Made by a program: the position numbers and the translations under genes. A stretch of 64,000 bases of DNA, from positions 186,001 to 250,000 of the forward strand of contig NZ_VVIW01000005.1 in NCBI RefSeq assembly GCF_011682045.1, written 5' to 3'. The notes below the pieces were generated by a model. It worked only from the letters and a program-made list of their open reading frames with translations, searched no databases and had not been told where the DNA came from. Each line of letters starts with the position of its first letter. The stretch's first letter is position 1. Shown here piece after piece: positions 1 through 64,000 of the stretch. This DNA comes from Massilia aquatica (GTDB lineage: Bacteria; Pseudomonadota; Gammaproteobacteria; Burkholderiales; Burkholderiaceae_D).

Positions 1-1
1 G

Positions 2-142
2 GCGTATCATGACATCAAGCGCGCCACGCCGTTCGGCTTTGCGCTGATGGTCGAGCGTTTCCGCGAAAAACTCAGTACCGAAAAATTGTCCGACCGCGTG
101 GCGCGCATGCTGCGCGAACTGGAGAAAGCAGCTGTTCCATGA
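2..142 (+). CDS. C-terminus of ligase-associated DEXH-box DNA helicase (partial)
   Basis: Only the last 46 codons lie in the window; the frame is open to the left edge and ends in TGA at 140-142. The tail contains the segment [18 protein letters not shown] followed by [15 protein letters not shown]. This resembles the C-terminal end of the Lhr-like helicases found in the bacterial ligase-associated DNA repair cluster (helicase, ATP-dependent ligase, exonuclease, PdeM). The stop codon overlaps the start of the next gene by four bases (ATGA), and that gene is PdeM, the usual partner. The assignment leans on this neighbour and on the short tail, since no helicase motif is in view. Confidence 0.7.
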
Positions 143-789
143 CGTTTAAAGAAATGCGGCTGGCCGATGAAACGGTCCTGCTGCTGCCTGAAAAGGCCTT
201 GTATTGGCCGGCGCGCCGGATGCTGGTCATCGCCGACATCCACTTCGGCAAAGCCGCAGCGTTCCGCGCCCAGGGCGTGCCGGTGCCGCGCGGGACCACC
301 AGCGAAAACCTGGACGCGCTCGACGCCCTCATGGCCGCGCACCCGACCCGCGAGATCGTCTTCCTGGGCGACTTTTTGCACGCGCGCGCCGCCCATGCCT
401 CGGCTACGCTGGCCGCCATGCAGGCCTGGCGCGCGCGCCATCCTGACCTTGTATTGACCCTGGTGCGCGGCAACCACGACAAGCACGCGGGCGACCCGGC
501 CGCCTCGCTTTCGATCGGCATGGTCGACGAGCCGCACATGGTGGGCCCGTTCGCGTTCTGCCACCATCCCGACATTGCGGCGGCGGGCTACGTGCTGGCG
601 GGGCACGTGCATCCGGTGTACCGGCTCTCGACCCGCCTCGATTCGCTGCGCCTGCCGTGCTTCCTGATCGGCCCCACGCGCATGGTGCTGCCCTCGTTCG
701 GGGCGTTTACCGGCGGTTTCGCGATTACCCCAAGCACGGGGGAGCATGTCTGCGTGAGCTCGGGAGAGGCTGTGCACTGCGTACGCTAG
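139..789 (+). CDS. pdeM: Ligase-associated DNA damage response endonuclease PdeM
   Basis: A 216-residue calcineurin-like metallophosphoesterase. The metal-binding motifs run in the expected order: DIHFGKA near residue 33, LGDFLH near 76, GNHDKH near 112, a conserved HHP near 140 and GHVHP near 155. PdeM proteins are small Mn-dependent nucleases encoded next to a DEXH helicase and an ATP-dependent ligase in proteobacteria, and are thought to act in DNA end processing. The ATG overlaps the stop of the upstream helicase, which implies translational coupling. The protein is full length with no signal peptide, so it should be cytoplasmic. Confidence 0.88.
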
Positions 790-876
790 CGCACCGACGC
801 CCCCAGGCGGTCAGCGTAACTTGACGTGACTGCTGGAAATATCCGGCGCCCCTGTCCAACCTCCGAGGAGATCATC

Positions 877-1971
877 ATCAAAACTACAACAATATTTTCG
901 GCCGCGCTCATGGCTGCGGTGCCGCTCTTTTCCCTGGCCGTGGCCGCACCTGCGCACGCGCAGCAATACAACAACGCCGCCGCCTACAACCCGGTGATCC
1001 GCGGTTTCGACGTGGAAGAAGTGCGCAACCTGAAACCGGGCGTGGAGCTGAACTTCAACCTGTACGGCACCCCGGGCGGCCGCGCTACCTTGAGCATCGC
1101 CGGCGCCAACCGCAACCTGAACCTGACCGAAACCGAACCGGGCCAGTATGAAGGCACCTACACCCTCGGCAGCCGCGACAACATTACCGGCCGCAGCGCC
1201 GTGACGGCCAATCTGCGCGTCGGCAACCAGGTCACCAGCGGCGTGCTCAGCGAATCGCTGCTGCGCGATGTCGGCCGCCATCCACGCGACAACATGGGCC
1301 GCGGCGAACGCGCCGCCGATGTGCCGCGCATCGCGCGCTTCGACGTCCAGGCCAATGACGACCTCACGCCCGGCAACGAGCTGGTGTTTTCGGTGTACGG
1401 CACCCCGGGCGCCAAGGTCGACATGGCCATTGCCGGCACCCGCGGCGTGTTCTTCTTGCCAGAAGTTAATCCTGGCGAATACACGGGCGGCTACACGATC
1501 CGCCGCGCCGACCGCATCGCGCCGAACAGCGCTGTGACGGCCAATATGCGCGTGGGCAACCGCGTCTCGACCGCAACCCTGAACAAGCCGCTGCGTCTGG
1601 CCTCGACCACGCCGGTACCGCGCGACGTGCGTTATTGCACCAATTGCGCCACCGTTGACGCGATCAACGTGGTCGAAGTCAATGGCGACGGCAACTATCT
1701 GGGCACCATCGGTGGCGGCGTGGTTGGCGCCGTGCTGGGCAGCCAGGTCGGCAAGGGCAGCGGCCGCACCGCCGCGCAGATCGCCGGCGCCCTGGGCGGG
1801 GCGTATGTGGGCCGCAATATCGAGCGCAATGCCAAGAAAACCCAGCATTACGAAGTGGTGATCCGCTTTGCCAACGGCGGCACCCAGACCGTGACGTATG
1901 AAAACGATCCGGGCCTGCGCGTGGGCGAAAAGGTCAGGATCAGCGATGGCGTGCTGTCGCGCGACCAGTAA
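877..1971 (+). CDS. Secreted glycine-zipper 2TM-domain protein, probable ATC start
   Basis: The product has a clear signal peptide (KTTTIFSAALMAAVPLF through AHA|Q), then two homologous segments of about 90 residues. Each contains an LYGTPG or VYGTPG motif, a PG(Q/E)Y motif and a TAN(L/M)RVGN motif, and they look like tandem beta-sandwich modules. A CTNC pair and a glycine-zipper segment (GGGVVGAVLGSQVGKGSG, then AGALGGAYVGRNIERN) follow. It is probably periplasmic or outer-membrane associated. The start is unusual. A GAGGAG Shine-Dalgarno at 865-870 is followed by three ATC codons, and ATC at 877 has ideal spacing and gives an MKTTT-type signal peptide. The alternatives are a GTG at 826 without a good ribosome site, or an internal ATG at 910 that would lose the basic n-region. 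Confidence 0.75.
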   Translation: MKTTTIFSAALMAAVPLFSLAVAAPAHAQQYNNAAAYNPVIRGFDVEEVRNLKPGVELNFNLYGTPGGRATLSIAGANRNLNLTETEPGQYEGTYTLGSRDNITGRSAVTANLRVGNQVTSGVLSESLLRDVGRHPRDNMGRGERAADVPRIARFDVQANDDLTPGNELVFSVYGTPGAKVDMAIAGTRGVFFLPEVNPGEYTGGYTIRRADRIAPNSAVTANMRVGNRVSTATLNKPLRLASTTPVPRDVRYCTNCATVDAINVVEVNGDGNYLGTIGGGVVGAVLGSQVGKGSGRTAAQIAGALGGAYVGRNIERNAKKTQHYEVVIRFANGGTQTVTYENDPGLRVGEKVRISDGVLSRDQ

Positions 1972-1995
1972 GCTGGTTTAAGCAAGTTGGTTCAA

Positions 1996-2036
1996 GCACG
2001 TAAAAACGGCGCCCTCGGGGCGCCGTTTTTACGTGC
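1996..2036. terminator. Bidirectional intrinsic terminator between convergent genes
   Basis: A perfect 18-bp inverted repeat with arms at 1996-2013 and 2019-2036 and a five-base loop. The GC-rich core (CGGCGCC/GGCGCCG) is flanked by A5 on the left and T5 on the right. It therefore reads as a rho-independent terminator in both directions. It sits between the stop of the glycine-zipper gene and the stop of the convergent FNR-like gene. Confidence 0.9.
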
Positions 2037-2045
2037 TGACAAAGG

Positions 2046-2918
2046 TCAGACGGTGGTCGTGGCCAGTGCCTTGGCCTCGGCCGCTTGCCCGGCTTCGGCC
2101 TTGGCTTTGGCGGCGGCGCTGTTCTGCTTGGCGCGCGAGCGCGATGGCGGCAGGCGGCGCAGGGTCTTGAGGGCATCGGCGTCCTTGATGCCGATGGTGC
2201 GCTGGTCGACCGTGATCAGCCCGATTTCGTTAAACGCCGACAGGGTGCGGCTGACGGTTTCCAGGGTCAGGCCGAGGTAGCTGCCGATTTCGTGGCGCGT
2301 CATGCGCAGGTTGAACAGCTTGCTCGAATAACCCATGGCGGCAAAACGGTCGGCCAGCGAGACCAGGAAGCGCGCCACGCGGGCTTCTGCGCTGAGCGCG
2401 CCGAGCATGCCGATCATGGCTTGTTCGCGCACCAGCTCGCGGCTCATCACGCCGTACATGACGTTTTCGAGTTCCAGGTGCACGCGCCCGAGCGCGGTGA
2501 GTTTCTTGAACGGCAGCAGGATCAGGTCGCAGTCGGACAGGGCCACCGCTTCGGAAGCGTAGTGGCGGGTGTGGATGCCGTCGACGCCGAGCATGTCGCC
2601 CTTCATGGGGAAGCTGAGCACTTGTTCGTTGCCGAATTCGTCGATCAGCACGGTTTTGAGGAAGCCCGAATTGACGATGTAGAGGGTGTCGAAGGCCTGG
2701 CCGATGGTGTGGACGCGCTGGCCGGTCTTGAATTGCACGTGCTGGAACAGCAGTTCTTCGCTGTTGATCGAGACCGCCGCGCTGATGTGCAGCAGGTCGC
2801 AGACTTCCTTGAGGTTGGACCAGAGGCGGCCCTGGCGTTGCCGGCCCGCTTCCATCGGGGAGGAATGCATGGTCGAGGTGGTGGTGTTGCGGGTGTCTTG
2901 CGGGGGCGTGGTCAGCAT
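2046..2918 (-). CDS. Crp/Fnr-family transcriptional regulator, FNR-type recognition helix
   Basis: A cyclic-nucleotide-binding-like beta barrel is followed by a winged helix. The recognition helix region reads RHEIGSYLGLTLETVSRTL, with the E..SR residues that in FNR read TTGAT half-sites. Only two cysteines are seen before the DNA-binding domain: one in EVCDLL near residue 40 and one in SDCDL, at a position like FNR Cys122. The N-terminal Cys cluster that binds 4Fe-4S in E. coli FNR is therefore incomplete. A start at 2918 (MLTTPP) is chosen because a GGAG lies six bases upstream; 2924 and 2978 are in-frame alternatives. The C-terminus has an Ala/Lys-rich tail. A consensus FNR box lies about 1.8 kb away in front of the stress-protein gene. 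Confidence 0.82.
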   Translation of the reverse strand: MLTTPPQDTRNTTTSTMHSSPMEAGRQRQGRLWSNLKEVCDLLHISAAVSINSEELLFQHVQFKTGQRVHTIGQAFDTLYIVNSGFLKTVLIDEFGNEQVLSFPMKGDMLGVDGIHTRHYASEAVALSDCDLILLPFKKLTALGRVHLELENVMYGVMSRELVREQAMIGMLGALSAEARVARFLVSLADRFAAMGYSSKLFNLRMTRHEIGSYLGLTLETVSRTLSAFNEIGLITVDQRTIGIKDADALKTLRRLPPSRSRAKQNSAAAKAKAEAGQAAEAKALATTTV

Positions 2919-3323
2919 GCTCATCTCCAGGGGTAGGAAAATTCGAAGTTTCAGGCTGCGGGTATCAGGCTTGAACAACGATCTGACGGACCTGCGACCG
3001 GAGCTTCAAAAGTGATGTACAGCACGGCTGGCTAGCTTGCGTAAGAACAATTTATGAACCGCAGGAAAGCCGAATCGCTGGATTTAAGTATGCCAACACG
3101 AGTCCGGCATTGATATCAGCGAACGCTGATTCTGGCAGTAGGATTGGGCGCGCTCTTGTAGGACTATTCCTAGTGGAGGCGCCGTCCTACAGAGTGAAAA
3201 CAGGAGTGTGGCGGGGTGCTGCGCAGACTGCTACTGATGGGTACAGAATCTATCTACTTGAGGTTTCTCGGCACGAAACCGGCGCGCCGCTGTCTAAAAC
3301 TTTTCGTCCTTGCCGGTTTGATT
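2919..3323. other. Intergenic region with two inverted repeats
   Basis: About 405 bases without a convincing gene, lying between the start of the FNR-like gene and the stop of the response regulator. It holds a perfect palindrome (ATCAGCG-AA-CGCTGAT, 3115-3130) and a second inverted repeat with 8-base arms (TGTAGGAC at 3157-3164, GTCCTACA at 3184-3191). The first could be an operator and the second a hairpin. No clear promoter could be assigned, and the short open frames here show no recognisable protein features. Confidence 0.45.
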
Positions 3324-3968
3324 TCAGGTCTTGAACGGCGACAGCAAGCGGTGCGCCACGGCGTACTGCACCATTTCCGACAGCGAGGTCATGCCCATTT
3401 TTTGCATGATGCGGGTTTTGTGGGTGCTGACCGTTTTCACGCTCAGGTGCAGGCTGTTGGCGATCTCGGTAATCGACTTGCCGCCCACCAGCAGCGAAAA
3501 CACTTCGAATTCGCGGTCCGACAGTTGTTTGTGCAGTAACTGCTCGTTGGGCGTCATGATGTTCAGCGCCAGCTGTTCGGCCACTTCGGTGCTGATGTAC
3601 GGCCGCCCCGACGCCACCTTGCGGATCGCCCCCACCAGCTGGGTGCCGGCGCTCTCTTTGGTCAGGTAGCCCTGGGCCCCGGCGCGGATGGCGCGCACCG
3701 CGTACTGCTCCTCCTCGTGCATGGTGAGGATCAGGATGGCCAGCTTGGGCGCTTCGCTGCGGATCTGGCGGATCAGGTCGACGCCGCTGCGCCCCGGCAT
3801 CGACAAGTCCAGCAGCAGCAGGTCGAAGCCGCCCTGGCGCACGTGCGACAGCACTTCAAAGCCGTTGATGGCTTCCCCGACGATATCGATGTCGAGGGCG
3901 CCGTCGAGGATGCGCTTGAGGCCCTCGCGCATGATCGTGTGGTCGTCGGCTACAACAATGCGTATCAT
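3324..3968 (-). CDS. NarL/FixJ-family response regulator, orphan
   Basis: A 214-residue two-component regulator. The receiver domain has the acidic pair near residues 8-9 (ADDH), the phospho-acceptor Asp54 (LLLDLSMPG) and the conserved Lys near 104 (GYLTKES). The C-terminal LuxR-type helix-turn-helix (LSDREFEVFSLLVGGKS through LHLSVKTVSTH) is complete. The start at 3968 (MIRIVVADDH) is preferred over a longer in-frame extension to 4121 because the receiver fold begins exactly there. No histidine kinase is adjacent, so its partner is elsewhere. Its neighbours, an FNR-like regulator and an FNR-box-controlled stress protein, suggest a role in oxygen or redox responses; this is inference. Confidence 0.87.
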   Translation of the reverse strand: MIRIVVADDHTIMREGLKRILDGALDIDIVGEAINGFEVLSHVRQGGFDLLLLDLSMPGRSGVDLIRQIRSEAPKLAILILTMHEEEQYAVRAIRAGAQGYLTKESAGTQLVGAIRKVASGRPYISTEVAEQLALNIMTPNEQLLHKQLSDREFEVFSLLVGGKSITEIANSLHLSVKTVSTHKTRIMQKMGMTSLSEMVQYAVAHRLLSPFKT

Positions 3969-4134
3969 AAAATTGCAATCAAATAAGTAGGCAAAACAAG
4001 TTGAACGGCGCGGGCGCCTCTGGAAAAACGACGCGATAGCCAAGCCCGGCCGCGCCGGCGCGATCGCCCCGCGGTCCATCCAAGGGTACGGCAAAATTGT
4101 CGCTTGCGCCATATTCAACACTGCTAGGTGCCAG

Positions 4135-4599
4135 CTAGGTTCCCGGCTCCTTGATCAGCCGGTGCACCAGAACCGGCTTGCTGGTGTGCGACAGCACCTT
4201 GTTGGTCACGCTGCCCAGCAGCAACTGGCCCCAGCCGCTGCGTCCGTGCGAGCCCATGAAGATCAGGTCGCACTGGCGCTCTTCGGCCACCGCGACGATT
4301 TTCAGGGCGGCGGCGTCGGCGAACTCGGTCAGGCACTCGCAACGCACCCCGGCCGCCTGCGCCGCCTGCAGGATGGAGGCCAGGTGCTCGTGGCCGATGC
4401 GCTGCATCTGCGCCACGTATTCCTCTTCGGTGGGGTAGGAGGGCGGGATGATTTCCACGTACACCGGGTATTGATAGTCCGGCGCCACATACAGGGCGAG
4501 CACGTCGGCCCCCATTTGCCGCGCAAACTTCACGCCGGCGCAGGCGGTGTGCTTCGATACCGCCGAGCCATCCGTCGTAATCAGAATTTTCCGATACAT
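4135..4599 (-). CDS. Universal stress protein (UspA family)
   Basis: A 154-residue single-domain Usp. It starts MYRKILITTDGS and ends with the nucleotide-binding signature GSHGRSG followed by LLLGSV and a final KPVLV strand. That pattern fits the ATP-binding subgroup of UspA-like proteins (G-2x-G-9x-G-S/T). The start at 4599 has GGGAG upstream; a longer in-frame ATG at 4653 adds an unrelated leader. A consensus FNR site centred about 80 bases upstream of the start suggests induction under low oxygen. Confidence 0.88.
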   Translation of the reverse strand: MYRKILITTDGSAVSKHTACAGVKFARQMGADVLALYVAPDYQYPVYVEIIPPSYPTEEEYVAQMQRIGHEHLASILQAAQAAGVRCECLTEFADAAALKIVAVAEERQCDLIFMGSHGRSGWGQLLLGSVTNKVLSHTSKPVLVHRLIKEPGT

Positions 4600-5008
4600 G
4601 ATGAGTTCTCCCACGCAGCAGGTCGTATTCTGTATTGTAGTGCGTGATTTCACGATTGATAGAACGCAAACCTTTGATCTTGATCAAACCGCAGGCCGGA
4701 CGGGCACCGGACCGGGCTGCGCTTTTTTACCTTTTGCCCGCCTTGCGCGCTGCCTTGCTTACGAAATACAACACTACTCAGTATCAATTGCACATCAAAG
4801 ACACGTTTTCATTAGCGATGGCACAAGTTTCACGTGCCATTTTGCCGCGACCCATGCACAGTGATTTACCAAGGGCACTTCACACTGCTAAACTCGCGTA
4901 AACCCGGCGATGTTGCCGCGCATCATGCTTTGCCCCAAACTTGCATGCCAGGACCCGACACCAGCAACTTGATTGCGAACACCTTACAAACATGGAGAAG
5001 CAGGGACT
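4600..5008. other. Divergent intergenic region between usp and cheZ
   Basis: About 409 bases that must hold the promoters for the leftward usp gene and the rightward cheZ gene. The FNR box at 4674-4687 is the only strong site seen. Base composition is more AT-rich than the flanking genes, as expected for a promoter region. No tRNA or small RNA structure was recognised. Confidence 0.5.
4674..4687. promoter_or_regulatory. Consensus FNR/ANR-type box upstream of usp
   Basis: The site TTGATCTTGATCAA matches the FNR consensus TTGAT-N4-ATCAA at every defined position, and one more base pair of symmetry extends it to 4673-4688. It lies upstream of the minus-strand usp gene; a TACAAT-like element on that strand at 4634-4639 could be the -10. 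The window's own Crp/Fnr regulator carries the E..SR recognition residues expected to read this sequence. Confidence 0.75.
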
Positions 5009-5851
5009 ATGACCGACGCCGCTGATGATTTCGACGCACTATTCGATGAAGTGTCCGCGCAGCGCAGCAGCGAACCGGCGAGCGCAGTTGCGCCGGCGCC
5101 CGCCGCCGCTGCCGAAGATGATATGGACGCACTGTTCGACCAGGTTGCTTCGGCCCGTCCGTCCGAGCCGGCGCCAGCTGTCGCGGCCGCGCCGGTGGTC
5201 GCTGCTGTTGCCGCCGCACCGGTCGCGGAAGGCGCCGCCGCCGAAACCGACGAGCACGGCAAGCCGATGTTCGAGCGCCTCGGCGGCATCGTGCGCCTGC
5301 TGCACGACTCGCTGCGCGAACTGGGCTACGACAAGGCCCTGTCGGAAGCATCGACCCAGATCGTCGACGCCCAGGACCGCCTGGAATACGTCGCCAGCCT
5401 GACCGAGCAGGCCGCCAACAAGGTCCTCAACACGCTCGACGAAGGCATGCCGGCGCAGGACGTGCTGTCCAAAAAGGCCAAGGCGATGGATACGCGCTGG
5501 GCCGACCTGTTCGCGGGCAAGCTCAGTATTGACGAATTCAAGACCCTGGCCGGCGACTCGCGCGCCTTCGCCCAGGCCGTCACCGACGCCACCGAAGCCG
5601 AAAAAGCGCGCCTGCTCGACATCATGATGGCCCAGGACTTCCAGGACATCACCGGCCAGCTGATCAAGAAAGTCGTGATCATCACCAAGACCGTCGAACA
5701 CGAACTGGCCGAGCTGCTGCGCGACAACGCGCCGCCGGCCGTGCGCGAAAAACTGCTGCACAAGCCAGCGCTGATGTCGGGTCCGTCGGTTCCGTCCGTC
5801 GCACTCGATCAAGACAATGTTGACGACCTACTTGCCGATCTGGGATTCTAA
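5009..5851 (+). CDS. cheZ: CheZ family CheY-P phosphatase
   Basis: A 280-residue protein. The N-terminal third is Ala/Pro-rich and contains two copies of a DALFD motif (FDALFDEV and MDALFDQV). The long helical core follows and carries the catalytic segment QDFQDITGQ, in which Asp213 and Gln217 correspond to the CheZ residues that position the attacking water. The C-terminus DNVDDLLADLGF matches the CheY-tethering peptide of CheZ. The start at 5009 has GGAGAAG upstream. The stop overlaps the cheA start by one base (TAATG), so the two are co-translated. CheZ removes phosphate from CheY to end the tumble signal. Confidence 0.88.
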   Translation: MTDAADDFDALFDEVSAQRSSEPASAVAPAPAAAAEDDMDALFDQVASARPSEPAPAVAAAPVVAAVAAAPVAEGAAAETDEHGKPMFERLGGIVRLLHDSLRELGYDKALSEASTQIVDAQDRLEYVASLTEQAANKVLNTLDEGMPAQDVLSKKAKAMDTRWADLFAGKLSIDEFKTLAGDSRAFAQAVTDATEAEKARLLDIMMAQDFQDITGQLIKKVVIITKTVEHELAELLRDNAPPAVREKLLHKPALMSGPSVPSVALDQDNVDDLLADLGF

Positions 5852-7755
5852 TGGACGATATGCTCAAGGATTTCGTCGTCGAGGCGATGGATCTTGCAGT
5901 CAACGTAGAAGAACACCTGCTCGCCCTCGAGCGCGATCCGAACAATAAGGAAACGCTCAACGCGGTGTTTCGCTCGTTCCACACGATCAAGGGCGGGGCC
6001 GGTTTCATGGGCTTGCCGGCCCTGGTGGCGGCCTGCCACCTGACCGAGAACCTGTTCGACGCGCTGCGCACCGGCGCCGCCCCGGTCACGCCGATCGCGA
6101 TCGAAGCGGCGCTGCAAGCGTCCGGTTTCGTGGCCGACCAGCTGACCGACCTGTCGAACGGCGCCCGGCCCGACCAGCTGGCCTCGATGCCCGACTCGCT
6201 CGAACGCATCCTGGTCAATGCCATCGAAGGCAAGGGCGATGCGCCGGCCAAGGTGGCCGCGCCGGCACCGGCACCGGTGGCCGCCGCTCCCGCGGTTGCC
6301 TCCCCTGCCGCCGCGCCTGCCGCCGCCGTTTCCACCAGCGCCCCCGGCGCCGATGGACTCGACTGGGAAGCGATGTACGTCTCGGTGATCCCGCCCGGCA
6401 CCTACACGCCCGCTGAAAAGCCTGCCGCCGCCGCTCCCGTCGCCGCCGCCGAACACGCCGCCGCGCCGGCCCCCGCCGCCCACGCGCCCGCCGCCGCCAA
6501 ACCGGCCGCCGACGCCGGCGCCGACCGCCGCGAAGAAAAGGTGCAGGAATTCCGCGCCGCCTCCGCGCCGGCCAAGGAAGACAGCATCCGGGTCGACGCC
6601 GTCAAGCTCGACGCGCTGCTCGAAGTGGCCGGCGAATCGGTGCAGGCTGCCAACCAGGCCGCCGTGCTGCTCGAACGCCTGCTGCAATTCAAATTCGAAG
6701 GCCCGGCCGCCACCCTGATGGCGACCCTGACCGAAACCCTGGAACGCGCCTCGCGCTATTCGGCCGAACTGCAACGCGCCACCCTGGCCACGCGCATGCA
6801 GCCGGTCGGGCGCCTGTTCCAGAAATTCCCGCGCCTGGTGCGCGAGCTGGCCAAGGACCTGGGCAAGGACGTCGAACTGACCATCGAAGGCGCCGAGACC
6901 GAAGTCGACCGCGTCGTGGTCGACAGCCTGTACGATCCGCTGGTGCACATGCTGCGCAACGCGCTCGATCACGGCGTCGAGTCGCCCGAAGACCGGCTCG
7001 CCGCCGGCAAGCCGTCCAAGGCCTTCATTTCGCTCAAGGCCTGGCAGGAAGCGAACAGCGTCATGATCGTGCTGCAAGATGACGGCAAGGGCATGGACCC
7101 GCACGCGCTGCGCCGCAAGGCCGTGCAAAAGGGCTTGATCAGCGAGAGCGGCGCCCCGACCGACGAAGAAGCCTACCAGCTGGTGTTCTTGCCGGGCTTC
7201 TCGACCAAGGAAGTGGCGTCCTCGGTGTCCGGGCGCGGGGTCGGCATGGACGTGGTCAAGACCGCCGTGGAAAAGAACCGTGGCGCGATCCACATCGATT
7301 CCTCGCTCGGCCACGGCACCAAGTTCGCGATCCGCCTGCCGATCGAACTGTCGATCGTGCCGACCATGCTGGTGTCGACTTCCGGCGCCGCCCTGGCGCT
7401 GCCGATGGCGGTGGTCCAGCGCGTGGTCGAACTGCCCGACAACTTCATGAACGTCGGCGGCGCGCCGGTGCTCAAGGACCAGGGCCGTCCGCTGCCGGTG
7501 CGCTCGCTGGCCAGCGCGCTCGGTTACGAAGCCTGTTCCGAAAAAGTTGGCATCGTGGTCGCCGCGCCCCAGCCCTACATCCTCGCGGTGGAAGCGGTGG
7601 ACGGCACCGCCGACCTGGTGATCAAGCCGATGACCGCCATCAGCGTGGACGGCATCACCGGCACCGCCCGTTCCGCCGAGGGCGAACTGGTGCTGGTGGT
7701 CGGCCTGTCCTTCCTCATGGACGGCTGCCGCGGCACCCTCAAAGTCGCCGCCTGA
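5851..7755 (+). CDS. cheA: CheA-type chemotaxis histidine kinase
   Basis: A 634-residue CheA-like kinase. The HPt domain carries the phospho-acceptor His44 (SFHTIKGGAGF). A roughly 110-residue Ala/Pro linker (about 130-240) stands where a P2 domain would be. The dimerisation region starts near 245 (VDAVKLDALLEVAGE). The ATPase domain has an N-box (LRNALDHGVE, about 367), a G1 box (DDGKGMD, about 410) and a G2 box (SGRGVGMDVV, about 460). A CheW-like domain fills 500-630. It autophosphorylates and passes phosphate to a response regulator. Only cheZ accompanies it: no cheW, cheR, cheB, cheY or receptor gene is nearby, so it may serve a remote or non-flagellar pathway. Confidence 0.88.
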   Translation: MDDMLKDFVVEAMDLAVNVEEHLLALERDPNNKETLNAVFRSFHTIKGGAGFMGLPALVAACHLTENLFDALRTGAAPVTPIAIEAALQASGFVADQLTDLSNGARPDQLASMPDSLERILVNAIEGKGDAPAKVAAPAPAPVAAAPAVASPAAAPAAAVSTSAPGADGLDWEAMYVSVIPPGTYTPAEKPAAAAPVAAAEHAAAPAPAAHAPAAAKPAADAGADRREEKVQEFRAASAPAKEDSIRVDAVKLDALLEVAGESVQAANQAAVLLERLLQFKFEGPAATLMATLTETLERASRYSAELQRATLATRMQPVGRLFQKFPRLVRELAKDLGKDVELTIEGAETEVDRVVVDSLYDPLVHMLRNALDHGVESPEDRLAAGKPSKAFISLKAWQEANSVMIVLQDDGKGMDPHALRRKAVQKGLISESGAPTDEEAYQLVFLPGFSTKEVASSVSGRGVGMDVVKTAVEKNRGAIHIDSSLGHGTKFAIRLPIELSIVPTMLVSTSGAALALPMAVVQRVVELPDNFMNVGGAPVLKDQGRPLPVRSLASALGYEACSEKVGIVVAAPQPYILAVEAVDGTADLVIKPMTAISVDGITGTARSAEGELVLVVGLSFLMDGCRGTLKVAA

Positions 7756-7768
7756 CCCTGCCTTGCCG

Positions 7769-7793
7769 CCGCCCCGGACGCGCTCCGGGGCGG
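7769..7793 (+). terminator. GC-rich hairpin after cheA
   Basis: A 10-bp perfect stem (CCGCCCCGGA / TCCGGGGCGG) with a five-base loop begins 14 bases after the cheA stop. There is no strong T-run after it, so it may be a weak terminator or an mRNA 3' stabiliser. Confidence 0.5.
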
Positions 7794-7915
7794 TACGTGG
7801 TTCCCCGCATTCCTTCCCAAATTTACAACAGACAAGTTGTGTTGCCAGTCAATACATGGCACGATGACGTCCCCTGTTCTTGCAGCAGGAAAACTTCTAT
7901 TGAGATTTACTAATA

Positions 7916-9898
7916 ATGACTTTGGAAACTTTCGAGCAGGTGCTCACCGCTGCCCAGGCGGATGGATCGATCAATCCAGCGTGGAAAAAATTCGTCAATA
8001 CGAAGTTTTTCGTCCCTGTGGCCCAGCCTGGCGCCGGCGAGAGCGGCGGCGTGCGGCTGCGCACGCGTGACAGCAAGGGCGACGGAACACAGTCGATCGT
8101 CATTTCCGAAGTGCGCGAACGGGCCGAAGACGGGCAAGGCAGCTTGCTGGCCGCGCTCTCGGGCGCCGATGTGGTGCGCCTGCTGCAAGCCGATGCCGCC
8201 ATCCTGGTGGCCTTGAGCGACCGGACCTTCGACATCGCCCACGATCGCGTCGCCTGGCTCAGGAAGAGCATCGAAGCGTCGCTGGCCAAGGCCGCCGCGG
8301 CCAGGGCCGCCGCACCGGCACCGGCACCCGCCGCCCCCGCAGCGGTCGTTCTCGAGAAAAGCGCGCCCGCCGCGCCGGTCGCACCAGCGCCACGACGCGC
8401 TGCCAACGGCCCGCTCGACGTGGCCGCGCTCAAGCCGCGCAACGTCACCATCGCCAAGATCGGCCTGCAGTTTTTCGTGCCGGCCGACTGGCGCGAATCG
8501 ACCATGTCGAACGGCCTGCGCTTTCACGACGACAGCAGCGGCACCGTGCTCGAAACGGTCGGCTATCTGAAGCCCGACGTCTCGCTCAACAAGTGGGTGG
8601 AGCAGCGCCTGGCCGTGGTCAAGCACGAAATGCGCTACCTGAAGCAGGACGGCGAAGCGTATGCCATCAACGGCGCCGAGTGGAGCGACCGGGTCACCGG
8701 CAGGGCGATCGAGTTCACAGGCACCATTCCCGGCGATACCGTCGAGAGCCGCTTCCTGGTCGCCTTCGTGCGCGTGGACGGCATCGTGGTCGCGATCACG
8801 ATCCGCGCGCCGGCCGACGTATTCGAGGAAAACCGCGCCCTGTACAAATGGTTCCTGACGCGCGTCGAACTCGACGAATTGGCAAGCTCCGAGCCGTACC
8901 GCGCGCCGGCCTCGGGCTCCGCCTCGGACCACGAGCGCGACGCGTACGCCAGCAAGGCGCCGGCCCTGTTCGGCTTGTCGATGGAAGGGCGCATCGGGCG
9001 CCTGCGCGCCATGGCGTATTCGCTGCTGGTGTTCCTGCCGATGGTCGGCCTGGCCATGCTGGCGCCCAAGGGCGGCAGCGACGCCTTCTTTTTCGTGATC
9101 GGCCTCGGCGTCATCGCCTCGCTATATTTCTGCCTGCGGCTGATGGTGCTGCGCATGCACGATGTGAACCTGAGCGGCAAATGGATTTTCGGATTTCTGC
9201 TGGCCGTGGCCGTGTGCGGCGCTGCCGCCGGGAAGAATTTCAGCACGATCGGGGCGGCCATTTTCTGGCTCGGCATGGTCATCATCTACTGCTTCGTTCC
9301 CGGCACCGATGGCGACAACGACTTTGGCGACGCTCCCGCTCCCGACTCCAACCTGATCAAGGCTGGCGCCGGCGTGTTCATCGTCTTCCAGCTGTTCTCG
9401 ATTTACGCCCAGCTGAAAATGCGCAACGCCGGCGGCTATGACGCCATGCGCGCGGCAAGCACCAGCTGGACCTCGGCCGATGGCGCGATGGTCATCACCT
9501 TCCCCGCCAAGCCGGCCGAAGTGCAGGTTCCGGACGGTGTGACAAAGCGCTTCGGCAGCGGCGCCGTGCAGCAGTTCGGCGTGACCTTGAGCAAAACGGT
9601 GTATTCGGTGCAGGTGATCGACATGGGCCAGTTGCCGCCCGACCCGGAAGCACTCTTGCAGCGCATGGAGGACACGGTGGTCGGCAACGATGGCACGCTG
9701 GACTCTGGCGCGACCCACCGGCGCCTCGGCACCTACGCGGCGCGCGAGGTCAAGGTGCGCGCCCGCGACGGCAAAATGCGCTGGGCCAAGCTGACCGTGG
9801 TCGGCACCAAGATGTACATGGCATTAGCCGAGGCGCCGGATGCCAAGTCGGAGCAAGCCGCCGTGGCCTTCATCAATTCCTTCATCCTGAACCGCTGA
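7916..9898 (+). CDS. DUF805 membrane protein with N- and C-terminal accessory domains
   Basis: A 660-residue mosaic of unknown function. Residues 1-110 form a domain shared with the next gene (FEQVLTAAQ, WKKFVNT, ISEVRER, ALSGADVVRLL, VAWLRKSIEA) and faintly resemble SseB-like proteins. An Ala/Pro linker follows. Residues about 175-325 look like a DcrB/DUF1795-type domain (FFVPADWRE). Residues about 345-500 are a DUF805 unit, with GRIGRLR, RMHDVN and FVPGTDGDNDFG and about four membrane spans, plus one more span (GVFIVFQLFSIYAQL). The C-terminal 140 residues (SWTSADGAMVITFP onward) are again shared with the next gene. It probably sits in the inner membrane. Confidence 0.72.
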   Translation: MTLETFEQVLTAAQADGSINPAWKKFVNTKFFVPVAQPGAGESGGVRLRTRDSKGDGTQSIVISEVRERAEDGQGSLLAALSGADVVRLLQADAAILVALSDRTFDIAHDRVAWLRKSIEASLAKAAAARAAAPAPAPAAPAAVVLEKSAPAAPVAPAPRRAANGPLDVAALKPRNVTIAKIGLQFFVPADWRESTMSNGLRFHDDSSGTVLETVGYLKPDVSLNKWVEQRLAVVKHEMRYLKQDGEAYAINGAEWSDRVTGRAIEFTGTIPGDTVESRFLVAFVRVDGIVVAITIRAPADVFEENRALYKWFLTRVELDELASSEPYRAPASGSASDHERDAYASKAPALFGLSMEGRIGRLRAMAYSLLVFLPMVGLAMLAPKGGSDAFFFVIGLGVIASLYFCLRLMVLRMHDVNLSGKWIFGFLLAVAVCGAAAGKNFSTIGAAIFWLGMVIIYCFVPGTDGDNDFGDAPAPDSNLIKAGAGVFIVFQLFSIYAQLKMRNAGGYDAMRAASTSWTSADGAMVITFPAKPAEVQVPDGVTKRFGSGAVQQFGVTLSKTVYSVQVIDMGQLPPDPEALLQRMEDTVVGNDGTLDSGATHRRLGTYAAREVKVRARDGKMRWAKLTVVGTKMYMALAEAPDAKSEQAAVAFINSFILNR

Positions 9899-10027
9899 TC
9901 CGGCGCGGCTTCCGATCCGCCGCCAATGACCGGCGCCACATCCTGGCCCGCATTTCCGGGTAAGATGACGCGCCGCTCCGGCCCGGCCGTGGCCGCGCTG
10001 GACAGAACATTGGATTGAGGGTGGTGG

Positions 10028-11173
10028 ATGATGGCGTCGGAAAATTTCGAGCAGGTGCTCGCGGCTGCGCAGGCGGGGGCTTCCCTGCATCCCGCGTGGA
10101 AGAAGTTCGTCAATACCAGGTTCTTCGTCGCCGTGCACGCGCCGGCCGGCGCCAATGCCGGCCATACCCTGCGCCTGCCCGACGGCGGGCAGCCGCTCCT
10201 CATTTCCGAAGTGCGCGAACGGCTCGACCCGGGCGCTGAGGGCGAGGGCGGCCTGCTGCTCGCGCTGGCCGGCGCCGACCTGGTGCGCGTGCTGCCGGAC
10301 GGTGTCGGCATCGCGGTCGCCCTCTCCGGGCAGACCTTCGGCATCGCCGCCAGCCGGGTCGCGTGGATACGCAAAAGTATCGAGGCCACGCTGGCCAAGG
10401 CGGCCCAGGCGCGCGCCGCTTCCGCTCCCGCACCGGCTCCCGCATCGGCTCCCGCACCGGCCGCGGCGCCCTGGCCCACGCTCGACCTGCAGCCGGCAGG
10501 CGGCTACGAAGAGCTGGTTTTCATCGAGGAAGAGGCAGCGCCCGCCGTGCCCATGCTCGACCGGATCGGACGCGGGCGCGCGCTGGCCCTCGGCCTGGCG
10601 ATGCTCGCCGTCCTGGGACTGGCAGGGCAGGCGCTGCTGCGTGGCGACGGCGGGCCGGCGCCAATGGCGCGGGCGCCTGGCAGTGCCGCCACTGCGCAAG
10701 CCGAAGCTGGGGCCGGCGCAGGCAAGGCCGGCGCGCCGCTCGCCAGCCAAACCTGGACCTCGCCCGACGGCGCCATGACGATCGCGTTTCCCGGCCAGCC
10801 GGACGAAGATGCCGTCCGCGCCAGCATGCTTGAACGTCTGGGCGCGGTGCGCATGCGCCAGTTCAGTGCAGCCGCCCACAGCGAAACCTACCGCGTCCAG
10901 GTGCTCGACCTCGGCACGCCACCGGCCGATCCCGAAGCGAGCATGCTCGCATTGCAGAAAACCCTGCTCGGCAAGAATGATGCCATGACGGTGCCGCCGA
11001 TGGACTTGATCTTCAAGGGCTATCCCGGCCGCGACATCAAGGCCGGGCAGCGTTTGATCAGGATGGTCGTGGTGGCCGCCACGGTGTACATCGCAACGGC
11101 CGACGCCGACGCCGCCCCGGCATCGATGGCGCGCGCCGGCGCTTTCATCGGATCGCTGGCGCTGACCCAGTGA
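10028..11173 (+). CDS. Short paralog of the preceding DUF805 protein, without DUF805
   Basis: A 381-residue protein whose first ~110 residues (NFEQVLAAAQAG, WKKFVNTRFF, LISEVRERL, VAWIRKSIEA) and last ~140 residues (TWTSPDGAMTIAFPGQP onward) clearly match the two ends of the upstream gene product. The central DcrB-like and DUF805 parts are missing. They are replaced by an Ala/Pro linker and one membrane span (ALGLAMLAVLGLAGQALL, about 195-215). The pair probably arose by duplication with internal loss or gain. Translation may begin at the second Met (10031), which aligns with the paralog. Function unknown; a single-pass membrane protein with both modules on opposite sides is plausible. Confidence 0.7.
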   Translation: MMASENFEQVLAAAQAGASLHPAWKKFVNTRFFVAVHAPAGANAGHTLRLPDGGQPLLISEVRERLDPGAEGEGGLLLALAGADLVRVLPDGVGIAVALSGQTFGIAASRVAWIRKSIEATLAKAAQARAASAPAPAPASAPAPAAAPWPTLDLQPAGGYEELVFIEEEAAPAVPMLDRIGRGRALALGLAMLAVLGLAGQALLRGDGGPAPMARAPGSAATAQAEAGAGAGKAGAPLASQTWTSPDGAMTIAFPGQPDEDAVRASMLERLGAVRMRQFSAAAHSETYRVQVLDLGTPPADPEASMLALQKTLLGKNDAMTVPPMDLIFKGYPGRDIKAGQRLIRMVVVAATVYIATADADAAPASMARAGAFIGSLALTQ

Positions 11174-11337
11174 CAAACAGTTCGTTTGCCAATCCGATAC
11201 ATTAAGTGAATAAACTTCAGCAAACACGTATCGAAAGCTGCAAAAGTATCAAAATGGTGCAAGGGTTACTGCGCTGCACAAATATGGCATAATCAAATGC
11301 AGTACTCGATTCATGCAGTCGCCTAAGACCACCCATC

Positions 11338-12741
11338 ATGATAAAAACGCTCTACGACAAACTCTGGGAGTCGCACATCGTGCGCTCCGACGACGACGGA
11401 ACGACGGTGCTGTACATCGACCGCCACCTGCTGCACGAGGTGACCAGCCCGCAGGCCTTCGACGGCCTGCGCGCCGCCAACCGCAAGCTATGGCGCAATT
11501 CGGCCAACCTGGCGGTGGCCGACCACAACGTGCCGACCACCGACCGCAAGGACGGCATCCTTGATCCCACCTCGCGCCTGCAGGTCGAAACGCTGGACGC
11601 CAACTCGAAGAGTTACGGCCTGACGTACTTCAACATGAACGACAAGCGCCAGGGCATCGTGCACGTGATCGGTCCGGAGCAGGGCGCCACCTTGCCCGGC
11701 ATGACGGTGGTGTGCGGCGACTCGCATACCTCCACCCACGGCGCCTTCGGCTGCCTGGCGCACGGCATCGGCACTTCCGAAGTCGAACACGTGCTGGCGA
11801 CCCAAACGCTGCTGGCTAAAAAATCCAAGTCGATGCTGGTGCAGGTCGACGGCCTGCTGCCTGCGGGCGTAACCGCCAAGGATATCGTGCTGGCCGTGAT
11901 CGGCAAGATCGGCACCGCCGGCGGCACCGGCTACGCCATCGAATTCGGCGGCGCCGCGATCCGCGCACTGTCGATGGAAGGGCGCATGACGGTCTGTAAC
12001 ATGGCGATCGAAGCGGGCGCGCGCGCCGGCATGATCGGCGTGGACGACACCACCATCAACTACGTCAAGGGCCGTCCGTACGCCCCCGCAGGCCCGCACT
12101 GGGACCGCGCGGTCGATTACTGGCGCACCCTGCACACCGACCAGGGCGCCCAGTTCGACCTGGTCGTGCTGCTCAACGCCGCCGAGATCACACCGCAGGT
12201 CACCTGGGGCACCTCGCCCGAAATGGTCACCTCGATCGATGGCCGCGTGCCCGATCCCGACCAGGAGAAGGATGCGGTGCGGCGCGACGCCATGGAAAAG
12301 GCGCTGGTCTACATGGACCTCAAGCCGAACACGCCGATCGCCGACATCCGCATCGACAAGGTGTTCATCGGTTCGTGCACCAATTCACGCATCGAAGACT
12401 TGCGCGCCGCCGCCGCCGTGGTGCGCGGCAAGCACCGCGCCTCGAACGTGCGCCTGGCGCTGGTGGTGCCCGGTTCGGGGCTGGTGAAAGACCAGGCCGA
12501 ACGCGAAGGGCTGGACAAGATTTTCAAGGACGCGGGCTTCGAATGGCGCGAGCCAGGCTGCTCGATGTGCCTTGCCATGAATGCCGACCGGCTCGAGCCG
12601 GGCGAGCGCTGCGCCTCGACCTCGAACCGCAATTTCGAAGGTCGCCAGGGGCAGGGCGGGCGTACCCACCTGGTATCGCCCGCCATGGCGGCGGCGGCCG
12701 GCATCACCGGCCATTTCGTCGACGTGCGCGCACTGCGCTAA
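11338..12741 (+). CDS. leuC: 3-isopropylmalate dehydratase large subunit
   Basis: A full-length 467-residue LeuC. The 4Fe-4S ligands are visible as Cys347 ([12 protein letters not shown]) and Cys408/Cys411 (GCSMCLAMN). The substrate-binding [12 protein letters not shown] segment is also present. With LeuD it isomerises 2-isopropylmalate to 3-isopropylmalate in leucine synthesis. It heads the leuC-entericidin-leuD-leuB-asd run; a CATAAT sequence at 11288-11293, about 45 bases upstream of the ATG, may be its -10 element, but no good -35 was found. No leader peptide rich in leucine codons was recognised. Confidence 0.97.
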
Positions 12742-12764
12742 CATCCATCGTCTGTGAGTTTGTA

Positions 12765-12887
12765 ATGAAAAAGCTGTTTGCCCTGTTCGCCATCGCCCTG
12801 CTGCTCGCCGGTTGCAATACCGTCTCGGGCTTTGGCAAGGACATTCAAAAAGTCGGCCAGAAGATAGACGGCGCCGGCAAAAAATAA
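12765..12887 (+). CDS. Entericidin A/B-family small lipoprotein
   Basis: A 40-residue lipoprotein precursor. MKKLFALFAIALLLAG is a signal peptide ending in the lipobox LAGC with Cys17, and the mature part NTVSGFGKDIQKVGQKID is the typical entericidin amphipathic helix. It lies 23 bases after leuC and before leuD, a position where Burkholderiales often keep such a gene. Entericidins were described as a toxin/antidote lipoprotein pair in enterobacteria; only one is present here, so a toxic role should not be assumed. Confidence 0.85.
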   Translation: MKKLFALFAIALLLAGCNTVSGFGKDIQKVGQKIDGAGKK

Positions 12888-12910
12888 CAGGCGGATCGCT
12901 GTGGTCCGCC

Positions 12911-12939
12911 GCGCAGCTCCCGCCCGGGCGGGGCTGCGC
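12911..12939 (+). terminator. Hairpin between entericidin gene and leuD
   Basis: A near-perfect GC-rich inverted repeat (GCGCAGCTCCCGCC / GGCGGGGCTGCGC, one mismatch) lies 24 bases after the entericidin stop and about 18 bases before the leuD ATG. A smaller hairpin (GGCGGA / TCCGCC, 12890-12910) precedes it. No T-run follows, so it is more likely an mRNA-processing or attenuating hairpin within the operon than a full terminator. Confidence 0.45.
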
Positions 12940-12956
12940 CCATACTGCTAAAGACC

Positions 12957-13604
12957 ATGGATAAATTTACGATATACGAGGGCCTGGTGGCCCCGCTCGA
13001 CCGCGCCAACGTCGACACGGACGCCATCATTCCCAAGCAGTTCCTCAAGTCGATCCTGCGCACCGGCTTCGGTCCCAATCTGTTCGACGAATGGCGCTAT
13101 CTCGATCACGGCGAGCCGGGCAAGGACAACAGCGGCCGTCCGCTCAATCCCGATTTCGTCCTCAACGAGCCGCGCTACCAGGGCGCCTCGATCCTGCTGA
13201 CGCGCAAGAATTTCGGCTGCGGCTCCTCGCGCGAACACGCGCCGTGGGCGCTCGACCAGTACGGCTTTCGCGCCATCATCGCGCCCAGTTTCGCCGACAT
13301 CTTCTTCAATAACTGCTACAAGAGCGGCCTGCTGCCGATCGTCCTCTCCGAAGCGCAGGTCGAGCACCTGTTCAACGAAGTCAAGGCCTTCCCGGGTTTC
13401 CGCCTGGTGGTGGACCTGGAACAGCAGCGCATCTCCACCGCCAACGGCGCGGTCAGCTACGAGTTCCAGATCGACCCGTTCCGCAAGTACTGCCTGATCA
13501 ATGGCCTGGACGATATCGGCTTGACCCTGCGCCACGCGGACCAGATCCGCGCTTTCGAAGAGCGCCACCTGGCGGCCCAGCCCTGGCTGGCCAACGTCAT
13601 CTGA
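12957..13604 (+). CDS. leuD: 3-isopropylmalate dehydratase small subunit
   Basis: A 215-residue LeuD, the swivel-domain partner of LeuC. The segments [31 protein letters not shown] and [16 protein letters not shown] are the family's usual landmarks. It is full length and follows leuC after the small lipoprotein gene; leuB starts 20 bases downstream, so the three biosynthetic genes are probably one transcript. Confidence 0.96.
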
Positions 13605-13624
13605 CCACAAGAAAAAGAGACCAC

Positions 13625-14695
13625 ATGAAGATTGCAATCCTGCCCGGCGACGGCATCGGCCCCGAAATCATGGCGCAAGCGGTCAAGGTACTCAATGTCC
13701 TTGGCGAGCAGTTTGAAATGGAAAGCGCCGACGTTGGCGGCGCCGGTTACGCCGCCCACGGCCACCCGCTGCCGCCGGCCACCCTGGCGCTGGCCAAGAG
13801 CGCCGACGCGGTGCTGTTCGGCGCCGTCGGCGACTTCAAATACGATACCCTGGAGCGCGCCCTGCGCCCGGAGCAGGCCATTCTCGGCTTGCGCCGCGAG
13901 CTGGCGCTGTTCGCCAACCTGCGCCCGGCGATCCTGTACCCCGAACTGGCCGGCGCTTCCACCTTGAAGCCCGAAGTGGTGTCGGGCCTGGACATCCTGA
14001 TCATCCGCGAACTGACCGGCGACATCTACTTCGGTAAGCCACGCGGCGTGCGCGAATGCCCGGACGGCCCGTTCAAGGGCGAGCGCGAAGGCTTCGACAC
14101 GATGCGCTACGCGGAAAGCGAAATCCGCCGCATCGCGCACGTGGCCTTCCAGGCCGCGCAAAAGCGCAGCAAGCGCGTCACCAGCGTGGACAAGGCCAAC
14201 GTGCTCGAGACGTTCCAGTTCTGGCGCGACATCGTCACCGACGTGCACAAGGAATATCCGGACATCGAACTCGATCACATGTACGTCGATAACGCCGCCA
14301 TGCAGCTGGTGCGCGCGCCGAAAAAATTCGACGTCATGGTCACCGGGAATATGTTCGGCGATATTTTGTCCGACTGCGCGGCCATGCTCACCGGTTCGAT
14401 CGGCATGCTGCCATCGGCCTCGCTCGACGCCAACAACAAGGGCCTGTATGAGCCGTCGCACGGTTCGGCGCCCGACATCGCAGGCAAGGGCATCGCCAAT
14501 CCGCTGGCGACGATCCTGTCGGCCGCGATGATGCTGCGCTTCTCGCTCGGTAAGACCGGGCAGGCCGAGCGGATCGAGAACGCGGTGAAGAAGGTGTTGG
14601 CGCAGGGTTTACGCACCGCGGATATTTTTGAAGCCGGTACCACCAAGGTCGGTACCGAGGAAATGGGCAATGCAGTGGTCAAGGCGCTTGGTTAA
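13625..14695 (+). CDS. leuB: 3-isopropylmalate dehydrogenase
   Basis: A 356-residue NAD-dependent decarboxylating dehydrogenase that oxidises 3-isopropylmalate to 2-oxoisocaproate. GDGIGPEI opens the protein, [13 protein letters not shown] carries substrate contacts, YVDNAAMQL carries metal and NAD contacts, and [25 protein letters not shown] and [18 protein letters not shown] are the family signatures. The length is standard. It sits between leuD and asd in the same direction. Confidence 0.97.
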
Positions 14696-14739
14696 AGCGG
14701 TTACTTAAAACAAAATGTAGTAAGCACTGAGGAAAGAAG

Positions 14740-15867
14740 ATGAAATTAGTTGGCTTGGTAGGTTGGCGCGGTATGGTTGGTTCGGTCCTGATGCAGCGCA
14801 TGCAGGACGAAGGCGATTTCGCCCACATCGAACCGGTGTTCTTCACCACCTCGAACGCGGGCGGTAAAGCGCCTGCGATGGCGAAGAACGAGACTACCCT
14901 GAAAGACGCAACCGACATTACCGAGCTGTCGAAATGCGAGATCATCATTTCCTGCCAGGGCGGCGACTACACCAGCGAGGTGTTCCCGAAGCTGCGCGCA
15001 GCCGGCTGGAACGGCTACTGGATCGACGCCGCTTCGACCCTGCGCATGAACGACGACGCCGTCATCGTGCTCGATCCGGTCAACCTCGATGTGATCAAGA
15101 ACGCCATGACAAAGGGCGTAAAGAACTACATCGGCGGCAATTGCACGGTGTCGTGCATGCTGATGGGCCTGGGCGGCCTGTTCCAGCACAAGCTGGTCGA
15201 CTGGATGAGTTCCATGACCTACCAGGCCGCATCCGGCGGCGGCGCCCAGCACATGCGCGAGCTGCTGACCCAGTTCGGCACCATTAATCAATCGGTCAAG
15301 GCCCTGCTGGACAACCCGGCGGCCGCCATCCTCGAAATCGACCGCACCGTGCTGGCCACCCAGCATGGCATGTCGGCTGACGAAACCAAACAATTCGGCG
15401 TGCCGCTGGCCGGCAACCTGATTCCGTGGATCGACAAGGACCTGGGCAACGGCCAGTCGAAGGAAGAGTGGAAGGCCGGCGCCGAAACCAACAAGATCCT
15501 CGGCCTGGGCGAGGCCTTCGGCAGCAAGGAGATTGCGGTCGACGGCCTGTGCGTGCGCGTGGGCGCGATGCGCTGCCACTCGCAGGCGCTGACCATCAAG
15601 CTGAAAAAGGATGTACCGCTCGACGAAATCAACGACATCATCGCCGCCAACAACCAGTGGGTGAAGGTGGTGCCGAACACGCGCGAAGCGTCGATGCGCG
15701 ACCTGTCGCCGGCGGCGGTGACGGGCAGCCTGACCATTCCGGTCGGCCGCCTGCGCAAGATGTCGATGGGCGGCGAGTACCTGTCCGCCTTCACGGTCGG
15801 CGACCAGCTGCTGTGGGGCGCGGCCGAACCGTTGCGCCGCATGTTGCGCATTATCCTGGATAAGTAA
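14740..15867 (+). CDS. asd: Aspartate-semialdehyde dehydrogenase
   Basis: A 375-residue Asd of the gamma/betaproteobacterial type, reducing aspartyl phosphate to aspartate semialdehyde on the route to lysine, methionine, threonine and cell-wall diaminopimelate. The NADP loop [14 protein letters not shown] is at the N-terminus. The catalytic Cys135 is in [16 protein letters not shown], and the active-site His lies in [25 protein letters not shown] ribosome site precedes the ATG. The gene follows leuB by 44 bases, as in many Burkholderiales. Confidence 0.97.
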
Positions 15868-16203
15868 TCCCGGCCCGGTTACGGCCCGGTAAACACGTGT
15901 AGAATTGCGGGTTGTGCATGACTTTTGTGCACGACACGGCAGAGGTGGCCAGCGCAGGGATGCGTTTTTGGCCACCATTTCCCGGGTTTTCCATATCCTT
16001 CTTGATAATTCAGTTGTTATTTCTTGCAAGGTAGTTGACAAAGCGGCATGAATGGGGTTCTGAGCGAGCTGTTACAGAAAGCGCGAAATTGCGTATTTAG
16101 TGAGCAGCCTCCCGACATAGTTGCTCCAAAAACTTGCATGCTCCAGAGCATGATGATATGTTGAGACCTCCGGGAAACCAGCCTTCTCCCCCGTCAACTC
16201 AAG
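15868..16203. other. Intergenic region asd-fimV
   Basis: About 336 bases with no gene. It holds a TTGACA hexamer at 16035-16040 that could be a -35 for fimV, although no good -10 lies at the right distance. It also has a perfect inverted repeat (CATGCTC-CA-GAGCATG, 16137-16152) about 65 bases before fimV and a GTGCA/TGCAC repeat near 15915-15935. The long spacing and these elements suggest that fimV has its own regulated promoter. Confidence 0.4.
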
Positions 16204-16215
16204 ATGCCGCCAACT

Positions 16216-19107
16216 ATGCATTTAAACACTCGCTCCAAGCTCACTTCGTTCGCGTTGAAAACCCTCACAGGCGCGGTCGCCAGTGCTGTGTTTCTGTCTA
16301 CCTCGGCATACGCGGCGGGTCTCGGTAAACTGACCGTCCTGTCCGCGCTCGGCCAGCCCCTGAACGCAGAGATCGAACTGACTTCGGTTGCCAATGATGA
16401 AGCGAGCGGTCTGACCGCGAAGCTGGCCCCGGCGGAAGCCTTCCGTCAAGCCAATATCGATTTCAATCCCGCCCTGCTGTCGCTGCGTTTCAACGTCGAG
16501 CAGCGCGGTGGACGCCAGTTCATCAAGGTCACGTCCTCGCAGCCGGTCAACGAACCGTTCGTCGACATGCTGCTCGAATTGAACTGGGGTTCGTCGGGCC
16601 GCCTGGTGCGCGAATACACCTTCCTGCTCGACCCTGTCGAAATGCGCTCGACCCAGACCGCGCAAGTATCCGCGCCGGTCGACGTGCTCTCGCAGGGCAG
16701 CCGCGCCAGCGCCGCCAAACCGAATTCCAGGGCCGACAAGGCAGCAGCCAAAGCCGCTGCCGCCGCCGCAGCAGCAGCCGCCCGGACCGAGAAGGCCGAA
16801 CAAAAAGCCGAACAAAAAGCCGAAGCCGCACCCGAGCCAAAATCGCAGGAGCCGCAGCGTGCCGGCGGCGCCGGCAAGAATGCGGGCGATGCCGACTACG
16901 CCGTCAAGCGTGGCGACACGCTGGGCAAGATCGCGGCGCAGCTCAAGCCGGCCGACATTTCGCTCGACATGATGCTGGTCGCGCTGTACCGCGCCAATCC
17001 GGACGCGTTTGCAGGCAACAACATGAACCGCCTGAAGTCGGGCCAGATCCTGTCGGTGCCGGATGCCGGCGCGATCAAGGGTTCGGACGGCGAAGCACGC
17101 GGCGTCGTGGTGGCCCATGCCGCCGACTTCAACGCGTACCGCAATAAACTGGCCGGCCAGGTCGCCAGCGCATCGCCCGACAAGGCGCCTGAAAAGACCC
17201 AGAGCGCCGCCGGCAAGATCACCGCCAAGGTGGCCGAGCGTCCGACCGCCGTCAATGAATCGAAAGACCAGCTCAAGCTGTCGAAGCCGACCGGCCAGGC
17301 CGATGCCGCCGCCGGCAAGACCGGCGTGCTCACGCCGGAAGACAAGATCGCCAAAGAACGCGCCATGGCCGAAGCGACCAAGCGCGTCAAGGAACTGGAA
17401 AAGAACGTCGGCGATCTCGAAAAGATCGTGACCGTCAAGAGCAAGACCGGCGCTGCCGCCACCACCCCGGCCGCGCCGGCTGTCGCGGCCACCCCGGCTG
17501 TTGCGCCGAAGGCATCGATCACGGAAGCGGTCAGCACCAAGCCGCCGGTGACGCCGCCAGCGGCCGTCACGCCGCCGCCAGCCGTGCCGGCACCAGCGGC
17601 CACGCCGCCTGCCGCCACCACTGCGGCTACCCCGGCGGTCACGCCGCCAGCGGCGACCGACACCCCGCCGGCAGTCGCACCGGTGGCGCCGCCCGCCAAG
17701 CCGGTGGTCAAGCTGGCGCCGACGCCGCCGCCAGCCGAGCCAAGCTTCTTCGACATGCTGATGGAGAACATCGTCCTCGTCGTCGCCGCCATCGTCGCCT
17801 TGCTGGCTGGCCTGTTCGGCCTGTCGAAATGGCGCGAGCGCAAGCAGGTCGAACGCAATCCGTCGGAGCCGTCGATCCTTGGCGCGCCGACCGACCAGGC
17901 CCATTCCCTGTTCGCCGAAACCGGCGGCCAGAGCGTCGACACCAACAACAGCGTGTTCAACTCCAGCTTCGCCCCATCGGCCAGCCAGCTCGACACCAAT
18001 GAAGTCGATCCGGTCGCCGAAGCCGATGTCTACATCGCCTACGGCCGCGATGCCCAGGCTGAAGAGATCCTCAAGGAAGCGCTGCGCACCCATCCTGACC
18101 GCTACCCGGTCCGTCTGAAACTGCTCGAAATCTACGCTGCCCGCAAGGACCAGCGCGCGTTCGAAAGCCAGGCCAGCGAACTGTATGGCATGACCAAGGG
18201 CCAGGGCGACGAGTGGGCACAAGCTGCCGCACTGGGCCTGTCGATCGATGCGATGAATCCGCTGTACGCCAGCGCCAGCGCCGCCGCCGCCGATGCGGGC
18301 CAGCCAGTCGTCCTGGCCGACCAGTTCGACGCCTCGGCGATCGACAACGGTCCGCACAGCGCCCTGATGGACCTCGACCTCGACCTGGGCAAAGACAACA
18401 CCGTGGCCCCGGCCCCGGTCGTGGCCGCGGCACCTGCGGCCAAGGCAGACGAAGAGCACACGCTGGACTTCGACCTGGGCGACCTGAGCTTCGAGCCGGT
18501 CACCAACACCGCACCAGCTGCCACGCCGGCAGCCGAAGTCCTGGACGAGCATCACCTGTCGTTCGACACGCCGACGATCACCCCGGCCCGCGTCGACCTG
18601 GTCAAGGAAGAAACGCCGGAGATGGACTTCGACATGGACTTCAATGCCCCGTCGACCAGCGCACCGGCGGCCAGCACGGTCAGCCTGGACAAACCGGCGG
18701 CCGATGACTTCGACCTCGACGGCATGAACTTCGACCTGCCGCAATCGGATGCGCCTGGCGCCGCGCCAAGCCTGGCCAACGGCGATCCGTTTGCCGCCGA
18801 CCGGGCCGCCCGCGCCGAAGCCGCACCGGACTTCGACATGCACTCGCTCGACCTCGACCTGCCGGCCCACGCCAGCGCCGAAGCGACCGCGTTGCCTGAT
18901 TTCGACGATATCGGCAGCGCCAGCGATACCCCTGCGGGCGAACTGACGGCGGTCCAGATGGAGATGGAAACCAAGCTTGACCTGGCCATCGCCTATCAGG
19001 AAATCGGCGACAAGGAAGGCGCGCGCGAACTGCTCGACGAAGTCATCAAAGGCGGCAGCGCTGCCCAGGTGACCAAGGCGAACGAGATGCGCATCAAGCT
19101 CGCTTGA
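16216..19107 (+). CDS. fimV: FimV-like polar/pilus assembly protein
   Basis: About 963 residues. A signal peptide ends near AYAAG, and the mature N-terminus GLGKLTVLSALGQPLNAEIEL is the FimV hallmark. A LysM domain (YAVKRGDTLGKIAAQLKP onward, about 230-285) should bind peptidoglycan. Long Ala/Pro/Lys stretches follow, then one membrane span (IVLVVAAIVALLAGLFGL, about 520-540). The cytoplasmic part is acidic with DLDLDLG-type repeats and a TPR-like stretch, and it ends in the conserved FimV C-terminal motif (METKLDLAIAYQEIGDKEGA through AQVTKANEMRIKLA). FimV organises type IV pili and polar complexes. MHLNTRSKL at 16216 is chosen as start; an ATG at 16204 is in frame. Confidence 0.9.
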   Translation: MHLNTRSKLTSFALKTLTGAVASAVFLSTSAYAAGLGKLTVLSALGQPLNAEIELTSVANDEASGLTAKLAPAEAFRQANIDFNPALLSLRFNVEQRGGRQFIKVTSSQPVNEPFVDMLLELNWGSSGRLVREYTFLLDPVEMRSTQTAQVSAPVDVLSQGSRASAAKPNSRADKAAAKAAAAAAAAAARTEKAEQKAEQKAEAAPEPKSQEPQRAGGAGKNAGDADYAVKRGDTLGKIAAQLKPADISLDMMLVALYRANPDAFAGNNMNRLKSGQILSVPDAGAIKGSDGEARGVVVAHAADFNAYRNKLAGQVASASPDKAPEKTQSAAGKITAKVAERPTAVNESKDQLKLSKPTGQADAAAGKTGVLTPEDKIAKERAMAEATKRVKELEKNVGDLEKIVTVKSKTGAAATTPAAPAVAATPAVAPKASITEAVSTKPPVTPPAAVTPPPAVPAPAATPPAATTAATPAVTPPAATDTPPAVAPVAPPAKPVVKLAPTPPPAEPSFFDMLMENIVLVVAAIVALLAGLFGLSKWRERKQVERNPSEPSILGAPTDQAHSLFAETGGQSVDTNNSVFNSSFAPSASQLDTNEVDPVAEADVYIAYGRDAQAEEILKEALRTHPDRYPVRLKLLEIYAARKDQRAFESQASELYGMTKGQGDEWAQAAALGLSIDAMNPLYASASAAAADAGQPVVLADQFDASAIDNGPHSALMDLDLDLGKDNTVAPAPVVAAAPAAKADEEHTLDFDLGDLSFEPVTNTAPAATPAAEVLDEHHLSFDTPTITPARVDLVKEETPEMDFDMDFNAPSTSAPAASTVSLDKPAADDFDLDGMNFDLPQSDAPGAAPSLANGDPFAADRAARAEAAPDFDMHSLDLDLPAHASAEATALPDFDDIGSASDTPAGELTAVQMEMETKLDLAIAYQEIGDKEGARELLDEVIKGGSAAQVTKANEMRIKLA

Positions 19108-19305
19108 CCGCTGTCTTGATGAATCACGGCTGTTACTGGATTTCGTGTCCCGAGTCAGAAATTCGTTGAATAAATACGGCGATCATCGCGCCGATACGGC
19201 GTCACAAATGCTCGCCAGGCGTTTGCCTGTCTGCGCTTTGTTCCTTGTCTCGGCACGATGTCGCCCTATTTAATCATCAACCAATTTCCACCTCAGGACA
19301 CTAGA

Positions 19306-20103
19306 TTGAAGCGTATAGCACTGGGAGTCCAGTACGACGGTACCGCCTTCAACGGCTACCAGAAGCAGCCAGAGCGCAACACGGTGCAGGACCGGCTCGA
19401 AATCGCGCTCGAAAAATTCGCGCGCGTCGAGCTGGGTACCACCTGCGCCGGCCGTACCGATACCGGCGTTCACGCGCTCGAACAGGTGGTCCACTTCGAC
19501 ACCGACATCGCGCGCAGCATGCAGTCCTGGGTGCGCGGCGTGAACACCTTTTTGCCCGATTCAATCGCGGTGCGCTGGGCCACCGAAGTGCCCGAGCATC
19601 CGGGGCAGCAATTCCACGCCCGCTTCGCCGCCTTTGCGCGCACCTATCACTACGTCCTGTACAACAATCCGATCCGCTCGCCGCTGCTGGTGGGCCGCGC
19701 CGGCTGGGTATTTCGCCCGCTCGACGTGGACCTGATGCGCGCCGCCGCCCAATGCCTGGTCGGCACGCACGACTTTTCCGCCTTCCGTTCCTCGCAATGC
19801 CAGGCCAAGTCGCCGGTCAAGCAGATGCACGCGGTGCACATCGAGCGCCATGGTGAAGTCATCGTATTCACCTTGCGCGCCAGCGCCTTCCTGCATCACA
19901 TGGTGCGCAACCTGATCGGCTCCCTGATCTACGTCGGCCAGGGGCGCCACACGCCTGCCTGGATGAAGGATGTCCTCGAAGGGCGCGACCGCAACGACGC
20001 CGCGCCCACCTTCATGCCCGACGGCCTGTACCTGGCCAAGATCGACTACGATCCCAAATGGGGCTTGCCGCACGAGGCGGCCCGTCCACTGCCCTGGTTC
20101 TGA
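19306..20103 (+). CDS. truA: tRNA pseudouridine(38-40) synthase TruA
   Basis: TruA modifies uridines 38-40 in the anticodon arm of many tRNAs. The catalytic Asp lies in [18 protein letters not shown], and RTYHYVLYN and [15 protein letters not shown] are typical family segments. A TTG start at 19306 ([17 protein letters not shown]) is preferred: AGGA lies seven bases upstream, and related proteins begin at this point. An ATG at 19258 is in frame and would add 16 unrelated residues. The gene lies just upstream of trpF, a common betaproteobacterial arrangement. Confidence 0.93.
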
Positions 20104-20111
20104 GGTCACGC

Positions 20112-20786
20112 ATGCCATCCTTGCAACGCACACGCATCAAGATTTGCGGGCTGACCCGCCCGCGAGACGTCCAGGCGGCAGTGGCCGCGGGCGCGGACGC
20201 ACTCGGCTTCGTGTTCTATGCAAAAAGCCCGCGCTACGTGACGGCGGCGCAGGCAGGCGTCTTGATGTCCGCCGTGCCGCCGTTCGTCTCCACCGTGGCG
20301 CTGTTCGTCAATGCCGGCATCGATGAGGTGAGGGCGGTGGCCGCGCTGGCGCCGTTTTCACAGCTGCAGTTCCATGGCGACGAAACGGTGGAAGAATGCG
20401 CGGCGCTTGCCGCCGCCGTGGGACGCCCGTTCATGCGCGTGCTGCGCGTGCGGCCTCAGACGACCGGCGCCGACCTGCTGGCCGAAGAAGCGCTGTGCCG
20501 CGCCGCCAGTCCGCTGTTCTCAGGCCTGCTGCTCGATACCTTTGTCGAGGCTTACGGCGGCGCCGGCAAGGTGTTCGACTGGGCCGTTATTCCTCCCGAG
20601 CTGGCGCCGCGCGTGGTCTTGAGCGGCGGCCTGACGATTGACACGGTGGCCGGCGCGGTGCGCCAGGTGCGCCCGTACGCGGTCGATATCAGCAGCGGCG
20701 TTGAGCAGGCCAAGGGCATCAAGGATGCCGCCAAAATCGACGCCTTTGTCGCGGCAGTGCACACGGCCGCCAGCGGCGCGCGATGA
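20112..20786 (+). CDS. trpF: Phosphoribosylanthranilate isomerase
   Basis: A 224-residue TIM barrel catalysing the Amadori rearrangement in tryptophan synthesis. The N-terminal RIKICGLTRPRDVQAA carries the catalytic Cys, QLQFHGDE follows, LLDTFVEAYGGAGKVFDW carries the catalytic Asp and YAVDISSGVE binds phosphate. It starts eight bases after truA. Its stop overlaps the start of the next open frame (ATGA), so the following hypothetical gene is translationally coupled to it. Confidence 0.96.
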   Translation: MPSLQRTRIKICGLTRPRDVQAAVAAGADALGFVFYAKSPRYVTAAQAGVLMSAVPPFVSTVALFVNAGIDEVRAVAALAPFSQLQFHGDETVEECAALAAAVGRPFMRVLRVRPQTTGADLLAEEALCRAASPLFSGLLLDTFVEAYGGAGKVFDWAVIPPELAPRVVLSGGLTIDTVAGAVRQVRPYAVDISSGVEQAKGIKDAAKIDAFVAAVHTAASGAR

Positions 20787-21703
20787 CCCACGCCGATCCC
20801 GGATTCGGCTACATTTTCTGCGCGGCCCTGTCGCGTGCGCACCTCTACATCGGCGGCGTCGCGCTGGAGCTGGAAGACGCCGGCCATCCCCATGCGATCC
20901 TGTTCGAACAAGACAACGGAACCTGGTCGCGCTGGTCGATGGAGCACCGCCTGGCCGGCATCGCCGCGTTTACCGACGCCGGCGTCGACAAGCTGCTGTG
21001 CGTGGGCGAAACCGGCGAGGTCGAAGTTGCCGATGCCGAGGGCGCCGATGAAGAACGGATCGGCGGCGACGCTGGCGGTCCGAACACCCTGCGCCCGCTG
21101 CGCTGCGTGCGCATCATCGGGCACCATGCTTACGCGGCCGGCGCCCAGCGCCAGGTCTACCGGCGCCGGCTCGATGCGGCGGGCTGGCACGCCGTCGATC
21201 AGAGCTGCGCCATTGCGCGCGGCGGCGCCGATATCGGCAGCTTCCACGCAATCGACGGACGCGACGAACACCTGTTGCTCGCCGTCGGGATGGGCGGCGC
21301 CATCTGGCGCTGCGCTGGCGGCATCTGGGAAGCGCTCGACAGTCCGGCCGGCGCCACGCTCGAATGCGTGCTGTTCCTGGGTGGCGAGCGCTTTCTGGCG
21401 GCCGGCGCCGGCGGGCTGCTGCTGTCGATCGACGGCAGCGCCGTGTGCCCGATTGTGCACAATGCGACCGGTGAAAACTTTGTCGGCGGCGCGCTCGCCT
21501 TCGGCGCGGTTTATTTGTGCACAGACCAGGGCAGCCTGTTCAGGTTCGAGGGCGATACCGTGACCCGCATCGACAGCGGCGTGGCGCCCGTGGCGGGCGG
21601 CGGCGCGCTGGCGTACGCCGACTCGCTGCTGGTGTTTGTGAGCGATACGCGCTTGCAGTGCTTCGACGGCAGCGTCTGGACGCAACACGATCCGGCGGCC
21701 TGA
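20783..21703 (+). CDS. Hypothetical protein, beta-propeller-like, coupled to trpF
   Basis: 306 residues, not recognised. The sequence is rich in short repeating blade-like patterns of about 40-45 residues: LLCVGETGEVEV, HLLLAVGMGGAIWRC, RFLAAGAGGLLLSIDG, VYLCTDQGSLFRFEG, LLVFVSDTRLQCFDG. Each pairs a beta-rich stretch with a glycine turn, like WD40 or sialidase-type propellers of about six blades. There is no signal peptide and no membrane span. The gene overlaps trpF by four bases and precedes trpB, so it interrupts the usual trpF-trpB order. A role in tryptophan synthesis is not implied by its sequence. Confidence 0.7.
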   Translation: MTHADPGFGYIFCAALSRAHLYIGGVALELEDAGHPHAILFEQDNGTWSRWSMEHRLAGIAAFTDAGVDKLLCVGETGEVEVADAEGADEERIGGDAGGPNTLRPLRCVRIIGHHAYAAGAQRQVYRRRLDAAGWHAVDQSCAIARGGADIGSFHAIDGRDEHLLLAVGMGGAIWRCAGGIWEALDSPAGATLECVLFLGGERFLAAGAGGLLLSIDGSAVCPIVHNATGENFVGGALAFGAVYLCTDQGSLFRFEGDTVTRIDSGVAPVAGGGALAYADSLLVFVSDTRLQCFDGSVWTQHDPAA

Positions 21704-22015
21704 CTGGCGCGCCCCGCAGAGTGACTTTCACCACAAGCGGCGCCGATTTGCTAGAATACCTTCAACAATACCGCATCACCCCTTGTGCCTCCCCGGCGTG
21801 TCGTCCCGGAGCGCGCAAACCCCACGGTGGTGCAGGAAAGGCTGCGATGGTTTCTCATACCAAAAGAACGCGCGCCTCGGGTCGTTTTGTGTGGTGGCTC
21901 GGGCGTACCAAACGCGATTGACGCGGGGCTGGTCACGCCCCATGTTTTGCCAGCCATGACCGCCGCCTTGCGCCGCGGTCTGTCAGCCGATATCACCTTC
22001 GAAAGCGAGTACCCC
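21704..22015. other. Intergenic region upstream of trpB with possible promoter
   Basis: 312 bases between the propeller-like gene and trpB. An extended -10-like element (TG-C-TAGAAT, 21749-21757) could start a trpBA transcript separately from trpF; no good -35 is visible, as allowed for extended -10 promoters. A frame in phase with trpB is open from 21785, but its residues have no similarity to TrpB N-termini, so it is treated as untranslated. Confidence 0.4.
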
Positions 22016-23263
22016 ATGAAAAACGCACCTGTGCGCGCTGCGGCCGCCCCGATTTTCCAGACTTCCGACTACCAGCTGCCCGATGCGCGCGGTCACTTCG
22101 GCCCGTACGGCGGCGCCTTTGTCGCCGAAACGCTGACCCACGCGCTGGCCGAGCTGAAAGAAGCCTACGCCAAGTACAGCCACGATCCCGAGTTCCTCGA
22201 CGAATTCCGCTATGAGCTCAAGCACTTCGTCGGCCGTCCGTCGCCGATCTACCACGCCAAGCGCTGGTCCGAACAGCAGGGCGGGGCGCAGATTTTCTTC
22301 AAGCGCGAAGACCTGAACCACACCGGCGCGCACAAGATCAACAACGTGATCGGCCAGGCCTTGCTGGCCAAGCGAATGGGCAAACCGCGCATCATCGCCG
22401 AAACCGGCGCCGGCCAGCACGGCGTGGCCACGGCCACCATCTGCGCGCGTTTCGGGCTTGAATGCGTGGTCTACATGGGCAGCGAAGACGTCAAGCGCCA
22501 GGCCCAGAACGTGTACCGCATGAAGCTCCTCGGCGCGACCGTGGTGCCGGTGGAATCGGGCTCGAAGACGCTCAAGGACGCGCTCAACGAAGCCATGCGC
22601 GACTGGGTGACGAATATCGAAAACACCTTCTACATCATCGGCACGGTGGCGGGCCCGCACCCGTATCCGATGATGGTGCGCGACTTCCAGTCGGTGATCG
22701 GCGAGGAATGCCTGGTGCAGATGCCGGAACTGGCCGGACGCCAGCCCGACTACGTGCTGGCCTGTATCGGCGGCGGCTCGAACGCGATGGGGATTTTTTA
22801 TCCGTACATCGACGAGAAGAACGTCAAGCTGATCGGCGTCGAAGCGGCCGGCGAAGGGCTCGACTCGGGCAAGCATTCGGCCTCGCTCACGGCCGGCATT
22901 CCGGGCGTTTTGCATGGTAACCGCACCTACCTGCTGCAGGACGAAAACGGCCAGATCATCGAGACGCACTCGGTGTCGGCGGGCCTGGATTATCCGGGCG
23001 TGGGACCGGAACATGCGTGGTTGAAGGACCTTGGGCGCGCGCAGTATGTGTCGGTGACCGACGACGAGGCGCTGCAGGCGTTCCACGACTGCTGCCATAT
23101 CGAAGGCATTATTCCGGCGCTGGAGTCGTCGCACGCGCTGGCGTACGCGGCCAAGCTGGCTGCGACCCTGCCCAAGGAGCAGCTGATCCTGGTGAACCTG
23201 TCGGGCCGCGGCGACAAGGACATGCACACGGTGGCGGAACGGATGGGGCTCGATTTCAGCTGA
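22016..23263 (+). CDS. trpB: Tryptophan synthase beta chain
   Basis: A 415-residue PLP enzyme joining indole and serine. The PLP lysine is in [36 protein letters not shown] is the mobile communication region, [13 protein letters not shown] binds the cofactor phosphate and [13 protein letters not shown] is the C-terminal signature. The ATG at 22016 ([14 protein letters not shown]) gives the standard length. trpA follows 49 bases downstream. Confidence 0.97.
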
Positions 23264-23312
23264 GTTTTACTGCAATCCGACCTATTCGACCCTACTACAA
23301 GAAAGCATCGCC

Positions 23313-24119
23313 ATGTCCAGAATCGCACCAACCTTTGCCGCTTTGGCGGCCAGTAAAAAAACCGCGCTCGTCACTTTCATCACGGCCGGCGACCCGGGAC
23401 CTGACATGACGGTCCCGCTGATGCACGCCCTGGTCGCCGGCGGCGCCGACATCCTCGAACTGGGGGTGCCGTTTTCCGACCCGATGGCCGAAGGCCCGGT
23501 GATCCAGCGCGCCTGCGAGCGCGCGCTCAAGTTCAACGTCGGCATCAAAGACGTGTTCGGCTTCGTGCGCGAGTTCCGCAAGACCAACCAGAGCACGCCG
23601 GTGGTGCTGATGGGGTATGCCAATCCGATCGAGCGGATCGGCTCGGACGCGTTCATCGCCAAAGCCAAGGAGGCCGGTGCCGACGGCGCGATCGTGGTCG
23701 ATTATCCGCCCGAGGAATGCGAGCAATTCGCCAACGCGATGCGCGCCAGCGATCTGGATCTGATCTTCCTGCTGGCGCCGACGTCGACGCCGGAACGCAT
23801 CGCGCAGGTGGCCAAATTCGGCAGCGGCTTTAGCTATTATGTGTCGCTCAAGGGCGTCACCGGCGCCGGCAATATCGACGTGGCCGACGTGGCGCGCCGC
23901 CTGGCGCCGATTCGCGAGCACGTCAAGCTGCCGATCGGCGTGGGCTTCGGAATTCGCGATGGCGAGACTGCAAAGGCGGTGGCCCAGGTGGCCGATGCGG
24001 TGGTCATCGGCAGCCGCATCATCCAGGAGATCGAAGCGGCGCCGAAGGATCAGGCGGTGGAGGCGGTCCAGCGTTTCGTCGCGGGAATTCGTAGCGCGCT
24101 CGATAGCGAAGAAGCTTGA
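23313..24119 (+). CDS. trpA: Tryptophan synthase alpha chain
   Basis: A 268-residue TIM barrel that cleaves indole-3-glycerol phosphate and channels indole to TrpB. The catalytic Glu and Asp are in [15 protein letters not shown], and the motifs [11 protein letters not shown] and [26 protein letters not shown] are typical. It has standard length and is co-directional with trpB. In many Burkholderiales accD follows directly; here about 3.8 kb of accessory genes intervene. Confidence 0.97.
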
Positions 24120-24202
24120 TGTAGATCGATTCGTGCGCGCTGGTGCTGTCGGTAGAATGGGTCTTGGATTCTCTCCTTGAGCCATCGCAGAGGATGTCGC
24201 GC

Positions 24203-24586
24203 ATGAAAACAGCACAGGTTGGCACATCGGTACAAGACGAGTTCGATATGGACGCGATCAATGCCTTGCCTCGGTTTGACGTTGCCGACCAACTCGATGC
24301 CGATGAAGAGATCACCGCTTACCTGAACGTCTACCTGGAAGAGAAAGATATAGCCATGTTCGTCCGTGGTCTCGGTACAGTTGCGCGAGCCCGTGCCAAG
24401 ACCAGCGTCGGACTAATCCCGAGCGTCGAACGCGGCGCGCTGTACAAGTCGCTTCGCGAAGAGGGCGCTCCGGGTTTCGATTCGGTGATGCGGGTAATGA
24501 AGTCGTTAGGGCTGCGTCTGATTGTCGAGCCTGTCGGGACGGCCAGCGATCCCGCGCCGCCCAGCGAAACGCCAGAAACTCCTTGA
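24203..24586 (+). CDS. HigA-like addiction-module antidote protein, apparently without toxin
   Basis: About 127 residues. The N-terminal FDVADQLDADEEITAYLNVYLEE and the C-terminal ALYKSLREEGAPGF followed by VMKSLGLRL match the family of small antidote proteins usually encoded just downstream of a RelE-like toxin. The middle, where that family has a normal helix-turn-helix beginning ARARGMSQIA, reads ARARAKTSVGLIPSVERG here. The DNA-binding helices may therefore be altered. No toxin gene is present on either side, as trpA ends about 80 bases upstream. The start at 24203 is chosen for a GAGG about nine bases upstream; 24194 and 24143 are in-frame alternatives. Confidence 0.7.
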   Translation: MKTAQVGTSVQDEFDMDAINALPRFDVADQLDADEEITAYLNVYLEEKDIAMFVRGLGTVARARAKTSVGLIPSVERGALYKSLREEGAPGFDSVMRVMKSLGLRLIVEPVGTASDPAPPSETPETP

Positions 24587-24812
24587 CTGCCTGACTATGA
24601 CCTGCATCGGCCTTGCTGTCGATGCATCACCACTCCTGCGCGCCTTTCATTCCAGCGGAAAACCCTTCTTCATCTTCCACTATCACCTCTTGCTGACGGC
24701 TTGCTAAATTTGCCCGTAAACCATGCTAATTCGTCCACTTCGCCCGCTTTTCCTCGCAAAATAAAGATTGGACACACGTACATACGGCACATAGCATACC
24801 TTCGCTAACGCC

Positions 24813-24826
24813 TGAAAACGTTTTCA
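24813..24826. promoter_or_regulatory. Palindromic operator-like site upstream of GH74 gene
   Basis: TGAAAACGTTTTCA is a perfect 14-base palindrome with a central CG, the hallmark of operators read by LacI-family sugar repressors. It ends 30 bases before the xyloglucanase start codon, where a bound repressor would block initiation. No LacI-type gene lies in this window. Confidence 0.5.
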
Positions 24827-24856
24827 CTTCCAACACCACCAAGAAAAGCGAACCCC

Positions 24857-27394
24857 ATGACCCTCATGCATCGACTCTCGACGATTGCAGCCGCGTGCGC
24901 TCTCTGCGCCGCTGCTTCCGCACCGGTCTCGGCCGCGTCCGAAACTTACCAATGGAACAGTGTCGCCATGGGCGGCGGCGGCTTCGTGTCGGCGGTGATT
25001 CCTAGCAAGACCCAAAAGGGCCTGGCCTACGCCCGCACCGATGTCGGCGGCGCCTACCGCTGGGACAGCACCAGCGCGCGCTGGGTGCCGCTGCTCGACT
25101 GGGTGTCGGAAGACGAAACCGGCCTCCTGGGCGTCGAATCGATCGCGCTCGACCCGAAAAACCCTGCCAAGGTCTACCTGCTGGCCGGCATCAGCTACTT
25201 CAACAACGGTAAGACCATGATCCTGCGTTCCTCGGATTACGGTAAAACCTTCATCAAGACCGATGTGTCGGCCCTGTTCAAGGCGCACGGCAACGGCATG
25301 GGCCGCCAGAGCGGCGAGCGCCTGCAGGTCGATCCCGGTTCAAGCAATATCCTGTACGTGGGAACGCGCGCCAATGGCCTGTTCAAGAGCACCGACAGCG
25401 GCGCCACCTGGGCCCGCCTGGCCAGCCTGAACGTGACCACCACACCCAACGAAAATGGCATCAACTTCGTCTCGCTCGACCCGTCCAGCGTGGTGGGCGG
25501 CGCGGCCCAGCGCATCGTGGTCGGCGTGTCGCGCTTCGGCCACGTGGGCCCGAACCTGTACCGCAGCAATGATGGCGGCCAGACGTTTGCCCCGGTCGCG
25601 GGCGCTCCGACCGATTTGATGCCGCAACGCGCCGCGCGCGCCAGCGACGGCAACCTGTACGTTACCTACGCCAACGGTGCCGGTCCGCACGGCCACTGGG
25701 CCCAGCCGGAACCGATGGACCGCGGCCAGATCTGGAAGTACAACGTGGGCACGGGCGCCTGGACCAATGTGACCCCGGCCGGCATCGGCTCGGCGTTCAG
25801 CGGCATCAGCGTGGCGCCCGACAATCCGACCACCCTGGTGGCCTCGACCGTCAATACCTATCAACAACAGGGCAACGCCTGGGGCGACCGCATCTACACC
25901 TCGACCAACGGCGGCGCCAGCTGGACCGATGTGATCGCGCGCGGCTTCGCCAAGGACAGCGCGGGCGTGTCGTGGGTGGGCGACAAGGCGATCCACTGGG
26001 CTGGCACGGTCGAGCTCGATCCGTTCGATACCAGGGCGGCGTGGGTCTCGTCCGGTAACGGCATCTTCAAAACGGCCAACATCAACGCCACCCCGGCCAC
26101 CTGGACCTTCAACGTGGCCGGGCTCGAAGAAACCGTGCCGCTGGGCCTGGTCAGCATTCCGGGCGGGCCGCTGGTCTCGGCCATTGGCGACTACGATGGC
26201 TTCCGCCATACCGACACCACCCGCTACGCGCCGATCCACGCGCCGTCGATCGGCACCACCACCGGCCTCGACTTCGCCGCGCGCAAGACCTCGGTGCTGG
26301 CGCGTGCCGGCGGCAACGATTCGCCGGCCATGTATTACTCGACCGACACCGGCGCCAGCTGGAAAAAGACGGCGCTCATGAATGGCAAGAACGGCCAGGT
26401 CGCGCTCTCGTCCGATGGCGCCGTGCTGCTGCACAGCCCCGACAATGCGGCCACCAGCTACCGCTCGACCGACTTTGGAACAAGCTGGACCACCGTCAAC
26501 GGCCTGAACGTGACCAGCGCGCGCCCGGTGGCGGACGCCGTCAACCCGCGCAAGTTTTATGCGTATGACAACGGCCGCGTGTTTGTCAGTAGCGACGGCG
26601 GCGTGTCTTTCGCGCCAAAGGCGACCCTGCAATCGGGCGGCTCGAAAGTCATCCGCACCGTGCCCAATCGCGAAGGCGAGCTGTGGGTGCCCTTGAACGG
26701 AGCGGGCCTGGCGCGCTCGACCGATTCGGGCGCGACCTTCGGCAGCATCGGCAGCGTCAGCCATGCCGGCGCGGTCGGCTTCGGCGCGGCGGCTGCGGGC
26801 GCCACCTTCCCGACAGTCTATATATGGGGGACGGTGGGCGGCGTGAAGGGCGTGCATCGCTCGGTCGACGCCGGCGCCACCTGGGTGCGGGTCAACGATG
26901 ATGCCCACCAGTACGGCGGTCCGGCCAACGGCCAGTTCGTCATCGGCGACATGAACCGTTATGGCGTCGTTTATATGAGTACCGCCGGACGCGGCATCGC
27001 CATGGGCGTGCCAGGCGGCACCACCACGCCGCCAATCGATCCACCGCCACCGGTTGAGCCGCCGCCGCCAACGCCAACGCCGGCTGGCCAGTGCCTCTAC
27101 CAGGTGCGCAGCCAGTGGCCGGGCGGATTCAACGGGGCGGTGCGGATCACCAATCGCGGCGCGGCCGCCATGAACGGCTGGAGCGTGAGCTGGACGTATT
27201 CGGATGGCTCGAAAGTGGCCAGCATGTGGAATGCGGTCTTGAGCGGCAGCAATCCATACACGGCGGCCAATGTCGGCTGGAACGCGCTGATCCAGCCGGG
27301 TCAGACCGTCGAGTTCGGGTTCCATGGCACCAGCGGCAGCGCCGCTAGCCAGGTGCCGGTGCTGGGTGGCACTGCCTGCGCCAAGGCTAAGTAA
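24857..27394 (+). CDS. Secreted GH74 xyloglucanase with C-terminal CBM2
   Basis: An 845-residue secreted glycoside hydrolase. The signal peptide ends near APVSAAS. The GH74 body (about 30-715) has repeated sialidase/BNR-like blades (STDSGATWARL, SNDGGQTFAP, STNGGASWTDV, STDTGASWKKT). The two likely catalytic Asp sites are in ARTDVGGAYRW and SAIGDYDGF. A Pro/Thr linker (about 715-742) leads to a family 2 cellulose-binding module at 746-845, closed by a Cys746-Cys841 pair and carrying exposed Trp residues. GH74 enzymes cut xyloglucan, so plant cell-wall use is likely. It stands alone between trpA and accD, with a LacI-type palindrome before it, and looks like an inserted accessory gene. Confidence 0.9.
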   Translation: MTLMHRLSTIAAACALCAAASAPVSAASETYQWNSVAMGGGGFVSAVIPSKTQKGLAYARTDVGGAYRWDSTSARWVPLLDWVSEDETGLLGVESIALDPKNPAKVYLLAGISYFNNGKTMILRSSDYGKTFIKTDVSALFKAHGNGMGRQSGERLQVDPGSSNILYVGTRANGLFKSTDSGATWARLASLNVTTTPNENGINFVSLDPSSVVGGAAQRIVVGVSRFGHVGPNLYRSNDGGQTFAPVAGAPTDLMPQRAARASDGNLYVTYANGAGPHGHWAQPEPMDRGQIWKYNVGTGAWTNVTPAGIGSAFSGISVAPDNPTTLVASTVNTYQQQGNAWGDRIYTSTNGGASWTDVIARGFAKDSAGVSWVGDKAIHWAGTVELDPFDTRAAWVSSGNGIFKTANINATPATWTFNVAGLEETVPLGLVSIPGGPLVSAIGDYDGFRHTDTTRYAPIHAPSIGTTTGLDFAARKTSVLARAGGNDSPAMYYSTDTGASWKKTALMNGKNGQVALSSDGAVLLHSPDNAATSYRSTDFGTSWTTVNGLNVTSARPVADAVNPRKFYAYDNGRVFVSSDGGVSFAPKATLQSGGSKVIRTVPNREGELWVPLNGAGLARSTDSGATFGSIGSVSHAGAVGFGAAAAGATFPTVYIWGTVGGVKGVHRSVDAGATWVRVNDDAHQYGGPANGQFVIGDMNRYGVVYMSTAGRGIAMGVPGGTTTPPIDPPPPVEPPPPTPTPAGQCLYQVRSQWPGGFNGAVRITNRGAAAMNGWSVSWTYSDGSKVASMWNAVLSGSNPYTAANVGWNALIQPGQTVEFGFHGTSGSAASQVPVLGGTACAKAK

Positions 27395-27447
27395 GCAGTC
27401 ACTCCGCAGCATTCAGGCGCAAAGTAAAGGCTCACTAGCGCCGCAGC

Positions 27448-27472
27448 GCAGCCGGGTCAACGATCCGGCTGC
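27448..27472. terminator. Hairpin between convergent GH74 and Trp-rich genes
   Basis: An 8-bp perfect GC-rich stem (GCAGCCGG / CCGGCTGC) with a nine-base loop lies 53 bases after the xyloglucanase stop and just before the stop of the leftward gene at 27479. It could terminate transcription from either side, though no long T-run is present. Confidence 0.5.
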
Positions 27473-27478
27473 CTTATC

Positions 27479-27700
27479 CTACAGCCAGCCCTGGCGCCAG
27501 AGCGTGTCGTCGCGCAGTGTTTTCCAGGCGATGCGCCGCGTCTGCCGGCTGTGCACGGCATCAATATCGACCCATTCCACAGCGCCGCCCGGCTCCTCGG
27601 GCTCGACCACCCTGGTCACGAGAAAGTGCTTTTCCTTGTTCACCGGCGCCAGCGCCGTCCATTTCGAAAGCAGTAATTTTTTAGGATGCAAGGGATTCAT
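27479..27700 (-). CDS. TIGR02450-type Trp-rich small conserved protein
   Basis: A 73-residue protein starting MNPLHPKKLLLSKWTAL, with NKEKHFLVTRV, EWVDIDAVHSRQTRRI and a terminal WRQGWL. This matches a small family of tryptophan-rich proteins of unknown function widespread in proteobacteria and cyanobacteria. The start at 27700 is chosen because the family begins at MNPLHPKKL; 27718 is in frame upstream. It is the only minus-strand gene between the stress-protein region and the right-hand array. Confidence 0.78.
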   Translation of the reverse strand: MNPLHPKKLLLSKWTALAPVNKEKHFLVTRVVEPEEPGGAVEWVDIDAVHSRQTRRIAWKTLRDDTLWRQGWL

Positions 27701-27885
27701 GCCGGAAGCATAGCGCATCGCATGAGTTCGCGCCGCACGGGGAACCTGTCGACACCGCGCGCATCGAACAGCAGTACTGGCATAGAAAACAATGCTAAAT
27801 AGGCAATTTCCATTCCGTTGTGTTCGACAAGCAGTGTCTTACCGGCTAAACTACCGACCACTAAGATGCCGCAGAAGGAGAATGT

Positions 27886-28758
27886 ATGAGTTGGTTAGAG
27901 AAACTACTGCCCCCACGAATCCAGCGTTCCGACGCTGCCGCGCGCAAGACCATGCCCGAAGGCCTGTGGGTCAAGTGCCCCTCCTGCGAAGCCGTTTTGT
28001 ACCGTACCGACCTCGAATCGAACCTGCACGTCTGCCCGAAATGCAGCCACCACATGCGCATCCGCGCACGCGAGCGCCTCGACGGCCTGCTCGACGAAGG
28101 CGGCCGCTACGAAATCGGCCAGGAAACCCTGCCGGTCGATACCCTCAAGTTCAAAGACAGCAAAAAATACCCTGAACGCCTCAAAGCGGCGATGGAAGCG
28201 ACCGGCGAGACCGACGCGCTGATCGTCATGGGCGGCTCCATCATGAGCCTGCCGGTGGTCGTGGCCGCGTTCGAATTCGAATTCATGGGCGGCTCCATGG
28301 GCTCCGTGGTCGGCGAGCGCTTCGTGCGCGGCGCCCAGATCGCCATCGAGCAAAAAGTGCCGTTCATCTGCATCACCGCCACCGGCGGCGCGCGCATGCA
28401 AGAGGGTTTGCTGTCGCTGATGCAGATGGCAAAAACCACCGCCATGCTGACCAAGCTGTCCGAGAAAAAGCTGCCGTTCATCAGCGTGCTGACCGACCCG
28501 ACCATGGGCGGCGTGTCGGCCTCGTTCGCCTTCATGGGCGATGTGGTCATCGCCGAACCGAAAGCGCTGATCGGCTTTGCCGGCCCGCGCGTGATCGAGA
28601 ACACCGTGCGCGAAAAGCTGCCTGAAGGCTTCCAGCGCGCCGAATTCCTGGTCACCAAGGGCGCCGTCGACATGATCGTCGACCGCCGCAAGATGCGCGA
28701 AGAAATCGCGCGCCTGCTGGCGCTGTTGCAAGACCAGGCGGTTGAAGTCCTGGCTTGA
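27886..28758 (+). CDS. accD: Acetyl-CoA carboxylase carboxyltransferase beta subunit
   Basis: A 290-residue AccD. The zinc ribbon is formed by Cys31, Cys34, Cys50 and Cys53 (CPSC and CPKC). The crotonase-like transferase core follows with [33 protein letters not shown] and [17 protein letters not shown]. With AccA it transfers carboxyl from biotin to acetyl-CoA, making malonyl-CoA for fatty acids. AAGGAGAA precedes the ATG. It resumes the conserved gene order after the GH74 insertion. Confidence 0.97.
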
Positions 28759-28785
28759 TCGCTTACTTCTAGTCTTTGATTCATC

Positions 28786-28841
28786 GCGGTTCATGGCGGA
28801 CGGGCAGGCTTGCCCGGCTCCCATGAGCCGCCGCCGTTTTT
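28786..28841 (+). terminator. Intrinsic terminator between accD and folC
   Basis: A two-part hairpin. The outer stem of 11 pairs (GCGGTTCATGG at 28786-28796 with CCATGAGCCGC at 28821-28831) includes one G-U wobble. The inner stem is CGGGCA/TGCCCG at 28801-28816. A T5 run follows at 28837-28841. It lies 14 bases before the folC ATG, so it may act as an attenuator controlling read-through into folC. Confidence 0.65.
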
Positions 28842-28854
28842 ACAGGGTCACTCC

Positions 28855-30153
28855 ATGTCCACACTCCCCACCACCTTGCCCACCTGGCTGGCCCTGCTCG
28901 AATCGCGCCACGCCGAAATCCACATCAACATGGGCCTGGACCGTGTGCGCCAGGTCAAGGAGCGCATGGCTCTCGCGTTTTCCTGCCCGGTCATCATGGT
29001 GGCCGGCACCAACGGCAAGGGCTCGACCTGCTCGATGCTGGAAGCGATCCTGCTGCGCGCCGGCTACAAGGTGGGCCTGTACATCAAGCCGCACTTCCTC
29101 GACTTTAACGAGCGCGCCCGCATCAACGGCGACCTGGCCTCCGACGACGCCCTCATCGCCAGCTTCAACGCGGTCGAAGCGCAGCGCGGCGACACGGATT
29201 TAACCTACTTCGAATTCACCACCCTGGCCATCATGCACCTGCTGGCTGGCTCGAACCTCGACGTGGCGATCCTCGAAGTGGGCCTGGGCGGGCGCCTCGA
29301 CGCCGTCAACGTGATCGATGCCGATGTGTCCATCGTCACCTCGATCGATATCGACCACACCGACTTCCTCGGCACCACGCGCGACGAAATCGGTTTCGAA
29401 AAAGCCGGCATTTTCCGCCCCGGTAAAGCCGCCATCTGCAGCGACCCGGTACCGCCGCAGTCGCTCATCGACCATGCCGCGGCGATCGGCGCCGACCTGT
29501 GGCTGCTGGGCCGCGACTTCAATTATTCCGGCGACAAGCAGCAGTGGAACTACGGCGGGCGCGAACAGCGGCGCAATTCGCTGGCCTACCCGAGCCTGCG
29601 CGGCGCCAACCAGCTGCTCAACGCCTCGGCCGCGCTGGCCGCGCTCGAAGTGCTGCGCTACGCGCTGCCGGTGGGCGCCCAGGAAGTGCGCACCGGGCTG
29701 GTGGTGGTCGAGCTGCCGGGGCGCTTCCAGGTGCTGCCGGGACGCCCGACCGTCATCCTCGACGTGGCCCACAACCCGCACGCGGCGGCGGCCCTGGCCC
29801 AGAACCTGGGCAACATGGGATTCCATCCCTACACCTACGCCGTGTTCGGCATCATGCAGGACAAGGATATCGACGGCGTGATCGCCCCGATGGCTCACTA
29901 CGTCGACCACTGGTGCGTGGCCAACCTGCCATCGCCGCGCGCGGCCGACGTGGAGATGCTGGCCGATACCCTGGCGGCGCTGCCGCTTGGCGACGCCAAA
30001 CCGGGCGAACGCAGCGTGAATACCTTCGCCGATCCGGCCGCAGCTTTTGCAAATGCAATGAGTCGAGCCGGGGAGAATGATAGAATTGTGGTCTTTGGCT
30101 CCTTCTACACCGTCGCAGGTGTGATGGCTGCCCGAAAATCCTCACATCACTGA
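28855..30153 (+). CDS. folC: Bifunctional folylpolyglutamate/dihydrofolate synthase
   Basis: A 432-residue Mur-ligase-like ATP enzyme adding glutamate to dihydropteroate and to folates. The P-loop is GTNGKGSTCSM, followed by YIKPHFLDFNERARING, the Mg/ATP segment EVGLGGRLDAVNV, IDHTDFLG and DVAHNPHAA. ATG at 28855 is chosen because MSTLPTTLPTWLALLE begins the fold; an ATG at 28810 is in frame. folC follows accD as in most beta- and gammaproteobacteria and precedes the SPOR-domain gene. Confidence 0.95.
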   Translation: MSTLPTTLPTWLALLESRHAEIHINMGLDRVRQVKERMALAFSCPVIMVAGTNGKGSTCSMLEAILLRAGYKVGLYIKPHFLDFNERARINGDLASDDALIASFNAVEAQRGDTDLTYFEFTTLAIMHLLAGSNLDVAILEVGLGGRLDAVNVIDADVSIVTSIDIDHTDFLGTTRDEIGFEKAGIFRPGKAAICSDPVPPQSLIDHAAAIGADLWLLGRDFNYSGDKQQWNYGGREQRRNSLAYPSLRGANQLLNASAALAALEVLRYALPVGAQEVRTGLVVVELPGRFQVLPGRPTVILDVAHNPHAAAALAQNLGNMGFHPYTYAVFGIMQDKDIDGVIAPMAHYVDHWCVANLPSPRAADVEMLADTLAALPLGDAKPGERSVNTFADPAAAFANAMSRAGENDRIVVFGSFYTVAGVMAARKSSHH

Positions 30154-30163
30154 AGAAAAACGC

Positions 30164-31219
30164 ATGGGCTTGTTCTCGTTCCTCAATAAAAACAAGCAAG
30201 AATCCACGGAAGATAGTGGCTATTATTCCAAGTCGGACGACGACAGCGTCGCCGCCCGTGCCCGCTCCAAGCGCGCATCCAGCGCCAACGAACCCGCGGC
30301 GCGCCGCAGCAAGGAAGCGCGCGCCGCCGCCGACCCGGTCCTGCCCGAGAAAAAGCGCGCGCGCCGCCGCCTGGTAGGCGCCATTGCGCTGGCGCTCGGC
30401 GTGGCGGTCGGCCTGCCGATGGTGCTCGACTCCGAACCGAAGCCGCCGGTGGGCGACATCGACATCCGCATTCCATCCAAAGACAAGGTCGCACCGCAGG
30501 CGCAGCCGCGCGCCGTGGCCGCCGCCGATGCGCTCGACAAGCGCGAAGAAATCGTCGAGGTGCCGCCGGCGCCGCTGGTGACCTTGCCGAAAGAGCGGCC
30601 GGTGCCACGGGAAGAAGCCAGCGAGCCGGTGAAACCGAAGCCGGTCGTCAAGCCCGAGCCGAAGCCGGTTGCCAGGGCGGAGCCGAAGCCGGTGGTCAAG
30701 CCCGAGCCGAAAGTCGTCGCCAAGGTCGAGAAGCCGAAGCCCGAACCGAAGCCGGAGCCGAAACACGAGCCGAAGCCGGAGCCCAAGCCGGAACCGAAAG
30801 TCGCCGAGGTCAAACGCGTCGAGAAACCGGTCGAAAAGCCCGTCGAAAAACCGCTTGAAAAACCAGTCGTCAAGGCGCCGCCCAAGGTCGAGGAAAAGGA
30901 AAAGCCGGCCGTCAAGCCGCCGGTGCAGGACGCCCAGCGCGCCATGTCCATCCTTGAAGGCAAGGCGCCCGAGAAAGCCGCCGCCGACGACAACCAGCGC
31001 TACGTGGTGCAGGTCGCGGCGCTCGCCACCCAGGAAAAAGTCAACGAATTGCAGGCCAGGCTGGCCGGCGCGGGCATCCGCTCGTTCACGCACAAGACCT
31101 CGACCCAGTCGGGCGACCGGATCCGCGTGCAGGTGGGACCGTTCAACAAAGATGAAGCCGAAAAAGTGCGCGCCAAGTTAAGCAAGATGGGGCTGTCGGG
31201 CATCATGGTCCCGGGCTGA
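30164..31219 (+). CDS. SPOR-domain inner membrane protein (DedD-like)
   Basis: A 351-residue protein. A basic N-terminal cytoplasmic part leads to one membrane span (RRLVGAIALALGVAVGLPMVL, about 67-87). A long Lys/Pro/Glu-rich region follows, with many KPEPKP-type repeats (about 150-235). The C-terminal SPOR domain runs from about 280 to 350 (YVVQVAALATQEKVNEL onward, RIRVQVGPF). SPOR domains bind denuded septal glycan, so a role in cell division like DedD is likely. It sits between folC and cvpA, the same place as dedD in E. coli. Confidence 0.88.
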   Translation: MGLFSFLNKNKQESTEDSGYYSKSDDDSVAARARSKRASSANEPAARRSKEARAAADPVLPEKKRARRRLVGAIALALGVAVGLPMVLDSEPKPPVGDIDIRIPSKDKVAPQAQPRAVAAADALDKREEIVEVPPAPLVTLPKERPVPREEASEPVKPKPVVKPEPKPVARAEPKPVVKPEPKVVAKVEKPKPEPKPEPKHEPKPEPKPEPKVAEVKRVEKPVEKPVEKPLEKPVVKAPPKVEEKEKPAVKPPVQDAQRAMSILEGKAPEKAAADDNQRYVVQVAALATQEKVNELQARLAGAGIRSFTHKTSTQSGDRIRVQVGPFNKDEAEKVRAKLSKMGLSGIMVPG

Positions 31220-31244
31220 TGATACGGATGCGGGCGGACGCAAG

Positions 31245-31730
31245 GTGACCGAATTCGATTACGTGGTGCTGGTGATCCTGGTGTCCTCGGGCGTCATCGG
31301 CATCCTGCGCGGCCTGGTCAAGGAAATCCTGTCGCTGATCAGCTGGGTGGTGGCCTTCGTCGTCGCCAACGCCTACGGCGCCCAGTTGGCGCCCATGCTG
31401 ACCATGATTCCCGGCGAGACGGTGCGCCTGATGGTGGCCTTCGTGGCGCTGTTCCTCGGCGCCCGCATCGTCATGGGACTGGTCATGATGGCGGTCGACC
31501 TGGTGGTCAAGGCCACCGGATTGAGCATCGTGAACCGCTTGCTGGGCGCCGTGTTCGGGCTCGCGCGCGGGTGTGTGATCGTGCTGGCCGCCGTCATCTT
31601 GTGCGGCATGACCGAGCTGCCCAAGCAGGCTTTCTGGACGGGCGCGGTCACCAGCGCCTGGGCAGAGCAGGGCGCGCGCATGGTAAAGACATTTTTGCCG
31701 CCCGAGCTGGCGCGGCATGTACAGTTTTGA
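31245..31730 (+). CDS. cvpA: CvpA family membrane protein
   Basis: A 161-residue inner membrane protein with four predicted spans (VVLVILVSSGVIGIL, ISWVVAFVVANAY, MVAFVALFLGARIV, LARGCVIVLAAVILC). The family motif RGLVKEILSLISW is present. CvpA was named for colicin V production in E. coli, but its general role is unclear. The start is GTG at 31245. It lies immediately upstream of purF, the conserved cvpA-purF pair. Confidence 0.92.
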   Translation: MTEFDYVVLVILVSSGVIGILRGLVKEILSLISWVVAFVVANAYGAQLAPMLTMIPGETVRLMVAFVALFLGARIVMGLVMMAVDLVVKATGLSIVNRLLGAVFGLARGCVIVLAAVILCGMTELPKQAFWTGAVTSAWAEQGARMVKTFLPPELARHVQF

Positions 31731-31765
31731 CATTCTTTAAAATCAGTAGTCTCTAGGAGCGCTTC

Positions 31766-33286
31766 ATGTGTGGCATCGTCGGCGTCGTCTCGAATAACCC
31801 CGTTAATCAAGTGCTGTATGACGCTTTGCTGCTGTTGCAGCACCGCGGTCAGGATGCGGCGGGGATCGCAACCAGTCATTCCAATATGTTTAGCATGCAC
31901 AAGGCCAATGGCCTGGTGCGTGACGTTTTCCGCACGCGTAACATGCGTTCGCTGCAGGGGAACTCGGGCATCGGCCACTGCCGCTATCCTACCGCCGGTT
32001 CGTCCAGCGAGGAGGAAGCGCAACCGTTCTACGTGAATGCGCCGTTCGGCATCACGCTCGCGCACAACGGCAACCTGACCAACCAGGAACAGCTCAAGTC
32101 CGAGATGTTCCGCAACGACCGCCGCCACATCAACACCGATTCCGACTCGGAAGTGCTGCTCAACGTGCTGGCCCATGAAATCCAGGAATCGACCACCGGC
32201 TTCACGCTCGATCCCGATTCGATCTTCAAGGCGGTGGCCGCGGTGCACCGGCGCGTGCGCGGCGCTTACGCTGTCGTCGCCCAGATCGCCGGCCATGGTC
32301 TGCTGGCCTTCCGCGATCCGTTCGGCATCCGTCCGCTGTGCATCGGCACCAACGAAACCGACAACGGCACCGAATACCTGGTCGCCAGCGAATCGGTGGC
32401 GCTCGAAGGCATGGGCTTTCGCTTCCTGCGCGATATCGCACCGGGCGAAGCGGTCTTCATCGACATGGACATGAAGCTGCACGAGCGCCAGTGCGCCGAC
32501 AATCCGTCGCTCAACCCGTGCGCCTTCGAATACGTGTACCTGGCGCGCCCGGACTCGATCCTCGACGGCGCCTCGGTCTACGCCACGCGCCTGAAAATGG
32601 GCGAATACCTGGCCGACAAGGTGCGCCAGCAATTCAAGTCGGGCGAGATCGACGTGGTCATGCCGATTCCCGATTCCTCGCGTCCGGCCGCGATCCAGCT
32701 GGCCCTCAAGCTGGGCGTGGAATACCGCGAAGGCTTCATCAAGAACCGCTACATCGGCCGCACCTTCCTGATGCCTGGCCAGGCGATCCGCCGCAAGTCG
32801 GTACGCCAGAAGCTCAACGCCATCGGTTCCGAATTCAAGGGCAAGAACGTGCTGCTGGTGGACGACTCGATCGTGCGCGGCACCACCAGCCAGGAAATCG
32901 TGCAGATGGCGCGCGAAGCGGGCGCCCGCAACGTGTTCTTCGCATCGGCCGCGCCGCCGGTGCTGTTCCCGAACGTGTACGGGATCGATATGCCGACCCG
33001 CGATGAACTGATCGCCTACGGCCGCAGCACCGAGGAAGTCTGCCGCGAAATCACGGCCGACGCCCTGGTGTACCAGGATGTCGATGCGCTCAAGCGCGCG
33101 ATTTCCGACGTCAACCCGGCCCTGACCAGCTTCGAGGCGTCCTGCTTCGACGGTGTGTACGTGACCGGCGACGTCACGCCCGCCTACCTGGACCGGCTGG
33201 AATTTGCGCGCCACAATCCGAAAGCCGCACCGGCCGAAGACGCGGCGCGCACCCAGCTGAACCTGAACCTGGCGAACGCCGAGTAA
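31766..33286 (+). CDS. purF: Amidophosphoribosyltransferase
   Basis: A 506-residue first enzyme of purine synthesis. The catalytic Cys2 follows the initiator Met (MCGIVGVV), as needed for the class II glutaminase. [15 protein letters not shown] and [13 protein letters not shown] are glutaminase landmarks, and the phosphoribosyltransferase loop [13 protein letters not shown] binds PRPP. No long propeptide is present. A GGAG ribosome site precedes the ATG. The following PLP-enzyme gene begins three bases after its stop, so the two are probably co-translated. Confidence 0.97.
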
Positions 33287-33289
33287 CGG

Positions 33290-34534
33290 ATGAGCGAGAA
33301 GAAAAGCTACGGCTTCACCACGACCATCCTGCACAACGACCGGCAAAAGCCGATCGAGCATGGGTCGCTGCACAAGCCGATCCACACCTCGGTCACCTTC
33401 GGCTACAACGACGCGCGCCAACTGGCGTCGGTGTTCCAGGGGAAGGAGCCGGGCTTTCGCTACGGCCGCCAGGGCAATCCGACCATCTCCGCGCTCGAAG
33501 ACAAGATCACCAAGATGGAAGACGGCGTGTCCACCTTGTGCTTTGCGACCGGGATGGGAGCCATCGGCGCGGTGTTCCAGGCGCTGCTGCGCGCCGGCGA
33601 CCAGATTGTGTCGTCGTCGTTCTTGTTCGGGAACACCAACAGCCTGTGGCAAACCGCCGCGGGGCAGGGCGTGGACGTGGCGTTTGCCGATGCGACCGAC
33701 GTGGCCAATGTGGAAGCGGCGCTCACGCCGGCCACCCGGCTGGTGTTCGTCGAAACCATCGCCAACCCGCGCACGCAGGTGGCGGATTTGGCGCGCATTG
33801 GCCAGTTGTGCAAGAAACGCGGCATTCTGTTCGTGGTCGATAACACCATGACCTCGCCCTACCTGTTCCGGCCTAAAACGGTCGGTGCGGGACTGGTGGT
33901 GAACGCCTTGACCAAGTCGATCGGAGGCCACGGCAATGCGCTCGGCGGCAGCCTGACCGACACCGGCATGTATGACTGGAGCGCGTTCCCGAACATCGCG
34001 GCCAACTACAAGCGCAATCCGCCGGCGCAGTGGGGCATGGCGCAGTTGCGCGCCAAGGCCCTGCGCGACTTCGGCGCCTCGCTGGCGCCGGAAGCGGCGC
34101 ACCATATCGCGGTGGGGGCGGAAACGCTGGCGCTGCGCATGGAGCGGGCATCGAGCAATGCGCTGGCGGTCGCGCGCATGTTAGAGGCCGACGAGCGCGT
34201 GGCGGCGGTGCATTACCCGGGCCTGGCCTCGCACCCGCAGCATGCGCTGGCCACCGATCTGTTCAAGGCCTACGGTTCGCTGTTCAGTTTTGAACTGAAA
34301 GACGGCATCGACTGCTTCGATTACCTCAATCGCCTCAAGCTCGGTATTTCGGCCAGTAACCTGGGCGATACGCGCACCCTGGTCATTCCGGTCTCGCACA
34401 CCATCTTTTACGAGATGGGTGCCGAGCGGCGCGCCAGCATGGGCATTGCCGAATCGCTGATCCGGGTGTCGGTCGGCATCGAAGACAGCGCCGACTTGCT
34501 CGACGATTTTCAGTCGGCGCTGGCGGTCGCTTAG
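33290..34534 (+). CDS. Cys/Met-metabolism PLP enzyme (cystathionine gamma-synthase / sulfhydrylase family)
   Basis: A 414-residue enzyme of the trans-sulfuration fold. The PLP-binding Lys is in NALTKSIGGHGNALGG, RYGRQGNPTISALE contacts the neighbouring subunit's cofactor, CFATGMGAI binds phosphate, and RVSVGIEDSADLLDDF is the C-terminal signature. It could be an O-acetyl/O-succinylhomoserine sulfhydrylase or a cystathionine gamma-synthase; sequence inspection alone does not decide between them. Burkholderiales often have such a gene (metZ) directly after purF. Its stop lies eight bases from the stop of the convergent SWIM gene. Confidence 0.87.
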   Translation: MSEKKSYGFTTTILHNDRQKPIEHGSLHKPIHTSVTFGYNDARQLASVFQGKEPGFRYGRQGNPTISALEDKITKMEDGVSTLCFATGMGAIGAVFQALLRAGDQIVSSSFLFGNTNSLWQTAAGQGVDVAFADATDVANVEAALTPATRLVFVETIANPRTQVADLARIGQLCKKRGILFVVDNTMTSPYLFRPKTVGAGLVVNALTKSIGGHGNALGGSLTDTGMYDWSAFPNIAANYKRNPPAQWGMAQLRAKALRDFGASLAPEAAHHIAVGAETLALRMERASSNALAVARMLEADERVAAVHYPGLASHPQHALATDLFKAYGSLFSFELKDGIDCFDYLNRLKLGISASNLGDTRTLVIPVSHTIFYEMGAERRASMGIAESLIRVSVGIEDSADLLDDFQSALAVA

Positions 34535-34541
34535 CGGTCGC

Positions 34542-36503
34542 TTAGCTGTCGCTGGCCAGGGTGTGCAGCAGCGCGTACAGCGCTGCCAGCCGCTCCGGCA
34601 ATATCCCCGGGTCGCTGCTTTTCACGCTCTCCAGAGCGGCGGCCAGGGCGTCGGCGCAGCGCGTCAGGCCGGCCGCGCGCAGGGCTGACGCCTGTTCCGC
34701 GGCGCGCACCAGGGCGGCATCGCCCTGATGCCGCACTCCCTGGCGCAGGCTTTGCGCCAGCAGATTCATGGTCCCTTCCAGTAACTCGTGCAGCGCGCTT
34801 TTGTCGGCGCCCTGGCCTCTCGCCAGATTGACCGGTGTGCCTTGCGCTGCCAGTTGCGGCACCTGCAAGCCCTGCGCCGTCAGCACCGCCAGCGGCATCA
34901 TCGTCAATTGCCCGGCCTCGCTCGATACGCTGCCCGCCAGCGCCAGCGGTTCATCGGCCAGCGCGCGCGCCAGCGCATCAATGGCGCCCGGCGTGGCGGC
35001 GTCGTGCCGCAGGCGCAGTAGCAACAGATCGTCATCCCCGGCGGCCAGCTGAACGCGTGCGCATAAGGTCTGGCTGGCGGCATCCCACAGGCAGTCGACG
35101 ACGGCCGCCACCGGCACCACATGCACATGCTCGATCGCGTGCAGCGGCCGCACAAAGTCGGGCGGCAGGGAGCGCAGGTGCGCGCGCAGGCTGGCCACGT
35201 CCGGCTGGCGCAGCGGACTTGCCAGCGTGTCCCAGGCGCCGCCGGAGAGCGGCAGCGCCGAGGTCTGCGTGGCGCCGGTGCCGACCGTCAGCAAGCCGTT
35301 GGCGCGCCGCTTGGCCGCCCGCGTGACGATCTGGCTGGCCGCCAGCCGGTGCAGCGGCATGCCCACCAGGCGCCGGTCGCGCAGGGCGACAGGGGTGGCG
35401 CCGCTGTCGGCGCGCGGCCAGGTCTTTTCCATGACGGTGACGGCCAAGGTGTCGGGATCGGCCCAGATCATGCGCACGCCGTCGACCGCTTCGTCGGACC
35501 AGCATTGGCTGCCCATCGGCACCAGGCGCAGGTGGTCGAGCGCCACTTCTCCAGACACGCCCACGCCCAGGATCTGGCTGGCCGGCAGCGGCGTTCTTGC
35601 GCGTGCGGCTGCAACGCGCGCGATCAGCATCGAGACGAGGTGCAGCAGGGTGGCCGGATCGGCATTGCTGGCGCGCGCATGCTGGCCGGCGACGGCCTGG
35701 CGCAGCTGGGTCAGCGCTTCGACCACCCAGCGCCATCCGAGCTGACCCGCTTCCTGGAGTGCCTTTTCGAAGCGCGTGTCGAGAATGAGGGGATTCTGGC
35801 TGGTGCCGTCGAGCCAGAGCTGGGACGCCAGCGCCACGATCGCATCCATCGCGCTGGCGCCATCCTGCACCGGCGCCGGTGCCGCGTCGGCGGCCAGGTC
35901 CAGCTCCACCGTCATGCTGGCAAAGCCGCTCTGCTGGCGCTCGCCCTGCGCAAAGGCCCATACCGCCAGCGCAATGTGCGCGCAGTTCTCGGCCTGCTTG
36001 CAATCGCAGCGCGCCAGCGCCAGGCTGGTACGCGACAAAAAGCGCACGTCGCACATCGGCAGGCGCGCATTCGGCGTGGAGCCGGCCGTGAGCCTGATCG
36101 CCGGGCGTGCGGCTGCCATGCGGCGCGCCTGCTCGAGCGTGGTGCGCGGCAGCAGATCGACCGCGCCGGCCAGGGTCGACGGGCACCACGGCGCGGCGTC
36201 GGCCACCGCCTCGCTGGCGCCGCCGGCGTATGTGGACTGATACGCCAGCACCAGCGTGACCCGGTGCCGGCACAGGCCCGTGGCGGGACAGCTGCAGCGC
36301 GCTTCGCGCAGCGGCAGGCCAGGGGGCAGGGTGGTGCTCACGCCATCGGCGTAGCGCGCCAGCACGGTGCCGTCGGGCTGCTGCTCGATCTCGGGCAGCT
36401 TGCCTTCGACGACATCTTTCTGCGCGCGTTTGACGAACCCCGCGTTCGACAGGGCGGTCAGCGCGTCCATGCTCAGTTCCAGCAAATCGGTACGGGTGCT
36501 CAT
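34542..36503 (-). CDS. Double SWIM zinc-finger protein (YehQ-like)
   Basis: A 653-residue protein with two zinc-binding motifs of identical spacing, CxC-x5-CxH: Cys70/Cys72/Cys78/His80 (CSCPATGLCRH) and Cys166/Cys168/Cys174/His176 (CDCKQAENCAH). The rest is largely helical and Ala/Leu-rich with no recognised catalytic motif. SWIM domains mediate DNA or protein binding. It is the last gene of the minus-strand directon, and its ATG overlaps the stop of the VWA gene (ATGA). It probably acts with the AAA+ and VWA proteins; E. coli yehQ is the nearest analogue known to me, and its function is unknown. Confidence 0.82.
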   Translation of the reverse strand: MSTRTDLLELSMDALTALSNAGFVKRAQKDVVEGKLPEIEQQPDGTVLARYADGVSTTLPPGLPLREARCSCPATGLCRHRVTLVLAYQSTYAGGASEAVADAAPWCPSTLAGAVDLLPRTTLEQARRMAAARPAIRLTAGSTPNARLPMCDVRFLSRTSLALARCDCKQAENCAHIALAVWAFAQGERQQSGFASMTVELDLAADAAPAPVQDGASAMDAIVALASQLWLDGTSQNPLILDTRFEKALQEAGQLGWRWVVEALTQLRQAVAGQHARASNADPATLLHLVSMLIARVAAARARTPLPASQILGVGVSGEVALDHLRLVPMGSQCWSDEAVDGVRMIWADPDTLAVTVMEKTWPRADSGATPVALRDRRLVGMPLHRLAASQIVTRAAKRRANGLLTVGTGATQTSALPLSGGAWDTLASPLRQPDVASLRAHLRSLPPDFVRPLHAIEHVHVVPVAAVVDCLWDAASQTLCARVQLAAGDDDLLLLRLRHDAATPGAIDALARALADEPLALAGSVSSEAGQLTMMPLAVLTAQGLQVPQLAAQGTPVNLARGQGADKSALHELLEGTMNLLAQSLRQGVRHQGDAALVRAAEQASALRAAGLTRCADALAAALESVKSSDPGILPERLAALYALLHTLASDS

Positions 36504-37651
36504 TGCGCTATTTTCTCCGCCAGCCAGGCGGCCAGCTGGCCCGGCGTCATGGCGCCCACGTGCGCGCCAACGCGCACCAGGCGCGCCGCCGTCTCACGGT
36601 CGTAACTCGGATTGGCAGCCGAATCGAGCGCCGCCAGGCCCAGCACGGTAGCGCCGGCCGACACCAGCGCCTGCACGCGCCGCACCAGTTCCGTGTCATG
36701 GCCGCCTTCGTAAAAATCGCTGACCAGCACCACCACCGTGCGCTGCGGATTGACCACCAGCGACTGCGCATACGCCACCGCGCCGGCGATATTGGTGCCG
36801 CCGCCAAGCTGCACTTTCATCAGCAGTTCGACCGGGTCCGACACATCGGCCGTCAGGTCCACCACCTCGGTATCGAAGGCGATCAGCGAGGTGCGCATGC
36901 CGGGCAGCTGCCACAGGCAGGCCGCCATCACCGCCGAGTGAATCACCGAATCGACCATCGAGCCGCTCTGGTCGATCAGCAGAATGATGTCCCAGCGCTC
37001 GGCGTGGCGCTTGACGCGGCTGATAAAGGCAGGTCGTTTGATATACAGCTTGCGCCGCTCCGGGTCCCAGTGTTTCAGGTTGGCGGCCACGGTGCGCTTG
37101 AAATCGAAATTGGCGGCCGCCGCGATGCGCGACGGGCGGCGCCGGTCGCGGCTGCCCCCAAAAGCCTGGCGCACTTCGGTCACCAGCTTTTCCATGATGC
37201 GGCGCACCACTTCCGCCACCAGGCGGCGCGCCGCCGACAGCACGTCGGGGTTCATCAGGTGCTTGGTGTGCAGGACGGCGCGCAGCAGCGTTTCCGATGG
37301 TTCGATCCGCTCCAGCACTTCCAGGTTGGTCACCACGTCATCGATGCCAAAGCGCTCGACCGCGTCGCGTTCGAGCCGCTCGATCACCTCTTGCGGGAAC
37401 AATTCGTGGATGGTGTTGATCCAGTCGGGCGTGCTCAGTACCGATGCGCCGTCGGGCGAGCCGGTACGGTCCTGCGACTGCTGGCGTTCGCCGCGCGCCA
37501 GCCGCTCCGGGTCGCGCCCGTACAGCCACTCCAGGGCCTCGTCGGCGGCACTGGCCGCACCGGCAGGGCACTGGATGCAGCTTTCGGCGGCTTCGCCCAG
37601 CAGCAGGCGCCAGCGCACCAGCGGATCGGGCAGCGTCAATGGGCCGCTCAT
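36500..37651 (-). CDS. VWA-domain protein (YehP-like), partner of the MoxR ATPase
   Basis: A 383-residue cytoplasmic protein. Residues 1-215 form a helical region with a basic stretch (FGGSRDRRRPSRIA). The von Willebrand A domain follows with an intact metal-ion site: Asp227, Ser229 and Ser231 (LIDQSGSM), a later Thr/Ser loop, and the terminal Asp region VVLVSDFYEGG. VWA proteins commonly work with MoxR AAA+ ATPases as co-chaperone pairs that remodel or insert cofactors into targets. It overlaps both neighbours by four bases. Confidence 0.85.
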   Translation of the reverse strand: MSGPLTLPDPLVRWRLLLGEAAESCIQCPAGAASAADEALEWLYGRDPERLARGERQQSQDRTGSPDGASVLSTPDWINTIHELFPQEVIERLERDAVERFGIDDVVTNLEVLERIEPSETLLRAVLHTKHLMNPDVLSAARRLVAEVVRRIMEKLVTEVRQAFGGSRDRRRPSRIAAAANFDFKRTVAANLKHWDPERRKLYIKRPAFISRVKRHAERWDIILLIDQSGSMVDSVIHSAVMAACLWQLPGMRTSLIAFDTEVVDLTADVSDPVELLMKVQLGGGTNIAGAVAYAQSLVVNPQRTVVVLVSDFYEGGHDTELVRRVQALVSAGATVLGLAALDSAANPSYDRETAARLVRVGAHVGAMTPGQLAAWLAEKIAQ

Positions 37652-39981
37652 GGTGCGATTCCCCAGATGGCAAGGCGCAAGGTGGCGGCGCGTTCGAGGG
37701 CATCGTGCCGCGCCAGCAGGCCGGGCGCCGTAGCGAGGGGGCCGGTCAGGGAGCGCTGCGAGCGGTGGCCGGCGTCGTGCAGCTTGAGCACATCGCTAGC
37801 GAGCGCGCCGCGTTCCTGGGTTGGCAGCCAGGTAAAGGCCGCGCGCATCGCCGGCAGTGCCAGCACGAAGTCGGCGTCGTCCAGGGTGCGCACCAGCGCA
37901 TCGAGCGCCTTGACGAAGCGCGCGTCGTGGCACAGGCACTGGCGCGCCAGTGCCAGCAGGCCGGCCAGCGCGTCGCCTACCATGGCCGGCGGCAGGGAGG
38001 CGAGCAGCCCGCTGGCCAGGTCGCCGGCATCGGGATCGGCATCGCAGGCCAACAGCAGGCCGAGCGCCGCGCCACGGCTGACCGGCGCCGCATCCATGCT
38101 GGCGGCCACGCGCCGGCACACGGCAAGCGCGCGCAAGGCTTCGACGCCGGGCAGCGCGCTGGCGCGTGCTTCGCGCACCAGCATGGCAATGGCGCTGTAG
38201 GTGCCGACGTGCGCATCCTGCTCTGTCGGCGCCACGCCACCGGCCGCTTCCGCCAGCCACAGGGCGCGATCAAAAGCGGCACCGATGGCCGTTTGCAGTA
38301 CCGCGCTGCCGCTCACGCCGAGCGCGTCGCCGTGGCGGTACAAGGCAAACAGCACCTGCATCGGGCTACCCAGCTCGCCAAAATGCGCTTCCTCGCCGAT
38401 GGCGTCGTGCAGCTCGCCGAGCAGGCGTTCGCTCACATCGGCCAGGCCGGCAAAGGCGGCGCGGTTCAGGGCGCCGGTAATGGCGCCGATGCGGCTGCTG
38501 CCGGCGGGACGCTGGCGCAGGATTTCTTCGAGCCGGGCGCGGGCCGCGTCATGCAAGGTGGCGCCATAGGTGGCTGCTTCGATCAGCGCGGCGCGTTGTT
38601 CGAGCGGTGCGCGCACGTCCCAGGTTTCTTGCTGGCCGCGTCCGAGCGCCAGGTTCGGTCCCGTGCTGCGTAAGATGCCGGGAATGTCGAGCAGGGCCAG
38701 ACGGTGCAGGGCGCGGCTGCGCGCGCGCTGGGCCGGATCGAGCAGGTCGATCCTGACCTGGCTTGGGCGAACGATGCCAAGCGCCGCCAGTTCACGCTCG
38801 ACAGCGGCCACCAGCGGCGGCTGCGGCGTGCCGGGCGCCAGTTCGCCGACAGCGTCGCCGGCCAGCACCGCCATCACTTCCACCAGCGCGGCGTCGGTAC
38901 CGGCACGCACGCGGCCGCGGTAGGTCCAGGGCAGGGGCACGTCCAGCGCCTGGCTGACCAGGCTGCCGGCCAGCGCGTCGAGCCAGTCGCTGCGCAGCGG
39001 CGTCGGGTGTGCGCGCATGCGCGCCAGACCCATGGCGCGGCTGTGGATCGCGATCACGTCGGCGGTGGAGGCGGGCAGTTTTTTCGCGCGCAGGCGCGCC
39101 AGCACGCTGCGCAGCAGCTCCTTGCCGGCGCCCGCCAGGCCGAGCGTCCACGCCCATTCGTACCACGCGGGCGAGGACATGCCCGAGGCGTAGCCGTCGT
39201 ACGCGTCGAGGCGCTTGAAGTGGTAGGGCACCAGGTAGGAACCGTAGCGCAGGCCTGGTGCGCTTGGTGGCAGCGGTGTTTCCGGCTCGCTGGCGCAGTC
39301 GGTCGACGGGATGGCGCGCCACAGCGCCGCCAGTGCCGGCGCGTGGTAGCCGCCGCAGACCACCACCACCGGGCCGTCGTCCTGGTGCATGGCCCAGGCG
39401 ACGTGGCGCGCCATCATCGCCTCGCGCGCCTGGTTGCCCGGCGAGCCGGGGTCGCCCGCGCGCAGATGGCTGAAGTGGGCGTCGAGCCGGGCCGACAGTT
39501 CGTCAAGCGCCAGCTCGCCCTCGAACAGGTGGTCCCACAGGGCGTCGCGGCCGTCGATCGCCATGGTGCGGCACAAGGCGTCTTCGTAGGCTGCCGCCGC
39601 GTCGGGCGCGTCGTCATCGTAGCGGTTCATGATGTGGGCAAAGGCGTCGTGCCAGGCCGGCAGGTCGATGAAGCGCAGTTGCGCGCCGCATTCGCGTGCG
39701 GCCTGCATGGCTTGCCATTCGGGCGAATGCAGCGCGAACGGCGACCACGAGGCGCGCCGTTCGACCGCGTCGTCGGCCGCCGAGACGTAGCTGTAGATCG
39801 CCACCGGCAGCCGGTGCGGCAGCGCCAGTTCGCCAAGGCGCGCGTTGAAATCGGCCGGGCCTTCGATCAGCACGTGGCGCGGGCGCAGTTCGGCAATGCG
39901 CTGTACCACCAGCCGCGCGCAGGCGGGGCTGAAGTGGCGCACGCCGATGATCAGCGGTTCGCGCTGCGAAGCCGGTGTCAC
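37648..39981 (-). CDS. DUF5682-family protein (YehM-like)
   Basis: 777 residues. The N-terminus GVRHFSPACARLVVQRIAEL then RHVLIEGPADFNARL is characteristic of DUF5682. The first 300 residues contain conserved His, Asp and Glu residues and a RHVAWAM / VVVCGGYHAPAL segment similar in style to TraB/PrgY- or EreA-like folds, but a catalytic role is unproven. The remainder is a helical repeat-like region. It overlaps the ATPase gene upstream and the VWA gene downstream by four bases each, so the four genes are likely made in fixed ratio. Confidence 0.8.
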   Translation of the reverse strand: MTPASQREPLIIGVRHFSPACARLVVQRIAELRPRHVLIEGPADFNARLGELALPHRLPVAIYSYVSAADDAVERRASWSPFALHSPEWQAMQAARECGAQLRFIDLPAWHDAFAHIMNRYDDDAPDAAAAYEDALCRTMAIDGRDALWDHLFEGELALDELSARLDAHFSHLRAGDPGSPGNQAREAMMARHVAWAMHQDDGPVVVVCGGYHAPALAALWRAIPSTDCASEPETPLPPSAPGLRYGSYLVPYHFKRLDAYDGYASGMSSPAWYEWAWTLGLAGAGKELLRSVLARLRAKKLPASTADVIAIHSRAMGLARMRAHPTPLRSDWLDALAGSLVSQALDVPLPWTYRGRVRAGTDAALVEVMAVLAGDAVGELAPGTPQPPLVAAVERELAALGIVRPSQVRIDLLDPAQRARSRALHRLALLDIPGILRSTGPNLALGRGQQETWDVRAPLEQRAALIEAATYGATLHDAARARLEEILRQRPAGSSRIGAITGALNRAAFAGLADVSERLLGELHDAIGEEAHFGELGSPMQVLFALYRHGDALGVSGSAVLQTAIGAAFDRALWLAEAAGGVAPTEQDAHVGTYSAIAMLVREARASALPGVEALRALAVCRRVAASMDAAPVSRGAALGLLLACDADPDAGDLASGLLASLPPAMVGDALAGLLALARQCLCHDARFVKALDALVRTLDDADFVLALPAMRAAFTWLPTQERGALASDVLKLHDAGHRSQRSLTGPLATAPGLLARHDALERAATLRLAIWGIAP

Positions 39982-41093
39982 GGCAGGCGGTGGCGCGCGT
40001 TGAAGTAGTCGCGCCAGTGGTTGCCCTCGCGGCGCGCCACGCGCTGCTCGAAATAGCGGCGCAGCTTGGCGCGGTCGTCCGGATTGTCCTTGACCACGGT
40101 GCCGGCGATGCAGTCGACCAGGTCGGCGGCGTTGCCGGCGCGCTGTTCCAGGAACCAGGCGCGCACGCCGACCGCATGCGCCACGTTGACCGCTTCGGCG
40201 GTCGACATCACCGCCGCCAGCTTGTCCATGCCGTCCGGCGCGCCCTTGCCGCCGCCGGAACGCAGGTCGCGGAAGGTCGATACCAGCAGGTCGAGGATGG
40301 GACCCGGCACGCGATGCGGAATGCCGCTGCGCTCGAGCAGGCGGGCCGAGGCCTGCTCCACCAGCGCCAGTTCGTGCCCGAAGTCGAGGATCGGGAACAC
40401 GGTTTCGAAGTCGAAGCGCCGTTTGAGCGCGGCGCTCATTTCATTGACGCCGCGGTCGCGTGTATTGGCGGTGGCGATGATATTGAAGCCCTCGCGCGCA
40501 TACAGCATGGCGTGCTCGTTTTCCAGTTCCGGCACCGCCATCACGCGGTCCGACAGCATGCCGAGCAGGCAATCCTGCACTTCCAGCGGGGCGCGCGTGA
40601 TTTCTTCGAAGCGTACGATCAGGCCGTCGCGCATGCCGTGGTACAGCGGCGCCGGCACCAGCGCGCGCGGGCTCGGGCCTTCGTTGATCAGGAGCGCGTA
40701 GTTCCACGAATACTTGATCTGGTCCTCGGTGATCGAGGCGCCGCCCTGGATGGTGAGAGTGGACTGCCCGCACACGGCGGCGGCCAGCAATTCCGACAGC
40801 ATGGACTTGGCGGTGCCCGGTTCGCCGACCAGCATCAGCCCGCGCCCGGTGGCCAGGGTCACCAGCATGCGCTCGATGGCGGCGACCGGCGCCACCACCT
40901 TGCGTTCGATGCCAAGGGCGTCGTCGCCGCTGATAAAGGCGCGCGCCGCGTTCAGGCTCAGGGCCCAGCCGGGCGGGCGTGGCGCCTTGTCGGCCTTGGC
41001 CAGTTTGGCCAGCTCGCCCGCATACTGGATTTCGGCCGGTGGGCGCTGCATCGCTGCGGTGTTGGTTTTGCTCATTGCCGTGGTCCGACTCAT
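39978..41093 (-). CDS. MoxR-type AAA+ ATPase (YehL-like)
   Basis: A 371-residue AAA+ ATPase. The Walker A motif GEPGTAKS is at 90-97. The Walker B/MoxR region follows with RFEEITRAPLEVQDCLLGML. Sensor 1 lies in FNIIATANTRDRGVNEMS, and the ARRF-like arginine segment is ALKRRFDFETVFPI. MoxR ATPases act as chaperones together with VWA proteins; here the VWA gene is two genes downstream. A second Met at 41075 (MSKTNTAAM) is an alternative start. It is the first intact gene downstream of the WGR/DUF4132 array. Confidence 0.88.
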   Translation of the reverse strand: MSRTTAMSKTNTAAMQRPPAEIQYAGELAKLAKADKAPRPPGWALSLNAARAFISGDDALGIERKVVAPVAAIERMLVTLATGRGLMLVGEPGTAKSMLSELLAAAVCGQSTLTIQGGASITEDQIKYSWNYALLINEGPSPRALVPAPLYHGMRDGLIVRFEEITRAPLEVQDCLLGMLSDRVMAVPELENEHAMLYAREGFNIIATANTRDRGVNEMSAALKRRFDFETVFPILDFGHELALVEQASARLLERSGIPHRVPGPILDLLVSTFRDLRSGGGKGAPDGMDKLAAVMSTAEAVNVAHAVGVRAWFLEQRAGNAADLVDCIAGTVVKDNPDDRAKLRRYFEQRVARREGNHWRDYFNARHRLP

Positions 41094-41145
41094 GGATGGT
41101 TGTCGTGCGCAGTTTTTGGATGTGCCGGAATGATAACGCCTTTTC

Positions 41146-41462
41146 TCATGCGCGCAACAATTCGAGATCGCGAATCAGCTCGCTGGCGGCGACCGGGGCG
41201 AGCGTGGCAAGAGCGCCGACGACGACCTTCTTCAAGGTCTGCTGGGGATACTCGTGAACCAGGCCCGCGATGATACGGGGGTGATGTGCAGTTCGGCCAG
41301 GCGGCCGCCGGCAAGCGCTTTGTTGAACGTGACGATCGTGCCCCCATCCCGCGCCGCGCCACGGCGCCAGCCCTTGATGTCGCGTTCAGCCTTGCCTCTG
41401 GCGTAAAGACGCGCCGCCAGTGCCAGTGCCAGCGGCTTGGCGCGCGCCCTGCGCGGTGCCAT
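41146..41462 (-). pseudogene. Decayed 3' relic of a WGR/DUF4132 paralog
   Basis: Read on the minus strand, the left part encodes IIAGLVHEYPQQTLKKVVVG followed by TLAPVAASELIRDLELLRA and a stop. This is the end of the DUF4132 paralogs in the array. The right part encodes KGWRRGAARDGGTIVTFNKA then GGRLAELHITP, also a paralog segment, but in the frame one base away. The frameshift lies near 41272-41282. Residues before KGWRRG (a run rich in Arg, Ala and Leu, from 41462) do not match any copy. The relic thus retains only about the last 85 codons of a gene, joined to unrelated sequence. It lies between copy 1 and the MoxR gene. Confidence 0.8.
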
Positions 41463-41530
41463 TCATGGTGGGTTCACCAGTACTGCGGGCCGGCCGGCCG
41501 AATTGCCTGCGGCTGGCCGGGGAGCGGGTT

Positions 41531-44500
41531 TCATGCGCACAGTGCCTCCATGTCGCGAATCAGTTCACTGGCAGCGATAGGGCTTAAGGTCGATAGCGGC
41601 TGGCCCTTGTCGAAGCTGCTCCAGGACCCGGCGCTGCCGATACTGACCTGTTCCATGACCTGGTCTTCCGAATCCATGATCGAGCCAAGCATCAGACCCG
41701 GGCCAAAACGCAGCGCCACCGTGCGCCCGTCGCCGAGCGGCCGGTTGAAATCGAAGACGAAGCCGGCATCCTGCGCATCGCCGCGCTCCCAGCCCTTGTG
41801 CGCCAGGCCCAGAAGGCGCCCGACAGGCACCTCGATGCCCTCCCAGCGCGTGAGTGCACTGGCGGCCAGTTCGTCGGCGGTCAGCGTGTAGGTGTCGCGT
41901 CCGATCTGGGCAAACGGTTGCACCAGCTCATAGTCGGCCAGCAGCTGGCCGAAGCCCGCAGCTTCCTGCGCCGGCAGGTCGAGCGCGTGCGGAATGCCGA
42001 TGCGGATATTATCGCCCTGCGGCAGTTGCCACGCGTCGTCGGCGGCGTCGGTCAGGTCGCCATCCGGGCCGACCCGGAAGCAGCCGAGCAGGCGGCCACC
42101 GTGGCTGGCGCCCGGTTCCATGTCATAAGCGCCCCACACCAGCCGCTGCACCAGATGGCGCACCAGCGGGTGCCCGGCCAGGAAGCGCTGGAAGATGGCC
42201 GGCTCCCAGCGCCGCTGCGCGCACATGGCCATTTCCAGCCGCAGCACCTGCTGCTCTGCGATGCTGCGCGCATCCTTCTTGAGCGCCTTGAAGCGCTCCG
42301 TGGCCGCCGCCGACAGCACCGCATCGTCGCTCTTGTTCGGCTTGGGCAGGTCGGCCAGGCGCAGCCCGGACGCATCGCGCACGCACGGCTTGAGCGTTTC
42401 GTCGAAGCCGACGCGGAACTGGCGCGGGCCAAAATCGAGCAGCAGGGCGCCATCGCCGTCGAGGCCCAGGTCGGGCGCCAGGCGGTCTTCCAGTTCGTCG
42501 GTGCTGAGATTGCGCGCTTCGGCGATCTGGGCGATCTTGTCGCGCGCATTGTCCTGCAGCGCCTTGAACTTGACCTTCTGCGCAATCCCGTTGAGCAGCA
42601 TCAGGGCCAGGTCGGTACCGATCGTGGCCAGGATATCGAGCCCGGCAATGGCGCGTGCACTCTGGCTTTCGCCCGGCCAGGCCCGGATCAGCGGGGTGAG
42701 CTTGCGCGCGCAATCGTCGCCGCCGAACAGGCCCAGGGCCGTGAAGGCCCAGTTGTTCCTGGCGTCGCCACCGGCGTCCGACCAGGCGCTGAACAAATCC
42801 CAGGCGAAGCGGCTCAGGGAGTCGGGCGTGCATGCCTGGCGCACTTGATCGATACCGGCGTAGACACCGTCGGCCTGGGGAAAGCGCAGCATCACGCCGA
42901 TCAGGTCGAGCACCTCGTCGGGCAGCGGCTTGCCGTTGGCGGCCAGGTGCGGACGCGCCCAGCTGCGCGGCATCCAGAAAGCCGGCAGCGCAGCGATTTT
43001 CGATGGGAAGCGGTCGAGCGGATCTTCGTCCAGCATGGCGCGCATGGCGGCGTTGACCGCCTCCTGGCCGTAGCGGCCGGCGACCGCGATCAGCATGGCT
43101 TCATGGCCGTTCGCCGCGAGCAGGCGCAGTGCGCTGGCGGCGGCGTCGCGCGCCGCGCCGGCCTTGCCCAGTGCCGGGGCGATCAGGCCGCAGGCGGCAT
43201 GCTCCGGATTGGCCAGCAGCCAGTTGCGCGCCATGTCGCGCACGGCCTTGGACTTGAGCACCGCCAGCGCGCGCGCCACCGGTGCGGCCAGTTCGACGGC
43301 GCTGAAGTACATCGCATACTTCAATTCTTCGGCAGGGCGGCGCTCGCACATCACCACCAGGCCGGGCAGGGCGTCGATTCCCATGCTGCCGATGGCGTGC
43401 CCTGGCGAGTTGATGTCGTACTTGGCCATGACGGCCCACACGGCGGCATTGAACGGCGGCGGCAGCTTTGCGATCGCATGCACGCTGTTGGCCATTTCGT
43501 GGCCGCGTTGGCGGTAGGCTTCCCAGCATGCGACCACGCCCGCCACATCGCCGGCGGCGATTGCGGCCGCGTCGTTCGGTGTCTTGAATCCCGATCCGCC
43601 GCCCGTGTAGAGGATAAGACGCCGTTCGCGCAGCACGCGCTGGCGTTCGGCGTCGCTCCAGCGTTCGACCGGCGCCAGCGGCAGGATCTCCAGCGTCAAG
43701 GCCTTGCTTGCGCTTTTTGTCCGCGCCAGCCACGGTGGGTTGGCCAGCACCGAGGGCAGGTCGCCCGCGTCGGCCGCGTCGGCTGGCGCTTCCAGGCGGC
43801 CGGCCAGGCCGTCGAGTACCTTGACCGCCGCTGCGGACAGCCATGGCGTCAACGCAGGCAAGGCGGCCAGGTGCTGCGGCACCAGTGCGGCCAGCACCGA
43901 GCGCGCCGCGCCGGGGGCGCGCTTGTCGGTCGCAATCAATTCGGCCAGGCCGGCGATGGCGGCGAGCGGCCAGCGTGCAGACGCCGACGCCAGGCGCTTG
44001 ATCGCCTTTTTTGCGGCGATCGACGCCAGCGCGCGGATCGCTTCCGGCGTGCCGATGCTGGCGATGGCGTCGGCGGCCAGGTCGGCGCCAACCCCGTCGC
44101 GCAGCGCCGCCACGGCGTCGGTGCCACGGTCCTGGATCGCGGTCGCGATCATTTCCGGCTTGTCGTACCACGCGAACAGGTAGAAGTCGTCGCACGCCTT
44201 GATCGTATCGAGGGCGCGCATGCTGGCGGCATCGCGTACGGTCAAGCGCAGCCACGCCATCGAGGTGGGATAGACGGGACCGGCGGCGGCGACGATGGCG
44301 TCCGACAGGCCCGGGGCGTCCGGCAGCAGCACGCCGAACAGCCCCTGCCGGTGCGCCGCCAGCGAAGGCAACCTGTCGCGAACCAGCTGCACGCAGGCGT
44401 CCCATACGTCTTGCGGCGCGTGCGCCAGGTGGGCGCGCAGCGCCAGTTCGGTTTTGCCGAACACGTTTTCGGTGGGCGCAAACCACTGCTCGGCATCGTC

Positions 44501-45268
44501 GTCGATGCAGATGCCCGGTTTACGCAGGCCTTGCTGGCGCACGCTGATGCGTTCGATCTGCAGCAAGGTGTCGAGGGCGTGCACGATGCCTTTGCTGGCC
44601 ACCAGGAAGTCGATGAAGGGAGTTCCATCGGACGGCGCCAACAGGTCGTCGAAGGTGCTCGATAGTGCCAGCAGGACGATGTCGGAGGCGGCGGAACCGT
44701 CGCGCTGCCCGTGCTCGATGCGCTGCGCCGCCTCTTCCATCGCCGGGCGCCACCCTGACGCCGAAAGCGCGGGACTGAGCGGCGCGCATTGCCGCGCATG
44801 GGCCAGGAACAGGTTCCAGCTGGCGCCGGCGTCGATGACCGGCGCCGTGCCCGGGAAGCGGCGCGAGGGCAGGGCCAGCGCCATCATCGTCGCTGGCACG
44901 TCGATCAGCGGCGAGACTGCCAGCCAGGGGGCGATGTCGGACGCAGGCGCGGGCGCCGCCAGGGGCACTGGCGCGGCAGCCGCTGGCGCTGATGCCGCGA
45001 CCGCAGCAGCTGGTGCTGATGCCGCGACCGCAGCCGCTGGCGCTGCCGCTACTGGTGCGCCGGCCCCGGTTTCGGCATAGCCCTTGCCGGTTTTTTCGCG
45101 TATCAGTTTAGCCATTGCCGCGCCGGCCGTGACGGCATCGGCATGGTTCTTGGTCTGGGCCTTGCCCGCCGTGCCGATCTTGCCGAAGCAGACCGTGACA
45201 TCGCTGCCGTCCTGGCTCACTTCCCAGAATTTACTGGAAACGCCATCGCTCAATTCAAATCGTCGCAT
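41531..45268 (-). CDS. WGR-DUF4132 protein, array copy 1 (MolR/YehI-like)
   Basis: 1245 residues. WGR domain at about 1-70 (MRRFELSDGVSSKFWEV, FGKIGTAGKAQ), then an Ala-rich linker built from nine-residue repeats (AAVAASAPA type, about 72-112). A long helical-repeat region follows (about 115-850), including SRRFPGTAP near 134 and NPEHAACGLIAPALGKAG near 690. The most conserved block is C-terminal: LLDFGPRQFRVGFDETLKP, HPLVRHLVQRLVWGAY (about 1033), RIGIPHALDLP (about 1090), GRDTYTLT and the end ASELIRDMEALCA. AGGA precedes the ATG by seven bases. WGR domains often bind nucleic acid or sit in stress-related proteins; no enzymatic motif was identified in DUF4132. Confidence 0.85.
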   Translation of the reverse strand: MRRFELSDGVSSKFWEVSQDGSDVTVCFGKIGTAGKAQTKNHADAVTAGAAMAKLIREKTGKGYAETGAGAPVAAAPAAAVAASAPAAAVAASAPAAAAPVPLAAPAPASDIAPWLAVSPLIDVPATMMALALPSRRFPGTAPVIDAGASWNLFLAHARQCAPLSPALSASGWRPAMEEAAQRIEHGQRDGSAASDIVLLALSSTFDDLLAPSDGTPFIDFLVASKGIVHALDTLLQIERISVRQQGLRKPGICIDDDAEQWFAPTENVFGKTELALRAHLAHAPQDVWDACVQLVRDRLPSLAAHRQGLFGVLLPDAPGLSDAIVAAAGPVYPTSMAWLRLTVRDAASMRALDTIKACDDFYLFAWYDKPEMIATAIQDRGTDAVAALRDGVGADLAADAIASIGTPEAIRALASIAAKKAIKRLASASARWPLAAIAGLAELIATDKRAPGAARSVLAALVPQHLAALPALTPWLSAAAVKVLDGLAGRLEAPADAADAGDLPSVLANPPWLARTKSASKALTLEILPLAPVERWSDAERQRVLRERRLILYTGGGSGFKTPNDAAAIAAGDVAGVVACWEAYRQRGHEMANSVHAIAKLPPPFNAAVWAVMAKYDINSPGHAIGSMGIDALPGLVVMCERRPAEELKYAMYFSAVELAAPVARALAVLKSKAVRDMARNWLLANPEHAACGLIAPALGKAGAARDAAASALRLLAANGHEAMLIAVAGRYGQEAVNAAMRAMLDEDPLDRFPSKIAALPAFWMPRSWARPHLAANGKPLPDEVLDLIGVMLRFPQADGVYAGIDQVRQACTPDSLSRFAWDLFSAWSDAGGDARNNWAFTALGLFGGDDCARKLTPLIRAWPGESQSARAIAGLDILATIGTDLALMLLNGIAQKVKFKALQDNARDKIAQIAEARNLSTDELEDRLAPDLGLDGDGALLLDFGPRQFRVGFDETLKPCVRDASGLRLADLPKPNKSDDAVLSAAATERFKALKKDARSIAEQQVLRLEMAMCAQRRWEPAIFQRFLAGHPLVRHLVQRLVWGAYDMEPGASHGGRLLGCFRVGPDGDLTDAADDAWQLPQGDNIRIGIPHALDLPAQEAAGFGQLLADYELVQPFAQIGRDTYTLTADELAASALTRWEGIEVPVGRLLGLAHKGWERGDAQDAGFVFDFNRPLGDGRTVALRFGPGLMLGSIMDSEDQVMEQVSIGSAGSWSSFDKGQPLSTLSPIAASELIRDMEALCA
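44976..45044. repeat. 27-base tandem repeat in the copy 1 linker
   Basis: Two near-identical 27-base units (44976-45002 and 45003-45029, two differences) and a 15-base partial third unit (45030-45044) encode the repeated Ala-rich linker between WGR and the helical region. Being a multiple of three, the unit can expand or contract without breaking the frame. Confidence 0.8.
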
Positions 45269-45301
45269 TGTTCATCCTGAATGTAAAAGTGTGGTCGCGC
45301 C

Positions 45302-48300
45302 TCAGGCGCACAAATCTTGCATGTCGCGTATCAGTTCACTGGCGACGATGGAGCCCAGCGTCGACAGGGGGTAACAGGCCGCTTTTCCGTTGACTGTGTG
45401 ACCGTCCGTGACGCGCACTTCCTTCAAGCGCTGTTCCGGCTCGTGCTCTGGCATGCCGACGATCAGGCCGGGGTCGAGGTGCAGTTCGAGCAGGCGGCCG
45501 TCGCCGAGCGGCTTGTAGAACTCCCCGATCCAGCCGCCGTCCTGCGGCTCTCCGCGACGCCAGCCTTTGTTTGCCAGGCCCAGTACGCGTCCCGTTGGTA
45601 CCTTCTGGCTGTCCCAGCGCACCAACACGAGCGCACCCGATTCCGCCTCGGTGAGCGCGTATGTGTCGCGCCCGATCTGGGCAAACGGTTGCAGCAGTTC
45701 GTAGTCGGCAAACAGCTGGCCGAAGGCGCTTGCCTCGGCGGGCGGCAGGTCGAGCGCATGCGGGATGCCGATCGTTGCCTCCGGCGGCAGCTCGAACGCT
45801 TCGTCGGCGGCGCTGGTCAGCGTCCCGTCGGACCCCACACGAAAGCACCCGATCAGGCGCGCGTGCGGGCCTGCCGCGTAGGCGCCCCACACCAGCCGCT
45901 GCACCAGGTGGCGCACCAGCGGATGGCCCGCGAGGAAGGTGAAGAAGACCTGCGGCTGCCAGCGCCGCTGCGTGCACATCGCCTGCTCCAGCCGCAGCAC
46001 CTGCTGCACGGCGATGGTACGCGCATCCTTCTTGAGTAGCTTGAAGCGCTCATGCGCCACGCCGGACAATGCGTCGTCGTCGATTTTTTTGGGCTTGGGC
46101 AGGTCGGCCAGGCGCGCGCCGTCGGCATCGCGCACATACGGCTTGAGCGTTTCGTCGAAGCCGACGCGGAACTGGCGTGGGCCGAAGTCGAGCAGCAAGG
46201 CGCCGTCATCATCCAGGCCCAGGTCGGGCGCGAGGCGGTCTTCCAGTTCGTCGACGCCCAGCTTGCGCGCTTCGGCGATCTGGGCGATCTTCTCGCGCGC
46301 GTTGTCCTGCAGGGCCTTGAACTTGACCTTTTGAGCGATCCCGTTGAGCAGCATCAGCGCGGTGTCGGTCCCGATCTCGCACAGGATGTCCAGGCCCACG
46401 ATGGCGCGCTGGTGCTGGCTTTCGCCCGGCCAGGCGCGGATCAGCGGCGTGAGCCTGCGCGCGATGTCGTCGTTGCCGAACAGGCGCAGGGCACTGAATG
46501 CCCAATTTTCCTTCACATCGGCGCCGGCGTCGGTCCACGCGGTAAACAAGTCCCAGGCAAAATCGGCGAGCGAGGCGCTGGTGCAGGCTTGGCGCAGCTG
46601 CTCGATGCCGGGGTACACACCGTCGGTCTGGGGAAAACGCAGCATCACGCCGATGGGGTCGAGCGCCGCGTCGGGCAAGGCCTTGCCGTTGCCGGTCAGG
46701 CGCGGACGGGTCCAGTTACGCGGCATCCAGAAGGCCGGCAGGGGGCCGATTTTGGCGGGCAGCCGGTCGAGCGGATCTTCGTCGAGCAGGGCGCGCAAGG
46801 CCGCGCTGACGTCGCTCTGCCGGTAGCGGCTGGCCACCTCGGTGAGCAGCGCTTCGTGGCCGCCGTCGGCCAGCAGGCGCAGGGCGCGGGCGGCGGGGTC
46901 GCGCGCGCTGCCGGCTTTGCCGAGGGCCCGCGCAATCAGGCCGCAGGCGGCATGCTCCGGATTGGCCAGCAGCCATGTGCGCGCCAGCTCGCGCACGGTT
47001 TTGCTCTTAAGGGTCGTGTACGCGCGCGCAACCGGCGCTGCCAGGGCAACCGCACCGAAGCAGCGGGCGTAAGGCAGTTCGTCGGCCGGCCGCCGTTCGC
47101 ACATGGCGACCAGCGCCGGCAGGCCGGCCAGGCCCAATGTGGCGATGGCGTAGCCGGGCGAGTTGATCTCGTATTTGGACATGGCGCTCCACACGGCCGC
47201 GTTGAACGGCGCCGGCATGTCGGCAATCGCATGCACGCAACCGCCAATTTCGTAGCCGCCGACCGAATAGGCTTCCCACAGGGCCACGACCTGGGCGACA
47301 TCGCCCGCCGCGATGGCCGCCCCCGCGTCGGCCGGTCCGGGATAGCGTTTCCAGTTGTACGGCCAGGCGTTGTAGCGTTTTTGCTTGAGCAGCTCCTGGC
47401 GCTCGTCCTCGGTCCAGCGGATTACCGGCGCCAGGTCCAGCGGCGCGAGCGTGAAGACTTTTGCGCCCGGCTTGGACGGGGACAGCCACGGTGGACTTGA
47501 CAGTACCGCCGGCAGCTCGGCCAGGCCAGCCAGGTCGGCCGGCGCGGCCGCGCGCGCGCCCACGGCATCGAGCAGCGCGGCCGCAGGCGCAGAAATCCAG
47601 GGCTTGACGGCCGCCACGTCGTCCGCATGGTCCAGCACCAGGTCGGCAAGTACCGCACTTGCCGCGGCCGGCGCCTGCTTTGCGGCGGCCAGCTCGGACA
47701 GGGCGGCCAGTGCCGCAGATGGCCAGCGCTTCGCCGCCGACGCCAGGCGCTTGAGCGACTTCTTGCTCGCTTCGCAGGCCAGGGCCAGGGCGCGCAACGC
47801 GTCGGGCGTGCCGATATGGGCCAGCGCTTCGCCGGTCGCATCGATGCCGGCGCCGTCCTTCAACACATCGACCGCCCCGACGCCGCGCTCCTGCACCAGG
47901 GTGGCCACGGCGGCGGGCAGGTTGTAAAAGAAGTGAACCGCGTAGGTGCCGGTGGAAGGCACGAACGGATCGAGCGCCTGCAAGGCCGCTGGTGCGCTGG
48001 CGGAGAGGCGCAGCCAGGCGGCCGTGTCGACCTCCTGCTGCGCGAGCGCGAGGGCCAGCGCGTCCGACAGCTCGGGCAGCTCGGGCAGCAGCACCCCGAA
48101 CAGCGGCTGGCGGCGCACCGGTAATGTGGGCAGCGCCGCGCGGATCATGCCGGCGCACTGCTCCCATACCTCCTGCGGGGCGTGCGCCAGGTGCGCGCGC
48201 ATTGCCAGCTCGGTCGATCCGAAGTCGACATTCGATGGCGAATACGAGCCAAAGCCTTGCTCGCCCATGTACCAGCACATCCCATACTGGTTATTGATCT

Positions 48301-48970
48301 CCTGGATGCTCACGCGTTCCATGTCGATCAAAACCTGCAACGCATACGGCAAGCCTTTGTCGGCCACCAGGAAGTCTAGGAAGGGTGCGCCATCCGACGC
48401 CGCCAGCTTGTCTTCGACCAGGGTCGATACCGCCAGCAGCACCAGGTCGGACGCGGCGGAGCCGCTGCGCAAGTCGCCGCGGATGCGAGCAATGGCTTCG
48501 CTCACGGCATCCTGGAAGCTGACGGGGGAGTTGTCGGGGGCGACGTCGGCGTAGCGCTGCACACGCGCGGCAAACAGCGTCCAGCAGGCCGCCGCATCGG
48601 CGTTCGGCGGCGCACCGGGGAAGCGGCGCGAAGCCATGGCCCTGGCCGCGAGAGTGGGTGGCAGCTCGATCAGCGGGGCGACGGCCAGCCATGGCGCGAT
48701 CTCGCCTGTTGGCGGCGTGGAGGAGGGCGGGACGAGCGGTTGCGGCGGTGTTGGACCTTCGCCCGCATTGGTTTCGGCGTAACCCTTGGCGCTTTTTTCG
48801 CGAATGAGTTTTTCCATTGACGCCGCAGCTTTACCTGCATCGGCATGATGCCTGGTCTGGCTGGTGCCGGCGCTGCCGATCCTGCCGTAGCAGACGTTGA
48901 CGTCGCTGCCGTCCTGGCTTATCTGCCAGAATTTGTGGGACGCCCCATCGCTCAATTCAAATCGCCGCAT
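45302..48970 (-). CDS. WGR-DUF4132 protein, array copy 2
   Basis: 1222 residues with the same plan as copy 1. WGR at about 1-70 (MRRFELSDGASHKFW, YGRIGSAGTSQ), then a short Pro-rich linker (PPQPLVPPSSTPP) without the Ala repeats of copy 1, then the helical region with SRRFPGAPP. The middle has YNAWPYNWKRYPGPADAG and NSPGYAIATLGLAGLPALVAM. The C-terminus HPLVRHLVQRLVWGAY, IGIPHALDLPP, GRDTYALT and ASELIRDMQDLCA is nearly the same as in copies 1, 3 and 6. The start is 33 bases upstream-separated from copy 1; GGAG precedes it. Probably cytoplasmic. Confidence 0.85.
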   Translation of the reverse strand: MRRFELSDGASHKFWQISQDGSDVNVCYGRIGSAGTSQTRHHADAGKAAASMEKLIREKSAKGYAETNAGEGPTPPQPLVPPSSTPPTGEIAPWLAVAPLIELPPTLAARAMASRRFPGAPPNADAAACWTLFAARVQRYADVAPDNSPVSFQDAVSEAIARIRGDLRSGSAASDLVLLAVSTLVEDKLAASDGAPFLDFLVADKGLPYALQVLIDMERVSIQEINNQYGMCWYMGEQGFGSYSPSNVDFGSTELAMRAHLAHAPQEVWEQCAGMIRAALPTLPVRRQPLFGVLLPELPELSDALALALAQQEVDTAAWLRLSASAPAALQALDPFVPSTGTYAVHFFYNLPAAVATLVQERGVGAVDVLKDGAGIDATGEALAHIGTPDALRALALACEASKKSLKRLASAAKRWPSAALAALSELAAAKQAPAAASAVLADLVLDHADDVAAVKPWISAPAAALLDAVGARAAAPADLAGLAELPAVLSSPPWLSPSKPGAKVFTLAPLDLAPVIRWTEDERQELLKQKRYNAWPYNWKRYPGPADAGAAIAAGDVAQVVALWEAYSVGGYEIGGCVHAIADMPAPFNAAVWSAMSKYEINSPGYAIATLGLAGLPALVAMCERRPADELPYARCFGAVALAAPVARAYTTLKSKTVRELARTWLLANPEHAACGLIARALGKAGSARDPAARALRLLADGGHEALLTEVASRYRQSDVSAALRALLDEDPLDRLPAKIGPLPAFWMPRNWTRPRLTGNGKALPDAALDPIGVMLRFPQTDGVYPGIEQLRQACTSASLADFAWDLFTAWTDAGADVKENWAFSALRLFGNDDIARRLTPLIRAWPGESQHQRAIVGLDILCEIGTDTALMLLNGIAQKVKFKALQDNAREKIAQIAEARKLGVDELEDRLAPDLGLDDDGALLLDFGPRQFRVGFDETLKPYVRDADGARLADLPKPKKIDDDALSGVAHERFKLLKKDARTIAVQQVLRLEQAMCTQRRWQPQVFFTFLAGHPLVRHLVQRLVWGAYAAGPHARLIGCFRVGSDGTLTSAADEAFELPPEATIGIPHALDLPPAEASAFGQLFADYELLQPFAQIGRDTYALTEAESGALVLVRWDSQKVPTGRVLGLANKGWRRGEPQDGGWIGEFYKPLGDGRLLELHLDPGLIVGMPEHEPEQRLKEVRVTDGHTVNGKAACYPLSTLGSIVASELIRDMQDLCA

Positions 48971-49007
48971 TCTATCTCCGTAAAGTTACAACGTGTGCGT
49001 GCCCGTC

Positions 49008-52000
49008 TCAGGCGCACAGTCTCTGCATGTCGCGAATCAGTTCACTGGCGGCGATCGGATCGAGCGTCGACAGCGGCTCAGGTTCGTCAATGCCGCCCCA
49101 GCTACCGGGCACGCCGACAGTGAGCTGCTCGAGGGTCTGTTCGGGGAACTCGTCCACCAGGCCGGCGACGATGCCCGGCTCGAAGCGCAGGTTGACCACG
49201 CGGCCATCGCCAAGCGCCTTGGTGAAGTCGAGGATGCTGCCGCCGTCGAGCGGGCGACCACGCCGCCAGCCCTTGTTGACCATGCCCAGCACGCGCCCGC
49301 TCGGCACGGTGATGTCTTTCCATCGCAGCAGCGCAACGGCGCTCAGTTCCGCAGCGGTGAGCGCATAGGTGTCGCGCCCGATCTGGGCGAATGGCTGCAT
49401 CAGCTCATAGTCGGCGAACAGCTGCGCAAAGGCGGCGGCATCGCTGGCCGGCAGGTCGATCGCATGCGGGATGCCGACGCGGACGTTCGCGCCTTGCGGC
49501 AGCACGAACGCATCGTCGGCGGCGTCGGTCATGCCACCGTCGGGGCCAACGCGCAGGCAGGCGAGCAAGCGTCCGCCGTGGCTGGCGTCTGCCTCGACTT
49601 CATACACGCCCCATACCAGCCGCTGCACCAAATGGCGTAGCAATGGATGATGCGCCAGGAAGTCGAAGAATACGTGTGGATCCCAGCGGCGCTGGGCGCA
49701 CATGGCCACTTCCAGCCGCACCACCTGCTGGGCGGCGATCGTTCGCGCATCCTTCTTGAGCAGCTTGTAGCGCTCGACCGCCGCAGCGGCCAGTGTGGCG
49801 TCGTCGGATTTTTTAGGCTTGGGCAGGTCGGCCAGGCGCGCACCGTCGTCATCGCGCACGAATGGCTTGAGCGCCTCGTCGAAACCGACCAGAAAGCGGC
49901 GCGGGCCGAAGTCGAGGACCAGGGTGCCCGCTTCATCCAGGCCCAGGTCGGGCGCGAGCCGGTCCTCCAGTTCTTCGCTGGTCAGGTTGCGTGCTTCGGC
50001 GATCTGGGCGATCTTTTCGCGCGCGTTGTCCTGCAAGCCCTTGAACTTGACCTTTTGCGCAATGCCGTTCAGGAGCATGAGGGCGGTATCGGTGCCGATC
50101 GCGGCCAGCACATCGAGCCCGGCCACCGCACGCGCATGCTGGCTCTCGCCTGGCCAGGTGCGGATCATCGGGGTCAGCTTGCGCGCCACGTCGTCGTTGC
50201 CGAACACGCGCAGCGCGCCATAGGCCCAGCTCTCTTTCGGGTCGGCGCCGGCGTCGAGCCAGGCGCGGAACAGGTCCCACGCAAAGTCGGCCAGCGAGGC
50301 CGGCGTACAGGCATCGCGCACCTGATGCAGGCCGGCGTAGACGCCGTCTTCCTGCGGAAAACGCAGCATGGCGCCGAGCGGATCGAGTGCGCTGTCGGGC
50401 AGCACCTTGACGCTACCGGCCAGGCGCGGACGGTTCCAGTTGCGTGGCAACCAGAAGGCGGGCAGGGGGTCGATCCTGGCCGGATGGCGATCGAGCGGGT
50501 CTTCATCGAGCATGGCCTCGATGGCGGCGTTGACGGCGTCCTGCTGGTAGCGGCTTGCGGTATCGGTCACGATCCCACGGTGCCCGTTCACTGCCAGCAG
50601 CTGCAGGATTGCCACGGCGGCATTGCGCGCCGCGCCGGGTTTGCCCAGCGCCGGGGCGATCATGGCGCAGGCCGCGTAGTCCGGATTGGCCAGCAGCCAG
50701 CGGCGCGCGATGGCGCGCAGGGACTTGTTTTTTCCGCTGGCGCAGATGCGCCCCATCAGCTGCGCCAGTTCGACGCTACCGAAGTACATCGCATACGGCA
50801 GCTCGTCGGCCGGATTGCGCTCGCACATGAGCATCAGCGCCGGCAGGCTCTCCACGCCCAGGGTGGCGAAGGCGTAGCCGGGCGAGTTGATGTCATGACC
50901 GGCCATGGCGGTCCACACTGCCGCGTTGAACGGGGCGGGCAGGTCGGCGATGGCGTGCACGCAGCCGCCGATGTCGTTATTCTCTTCGGCGTAATGCGCC
51001 CACAGCGCGACCACGGCCTGCACATCGCCCGCGGCGATAGCATCGGCCGTGCCTTGCGGGCCGTCGAAACGCTCGGCGTCGTAGGGCCAGGCGTTGTAGC
51101 GCTGGTCGGCCAGCAGGCGCTGACGCTGCTGCTCGGTCCAGCGCGTGCAGGGCGCCAGCGGCAGCGCTGCCAGCACCAGCGGTTTTGGGACCGGCTTGGG
51201 CGGCGCCATCCACGGCGGGTTGGCCAGCACCGTTGGCAGTTCGCCCGCATCGGCGGCGTCGAGCGATGCTGCGAATTTTCCGGCCATCTCGGCCAGCAGC
51301 CGCGCTCCCGGGGCGGATATCCACGGCGTGATCGCCGGCACCGCACCGGAATGGTCCAGCACCAGGCTGGCGAGGGTGGAACGCAAGGCTGGTGGTAAGG
51401 CCGGGTCGGCGGCGACCAGTTCCGACAGGGCGGCCATGGCGGCCAGCGGCCAGCGCTGCGTCGCCATTGTCAGTCGTGGCAGCGACTTTTTGGTGACATT
51501 GCAGACCTTCGCCAGCGCGCGCACGGCGTCCGGCGTGCCGATGCAGGCCAGCGCGTCGCCGGCGGCGTCGGCGCCGGCCGCTATTTCGAGCTGCGCGACC
51601 GCGTCGACGCCATGTTCCAGCACTAGCGCGGCCACCACGGACGGCATGTTGTAGAACAGGTTGCGTGCGTACTCGTCGTATCTTGGTTCGAACGGCTCCA
51701 CCGCCTGCAGGCTGGCCGGATCACGCGCGGTCAGGCGCAGCCAACCGCTCGGGTTGTACGGATGCTGCGCGAGCTTGAGGATCAGCGCGTCCGATAGTGC
51801 CGGTTCCTCGGGCAGCAGCAAGGCGCACAGCGGCTGGCGGTATATGGATAACGTGGGCAGGCCGTCGCGCAGCAGTTGCGCGCATTGCTGCCACAGGTCT
51901 TCCGGCGCCCAGGCCAGATGCGAGCGAAACGCCAGTTCGGTCGCGCCGAAACTGCTGCGCGAGGACCCGTACGACAGGTCGATCTCGTCGCTGATAAACC

Positions 52001-52766
52001 AGTGACTGGTAAAGCGGTTGCGCTCTTCGCGAATGCTCATCCTCTCCATTTGCAGCAGCACGCCGATGGCATGCGTAAGGCCCTTGTCGGCGACCATGAA
52101 GTCGAGGAAGGGCGCGCCTTGCGCCGGCGCCAGCTTGTTCTCGAAACGGGTCGAGAGCGCCAGCAGGACCGCGTCCGACAGCGCCGATCCGCTGCGCAGG
52201 TCCTGTTCGATGCGCTGCATCGCTTCGGTCACGGCGGCGCGATATTGTTGGTGCGAGTGTTTGGGGTCGGCCGGATCGTAGGCGCGCGCCAGCGACAGGA
52301 ACTGCATCCAGCAAGCGCCGGCGTCGGCGTTCGGCTGGCGTCCGGGGAAGCGGCGCGAGGGCAGGGCCTGGGCGGCGAATGCGGCTGGCATGTCGACCAG
52401 TGCGCCGGCGGCCAGCCAGGGCGCGATGGCGTCCGATGGCGCTGGCGGCGCCGCTGGTGGGGAAGGCGGCGTAACCGGTACTGGGGGTGCGGCGGGTGCT
52501 GTCACCGGGGCCTTGGCCACCTTTGGCGTTGCGGCGACTGTGGAAAGTGCGGTCGCACCGCTGGTCACTTCGGCATACCCTTTGCCTGTCTTTTCGCGTA
52601 TCAGCTTGTCCATTGCGGCGCCGGCCTTTGCCGCATCGGCGTGATTCTTGCACTGGGTGGTGCCGGCGGTGCCGATTTTTCCGTAGCAGACCGTCAGGTC
52701 GCTGCCGTCCTGGCTGATTTCCCAGAATTTGTTCGAAGTCCCGTCGCTCAATTCAAATCGCCGCAT
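49008..52766 (-). CDS. WGR-DUF4132 protein, array copy 3
   Basis: 1252 residues from the Met at 52766 (MRRFELSDGTSNKFWEI), the same start point as in copies 1 and 2; an upstream in-frame start at 52781 adds five residues. WGR signature YGKIGTAGTTQ, then a Val/Thr/Ala/Pro linker (about 75-125), then SRRFPGRQP. The middle reads YNAWPYDAERFDGPQGT and the C-terminus HPLLRHLVQRLVWGVY, RVGIPHAIDLP, GRDTYALT and ASELIRDMQRLCA. The gap to copy 2 is 37 bases. Complete open frame, no disruption seen. Confidence 0.85.
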   Translation of the reverse strand: MRRFELSDGTSNKFWEISQDGSDLTVCYGKIGTAGTTQCKNHADAAKAGAAMDKLIREKTGKGYAEVTSGATALSTVAATPKVAKAPVTAPAAPPVPVTPPSPPAAPPAPSDAIAPWLAAGALVDMPAAFAAQALPSRRFPGRQPNADAGACWMQFLSLARAYDPADPKHSHQQYRAAVTEAMQRIEQDLRSGSALSDAVLLALSTRFENKLAPAQGAPFLDFMVADKGLTHAIGVLLQMERMSIREERNRFTSHWFISDEIDLSYGSSRSSFGATELAFRSHLAWAPEDLWQQCAQLLRDGLPTLSIYRQPLCALLLPEEPALSDALILKLAQHPYNPSGWLRLTARDPASLQAVEPFEPRYDEYARNLFYNMPSVVAALVLEHGVDAVAQLEIAAGADAAGDALACIGTPDAVRALAKVCNVTKKSLPRLTMATQRWPLAAMAALSELVAADPALPPALRSTLASLVLDHSGAVPAITPWISAPGARLLAEMAGKFAASLDAADAGELPTVLANPPWMAPPKPVPKPLVLAALPLAPCTRWTEQQRQRLLADQRYNAWPYDAERFDGPQGTADAIAAGDVQAVVALWAHYAEENNDIGGCVHAIADLPAPFNAAVWTAMAGHDINSPGYAFATLGVESLPALMLMCERNPADELPYAMYFGSVELAQLMGRICASGKNKSLRAIARRWLLANPDYAACAMIAPALGKPGAARNAAVAILQLLAVNGHRGIVTDTASRYQQDAVNAAIEAMLDEDPLDRHPARIDPLPAFWLPRNWNRPRLAGSVKVLPDSALDPLGAMLRFPQEDGVYAGLHQVRDACTPASLADFAWDLFRAWLDAGADPKESWAYGALRVFGNDDVARKLTPMIRTWPGESQHARAVAGLDVLAAIGTDTALMLLNGIAQKVKFKGLQDNAREKIAQIAEARNLTSEELEDRLAPDLGLDEAGTLVLDFGPRRFLVGFDEALKPFVRDDDGARLADLPKPKKSDDATLAAAAVERYKLLKKDARTIAAQQVVRLEVAMCAQRRWDPHVFFDFLAHHPLLRHLVQRLVWGVYEVEADASHGGRLLACLRVGPDGGMTDAADDAFVLPQGANVRVGIPHAIDLPASDAAAFAQLFADYELMQPFAQIGRDTYALTAAELSAVALLRWKDITVPSGRVLGMVNKGWRRGRPLDGGSILDFTKALGDGRVVNLRFEPGIVAGLVDEFPEQTLEQLTVGVPGSWGGIDEPEPLSTLDPIAASELIRDMQRLCA

Positions 52767-52803
52767 TGCCTGTCCTGTCATGATGATGTGTGTGCGTGCC
52801 GTC

Positions 52804-55800
52804 TCAGGCGCGCAGGTGTTCGATGTCGCGTATCAGTTCACTGGCCTCGACCGCGTCGAGCTGCGCCAGCGGCACCGCCTGTTGCAGATGTTCGCGCCGG
52901 TCGGCACTGCCGAACAGCACCAGCTTGAGGGTCTGCTCGGGATGCGCGTCGATTGCGGAGATCAGGATGCCCGGCTCGAAGTTCAGCTGCGCCACGCCTG
53001 CGCCGGCCATAGGCTTGCTGAAGTCATTTGCGCAGCTGCGCTCGTGCGTGCGGCCGCGCCGCCAGCCCCACTTGGCCAGGCCCATGATGCTGCCGGTCGC
53101 CGCCAACACGCCGTCCCAGCGCAGCAAACGGTCAGACGTCAGCTCCGCTTCGGTCAGCGAGTACGTGTCGCGATCGAGTTGGGGAAAGGGCTGCATCAAC
53201 TCATAATCGGCAAACAGCTGCGTGAACGCCGCCAGCCCGGCAGCCGTCATCTCCAGCGGATGCGGGATGCCGATGCGGATGGCGTCGTCCCGGGGGAACG
53301 TGTACGCGTCATCGGTGCCGTTGGCCAAGGTGCTGTCGGATGCGAGCCTGAAGCACGCTTCCAGGCGCTCCTCGCGGTACACGCCCCATACCAGCCGTTG
53401 CGCCAGGTGGCGCACCAGCGCATGGCCGGCCATGGAGGTCATGAATTTTTCGGGTGTCCAGCGGCGCCGCGTGCGCATGGCCATTTCCAGTCGCGTCACC
53501 TGCTGCGAAGCGATGGCGCGCGCATCTTTCTTGAGCTGTTTGTAGCGTTCTGCGGCTGCGCGCGCCAGCGTGGCGTCGTCATCCTGGCGCGGCTTGGGCA
53601 GGTCGGCCAGGTGCGCGCCGCTTTGGTCGAGAATATAGGGACGCAGCGCTTCGTCGAAGCCGACCACGAACTGGCGCGCGCCAAAATCGAGCAGCAGCGT
53701 GCCTTGTTCGTCCAGCCCCAGTTCGGGCGTGAGATGGTCTTCCAGTTCATCGGCGCTCATGCCGCGCGCCTCGGCAACCTGCACGATCTTTGCGCGCGCA
53801 CTTTCTTTCAGGGTGCCGGAATTGAAGCGTTTGACAATGGCGCGCAACTGCAGCAGGGCCGCATCGGTACCGATCGCGCCCAGTACCTCGACGCCCAATG
53901 CCGCGCGCGAATGCAGGGCGTCGGCCGGCCACGCGCATATTAGCGGTCCGAGTTTGCTGGCGCTGTCGTCGTCGCCCAACACGCCCAGCGCCGTGAAGGC
54001 CCAGTTTTCCCGGGCGCTGCCGCCATCGTTCTGCCAGGCGTCGAACAGACTCCAGGCAAAGGTGGCCAGCGAATCGGGTGTGCATGCGGCGCCGACCTGG
54101 GCCAGCCCGGCATACACACGCTCGCCTTGTGCAAAGCGCAGCATGGCGCCAAGGGCGTCGATGGCCGCATCGGGCAGCTCCTTGCCACTGCTGGCCAGGC
54201 GCGGACGGGGCCAGCTGCGCGGCGTCCAGAAATCCGGTGCGGCGGCCAGTTTTGCCGGGTACACATCCAGTGGGTCCTGGTCGAGCAGTGCGCGCAGGGC
54301 GGCGACGACCGCCGGCTTCCCGTAGCGCGCGGCCACCTCCATCAGCAGGGCGTCGTGGCCGGCGGCGGCCAGCATGCGCAAGACGTCGGCCGCTTGCTCA
54401 CGCGCGCTGCCCGCCTTGCCGAGGGCTGGCGCGATCAGCGCGCAGGCGCTGTGTTCCGGGTAGTCCAGCAGCCAGCGCCGCGCGGCAGTGCGCGCCGTTC
54501 TCTTTTTCAGGGTCGCAAAAGCGCGCGCGATTGGCGCCGCCAGTTCGACGGCGGCGATGTGGCGTGCGTACACCAGGTCGTCGCCGGGACGCTGCTCGCA
54601 CATCGTCACCAGGGCCGGCAAGCCGCTCAGGCCCAGGGTCGCCACCGCGTAGCCGGGCGAATTGATCGGGTGCCCGGCAATGGCATTCCACACCGCCGCG
54701 TTGAAAGGGGGCGGCATGTCGGCGATGAGGTGCACGCAGGCCGCGAAGAAGGTATTGTCTTGCGCCGCTTCCTGCCACATGGCGATCAGGGCGGCGCTGT
54801 CGCCGGCGTCGATGGCCGCTGCGCTGTTTGCGGGCGCCGTCGGCGGGTTGGCATATGTAGTCAGCGTGGCGCGTTGTTCCATGCGCATCTCTGCGCGTTC
54901 CTCGTCGCTCCAGCGCTCGGCGGGCGCCAGCGGCAGCGGCGCCAGCGCCATCGCTGCGGCCGTTTTCTTGCGCGGCGCCAGCCACGGTGGATTGGCCAGC
55001 ACCGGCGGCAGCTCGGCATCGGCGGCCAGCGTGTCCACGTTGATGCCGGCGTGAAGTTCATCGAGCACCGCCGCTGCCTGCGCCGATATCCACGGCCTGA
55101 AAGCGGGAACGACTGCGGCGTGTTCGTAGGCCAGCGTGGCCAGCATCGCGTGGACCACCTCGGGAACCTGCTCCCCGGTGGCGATCAGCTGTGCCAGGCC
55201 CGCGATTGCCGCGAGCGGCCAGCGCCGCACGACCTCGCGCAGGCGCTGGCGTGCGTCGATGGCGGGCTGGCGGAAAAATCCGCGGCTGGCCTCCACCAGT
55301 TCGCGCCCGAGCGTCTGGACGGCCAGCGGCGTGCCGATCCAGGTGAGCGCCTCGGTGCCCAGTTGAACGGTGGGTGCCGCATGCACCAGGACGGCAAGGT
55401 CGGTGCCGTGGTCCCGGATCAGCGTGGCGATGACCTTGAGCGCATCGTCGCGAGCCAGATCGCGTATGCTGCCCGCCGGCGTGACAAGTGCCCTGGCGTT
55501 GGCGAGGGTGTCGTACAGGTGCGACAGGGGTGTCGTTACCTGGCCTGCGTCGTCTCTTGAGCGCAGTGCGAGCAGCGGTGCGTGCGGCTGGAACGGCGCA
55601 AGATGCGCCTGGCGCTTGGATGGCACACGCGCCACTCTTTCGCCGATCATGTGCATGCATTCATGCCAGGTCGCCTCGCTCGCATGAACAAGATGCTGGT
55701 GAAGTGCCTGTTTTGTCCGGAGACTGCCGTAGCTCTCGGCCGGGCCTTCATCGGTTCCCATGACACGCAACTGCCATGTCTCGTTGGGCACGGCGGCGCT

Positions 55801-56487
55801 GGTGCGGATGGTATTGGCGCTCAGTCGTTCCATGGCGGCCAGCATCACGTCGACCGCATACGGCAGTCCTTTTTCGGCCGCCAGAAAATCGAGGAAGGGG
55901 ACGGCGCCATTGAATGCCAACGGGGTGCAAAATGTGTTTGCGACGGCAAACATGATCGTGTCCGACAGCATGCTCCCGCTGCGCGTACCTTGCCGGATGC
56001 GCTGCATGGCCTCGTCAATGCCAGCGTGTAGCTCGACGTCGCAGAGGGCCATTGCCGGGTCGCGGAATACGCGCACCACCTGAAGGAACATGTCCCAGGC
56101 GCGGTCGGCGTCGCTGATGGGCGCCGGACCGGGCACGCGGCGCGAGGGCAACGCCAGCGCGGCGACGCCGGCCGGCAGGTCGAGCACCGGTCCGCAGGCA
56201 AGCCACGGGGCGATATCGCCTGACGGCGGTGGGGCCGCTGGCACGGCGGCGGGAATGCCCGCCCCGGCGATAATGGCCCCGGCGCTGGTCTCCACATAGC
56301 CTTTGGCGGTTTTCTCGCGCACCAGCTTGACCAGCGCTGCGGCGGCCGTGGCGTCGTCCGCGTAGGTTTTCGGTTTGCCTTGCCCGGCGCTGCCGATCCT
56401 GCCGAAGCGGATCTGCAGTTCGGCGCCAGTCTGACCAACCTCCCAGAATTTACTGGAAACCCCATCGTCCAATTCAAATCGTCGCAT
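52804..56487 (-). CDS. WGR-DUF4132 protein, array copy 4 (most diverged)
   Basis: 1227 residues from the Met at 56487 (MRRFELDDGVSSKFWEV). WGR signature FGRIGSAGQGK. It keeps the overall plan but departs from the other copies in blocks they share. The usual LNGIAQKVKFKALQDNAR is replaced by a segment with VKRFNSGTLKESAR; HPLVRHLVQ becomes HALVRHLAQ; GRDTY becomes DRDTY; and the end is LRA instead of LCA. The N-terminal variable region is also distinct. The open frame is intact. AGGA precedes the ATG. The LRA ending is shared with the relic next to copy 1, which may point to common descent. Confidence 0.83.
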   Translation of the reverse strand: MRRFELDDGVSSKFWEVGQTGAELQIRFGRIGSAGQGKPKTYADDATAAAALVKLVREKTAKGYVETSAGAIIAGAGIPAAVPAAPPPSGDIAPWLACGPVLDLPAGVAALALPSRRVPGPAPISDADRAWDMFLQVVRVFRDPAMALCDVELHAGIDEAMQRIRQGTRSGSMLSDTIMFAVANTFCTPLAFNGAVPFLDFLAAEKGLPYAVDVMLAAMERLSANTIRTSAAVPNETWQLRVMGTDEGPAESYGSLRTKQALHQHLVHASEATWHECMHMIGERVARVPSKRQAHLAPFQPHAPLLALRSRDDAGQVTTPLSHLYDTLANARALVTPAGSIRDLARDDALKVIATLIRDHGTDLAVLVHAAPTVQLGTEALTWIGTPLAVQTLGRELVEASRGFFRQPAIDARQRLREVVRRWPLAAIAGLAQLIATGEQVPEVVHAMLATLAYEHAAVVPAFRPWISAQAAAVLDELHAGINVDTLAADAELPPVLANPPWLAPRKKTAAAMALAPLPLAPAERWSDEERAEMRMEQRATLTTYANPPTAPANSAAAIDAGDSAALIAMWQEAAQDNTFFAACVHLIADMPPPFNAAVWNAIAGHPINSPGYAVATLGLSGLPALVTMCEQRPGDDLVYARHIAAVELAAPIARAFATLKKRTARTAARRWLLDYPEHSACALIAPALGKAGSAREQAADVLRMLAAAGHDALLMEVAARYGKPAVVAALRALLDQDPLDVYPAKLAAAPDFWTPRSWPRPRLASSGKELPDAAIDALGAMLRFAQGERVYAGLAQVGAACTPDSLATFAWSLFDAWQNDGGSARENWAFTALGVLGDDDSASKLGPLICAWPADALHSRAALGVEVLGAIGTDAALLQLRAIVKRFNSGTLKESARAKIVQVAEARGMSADELEDHLTPELGLDEQGTLLLDFGARQFVVGFDEALRPYILDQSGAHLADLPKPRQDDDATLARAAAERYKQLKKDARAIASQQVTRLEMAMRTRRRWTPEKFMTSMAGHALVRHLAQRLVWGVYREERLEACFRLASDSTLANGTDDAYTFPRDDAIRIGIPHPLEMTAAGLAAFTQLFADYELMQPFPQLDRDTYSLTEAELTSDRLLRWDGVLAATGSIMGLAKWGWRRGRTHERSCANDFSKPMAGAGVAQLNFEPGILISAIDAHPEQTLKLVLFGSADRREHLQQAVPLAQLDAVEASELIRDIEHLRA

Positions 56488-56527
56488 CACGCATGTCCTT
56501 GAAAGTTGAAGTTGTGCCGGCATTGTG

Positions 56528-59500
56528 TCAGGCGCCCAGCCATTGCAGGTCGCGTATCAGTTCACTGGCCGCGATCGGGTCGAGCGCCGCTAGCGGCGCA
56601 CTCTTGTCGACCCGGCCATGCCTGCCCGTGCTGCCGAACGATACCTGCTTGAGGGTTTGCTCGTCATGTTCATCCGTCAGGGTGAGCATGATGCCAGGAG
56701 TGATGCTCAGTTCGACCAGGCGTCCATCGTCGCACGCCTTGGTGAATTCCCAGGCGTAGCTGTGCTCCTGCGTGCGGCCGCGGCGCCAGCCCCGGTTGGT
56801 CAGGCCAAGCACCCTGCCTGTCGGGACCACCACGCCATCCCAGCGCTGTAAGCGGTCCGACGCCAGTTCGGCGGACGTCAAGGCATACGTGTCGCGCCCG
56901 AGCTGGGCAAACGGCTGCATCAGCTCATAGTCGGCGAACAACTGGCCAAAGGCCGCCACGTCGGCGGCCGGCATCTCAAGCAAATGCACGACGCCGATGC
57001 GGACATCGTCGCCGGTCCCGAGCGCGTACGCATCGTCGCCGGCGTTGGTAAAGCCCCCATCGGGGTCGACCCGGACGCAGCTCTCAAGGCGCCCATCGAC
57101 ATAGACGCCCCATACCAGCCGCTGTACCAGATGGCGCACCAGCGGATGACCGGCCAGGAAGGTGTTGAAAACCACCGTCTGCCAGCGGCGCCGCGCGCAC
57201 ATGGCGACCTCCAGGCGCAGCACCTGCTGCGCCGCGATGGCACGCGCGTCTTTCTTGAGCAGCTTGTAGCGCTCGGCGGCGGCGCGCGCCAGTTCGGCGT
57301 CATCGCCTGGCTTCGGTTTGGGCAGCTCGGCCAGGCGTGCCCCGTCCTGGTCGCGCACATACGGCTTGAGCGTTTCATCGAAACCGACCCTGAACTGGCG
57401 CGGACCGAAGTCGAGCAGCAGCGCGCCATCGTCGTCGAGTCCGAGATCGGGAACGATGCGGTCTTCCAGTTCCTCGGCCGTCATGTTGCGTGCCTCGGCG
57501 ATCTGCCTGATCTTTTCGCGCGCGCTTTCCTGCAGGCCCTTGAACTTGACCCGATGGGCGATCCCGTTGAGCAGCAGCATGGCGGTGTCGGTGCCGATCG
57601 CCGCCAGCACGTCGAGTCCCGCCACCGCGCGCGCATGCTGGCCCGCGCCCGGCCAGCTGCGGATCAGCGCGGTCAGTTTGCGCGCGACATCGTCGTCACC
57701 GAACACGCGCAACGCGTTGAACACCCAGTTTTCTTTCGAGTCCATGCCGTCTTCCTGCCACTCGCAGAACAGCTCCCAGGCGAACGCGGTCAGGCAAGCG
57801 GGGGTGCAGGCCTGGCGCACCTGGTCAAGGCCTGCGTACACGCCTTCGGTTTGCGGAAATCGCAGCATGGCGCCGAGCGCGTCGAGTGCCGCGTCGGGCA
57901 GCGCCTTGCCGTTGCTGGCCAAGCGCGGGCGGGTCCAGCTGTGCGGCGTCCAGAACGCGGGCGCGGCCCCGAACTTGGCGGGGAACAGGTCGAGCGGGTC
58001 CTGGTTGAGCATGGCACGCAGGGCTACCAGCACCGCCGGCTGCTGGTAGCGGGCAGCCACCTCGATCAGCAGTGCTTCATGGCCGGCGCCGGCCATCATG
58101 CGCAAGGCGGCAGCGGCATATTCGCGCGCTCTGCCAGCCTTGCCCAGTGCCGGCGCGAGCAGGCCGCAGGCCGCGTGTTCGGGGTAGGCCAGCAGCCAGC
58201 GGCGCGCACGGTGTAGGTCTTCAGGGTGGCCAGGGCGCGCGCCACCGGCGCTGCCAGTTCGATGGCGGCGATGTATTGTGCGTAGACCAGATCGTCGGCC
58301 GGGCGCCGCTCGCACATGGCCACCAGGCCCGGCAGTCCACGCAGGCCCAGGGTCGCCACCGCGTAGCCGGGCGAATTGATCGGGTGCTGCGCGAGCGCGT
58401 TCCACACAGCCGCGTTGTACGGTTCGGGCATGTCGACAATGGCGTGCACGCAGCCGCCCAGGTAATGGCCATCACCGACACACGCCTGCCAGATCGCCAG
58501 CAGCGCATCCAGGTCCCCCGCCTCGATCGCCGCCGCTGCCTGTTCAGGGGCGGCGAACCGGCGCGCATTCCATGGATATGCACTGTAGCGCTCTTCGCTG
58601 CGCATGTCTTCGCGTTGGTCGGCGGTCCAATGTTCGGCCGGCGTCAGCGGCAGCGGCGCGAGCGCCAGCGCGGCGAGGGTTTTCTTGCGCGGCTTGAGCC
58701 ATGGCGGATTGGCCAGCACGGGCGGCAGGTCTGCTGGGTCTGCGATCTGGCCGGCGAGCGCGAACCTTGCCGCAAAGTCGTCCAGCACCGCCGCCGCCTG
58801 CTCCGAGATCCACGGTTTGAAGGCGGGCAGTTGAGCGGCGTGTTCCGACACCAGCGTTGCGAGCAGCGAACGTCCCGCAAGCGGGATGGGACCGTCGGTG
58901 GCGCTCAGTTCTGCCAGGCCGGCAAGCGCCGCATATGGCCAGCGGCTTACCGCAGCTCTCAAACGGTCAAGCACGGCTGCCTTGTTGTATTTACCGGTCA
59001 GGCCGCGCGCCAGCGCGGCCACCGCCTCGGGGGTGCCGATGCACAGCAGGGCCTCGTCCGTGACCCTGACTGTCACACCGGGTGCCAGCAGCGCGACGGC
59101 ATCGGCCCCATACTCCTGCAGTAGCGTGGCCACTGCGAAAGGCTCCGAATGGTACTGGCATTCACCGCCGAGTGAGCCGGGCAGCATGGCCATCATGCGC
59201 GCTCTCAAGGCCAGCGTCTGTTCCCTGACGGGCGCGCTGACAGTGAGGTTGAGCCAGAAGTCGAAGCTGCGCAGGTCGTATTCGCGTTCCATGACCAGCG
59301 CGTCCGAGACCTCCGGAACGTCGGGCAGCAGCAAGGCGAGTAGCACCTGGCGATGGGGCGGCACGCGTTCGAGACAGTTGCGGATCGCTTGCACACATTG
59401 CATCCATATGTCGTCGCTGGCGTGTGCAAGGTGGCCGCGATACGCCAGTTCGGCCATCGAAAAGCTGCCACGGTGGCGCGAAAACTGCCACTGTTGTCCT

Positions 59501-60006
59501 GCGGCGCCGACGCACCATGGCTGGCCGAGGCGCTTGTCGTCGACATCGATGCGCATTTTTTCCACGCCGGTGAGCAAGACTTCGAGCGCATACGGCAAGC
59601 CGCGTTCGGCGACCAGAAAGTCGACAAAGGGAGATCCGTCCGACCGCGCAAGCCGGTCTTCGAACAGCGTCGACATTCCCAGCATGACCGCGTCGGACAA
59701 GAGCGAGCCGGCGCGCACGCCTTGTTCGACGCGCGCATCGGCCTGCCTGGCTGCGGCGACGAACTCGGGCTCGCATCGGTCGAATTCGGGTTTGCGCGCG
59801 GCGCGCGCATGCGTGAGGAACAGCTCCCAGGCGCGGTCTGGGTCGGCGCAGGCAGGCGTGCCGGGAAAGCGGCGTGAAGGCATGGCCAGTGCCGCCATCG
59901 CCGCCGGCACATCGAGCACGGGTCCGCAGGCAAGCCAGGGGGCGACAGCGCCGGATAGCGGCGCTACGTTGGCGGGGCTGCCGCTGGTCGGTTCGGAGTG
60001 CTGCAT
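56528..60006 (-). pseudogene. DUF4132 protein, array copy 5, split by a frameshift; no WGR domain
   Basis: The upstream part reads from 60006 (MQHSEPTSGSPANVAPLSG, then APWLACGPVLDVPA) down to about 58205 (TLKTYTVR). The downstream part continues in another frame (RWLLAYPEHAACGLLAPALGKAG) to the stop at 56528. Copies 1, 2 and 4 have five residues between the Val-Arg/Ala-Arg and the Trp-Leu-Leu; here only five bases remain. This implies a 10-base deletion near 58200-58208, and adding 10 bases restores a multiple of three over the whole gene. The WGR domain is absent; the gene starts directly in the linker. Either the two halves are made separately or the gene is dead. Confidence 0.82.
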
Positions 60007-60042
60007 GATGTGTCCTGAAAATGAGTGTGTGTCAGCGCCGTT

Positions 60043-63000
60043 TCAGGCGCACAGATTGTTCATGTCGCGTATCAGCTCACTGACCACCACCGGGTCGAGC
60101 GCGGACAGTGCAAGCGGCTGGCCGATGCCGCCCCAGTCGTCGCTGCGTCCGACCCTCACCTCGCCCACGGTCTGCTCGGGGTGTTCGCCGGTGTTCCCGG
60201 CGACCAGGCCCGGCGTGATGTGCAGTTCGGCCAGATGGGCGGCAGCCAGCGCCTTGGTGAAGGTCCAGATGCTGCCGCCGTCGCGCACCGGTCCCCGGCG
60301 CCAGCCCTGGTTCACCATACCCATGACGCGCCCGCTCGGCACGACCTTGCCATTCCAGCGCGTCACGGATTCGCGGCCCGCTTCGGCGTCCTCCAGCCGG
60401 TAGGTGTCGCGCCCGATCTGCGCGAACGGTTGCAGCAGTTCGTAGTCGGCGAACAGGCGGGCGAAGGCGTGCGCATCGGCTGCGGGCAGGCCGAGCGCAT
60501 GCACGATGCCGATCCGCGCCGCGTCGTCCGGCGGCAGGTCGACAGCATCGTCGGCCGCCGTGGTGAAAGTGCCGTCGGACGCGACCCGGAAGCACGCCAG
60601 CAGCGCATTGCCGTCGACGCTGTACAGGCCCCAGACCAGGCGCTGCACCAGATGGCGCAGCAGCGGGTGGTGTGCCAGGAAGTCGATGAAGAGCTGCCGC
60701 TGCCAGCGCCGCTGCGCGCACATCGCCATTTCCAGCCGCAGCACCTGCTGCGCGGCGATGGAGCGCGCGTCTTTCTTGAGCAGCGTGTAGCGCTTTACCG
60801 CCACCGCCGACAAGACCGGGTCGTCGCTCTTTTTCGGCTTGGGCAGATCCGGCAGGCGCGTGCCGGCGCTGTCGCGCACGCAGGGCTTGAGCGTTTCGTC
60901 GAAACCGACGCGGAACTGGCGCGGGCCGAAGTCGAGCAGCAGCGTGCCTTGTTCGTCGAGGTCCAGGTCGGGCGCCAGGCGGTCTTCCAGTTCCTCAACG
61001 CTCAAGCCGCGCGCCCCGGCGATGGCGGCGATCTTGTCGCGTGCGCGGTCCTGCAGCGCCTTGAACTTGACCTTTTGGGCGATCCCATTGAGCAGCATCA
61101 GGGCGGTATCGCTGCCGATCAGTGCCAGTACATCCAGGCCGGCGATGGCGCGCGCGCTGAGGCTTTCGCCGGGCCAGGCGCGCAGCAGGGGCGTGAGCAT
61201 GCGCGCGCTATTGTCGTTGCCGATCAGGCCGAGCGCGAAGAAGGCCCAGTTTTCCTTCGGCTGCGCGCCGTCTTCGACCCAGGCGCGGAACAACTCCCAG
61301 GCGAAATCGGCCAGCGAATCGGGCGTGCATACGTCTTTGAGCTGGGCGACGCCGGCATAGATACCGTCGGCGTGCGGAAAGCGCAGCATGTCGCCGATGG
61401 TATCGAGCGTGGCCTCGGGCAGCGCCTTGCCGCTTGCGGCCAGGAGAGGCCGGGCCCACAGGTGCGGTGTCCAGAACGGCGGCAGGCCGGCAATTTTGGC
61501 CGGGTGCAGGTCGAGCGGATCTTCATCGAGCATGGCGCGCAGGGCGCCCGTCACGGCATCCTGGCCATAGCGCTCGGCGACATCGAGCAGCAGCGGCCGG
61601 TGGCCCGCCGCGCCCAGCAGCCGCAGCGCGGCGCGTGCCTGTTCGCGCGCCCCGCCTGATTTGCCGAGTGCCGGCGCAATCAGGCCGCAGGCGGCATGTT
61701 CCGGGTTCGCCAGCAGCCACTCGCCAGCGCATGCACGCAGTTCCTTGTTTTTCAAGGTGATCCACGCGCGCGCCACCGGGGCCGCCAGTTCGACCGCGCC
61801 GAAGTGGCGTGCGTACGCCAGGTCTTGCGCAGGGCGCCGTTCGATCATGTTCACCAGGCCGGGCAACCCTTCCAGGCCGAGTGTGGCAATCGCGTAGCCG
61901 GGCAGATTGACCTCGACCTGCGCGACGGCGTTCCAGACCTGCGCGTTGAGCGGCGCAGGCAGGTCGGCGATCATGCGCGCGGCGTCGTTGAGGTGCTTGC
62001 CGCCGGCAAGACAGGCCAGCCAGGCGTCGATGATGGCCGCTGCCCCGGCGTGGGCGGTGACCTCTGCCGACACCTGCGGGTCCGGCTCGCTCTTGTAAGA
62101 GCTGACCGTGTAGCGTGGCTGCTTGCGCAGGCGGGCACGTTCTTCTTCGCTCCAGTGCATGCTTGGGGCCAGCGGCAAGGGCGCCAGCGTCAGTGCCGGC
62201 ACGGCTTTCTTCTTTGCCGCCGTCCAGGGCGGATTGGCCAGGATGGGCGGCAGGTCGGCTGCGGCCGCGACATCGCGCACGGTGAGGTAGTGCGCGGCGG
62301 CGTTGGACAGCACTTTCCATGCGCGCGGCGAGAGCCACGGCTGGTATGCCGGCACGCTGGCGGCATGCTGCGCCAGCAGCGCGGCCAGGAAGCGGCGTGC
62401 GCGCGCCGGGCCGCAGTGGTCCCTGCCGATCAATTCGCTCAGCACCGCAATGGCGGCCTGCGGCCAGCGTTCGGCCGCCAGTGCAAAGCGTGCGCACTGG
62501 GCCTCGCCATGGTCGCACGCCAGCGCCAGTACGGTCAGCGACTCGGTGGTGCCGATGCAGGCCAGCGCCGTGGCGGCCGCTTCTTCGTCCAGTGCTCCGT
62601 ACTTCAGGGCGTCGACCGCATCGACGCCGCGATCGCACACGATCGTCACCAGCGCTTGCTGCGAGCGGCCAAACTCGTGATCGGCGGCGTGGCATGTGCT
62701 GCGCCACCGGCGGATCGCTTTCATCGCTTCCGGCGACCTGGCATAGGCAAGCAGCCATCCGTATTGCGACAGCCAGTCGAGGCCATAGTAGCTTGGCGGC
62801 GGCTGCAGCGTCAGGGCGATGGCGTCGGCGATATGCGGCGCGTCGGGCAACAAGGCCGCCAGCAGCGGGCGGCGGCAGGTGTACAGGCGTTCGATTGCGG
62901 CATGGGCGATGCGCACGCATTCTTCCCAGACGTCGTCGGGCGCCAGCGCGAGGTAGCTGCGCAGCGTCATCTCAGTCGGGTGGTAGATGTCGTTGCGCAG

Positions 63001-63486
63001 GAAGCCGCGCAGATCGGAGGCGGCGCGCACGCCATAGCCAGCCCTGGTCGACTCAACGGCGGTGCATTCCATGCCGATCAGTGCTTCGAGCGCATGCGGC
63101 AGGCCGCGCTCGGCGGCCAGCACGTCGATCAGCGAGGCGCCACTGGTCAAAGGCAGGTAAGGAAAATCCAGATGGCGTTCGACCGCCAGCAGCACCGCAT
63201 CGCAGGCCGGCGAACCGCGCGCATCGCCGCTGGCGATGCGCGCGGCCGCCTCGCCCACGAGCTGTTGGTCGTCCGAGCCGGCCGGGTCCAGCGCGCAGTG
63301 CTGGCGCGCCGCCGCGATGAAGCGGTCCCAGATCGCGCCGGTGTCTGGGCGCGGCGCCGGGCCGGGAAAACGGCGCGAGGGCAGTGCTTCGGCCGCCAGT
63401 GCGGCGGGAATATCGACCAGCGGGCCGATGGCGAGCCAGGGCGCGACGGCGCCGCTTGCGTTGTCGCGCGAGTGGGCATGATTCAT
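60043..63486 (-). CDS. DUF4132 protein without WGR, array copy 6
   Basis: 1147 residues. It begins MNHAHSRDNASGAVAPWLA, aligning with the post-WGR linker of copies 1-4, so the whole WGR domain is missing. Only 28 bases separate it from copy 7, so no WGR exon lies upstream. The helical body carries SRRFPGPAP and NPEHAACGLIAPALGKSG. The C-terminus HPLLRHLVQRLVWGLY, RIGIVHALGLP, GRDTYRLE and VSELIRDMNNLCA is intact. The ribosome site is weaker than in the WGR-bearing copies. The frame is open throughout. Confidence 0.84.
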   Translation of the reverse strand: MNHAHSRDNASGAVAPWLAIGPLVDIPAALAAEALPSRRFPGPAPRPDTGAIWDRFIAAARQHCALDPAGSDDQQLVGEAAARIASGDARGSPACDAVLLAVERHLDFPYLPLTSGASLIDVLAAERGLPHALEALIGMECTAVESTRAGYGVRAASDLRGFLRNDIYHPTEMTLRSYLALAPDDVWEECVRIAHAAIERLYTCRRPLLAALLPDAPHIADAIALTLQPPPSYYGLDWLSQYGWLLAYARSPEAMKAIRRWRSTCHAADHEFGRSQQALVTIVCDRGVDAVDALKYGALDEEAAATALACIGTTESLTVLALACDHGEAQCARFALAAERWPQAAIAVLSELIGRDHCGPARARRFLAALLAQHAASVPAYQPWLSPRAWKVLSNAAAHYLTVRDVAAAADLPPILANPPWTAAKKKAVPALTLAPLPLAPSMHWSEEERARLRKQPRYTVSSYKSEPDPQVSAEVTAHAGAAAIIDAWLACLAGGKHLNDAARMIADLPAPLNAQVWNAVAQVEVNLPGYAIATLGLEGLPGLVNMIERRPAQDLAYARHFGAVELAAPVARAWITLKNKELRACAGEWLLANPEHAACGLIAPALGKSGGAREQARAALRLLGAAGHRPLLLDVAERYGQDAVTGALRAMLDEDPLDLHPAKIAGLPPFWTPHLWARPLLAASGKALPEATLDTIGDMLRFPHADGIYAGVAQLKDVCTPDSLADFAWELFRAWVEDGAQPKENWAFFALGLIGNDNSARMLTPLLRAWPGESLSARAIAGLDVLALIGSDTALMLLNGIAQKVKFKALQDRARDKIAAIAGARGLSVEELEDRLAPDLDLDEQGTLLLDFGPRQFRVGFDETLKPCVRDSAGTRLPDLPKPKKSDDPVLSAVAVKRYTLLKKDARSIAAQQVLRLEMAMCAQRRWQRQLFIDFLAHHPLLRHLVQRLVWGLYSVDGNALLACFRVASDGTFTTAADDAVDLPPDDAARIGIVHALGLPAADAHAFARLFADYELLQPFAQIGRDTYRLEDAEAGRESVTRWNGKVVPSGRVMGMVNQGWRRGPVRDGGSIWTFTKALAAAHLAELHITPGLVAGNTGEHPEQTVGEVRVGRSDDWGGIGQPLALSALDPVVVSELIRDMNNLCA

Positions 63487-63514
63487 TGTTGGTCTTGTTC
63501 TGATAGGTGGCTGT

Positions 63515-64000
63515 TCAAGCGCACAGTTTGTTCATATCGGCAATCAGCTCGCTGACTGTCGCCGCCCCGAGGGATGACAAAGGGACGCTCTCGCGGATCT
63601 CCTTCGGGCCGCCGCGCCCGATGCAGACCGACCCGAGTGTCTGTTCCTCGAATTCGTACGACGAGCCGGCGCGGATGCCGGGCTCCATGTCCAGCGTTGC
63701 GGTGTAACCGTCGCCAAGTACCTTGAGCAGGTCCCAGATCATGGCGCTGTCGTGCGTGTCGCCGAGCCGCCATCCCTGGTTCAGCAGGCCAAGCAGGCGC
63801 CCGGTCGGCACCACTTCGCCGTTCCAGCGGCCGAGCGCGTGGTACGCCTCTTCGCCTGCGTCGAGGGTATGCGTGGCGCGCCCGATCTGGACGAACGGCT
63901 GAAGTAGTTCGTAATCGGCGAACAGCTGGCTGAAGGCGCTGGCGTCTTCCACTGAAAGGTCGAGCGCATGCGGAATGCCGATCACGGCGCCTTCTCCTTG
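63515..64000 (-). CDS. DUF4132 protein, array copy 7 (partial, runs off window)
   Basis: Only the last ~161 codons are visible, and the frame is open to the right edge. The segments IGIPHALDL, LFADYELLQPFVQIGRATHTL, KGW-equivalent NQGWRLG and VSELIADMNKLCA identify it as another paralog C-terminus. Whether it has a WGR domain cannot be seen. It shows that the array extends beyond the window. Confidence 0.85.
   Translation of the reverse strand, partial: QGEGAVIGIPHALDLSVEDASAFSQLFADYELLQPFVQIGRATHTLDAGEEAYHALGRWNGEVVPTGRLLGLLNQGWRLGDTHDSAMIWDLLKVLGDGYTATLDMEPGIRAGSSYEFEEQTLGSVCIGRGGPKEIRESVPLSSLGAATVSELIADMNKLCA

Follow-up and report, generated by a model that had tools for sequence, protein, structure and literature searches.

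A tandem array of old, divergent DUF4132 genes beside a yeh-type MoxR operon in Massilia aquatica

The closest described counterpart of the locus analysed here is the yehI-yehL-yehM-yehP-yehQ cluster of Escherichia coli K-12, which encodes the same protein families in the same order, DUF4132-MoxR-DUF5682-VWA-SWIM. For this counterpart, homologs of the MoxR, DUF5682, VWA and SWIM proteins were all detected at locus L115. The yeh locus is widespread: the loci surveyed come from Proteobacteria, Actinomycetota, Myxococcota and Planctomycetota. In the literature searched it is nearly absent, DUF4132 appearing in 3 of 5.39 million papers and DUF5682 in none, and no physical or functional data on a YehI/YehL-like pair were found there. 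A further point of comparison is offered by the VMAP systems, for which PMC7159879 gives the gene order third component-MoxR-vWA and describes a third component whose alpha-helical middle varies and whose alpha/beta C-terminus is conserved. The main text of that paper contains none of the names DUF4132, WGR, SWIM, DUF5682, YehL or MolR.

An eight-gene array and its neighboring operon

The array lies on the minus strand of the window (the whole 64,000-nucleotide stretch of DNA that was analysed), where the 3' relic, A1-A6 and the beginning of A7 occupy positions 41149-64000 (Table 1). Past the right edge of the window the contig carries the rest of A7 and then A8, followed by Sel1 and lexA genes, which brings the array to eight copies and a relic. 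A sequence-only reading of the window had described a head-to-tail tandem array of WGR/DUF4132 genes with a 3' relic and had proposed following it to the right. The coordinates, the PF13569 matches and the tblastn alignment of the relic confirm that description, and the extension completed A7 and added A8, after which the array stops. The relic aligns, in two frames and at 85-86%, with about 77 codons at the end of a partial copy in sister genome G007.

Table 1. Features of the array and the adjoining operon (window positions unless a contig position is given)
Feature	Position	Strand	Description	Support
SWIM zinc-finger protein (yehQ position)	34542..36503	-	653 aa, two CxC..CxH motifs at residues 70, 166	PF04434 over cut-off
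VWA_CoxE protein (yehP position)	36500..37651	-	383 aa, MIDAS DQSGS	PF05762 E 4.6e-61
DUF5682 protein (yehM position)	37648..39981	-	777 aa	PF18934 E 3.5e-96; AF2 model pLDDT 89.6
MoxR AAA+ ATPase (yehL position)	39978..41093	-	371 aa, Walker A GEPGTAKS	PF07728 E 2.5e-34
3' relic	41149..41375	-	remnant of a further DUF4132 copy	tblastn vs partial copy in sister genome G007
A1	41531..45268	-	WGR + solenoid + DUF4132, 1245 aa	ortholog in 4/4 other array genomes
A2	45302..48970	-	WGR + solenoid + DUF4132, 1222 aa	orthologs in 3/4 other array genomes
A3	49008..52781	-	WGR + solenoid + DUF4132, 1257 aa	orthologs in 2/4 other array genomes
A4	52804..56523	-	WGR + solenoid + DUF4132, 1239 aa	orthologs in 2/4 other array genomes
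A5	56528..60006	-	frameshifted, no WGR found; overlapping ORFs 58096-60006 and 56528-58405 in different frames	
A6	60043..63486	-	without WGR, 1147 aa	three orthologs likewise without WGR
A7	63515..64000, on to G000:C55:252559	-	WGR + DUF4132, in-frame internal deletion of ~216 residues	
A8	G000:C55:252664-256323, start at 256323		WGR + DUF4132	beyond the window

DUF4132 (PF13569) scores over its cut-off in all eight copies, with E-values between 3e-44 and 3e-50 that are far beyond chance. The PF05406 profile finds WGR in six of them (A1-A4, A7 and A8), whereas A6 and both pieces of A5 give no match. The A5 ortholog in sister genome G009 is also broken, at another place. Gaps between copies measure 4-37 bp by longest ORF and 28-40 bp from the conserved MRRFE start where it is present, the latter lying inside the 28-68 bases given earlier. 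The C-terminal motifs described as common to the copies likewise hold, with variants such as VRHLAQRLVWG, DRDTY and SELIRDIEHLRA in A4.

The key to the array is the operon next door, which the sequence-only reading had left out. The array sits directly upstream of MoxR-DUF5682-VWA_CoxE-SWIM on the same strand, with A1 and the relic nearest moxR. These four genes occur in that order, usually with one to three DUF4132 genes, at 71 of the 81 MoxR loci examined; contig ends truncate 7 of the 10 exceptions. At 72 of the 81, DUF4132 is found upstream of MoxR. Of the 19 divergent DUF5682 genes in a family survey (scores over cut-off but <400 bits), 18 had DUF4132 no more than 10 kb away, and 9 of those 18 belong to cassettes in the five array genomes. 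In the high-scoring DUF5682 clade the count was 0 of 22; at the one locus of that clade examined, SWIM-DUF5691 takes the place of DUF4132. DUF5682 may carry a Tiki signature, a candidate link to the Tiki/ChaN superfamily. The bpMoxR domain of the beta-propeller ternary system scored 16.9 bits, below its cut-off of 27. Orphan DUF4132 copies are present in all five array genomes, and the 10-16 kb stretches around them hold no MoxR, VWA, DUF5682 or SWIM relative, so a DUF4132 protein may work with no machine encoded beside it.

Promoter and terminator scans, made by consensus matching only and given no weight here, found a single sigma-70-like site ahead of A8 (0.2 expected) and none in 34400-50000 (1.1 expected); the same interval holds 17 terminator-like matches (8.3 expected), 4 of them on the array strand, inside genes. 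A phage origin was rejected, since strong PHROGs matches had no backing from the phage collection (no match for A1, one record at 39% for MoxR) or from viral contigs (one locus at 28%); these matches are probably host flanks inside PHROGs. Partial DUF4132 matches were found in 19 plasmid records, some of them chromosome-sized, and none covered at least 80% of the query.

Age, copy number and selection

Of 398 genomes sampled from the phylum, none of them a sister array genome, 11 have DUF4132, and only that of Massilia aquatica has more than three copies. The claim of an unusual local copy number is thereby supported, although high numbers occur elsewhere too: there are 11 DUF4132 genes in Catenulispora rubra, four of them in a tandem run, and 11 in Actinomadura alba. 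The five array genomes contain 6, 9, 8, 5 and 2 full-length array copies. Full copies within the array are 45-59% identical, each intact copy has an ortholog in at least two sister Massilia genomes with order kept, and trees show that array paralogs with orthologs diverged before the species split. In some Massilia genomes up to about a dozen of these long, related but old, divergent genes line up beside one conserved operon. Relics or broken copies occur in all five arrays (in G003 just a weak 131-residue match), and the island is absent from two nearly closed sister genomes. Exact runs of at least 24 bp are shared by 139 of 319 pairs of same-genome paralogs and by 505 of 1183 pairs of different-genome copies, the latter including some unlisted orthologs; by this measure shared tracts are no more frequent inside a genome than across genomes, and nothing points to recent gene conversion. 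The best reading is of a fixed-site chromosomal island, apparently changing mainly by loss, in-frame trimming and interspecies exchange.

The full copies are kept by purifying selection, with pairwise NG86 dN/dS values of 0.12-0.44 compared with 0.02-0.09 for MoxR. The values climb with distance from moxR, from 0.12-0.23 for A1 to 0.38-0.44 for A8. The test for positive selection suggested by the sequence-only reading gave values below 1 throughout, and no 80-codon window exceeded 0.72 in the six groups tested. Trimmed copies are still open, with dN/dS against the nearest ortholog of 0.27 for A7, 0.23 for C22, 0.35 for G005_8/9 and 0.47 for G009_10/11. Six of the seven internal deletions longer than 100 residues are in frame, and their junctions recur. 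Because the borders drawn between modules, near residues 485 and 735, were chosen after the breakpoints had been seen, the match of junctions to borders is partly circular; only the junction recurrence and the WGR border are independent of that choice.

Protein architecture and candidate roles

Each full copy is predicted to consist of a long HEAT-like alpha-solenoid and, C-terminal to it, a conserved alpha+beta DUF4132 domain; most also have WGR at the N-terminus. The AF2 model of A6 (pLDDT 90.9), built without the first Met so that model numbering is that of A6 minus one, is helical to ~835 and alpha+beta over 848-1146; its top Foldseek match is CAND1 (E 3e-4), with a TM of just 0.12. Identities between paralogs and between orthologs are, respectively, 0.63 and 0.87 for WGR, 0.39 and 0.86 for the N-solenoid, 0.52 and 0.86 for the middle module, 0.64 and 0.91 for the C-solenoid, and 0.58 and 0.87 for the terminal domain. 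Judged by these identities, paralog divergence is greatest in the putative N-terminal HEAT-like solenoid and least in the C-terminal one. Polar residues H939, H995, D978, E1015 and R1025 (model numbering) are invariant or nearly so in the C-terminal domain.

The array separates a constant part, presumed to dock onto a machine, from a variable part, presumed to serve recognition. The reading we favor, tentatively and at somewhat less than even chances, is that the eight proteins act as alternative adaptors or sensors, a repertoire sharing one MoxR-vWA remodelling machine of the YehL type. Different ligands would be recognised by the variable solenoid together with WGR, which in PARPs is a domain that binds nucleic acid (DNA), the conserved C-terminal part would dock onto the MoxR-vWA complex, and ATP-driven remodelling would activate or load an effector, with the DUF5682 and SWIM proteins as fixed machine parts. 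By analogy with the VMAP-MoxR-vWA ternary systems, the likeliest setting would be a conflict or stress response.

The array had instead been attributed to strong selection for dosage or diversity, of which diversity fits better. Active recent expansion for dosage could draw on the high local copy number and its variation between species, but it is very unlikely: the array paralogs with orthologs predate the species split, the orthologs are ordered and the copies divergent, dN/dS is low, and exact runs are no commoner within genomes. The trees and shared-tract counts led us to reject recent expansion, dosage and gene conversion alike. One-to-one orthology with a stable copy number had been named as the pattern that would argue for an old fixed family; the orthology was found and the stable number was not, and since that pattern largely holds, active expansion is unsupported. 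It is quite unlikely, too, that the array mostly represents evolutionary residue, in which old duplicates are slowly decaying and few copies other than those closest to moxR still do much. The relics in every array, the rise in dN/dS from A1 to A8 and the two sister genomes without the island point that way, against which dN/dS is well under 1 in every full copy tested, and the trimmed copies are open, with dN/dS of 0.23-0.47 and large deletions mostly in frame.

NorQ/NorD and, by analogy, CoxD/CoxE are MoxR-vWA pairs that act as maturases of their enzymes. The DUF4132 proteins might likewise be clients matured by MoxR-vWA through metal insertion or complex assembly, the array being an enzyme family with one maturase. 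The CoxE type of the VWA (PF05762), the precedent of metal insertion by NorQ/NorD described in PMC9976466 and the polar residues kept in the C-terminal domain favor such clients, an unlikely reading nonetheless, since searches that took the C-terminal domain together with the solenoid recognised no enzymatic fold for DUF4132, and the paralogs are most conserved in the C-terminal solenoid rather than in the terminal domain. It is improbable, to much the same degree as a decaying residue, that the array is a DNA-damage or stress module in which WGR binds damaged DNA and a solenoid-MoxR complex remodels repair or replication complexes. E. coli molR stands among LexA-regulated genes in PMC11039860, and the operon of the Deinococcus DUF4132 gene DRA0166 is strongly upregulated upon DdrO depletion according to PMC8533742; moreover, lexA adjoins the array, and a perfect LexA-like site is present at window 63511-63526, immediately upstream of A6. 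However, that site overlaps the A7 stop and has no counterpart ahead of the A6 orthologs of G007, G009 and G005, unlike the tandem LexA-site pair at lexA, which all five array genomes retain; the ~190 bp upstream of the array hold no perfect LexA-like site, and SOS control was rejected on these grounds. Sites with at most one mismatch are at chance (7 in locus L010, a number reached in 29 of 200 shuffles), and A5, A6 and the A6 orthologs are without WGR. A stress role and the adaptor repertoire are not mutually exclusive.

For the adaptor repertoire itself, fast evolution of the arms-race type was not found, which counts against it, and the rising dN/dS and many relics also fit a slow decay of partly redundant copies. 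The orphan DUF4132 copies weigh against it as well, as does PADLOC (2023 library), which at E up to 0.01 matched none of six proteins. By analogy, the array may have a role in conflict or stress. Somewhat unlikely is the bolder proposal of an unnamed MoxR-vWA conflict class with a DUF4132 sensor, in which one machine in these Massilia serves an inherited set of about eleven old, distinct HEAT-solenoid receptors diversified by the N-solenoid and in-frame removals. If true, the array would amount to a cluster of bacterial innate receptors that share one executor.

Comparison with related cassettes

Two further cassettes in the same genome resemble the array locus. The MolR-type cassette C15 has DUF4132 x2-MoxR-DUF5682-VWA, families in the order seen at the array locus, with no SWIM relative detected by a single-sequence profile; its DUF4132 proteins are distant from the array copies (~28% over some 310 residues), no WGR was found in them, and cassettes of this kind have 2-4 DUF4132 copies in the four genomes having one. 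The C23 cassette, SWIM-DUF5691-MoxR-DUF5682-VWA, has MoxR, DUF5682, VWA and SWIM in common with the array operon, but places DUF5691 upstream of MoxR where the array locus has DUF4132.

The VMAP ternary systems have the order third component-MoxR-vWA in common with the array locus, although here DUF5682 lies between MoxR and VWA, and the Massilia cassette adds the DUF5682 and SWIM proteins. The helical middle and alpha/beta C-terminus of the VMAP third component, as PMC7159879 outlines them, resemble the DUF4132 copies; no VMAP model came up when A1 and A6 were compared with the sequence models of Pfam at E up to 10. In Massilia the third component alone is multiplied, whereas PMC7159879 reports multiplication of whole systems, up to six.

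The array offers concrete hypotheses for the function of YehI and MolR, and the E. coli K-12 locus is tractable for testing them. That locus has a single full DUF4132 gene (yehI) against eight tandem copies in Massilia, together with a decayed relative (yehF, with WGR, and the yehH pseudogene), and yehK intervenes between its genes.

An old island of DUF4132 genes

The array comprises eight tandem DUF4132 copies, A1 (nearest moxR) to A8, and a 3′ relic. The sequence-only reading had counted at least seven copies plus a relic, and extending the stretch to the right on the same contig completes the set with A7 and A8, beyond which lie a Sel1-repeat gene and lexA. The window is G000:C55:186001-250000, G000 being the draft assembly of M. 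aquatica (7.47 Mb in 99 contigs), which contains 12 DUF4132 matches: the eight array copies, two orphans and two of MolR type. An orphan at locus L012, with counterparts in G009, Massilia frigida and Massilia atriviolacea and with no cassette nearby, is better conserved between species than the array copies (95.7-97.5% DNA identity, dS 0.06-0.09).

Features of the array, its surroundings and related genes in Massilia aquatica
Feature	Position	Strand	Remark
Sortilin/BNR-repeat protein	24857-27394		CBM_2 cellulose-binding domain at its end; may be a secreted glycosidase
SWIM	34542-36503	-	cassette
VWA_CoxE	36500-37651	-	cassette
DUF5682	37648-39981	-	cassette
MoxR	39978-41093	-	cassette
3′ relic	between A1 and MoxR gene		DUF4132 remnant
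A1-A6 and beginning of A7	in window	-	DUF4132 array; A5 broken
Perfect LexA-like site	63511-63526		upstream of A6
lexA gene	L010:13255-13947 = G000:C55:257255-257947		right of window
Two tandem perfect CTGT-N8-ACAG boxes	L010:13903-13935		at lexA
Orphan WGR-DUF4132 gene	L012:1563-5387		
Orphan WGR-DUF4132 genes	contigs C12 and C22		2 copies
MolR-type DUF4132 genes	contig C15		2 copies, adjoining second MoxR cassette

The array is an island at a fixed chromosomal site. The five array genomes, namely M. aquatica, G007, G009, M. frigida (G005) and M. atriviolacea (G003), all have syntenic flanks around it, and both flanks are found in 17/17 genomes of the genus. In the 12 array-less genomes the flanks lie on a single contig with roughly 70-1900 bp between them, as read from coordinates; in G016 and G002, assembled in 2 contigs and 1 contig, this spacing is about 120 bp. 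By the flank tree, which has weak nodes, and by flank dS, M. frigida is closer to G016 and G002 (0.18-0.19) than to M. aquatica (0.24). Yet its A1 is close to that of M. aquatica (dS 0.22, like 0.23 for G007; G009 and M. atriviolacea are farther, at 0.35 and 0.41), a discordance which suggests, from these few loci, that the island has passed between species.

The array is old, and active expansion is not supported. Trees of the N-terminal (44 rows) and C-terminal (47 rows) parts, which set the copies against genus homologs, agree on orthogroups common to several species, at least 11 of them occurring in two or more species when groups missing from M. aquatica are counted. Orthologs of the M. 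aquatica copies stand in conserved order in the sister genomes; among the four other array genomes A1 has four, A2 and A6 three each, A3, A4 and A8 two each, and A5 and A7 one each, A5 and its ortholog both being broken, at different places. Of 319 same-genome pairs, 139 share an exact run of at least 24 bp, as do 505 of 1183 pairs taken from different genomes, a set that includes some unlisted orthologs, so this comparison gives no sign of recent homogenisation among paralogs. Together, the shared orthogroups, conserved order and lack of homogenisation speak against the active expansion first proposed. dN/dS is 0.12-0.23 for A1 and its orthologs and increases to 0.38-0.44 for A8, with MoxR at 0.02-0.09. 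Copy number does vary between species: M. aquatica has 6 full-length copies, G007 9, G009 8, M. frigida 5 and M. atriviolacea 2, and partial copies or relics are present in all five arrays (in M. atriviolacea only a weak 131-residue match).

Within the genus, DUF4132 is matched in 7 of 17 genomes (6 over the cut-off), five of which carry the syntenic array. It is present in 11 of 398 genomes of a phylum sample from which the other array genomes are absent, with at most three copies apart from M. aquatica. The 17 genomes behind selected loci have 1 to 11 copies each, including a tandem run of four in Catenulispora rubra. The expectation that DUF4132 genes come mostly as one or two copies stands in part: arrays of 8 to about 12 units are exceptional among the sampled genomes, whereas multi-copy DUF4132 is not.

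Divergent solenoids and in-frame deletions

Modelled by AF2 from a 111-row alignment without its first Met (pLDDT 90.9), A6 is helical and solenoid-like up to about residue 835 and alpha+beta thereafter. The model's top Foldseek match is CAND1 (E 3e-4), and with a TM-score of 0.12 this predicted likeness shows solenoid class only. Module by module, identity among the six full M. aquatica copies (five for WGR) and identity between orthologs compare as follows: N-terminal solenoid 0.39 and 0.86, middle 0.52 and 0.86, C-terminal solenoid 0.64 and 0.91, terminal domain 0.58 and 0.87, WGR 0.63 and 0.87. Short linker aside, the N-terminal solenoid is thus the part that diverges most between paralogs, yet it is kept between orthologs.

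Seven internal deletions exceed 100 residues, and the reading frame stays open in six: A7, the C22 orphan, G007_4/5, G005_5/6 (truncated further on), G005_8/9 and G009_10/11. The seventh, G005_13/12, loses the frame, as does a neighbouring 94-residue deletion. The chance of at least six of seven being in frame is about 0.007 (by hand, at one in three each), although out-of-frame deletions may decay from view faster. Five of the six junctions were examined. In three the deletion starts after the WGR linker and ends near the LPPVLxxPPW hinge, taking out the N-terminal solenoid; in the other two it runs from this hinge to the segment before IGKLPxFWTP. Because their dN/dS against the nearest ortholog is low (A7 0.27, C22 0.23, G005_8/9 0.35, G009_10/11 0.47), the short forms look maintained, G009_10/11 least clearly.

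The MoxR cassette and its upstream position

The MoxR, DUF5682, VWA_CoxE and SWIM genes lie directly downstream of the array, each overlapping the next by a few bases, and their products carry Walker A, MIDAS and SWIM motifs. We compared 81 loci, namely the best 80 of at least 566 relatives (MoxR protein search of genome contigs) and E. coli. The cassette order is kept in 71, and 7 of the other 10 are short stretches ended by contig ends. DUF4132 is upstream of MoxR in 72 and only downstream in two (Burkholderia L041 and L049); none was found within the fetched 10 kb flank in 7. Counting fragments, and within the same flank, DUF4132 ORFs number 0 in 7 loci, 1 in 49, 2 in 17, 3 in 7 and 4 in 1.

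In a survey of genomes of the taxonomic family (245, with the genus covered by a survey of its own), 18 of 19 divergent DUF5682 matches over the cut-off, which excludes a G062 match, have a DUF4132 match no more than 10 kb away: nine belong to cassettes in the five array genomes and nine to other genera. The remaining one is short and comes from the fragmentary genome G025. All 22 matches in the high-scoring DUF5682 clade are on contigs that have no DUF4132 match; one of them, on contig C23 of M. aquatica (L126), reads SWIM-DUF5691-MoxR-DUF5682-VWA. A further MoxR-DUF5682-VWA cassette, on C15 (L013), has the two MolR-type genes. Since DUF4132 goes with divergent DUF5682 and SWIM-DUF5691 stands in its place on C23, a slot for a partner protein seems to lie upstream of MoxR.

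DUF5682 homologs conserve GVRHH, LIEGP and GGFH motifs, which read GVRHF, LIEGP and GGYH in the window copy; these motifs and a weak match to ChaN (E 0.21) together hint at a Tiki/ChaN-like N-terminal domain. PHROGs families phrog_20839, 29006, 31592, 30700 and 33984 match the cassette DUF4132, SWIM, VWA and DUF5682 (E 1e-39 to 1e-230), whereas phage and viral collections gave no comparably strong matches to the cassette proteins.

Possible role and relation to known systems

The array may encode alternative adaptors or sensors that share one MoxR-vWA machine, a reading we put a little short of an even chance. The copies could instead stand in a client/maturase relation to the cassette, or the array could be a slow evolutionary residue. 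A DNA-damage module is another alternative: PMC11039860 lists MolR as LexA-regulated in E. coli, and PMC8533742 places a Deinococcus DUF4132 gene in an operon upregulated on DdrO depletion. The lexA gene and its boxes, which are kept in 5/5 array genomes, are near the array, but the Sel1-repeat gene stands between on the opposite strand, no perfect LexA-like site precedes the first gene of the array, and the one ahead of A6 is missing at the A6 orthologs of three sister genomes.

The adaptor or sensor reading draws on an analogy with the VMAP ternary systems, in which, according to PMC7159879, a third component, helical and variable in its middle and conserved in its C-terminal domain, is encoded first, followed by MoxR and vWA; the array and cassette have this order, variable helical part and conserved C-terminal domain in common with them. 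DUF4132, WGR, SWIM, DUF5682, YehL and MolR are absent from the main text of that paper, no VMAP model matched A1 or A6, and no PADLOC model (2023) matched any of six proteins, so we do not file the array and cassette as a VMAP member, though they may work like one. In the literature searched DUF4132 is named in 3 papers and DUF5682 in none; 3 papers carry at least two of the six yeh/molR names and, judging by title and start of abstract, do not deal with what these genes do, and the YehL subfamily of MoxR has been named in print (PMC3893208). E. coli yehI-yehL-yehM-yehP-yehQ follows the gene order of array plus cassette, and at the K-12 locus (L115) a second DUF4132 relative is broken, its WGR part being in yehF and yehH being a pseudogene, decay of the kind that the Massilia arrays also show. 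Both the families and the order of the yeh genes were known pieces; what this array adds is its size, age and orthology around a single machine.
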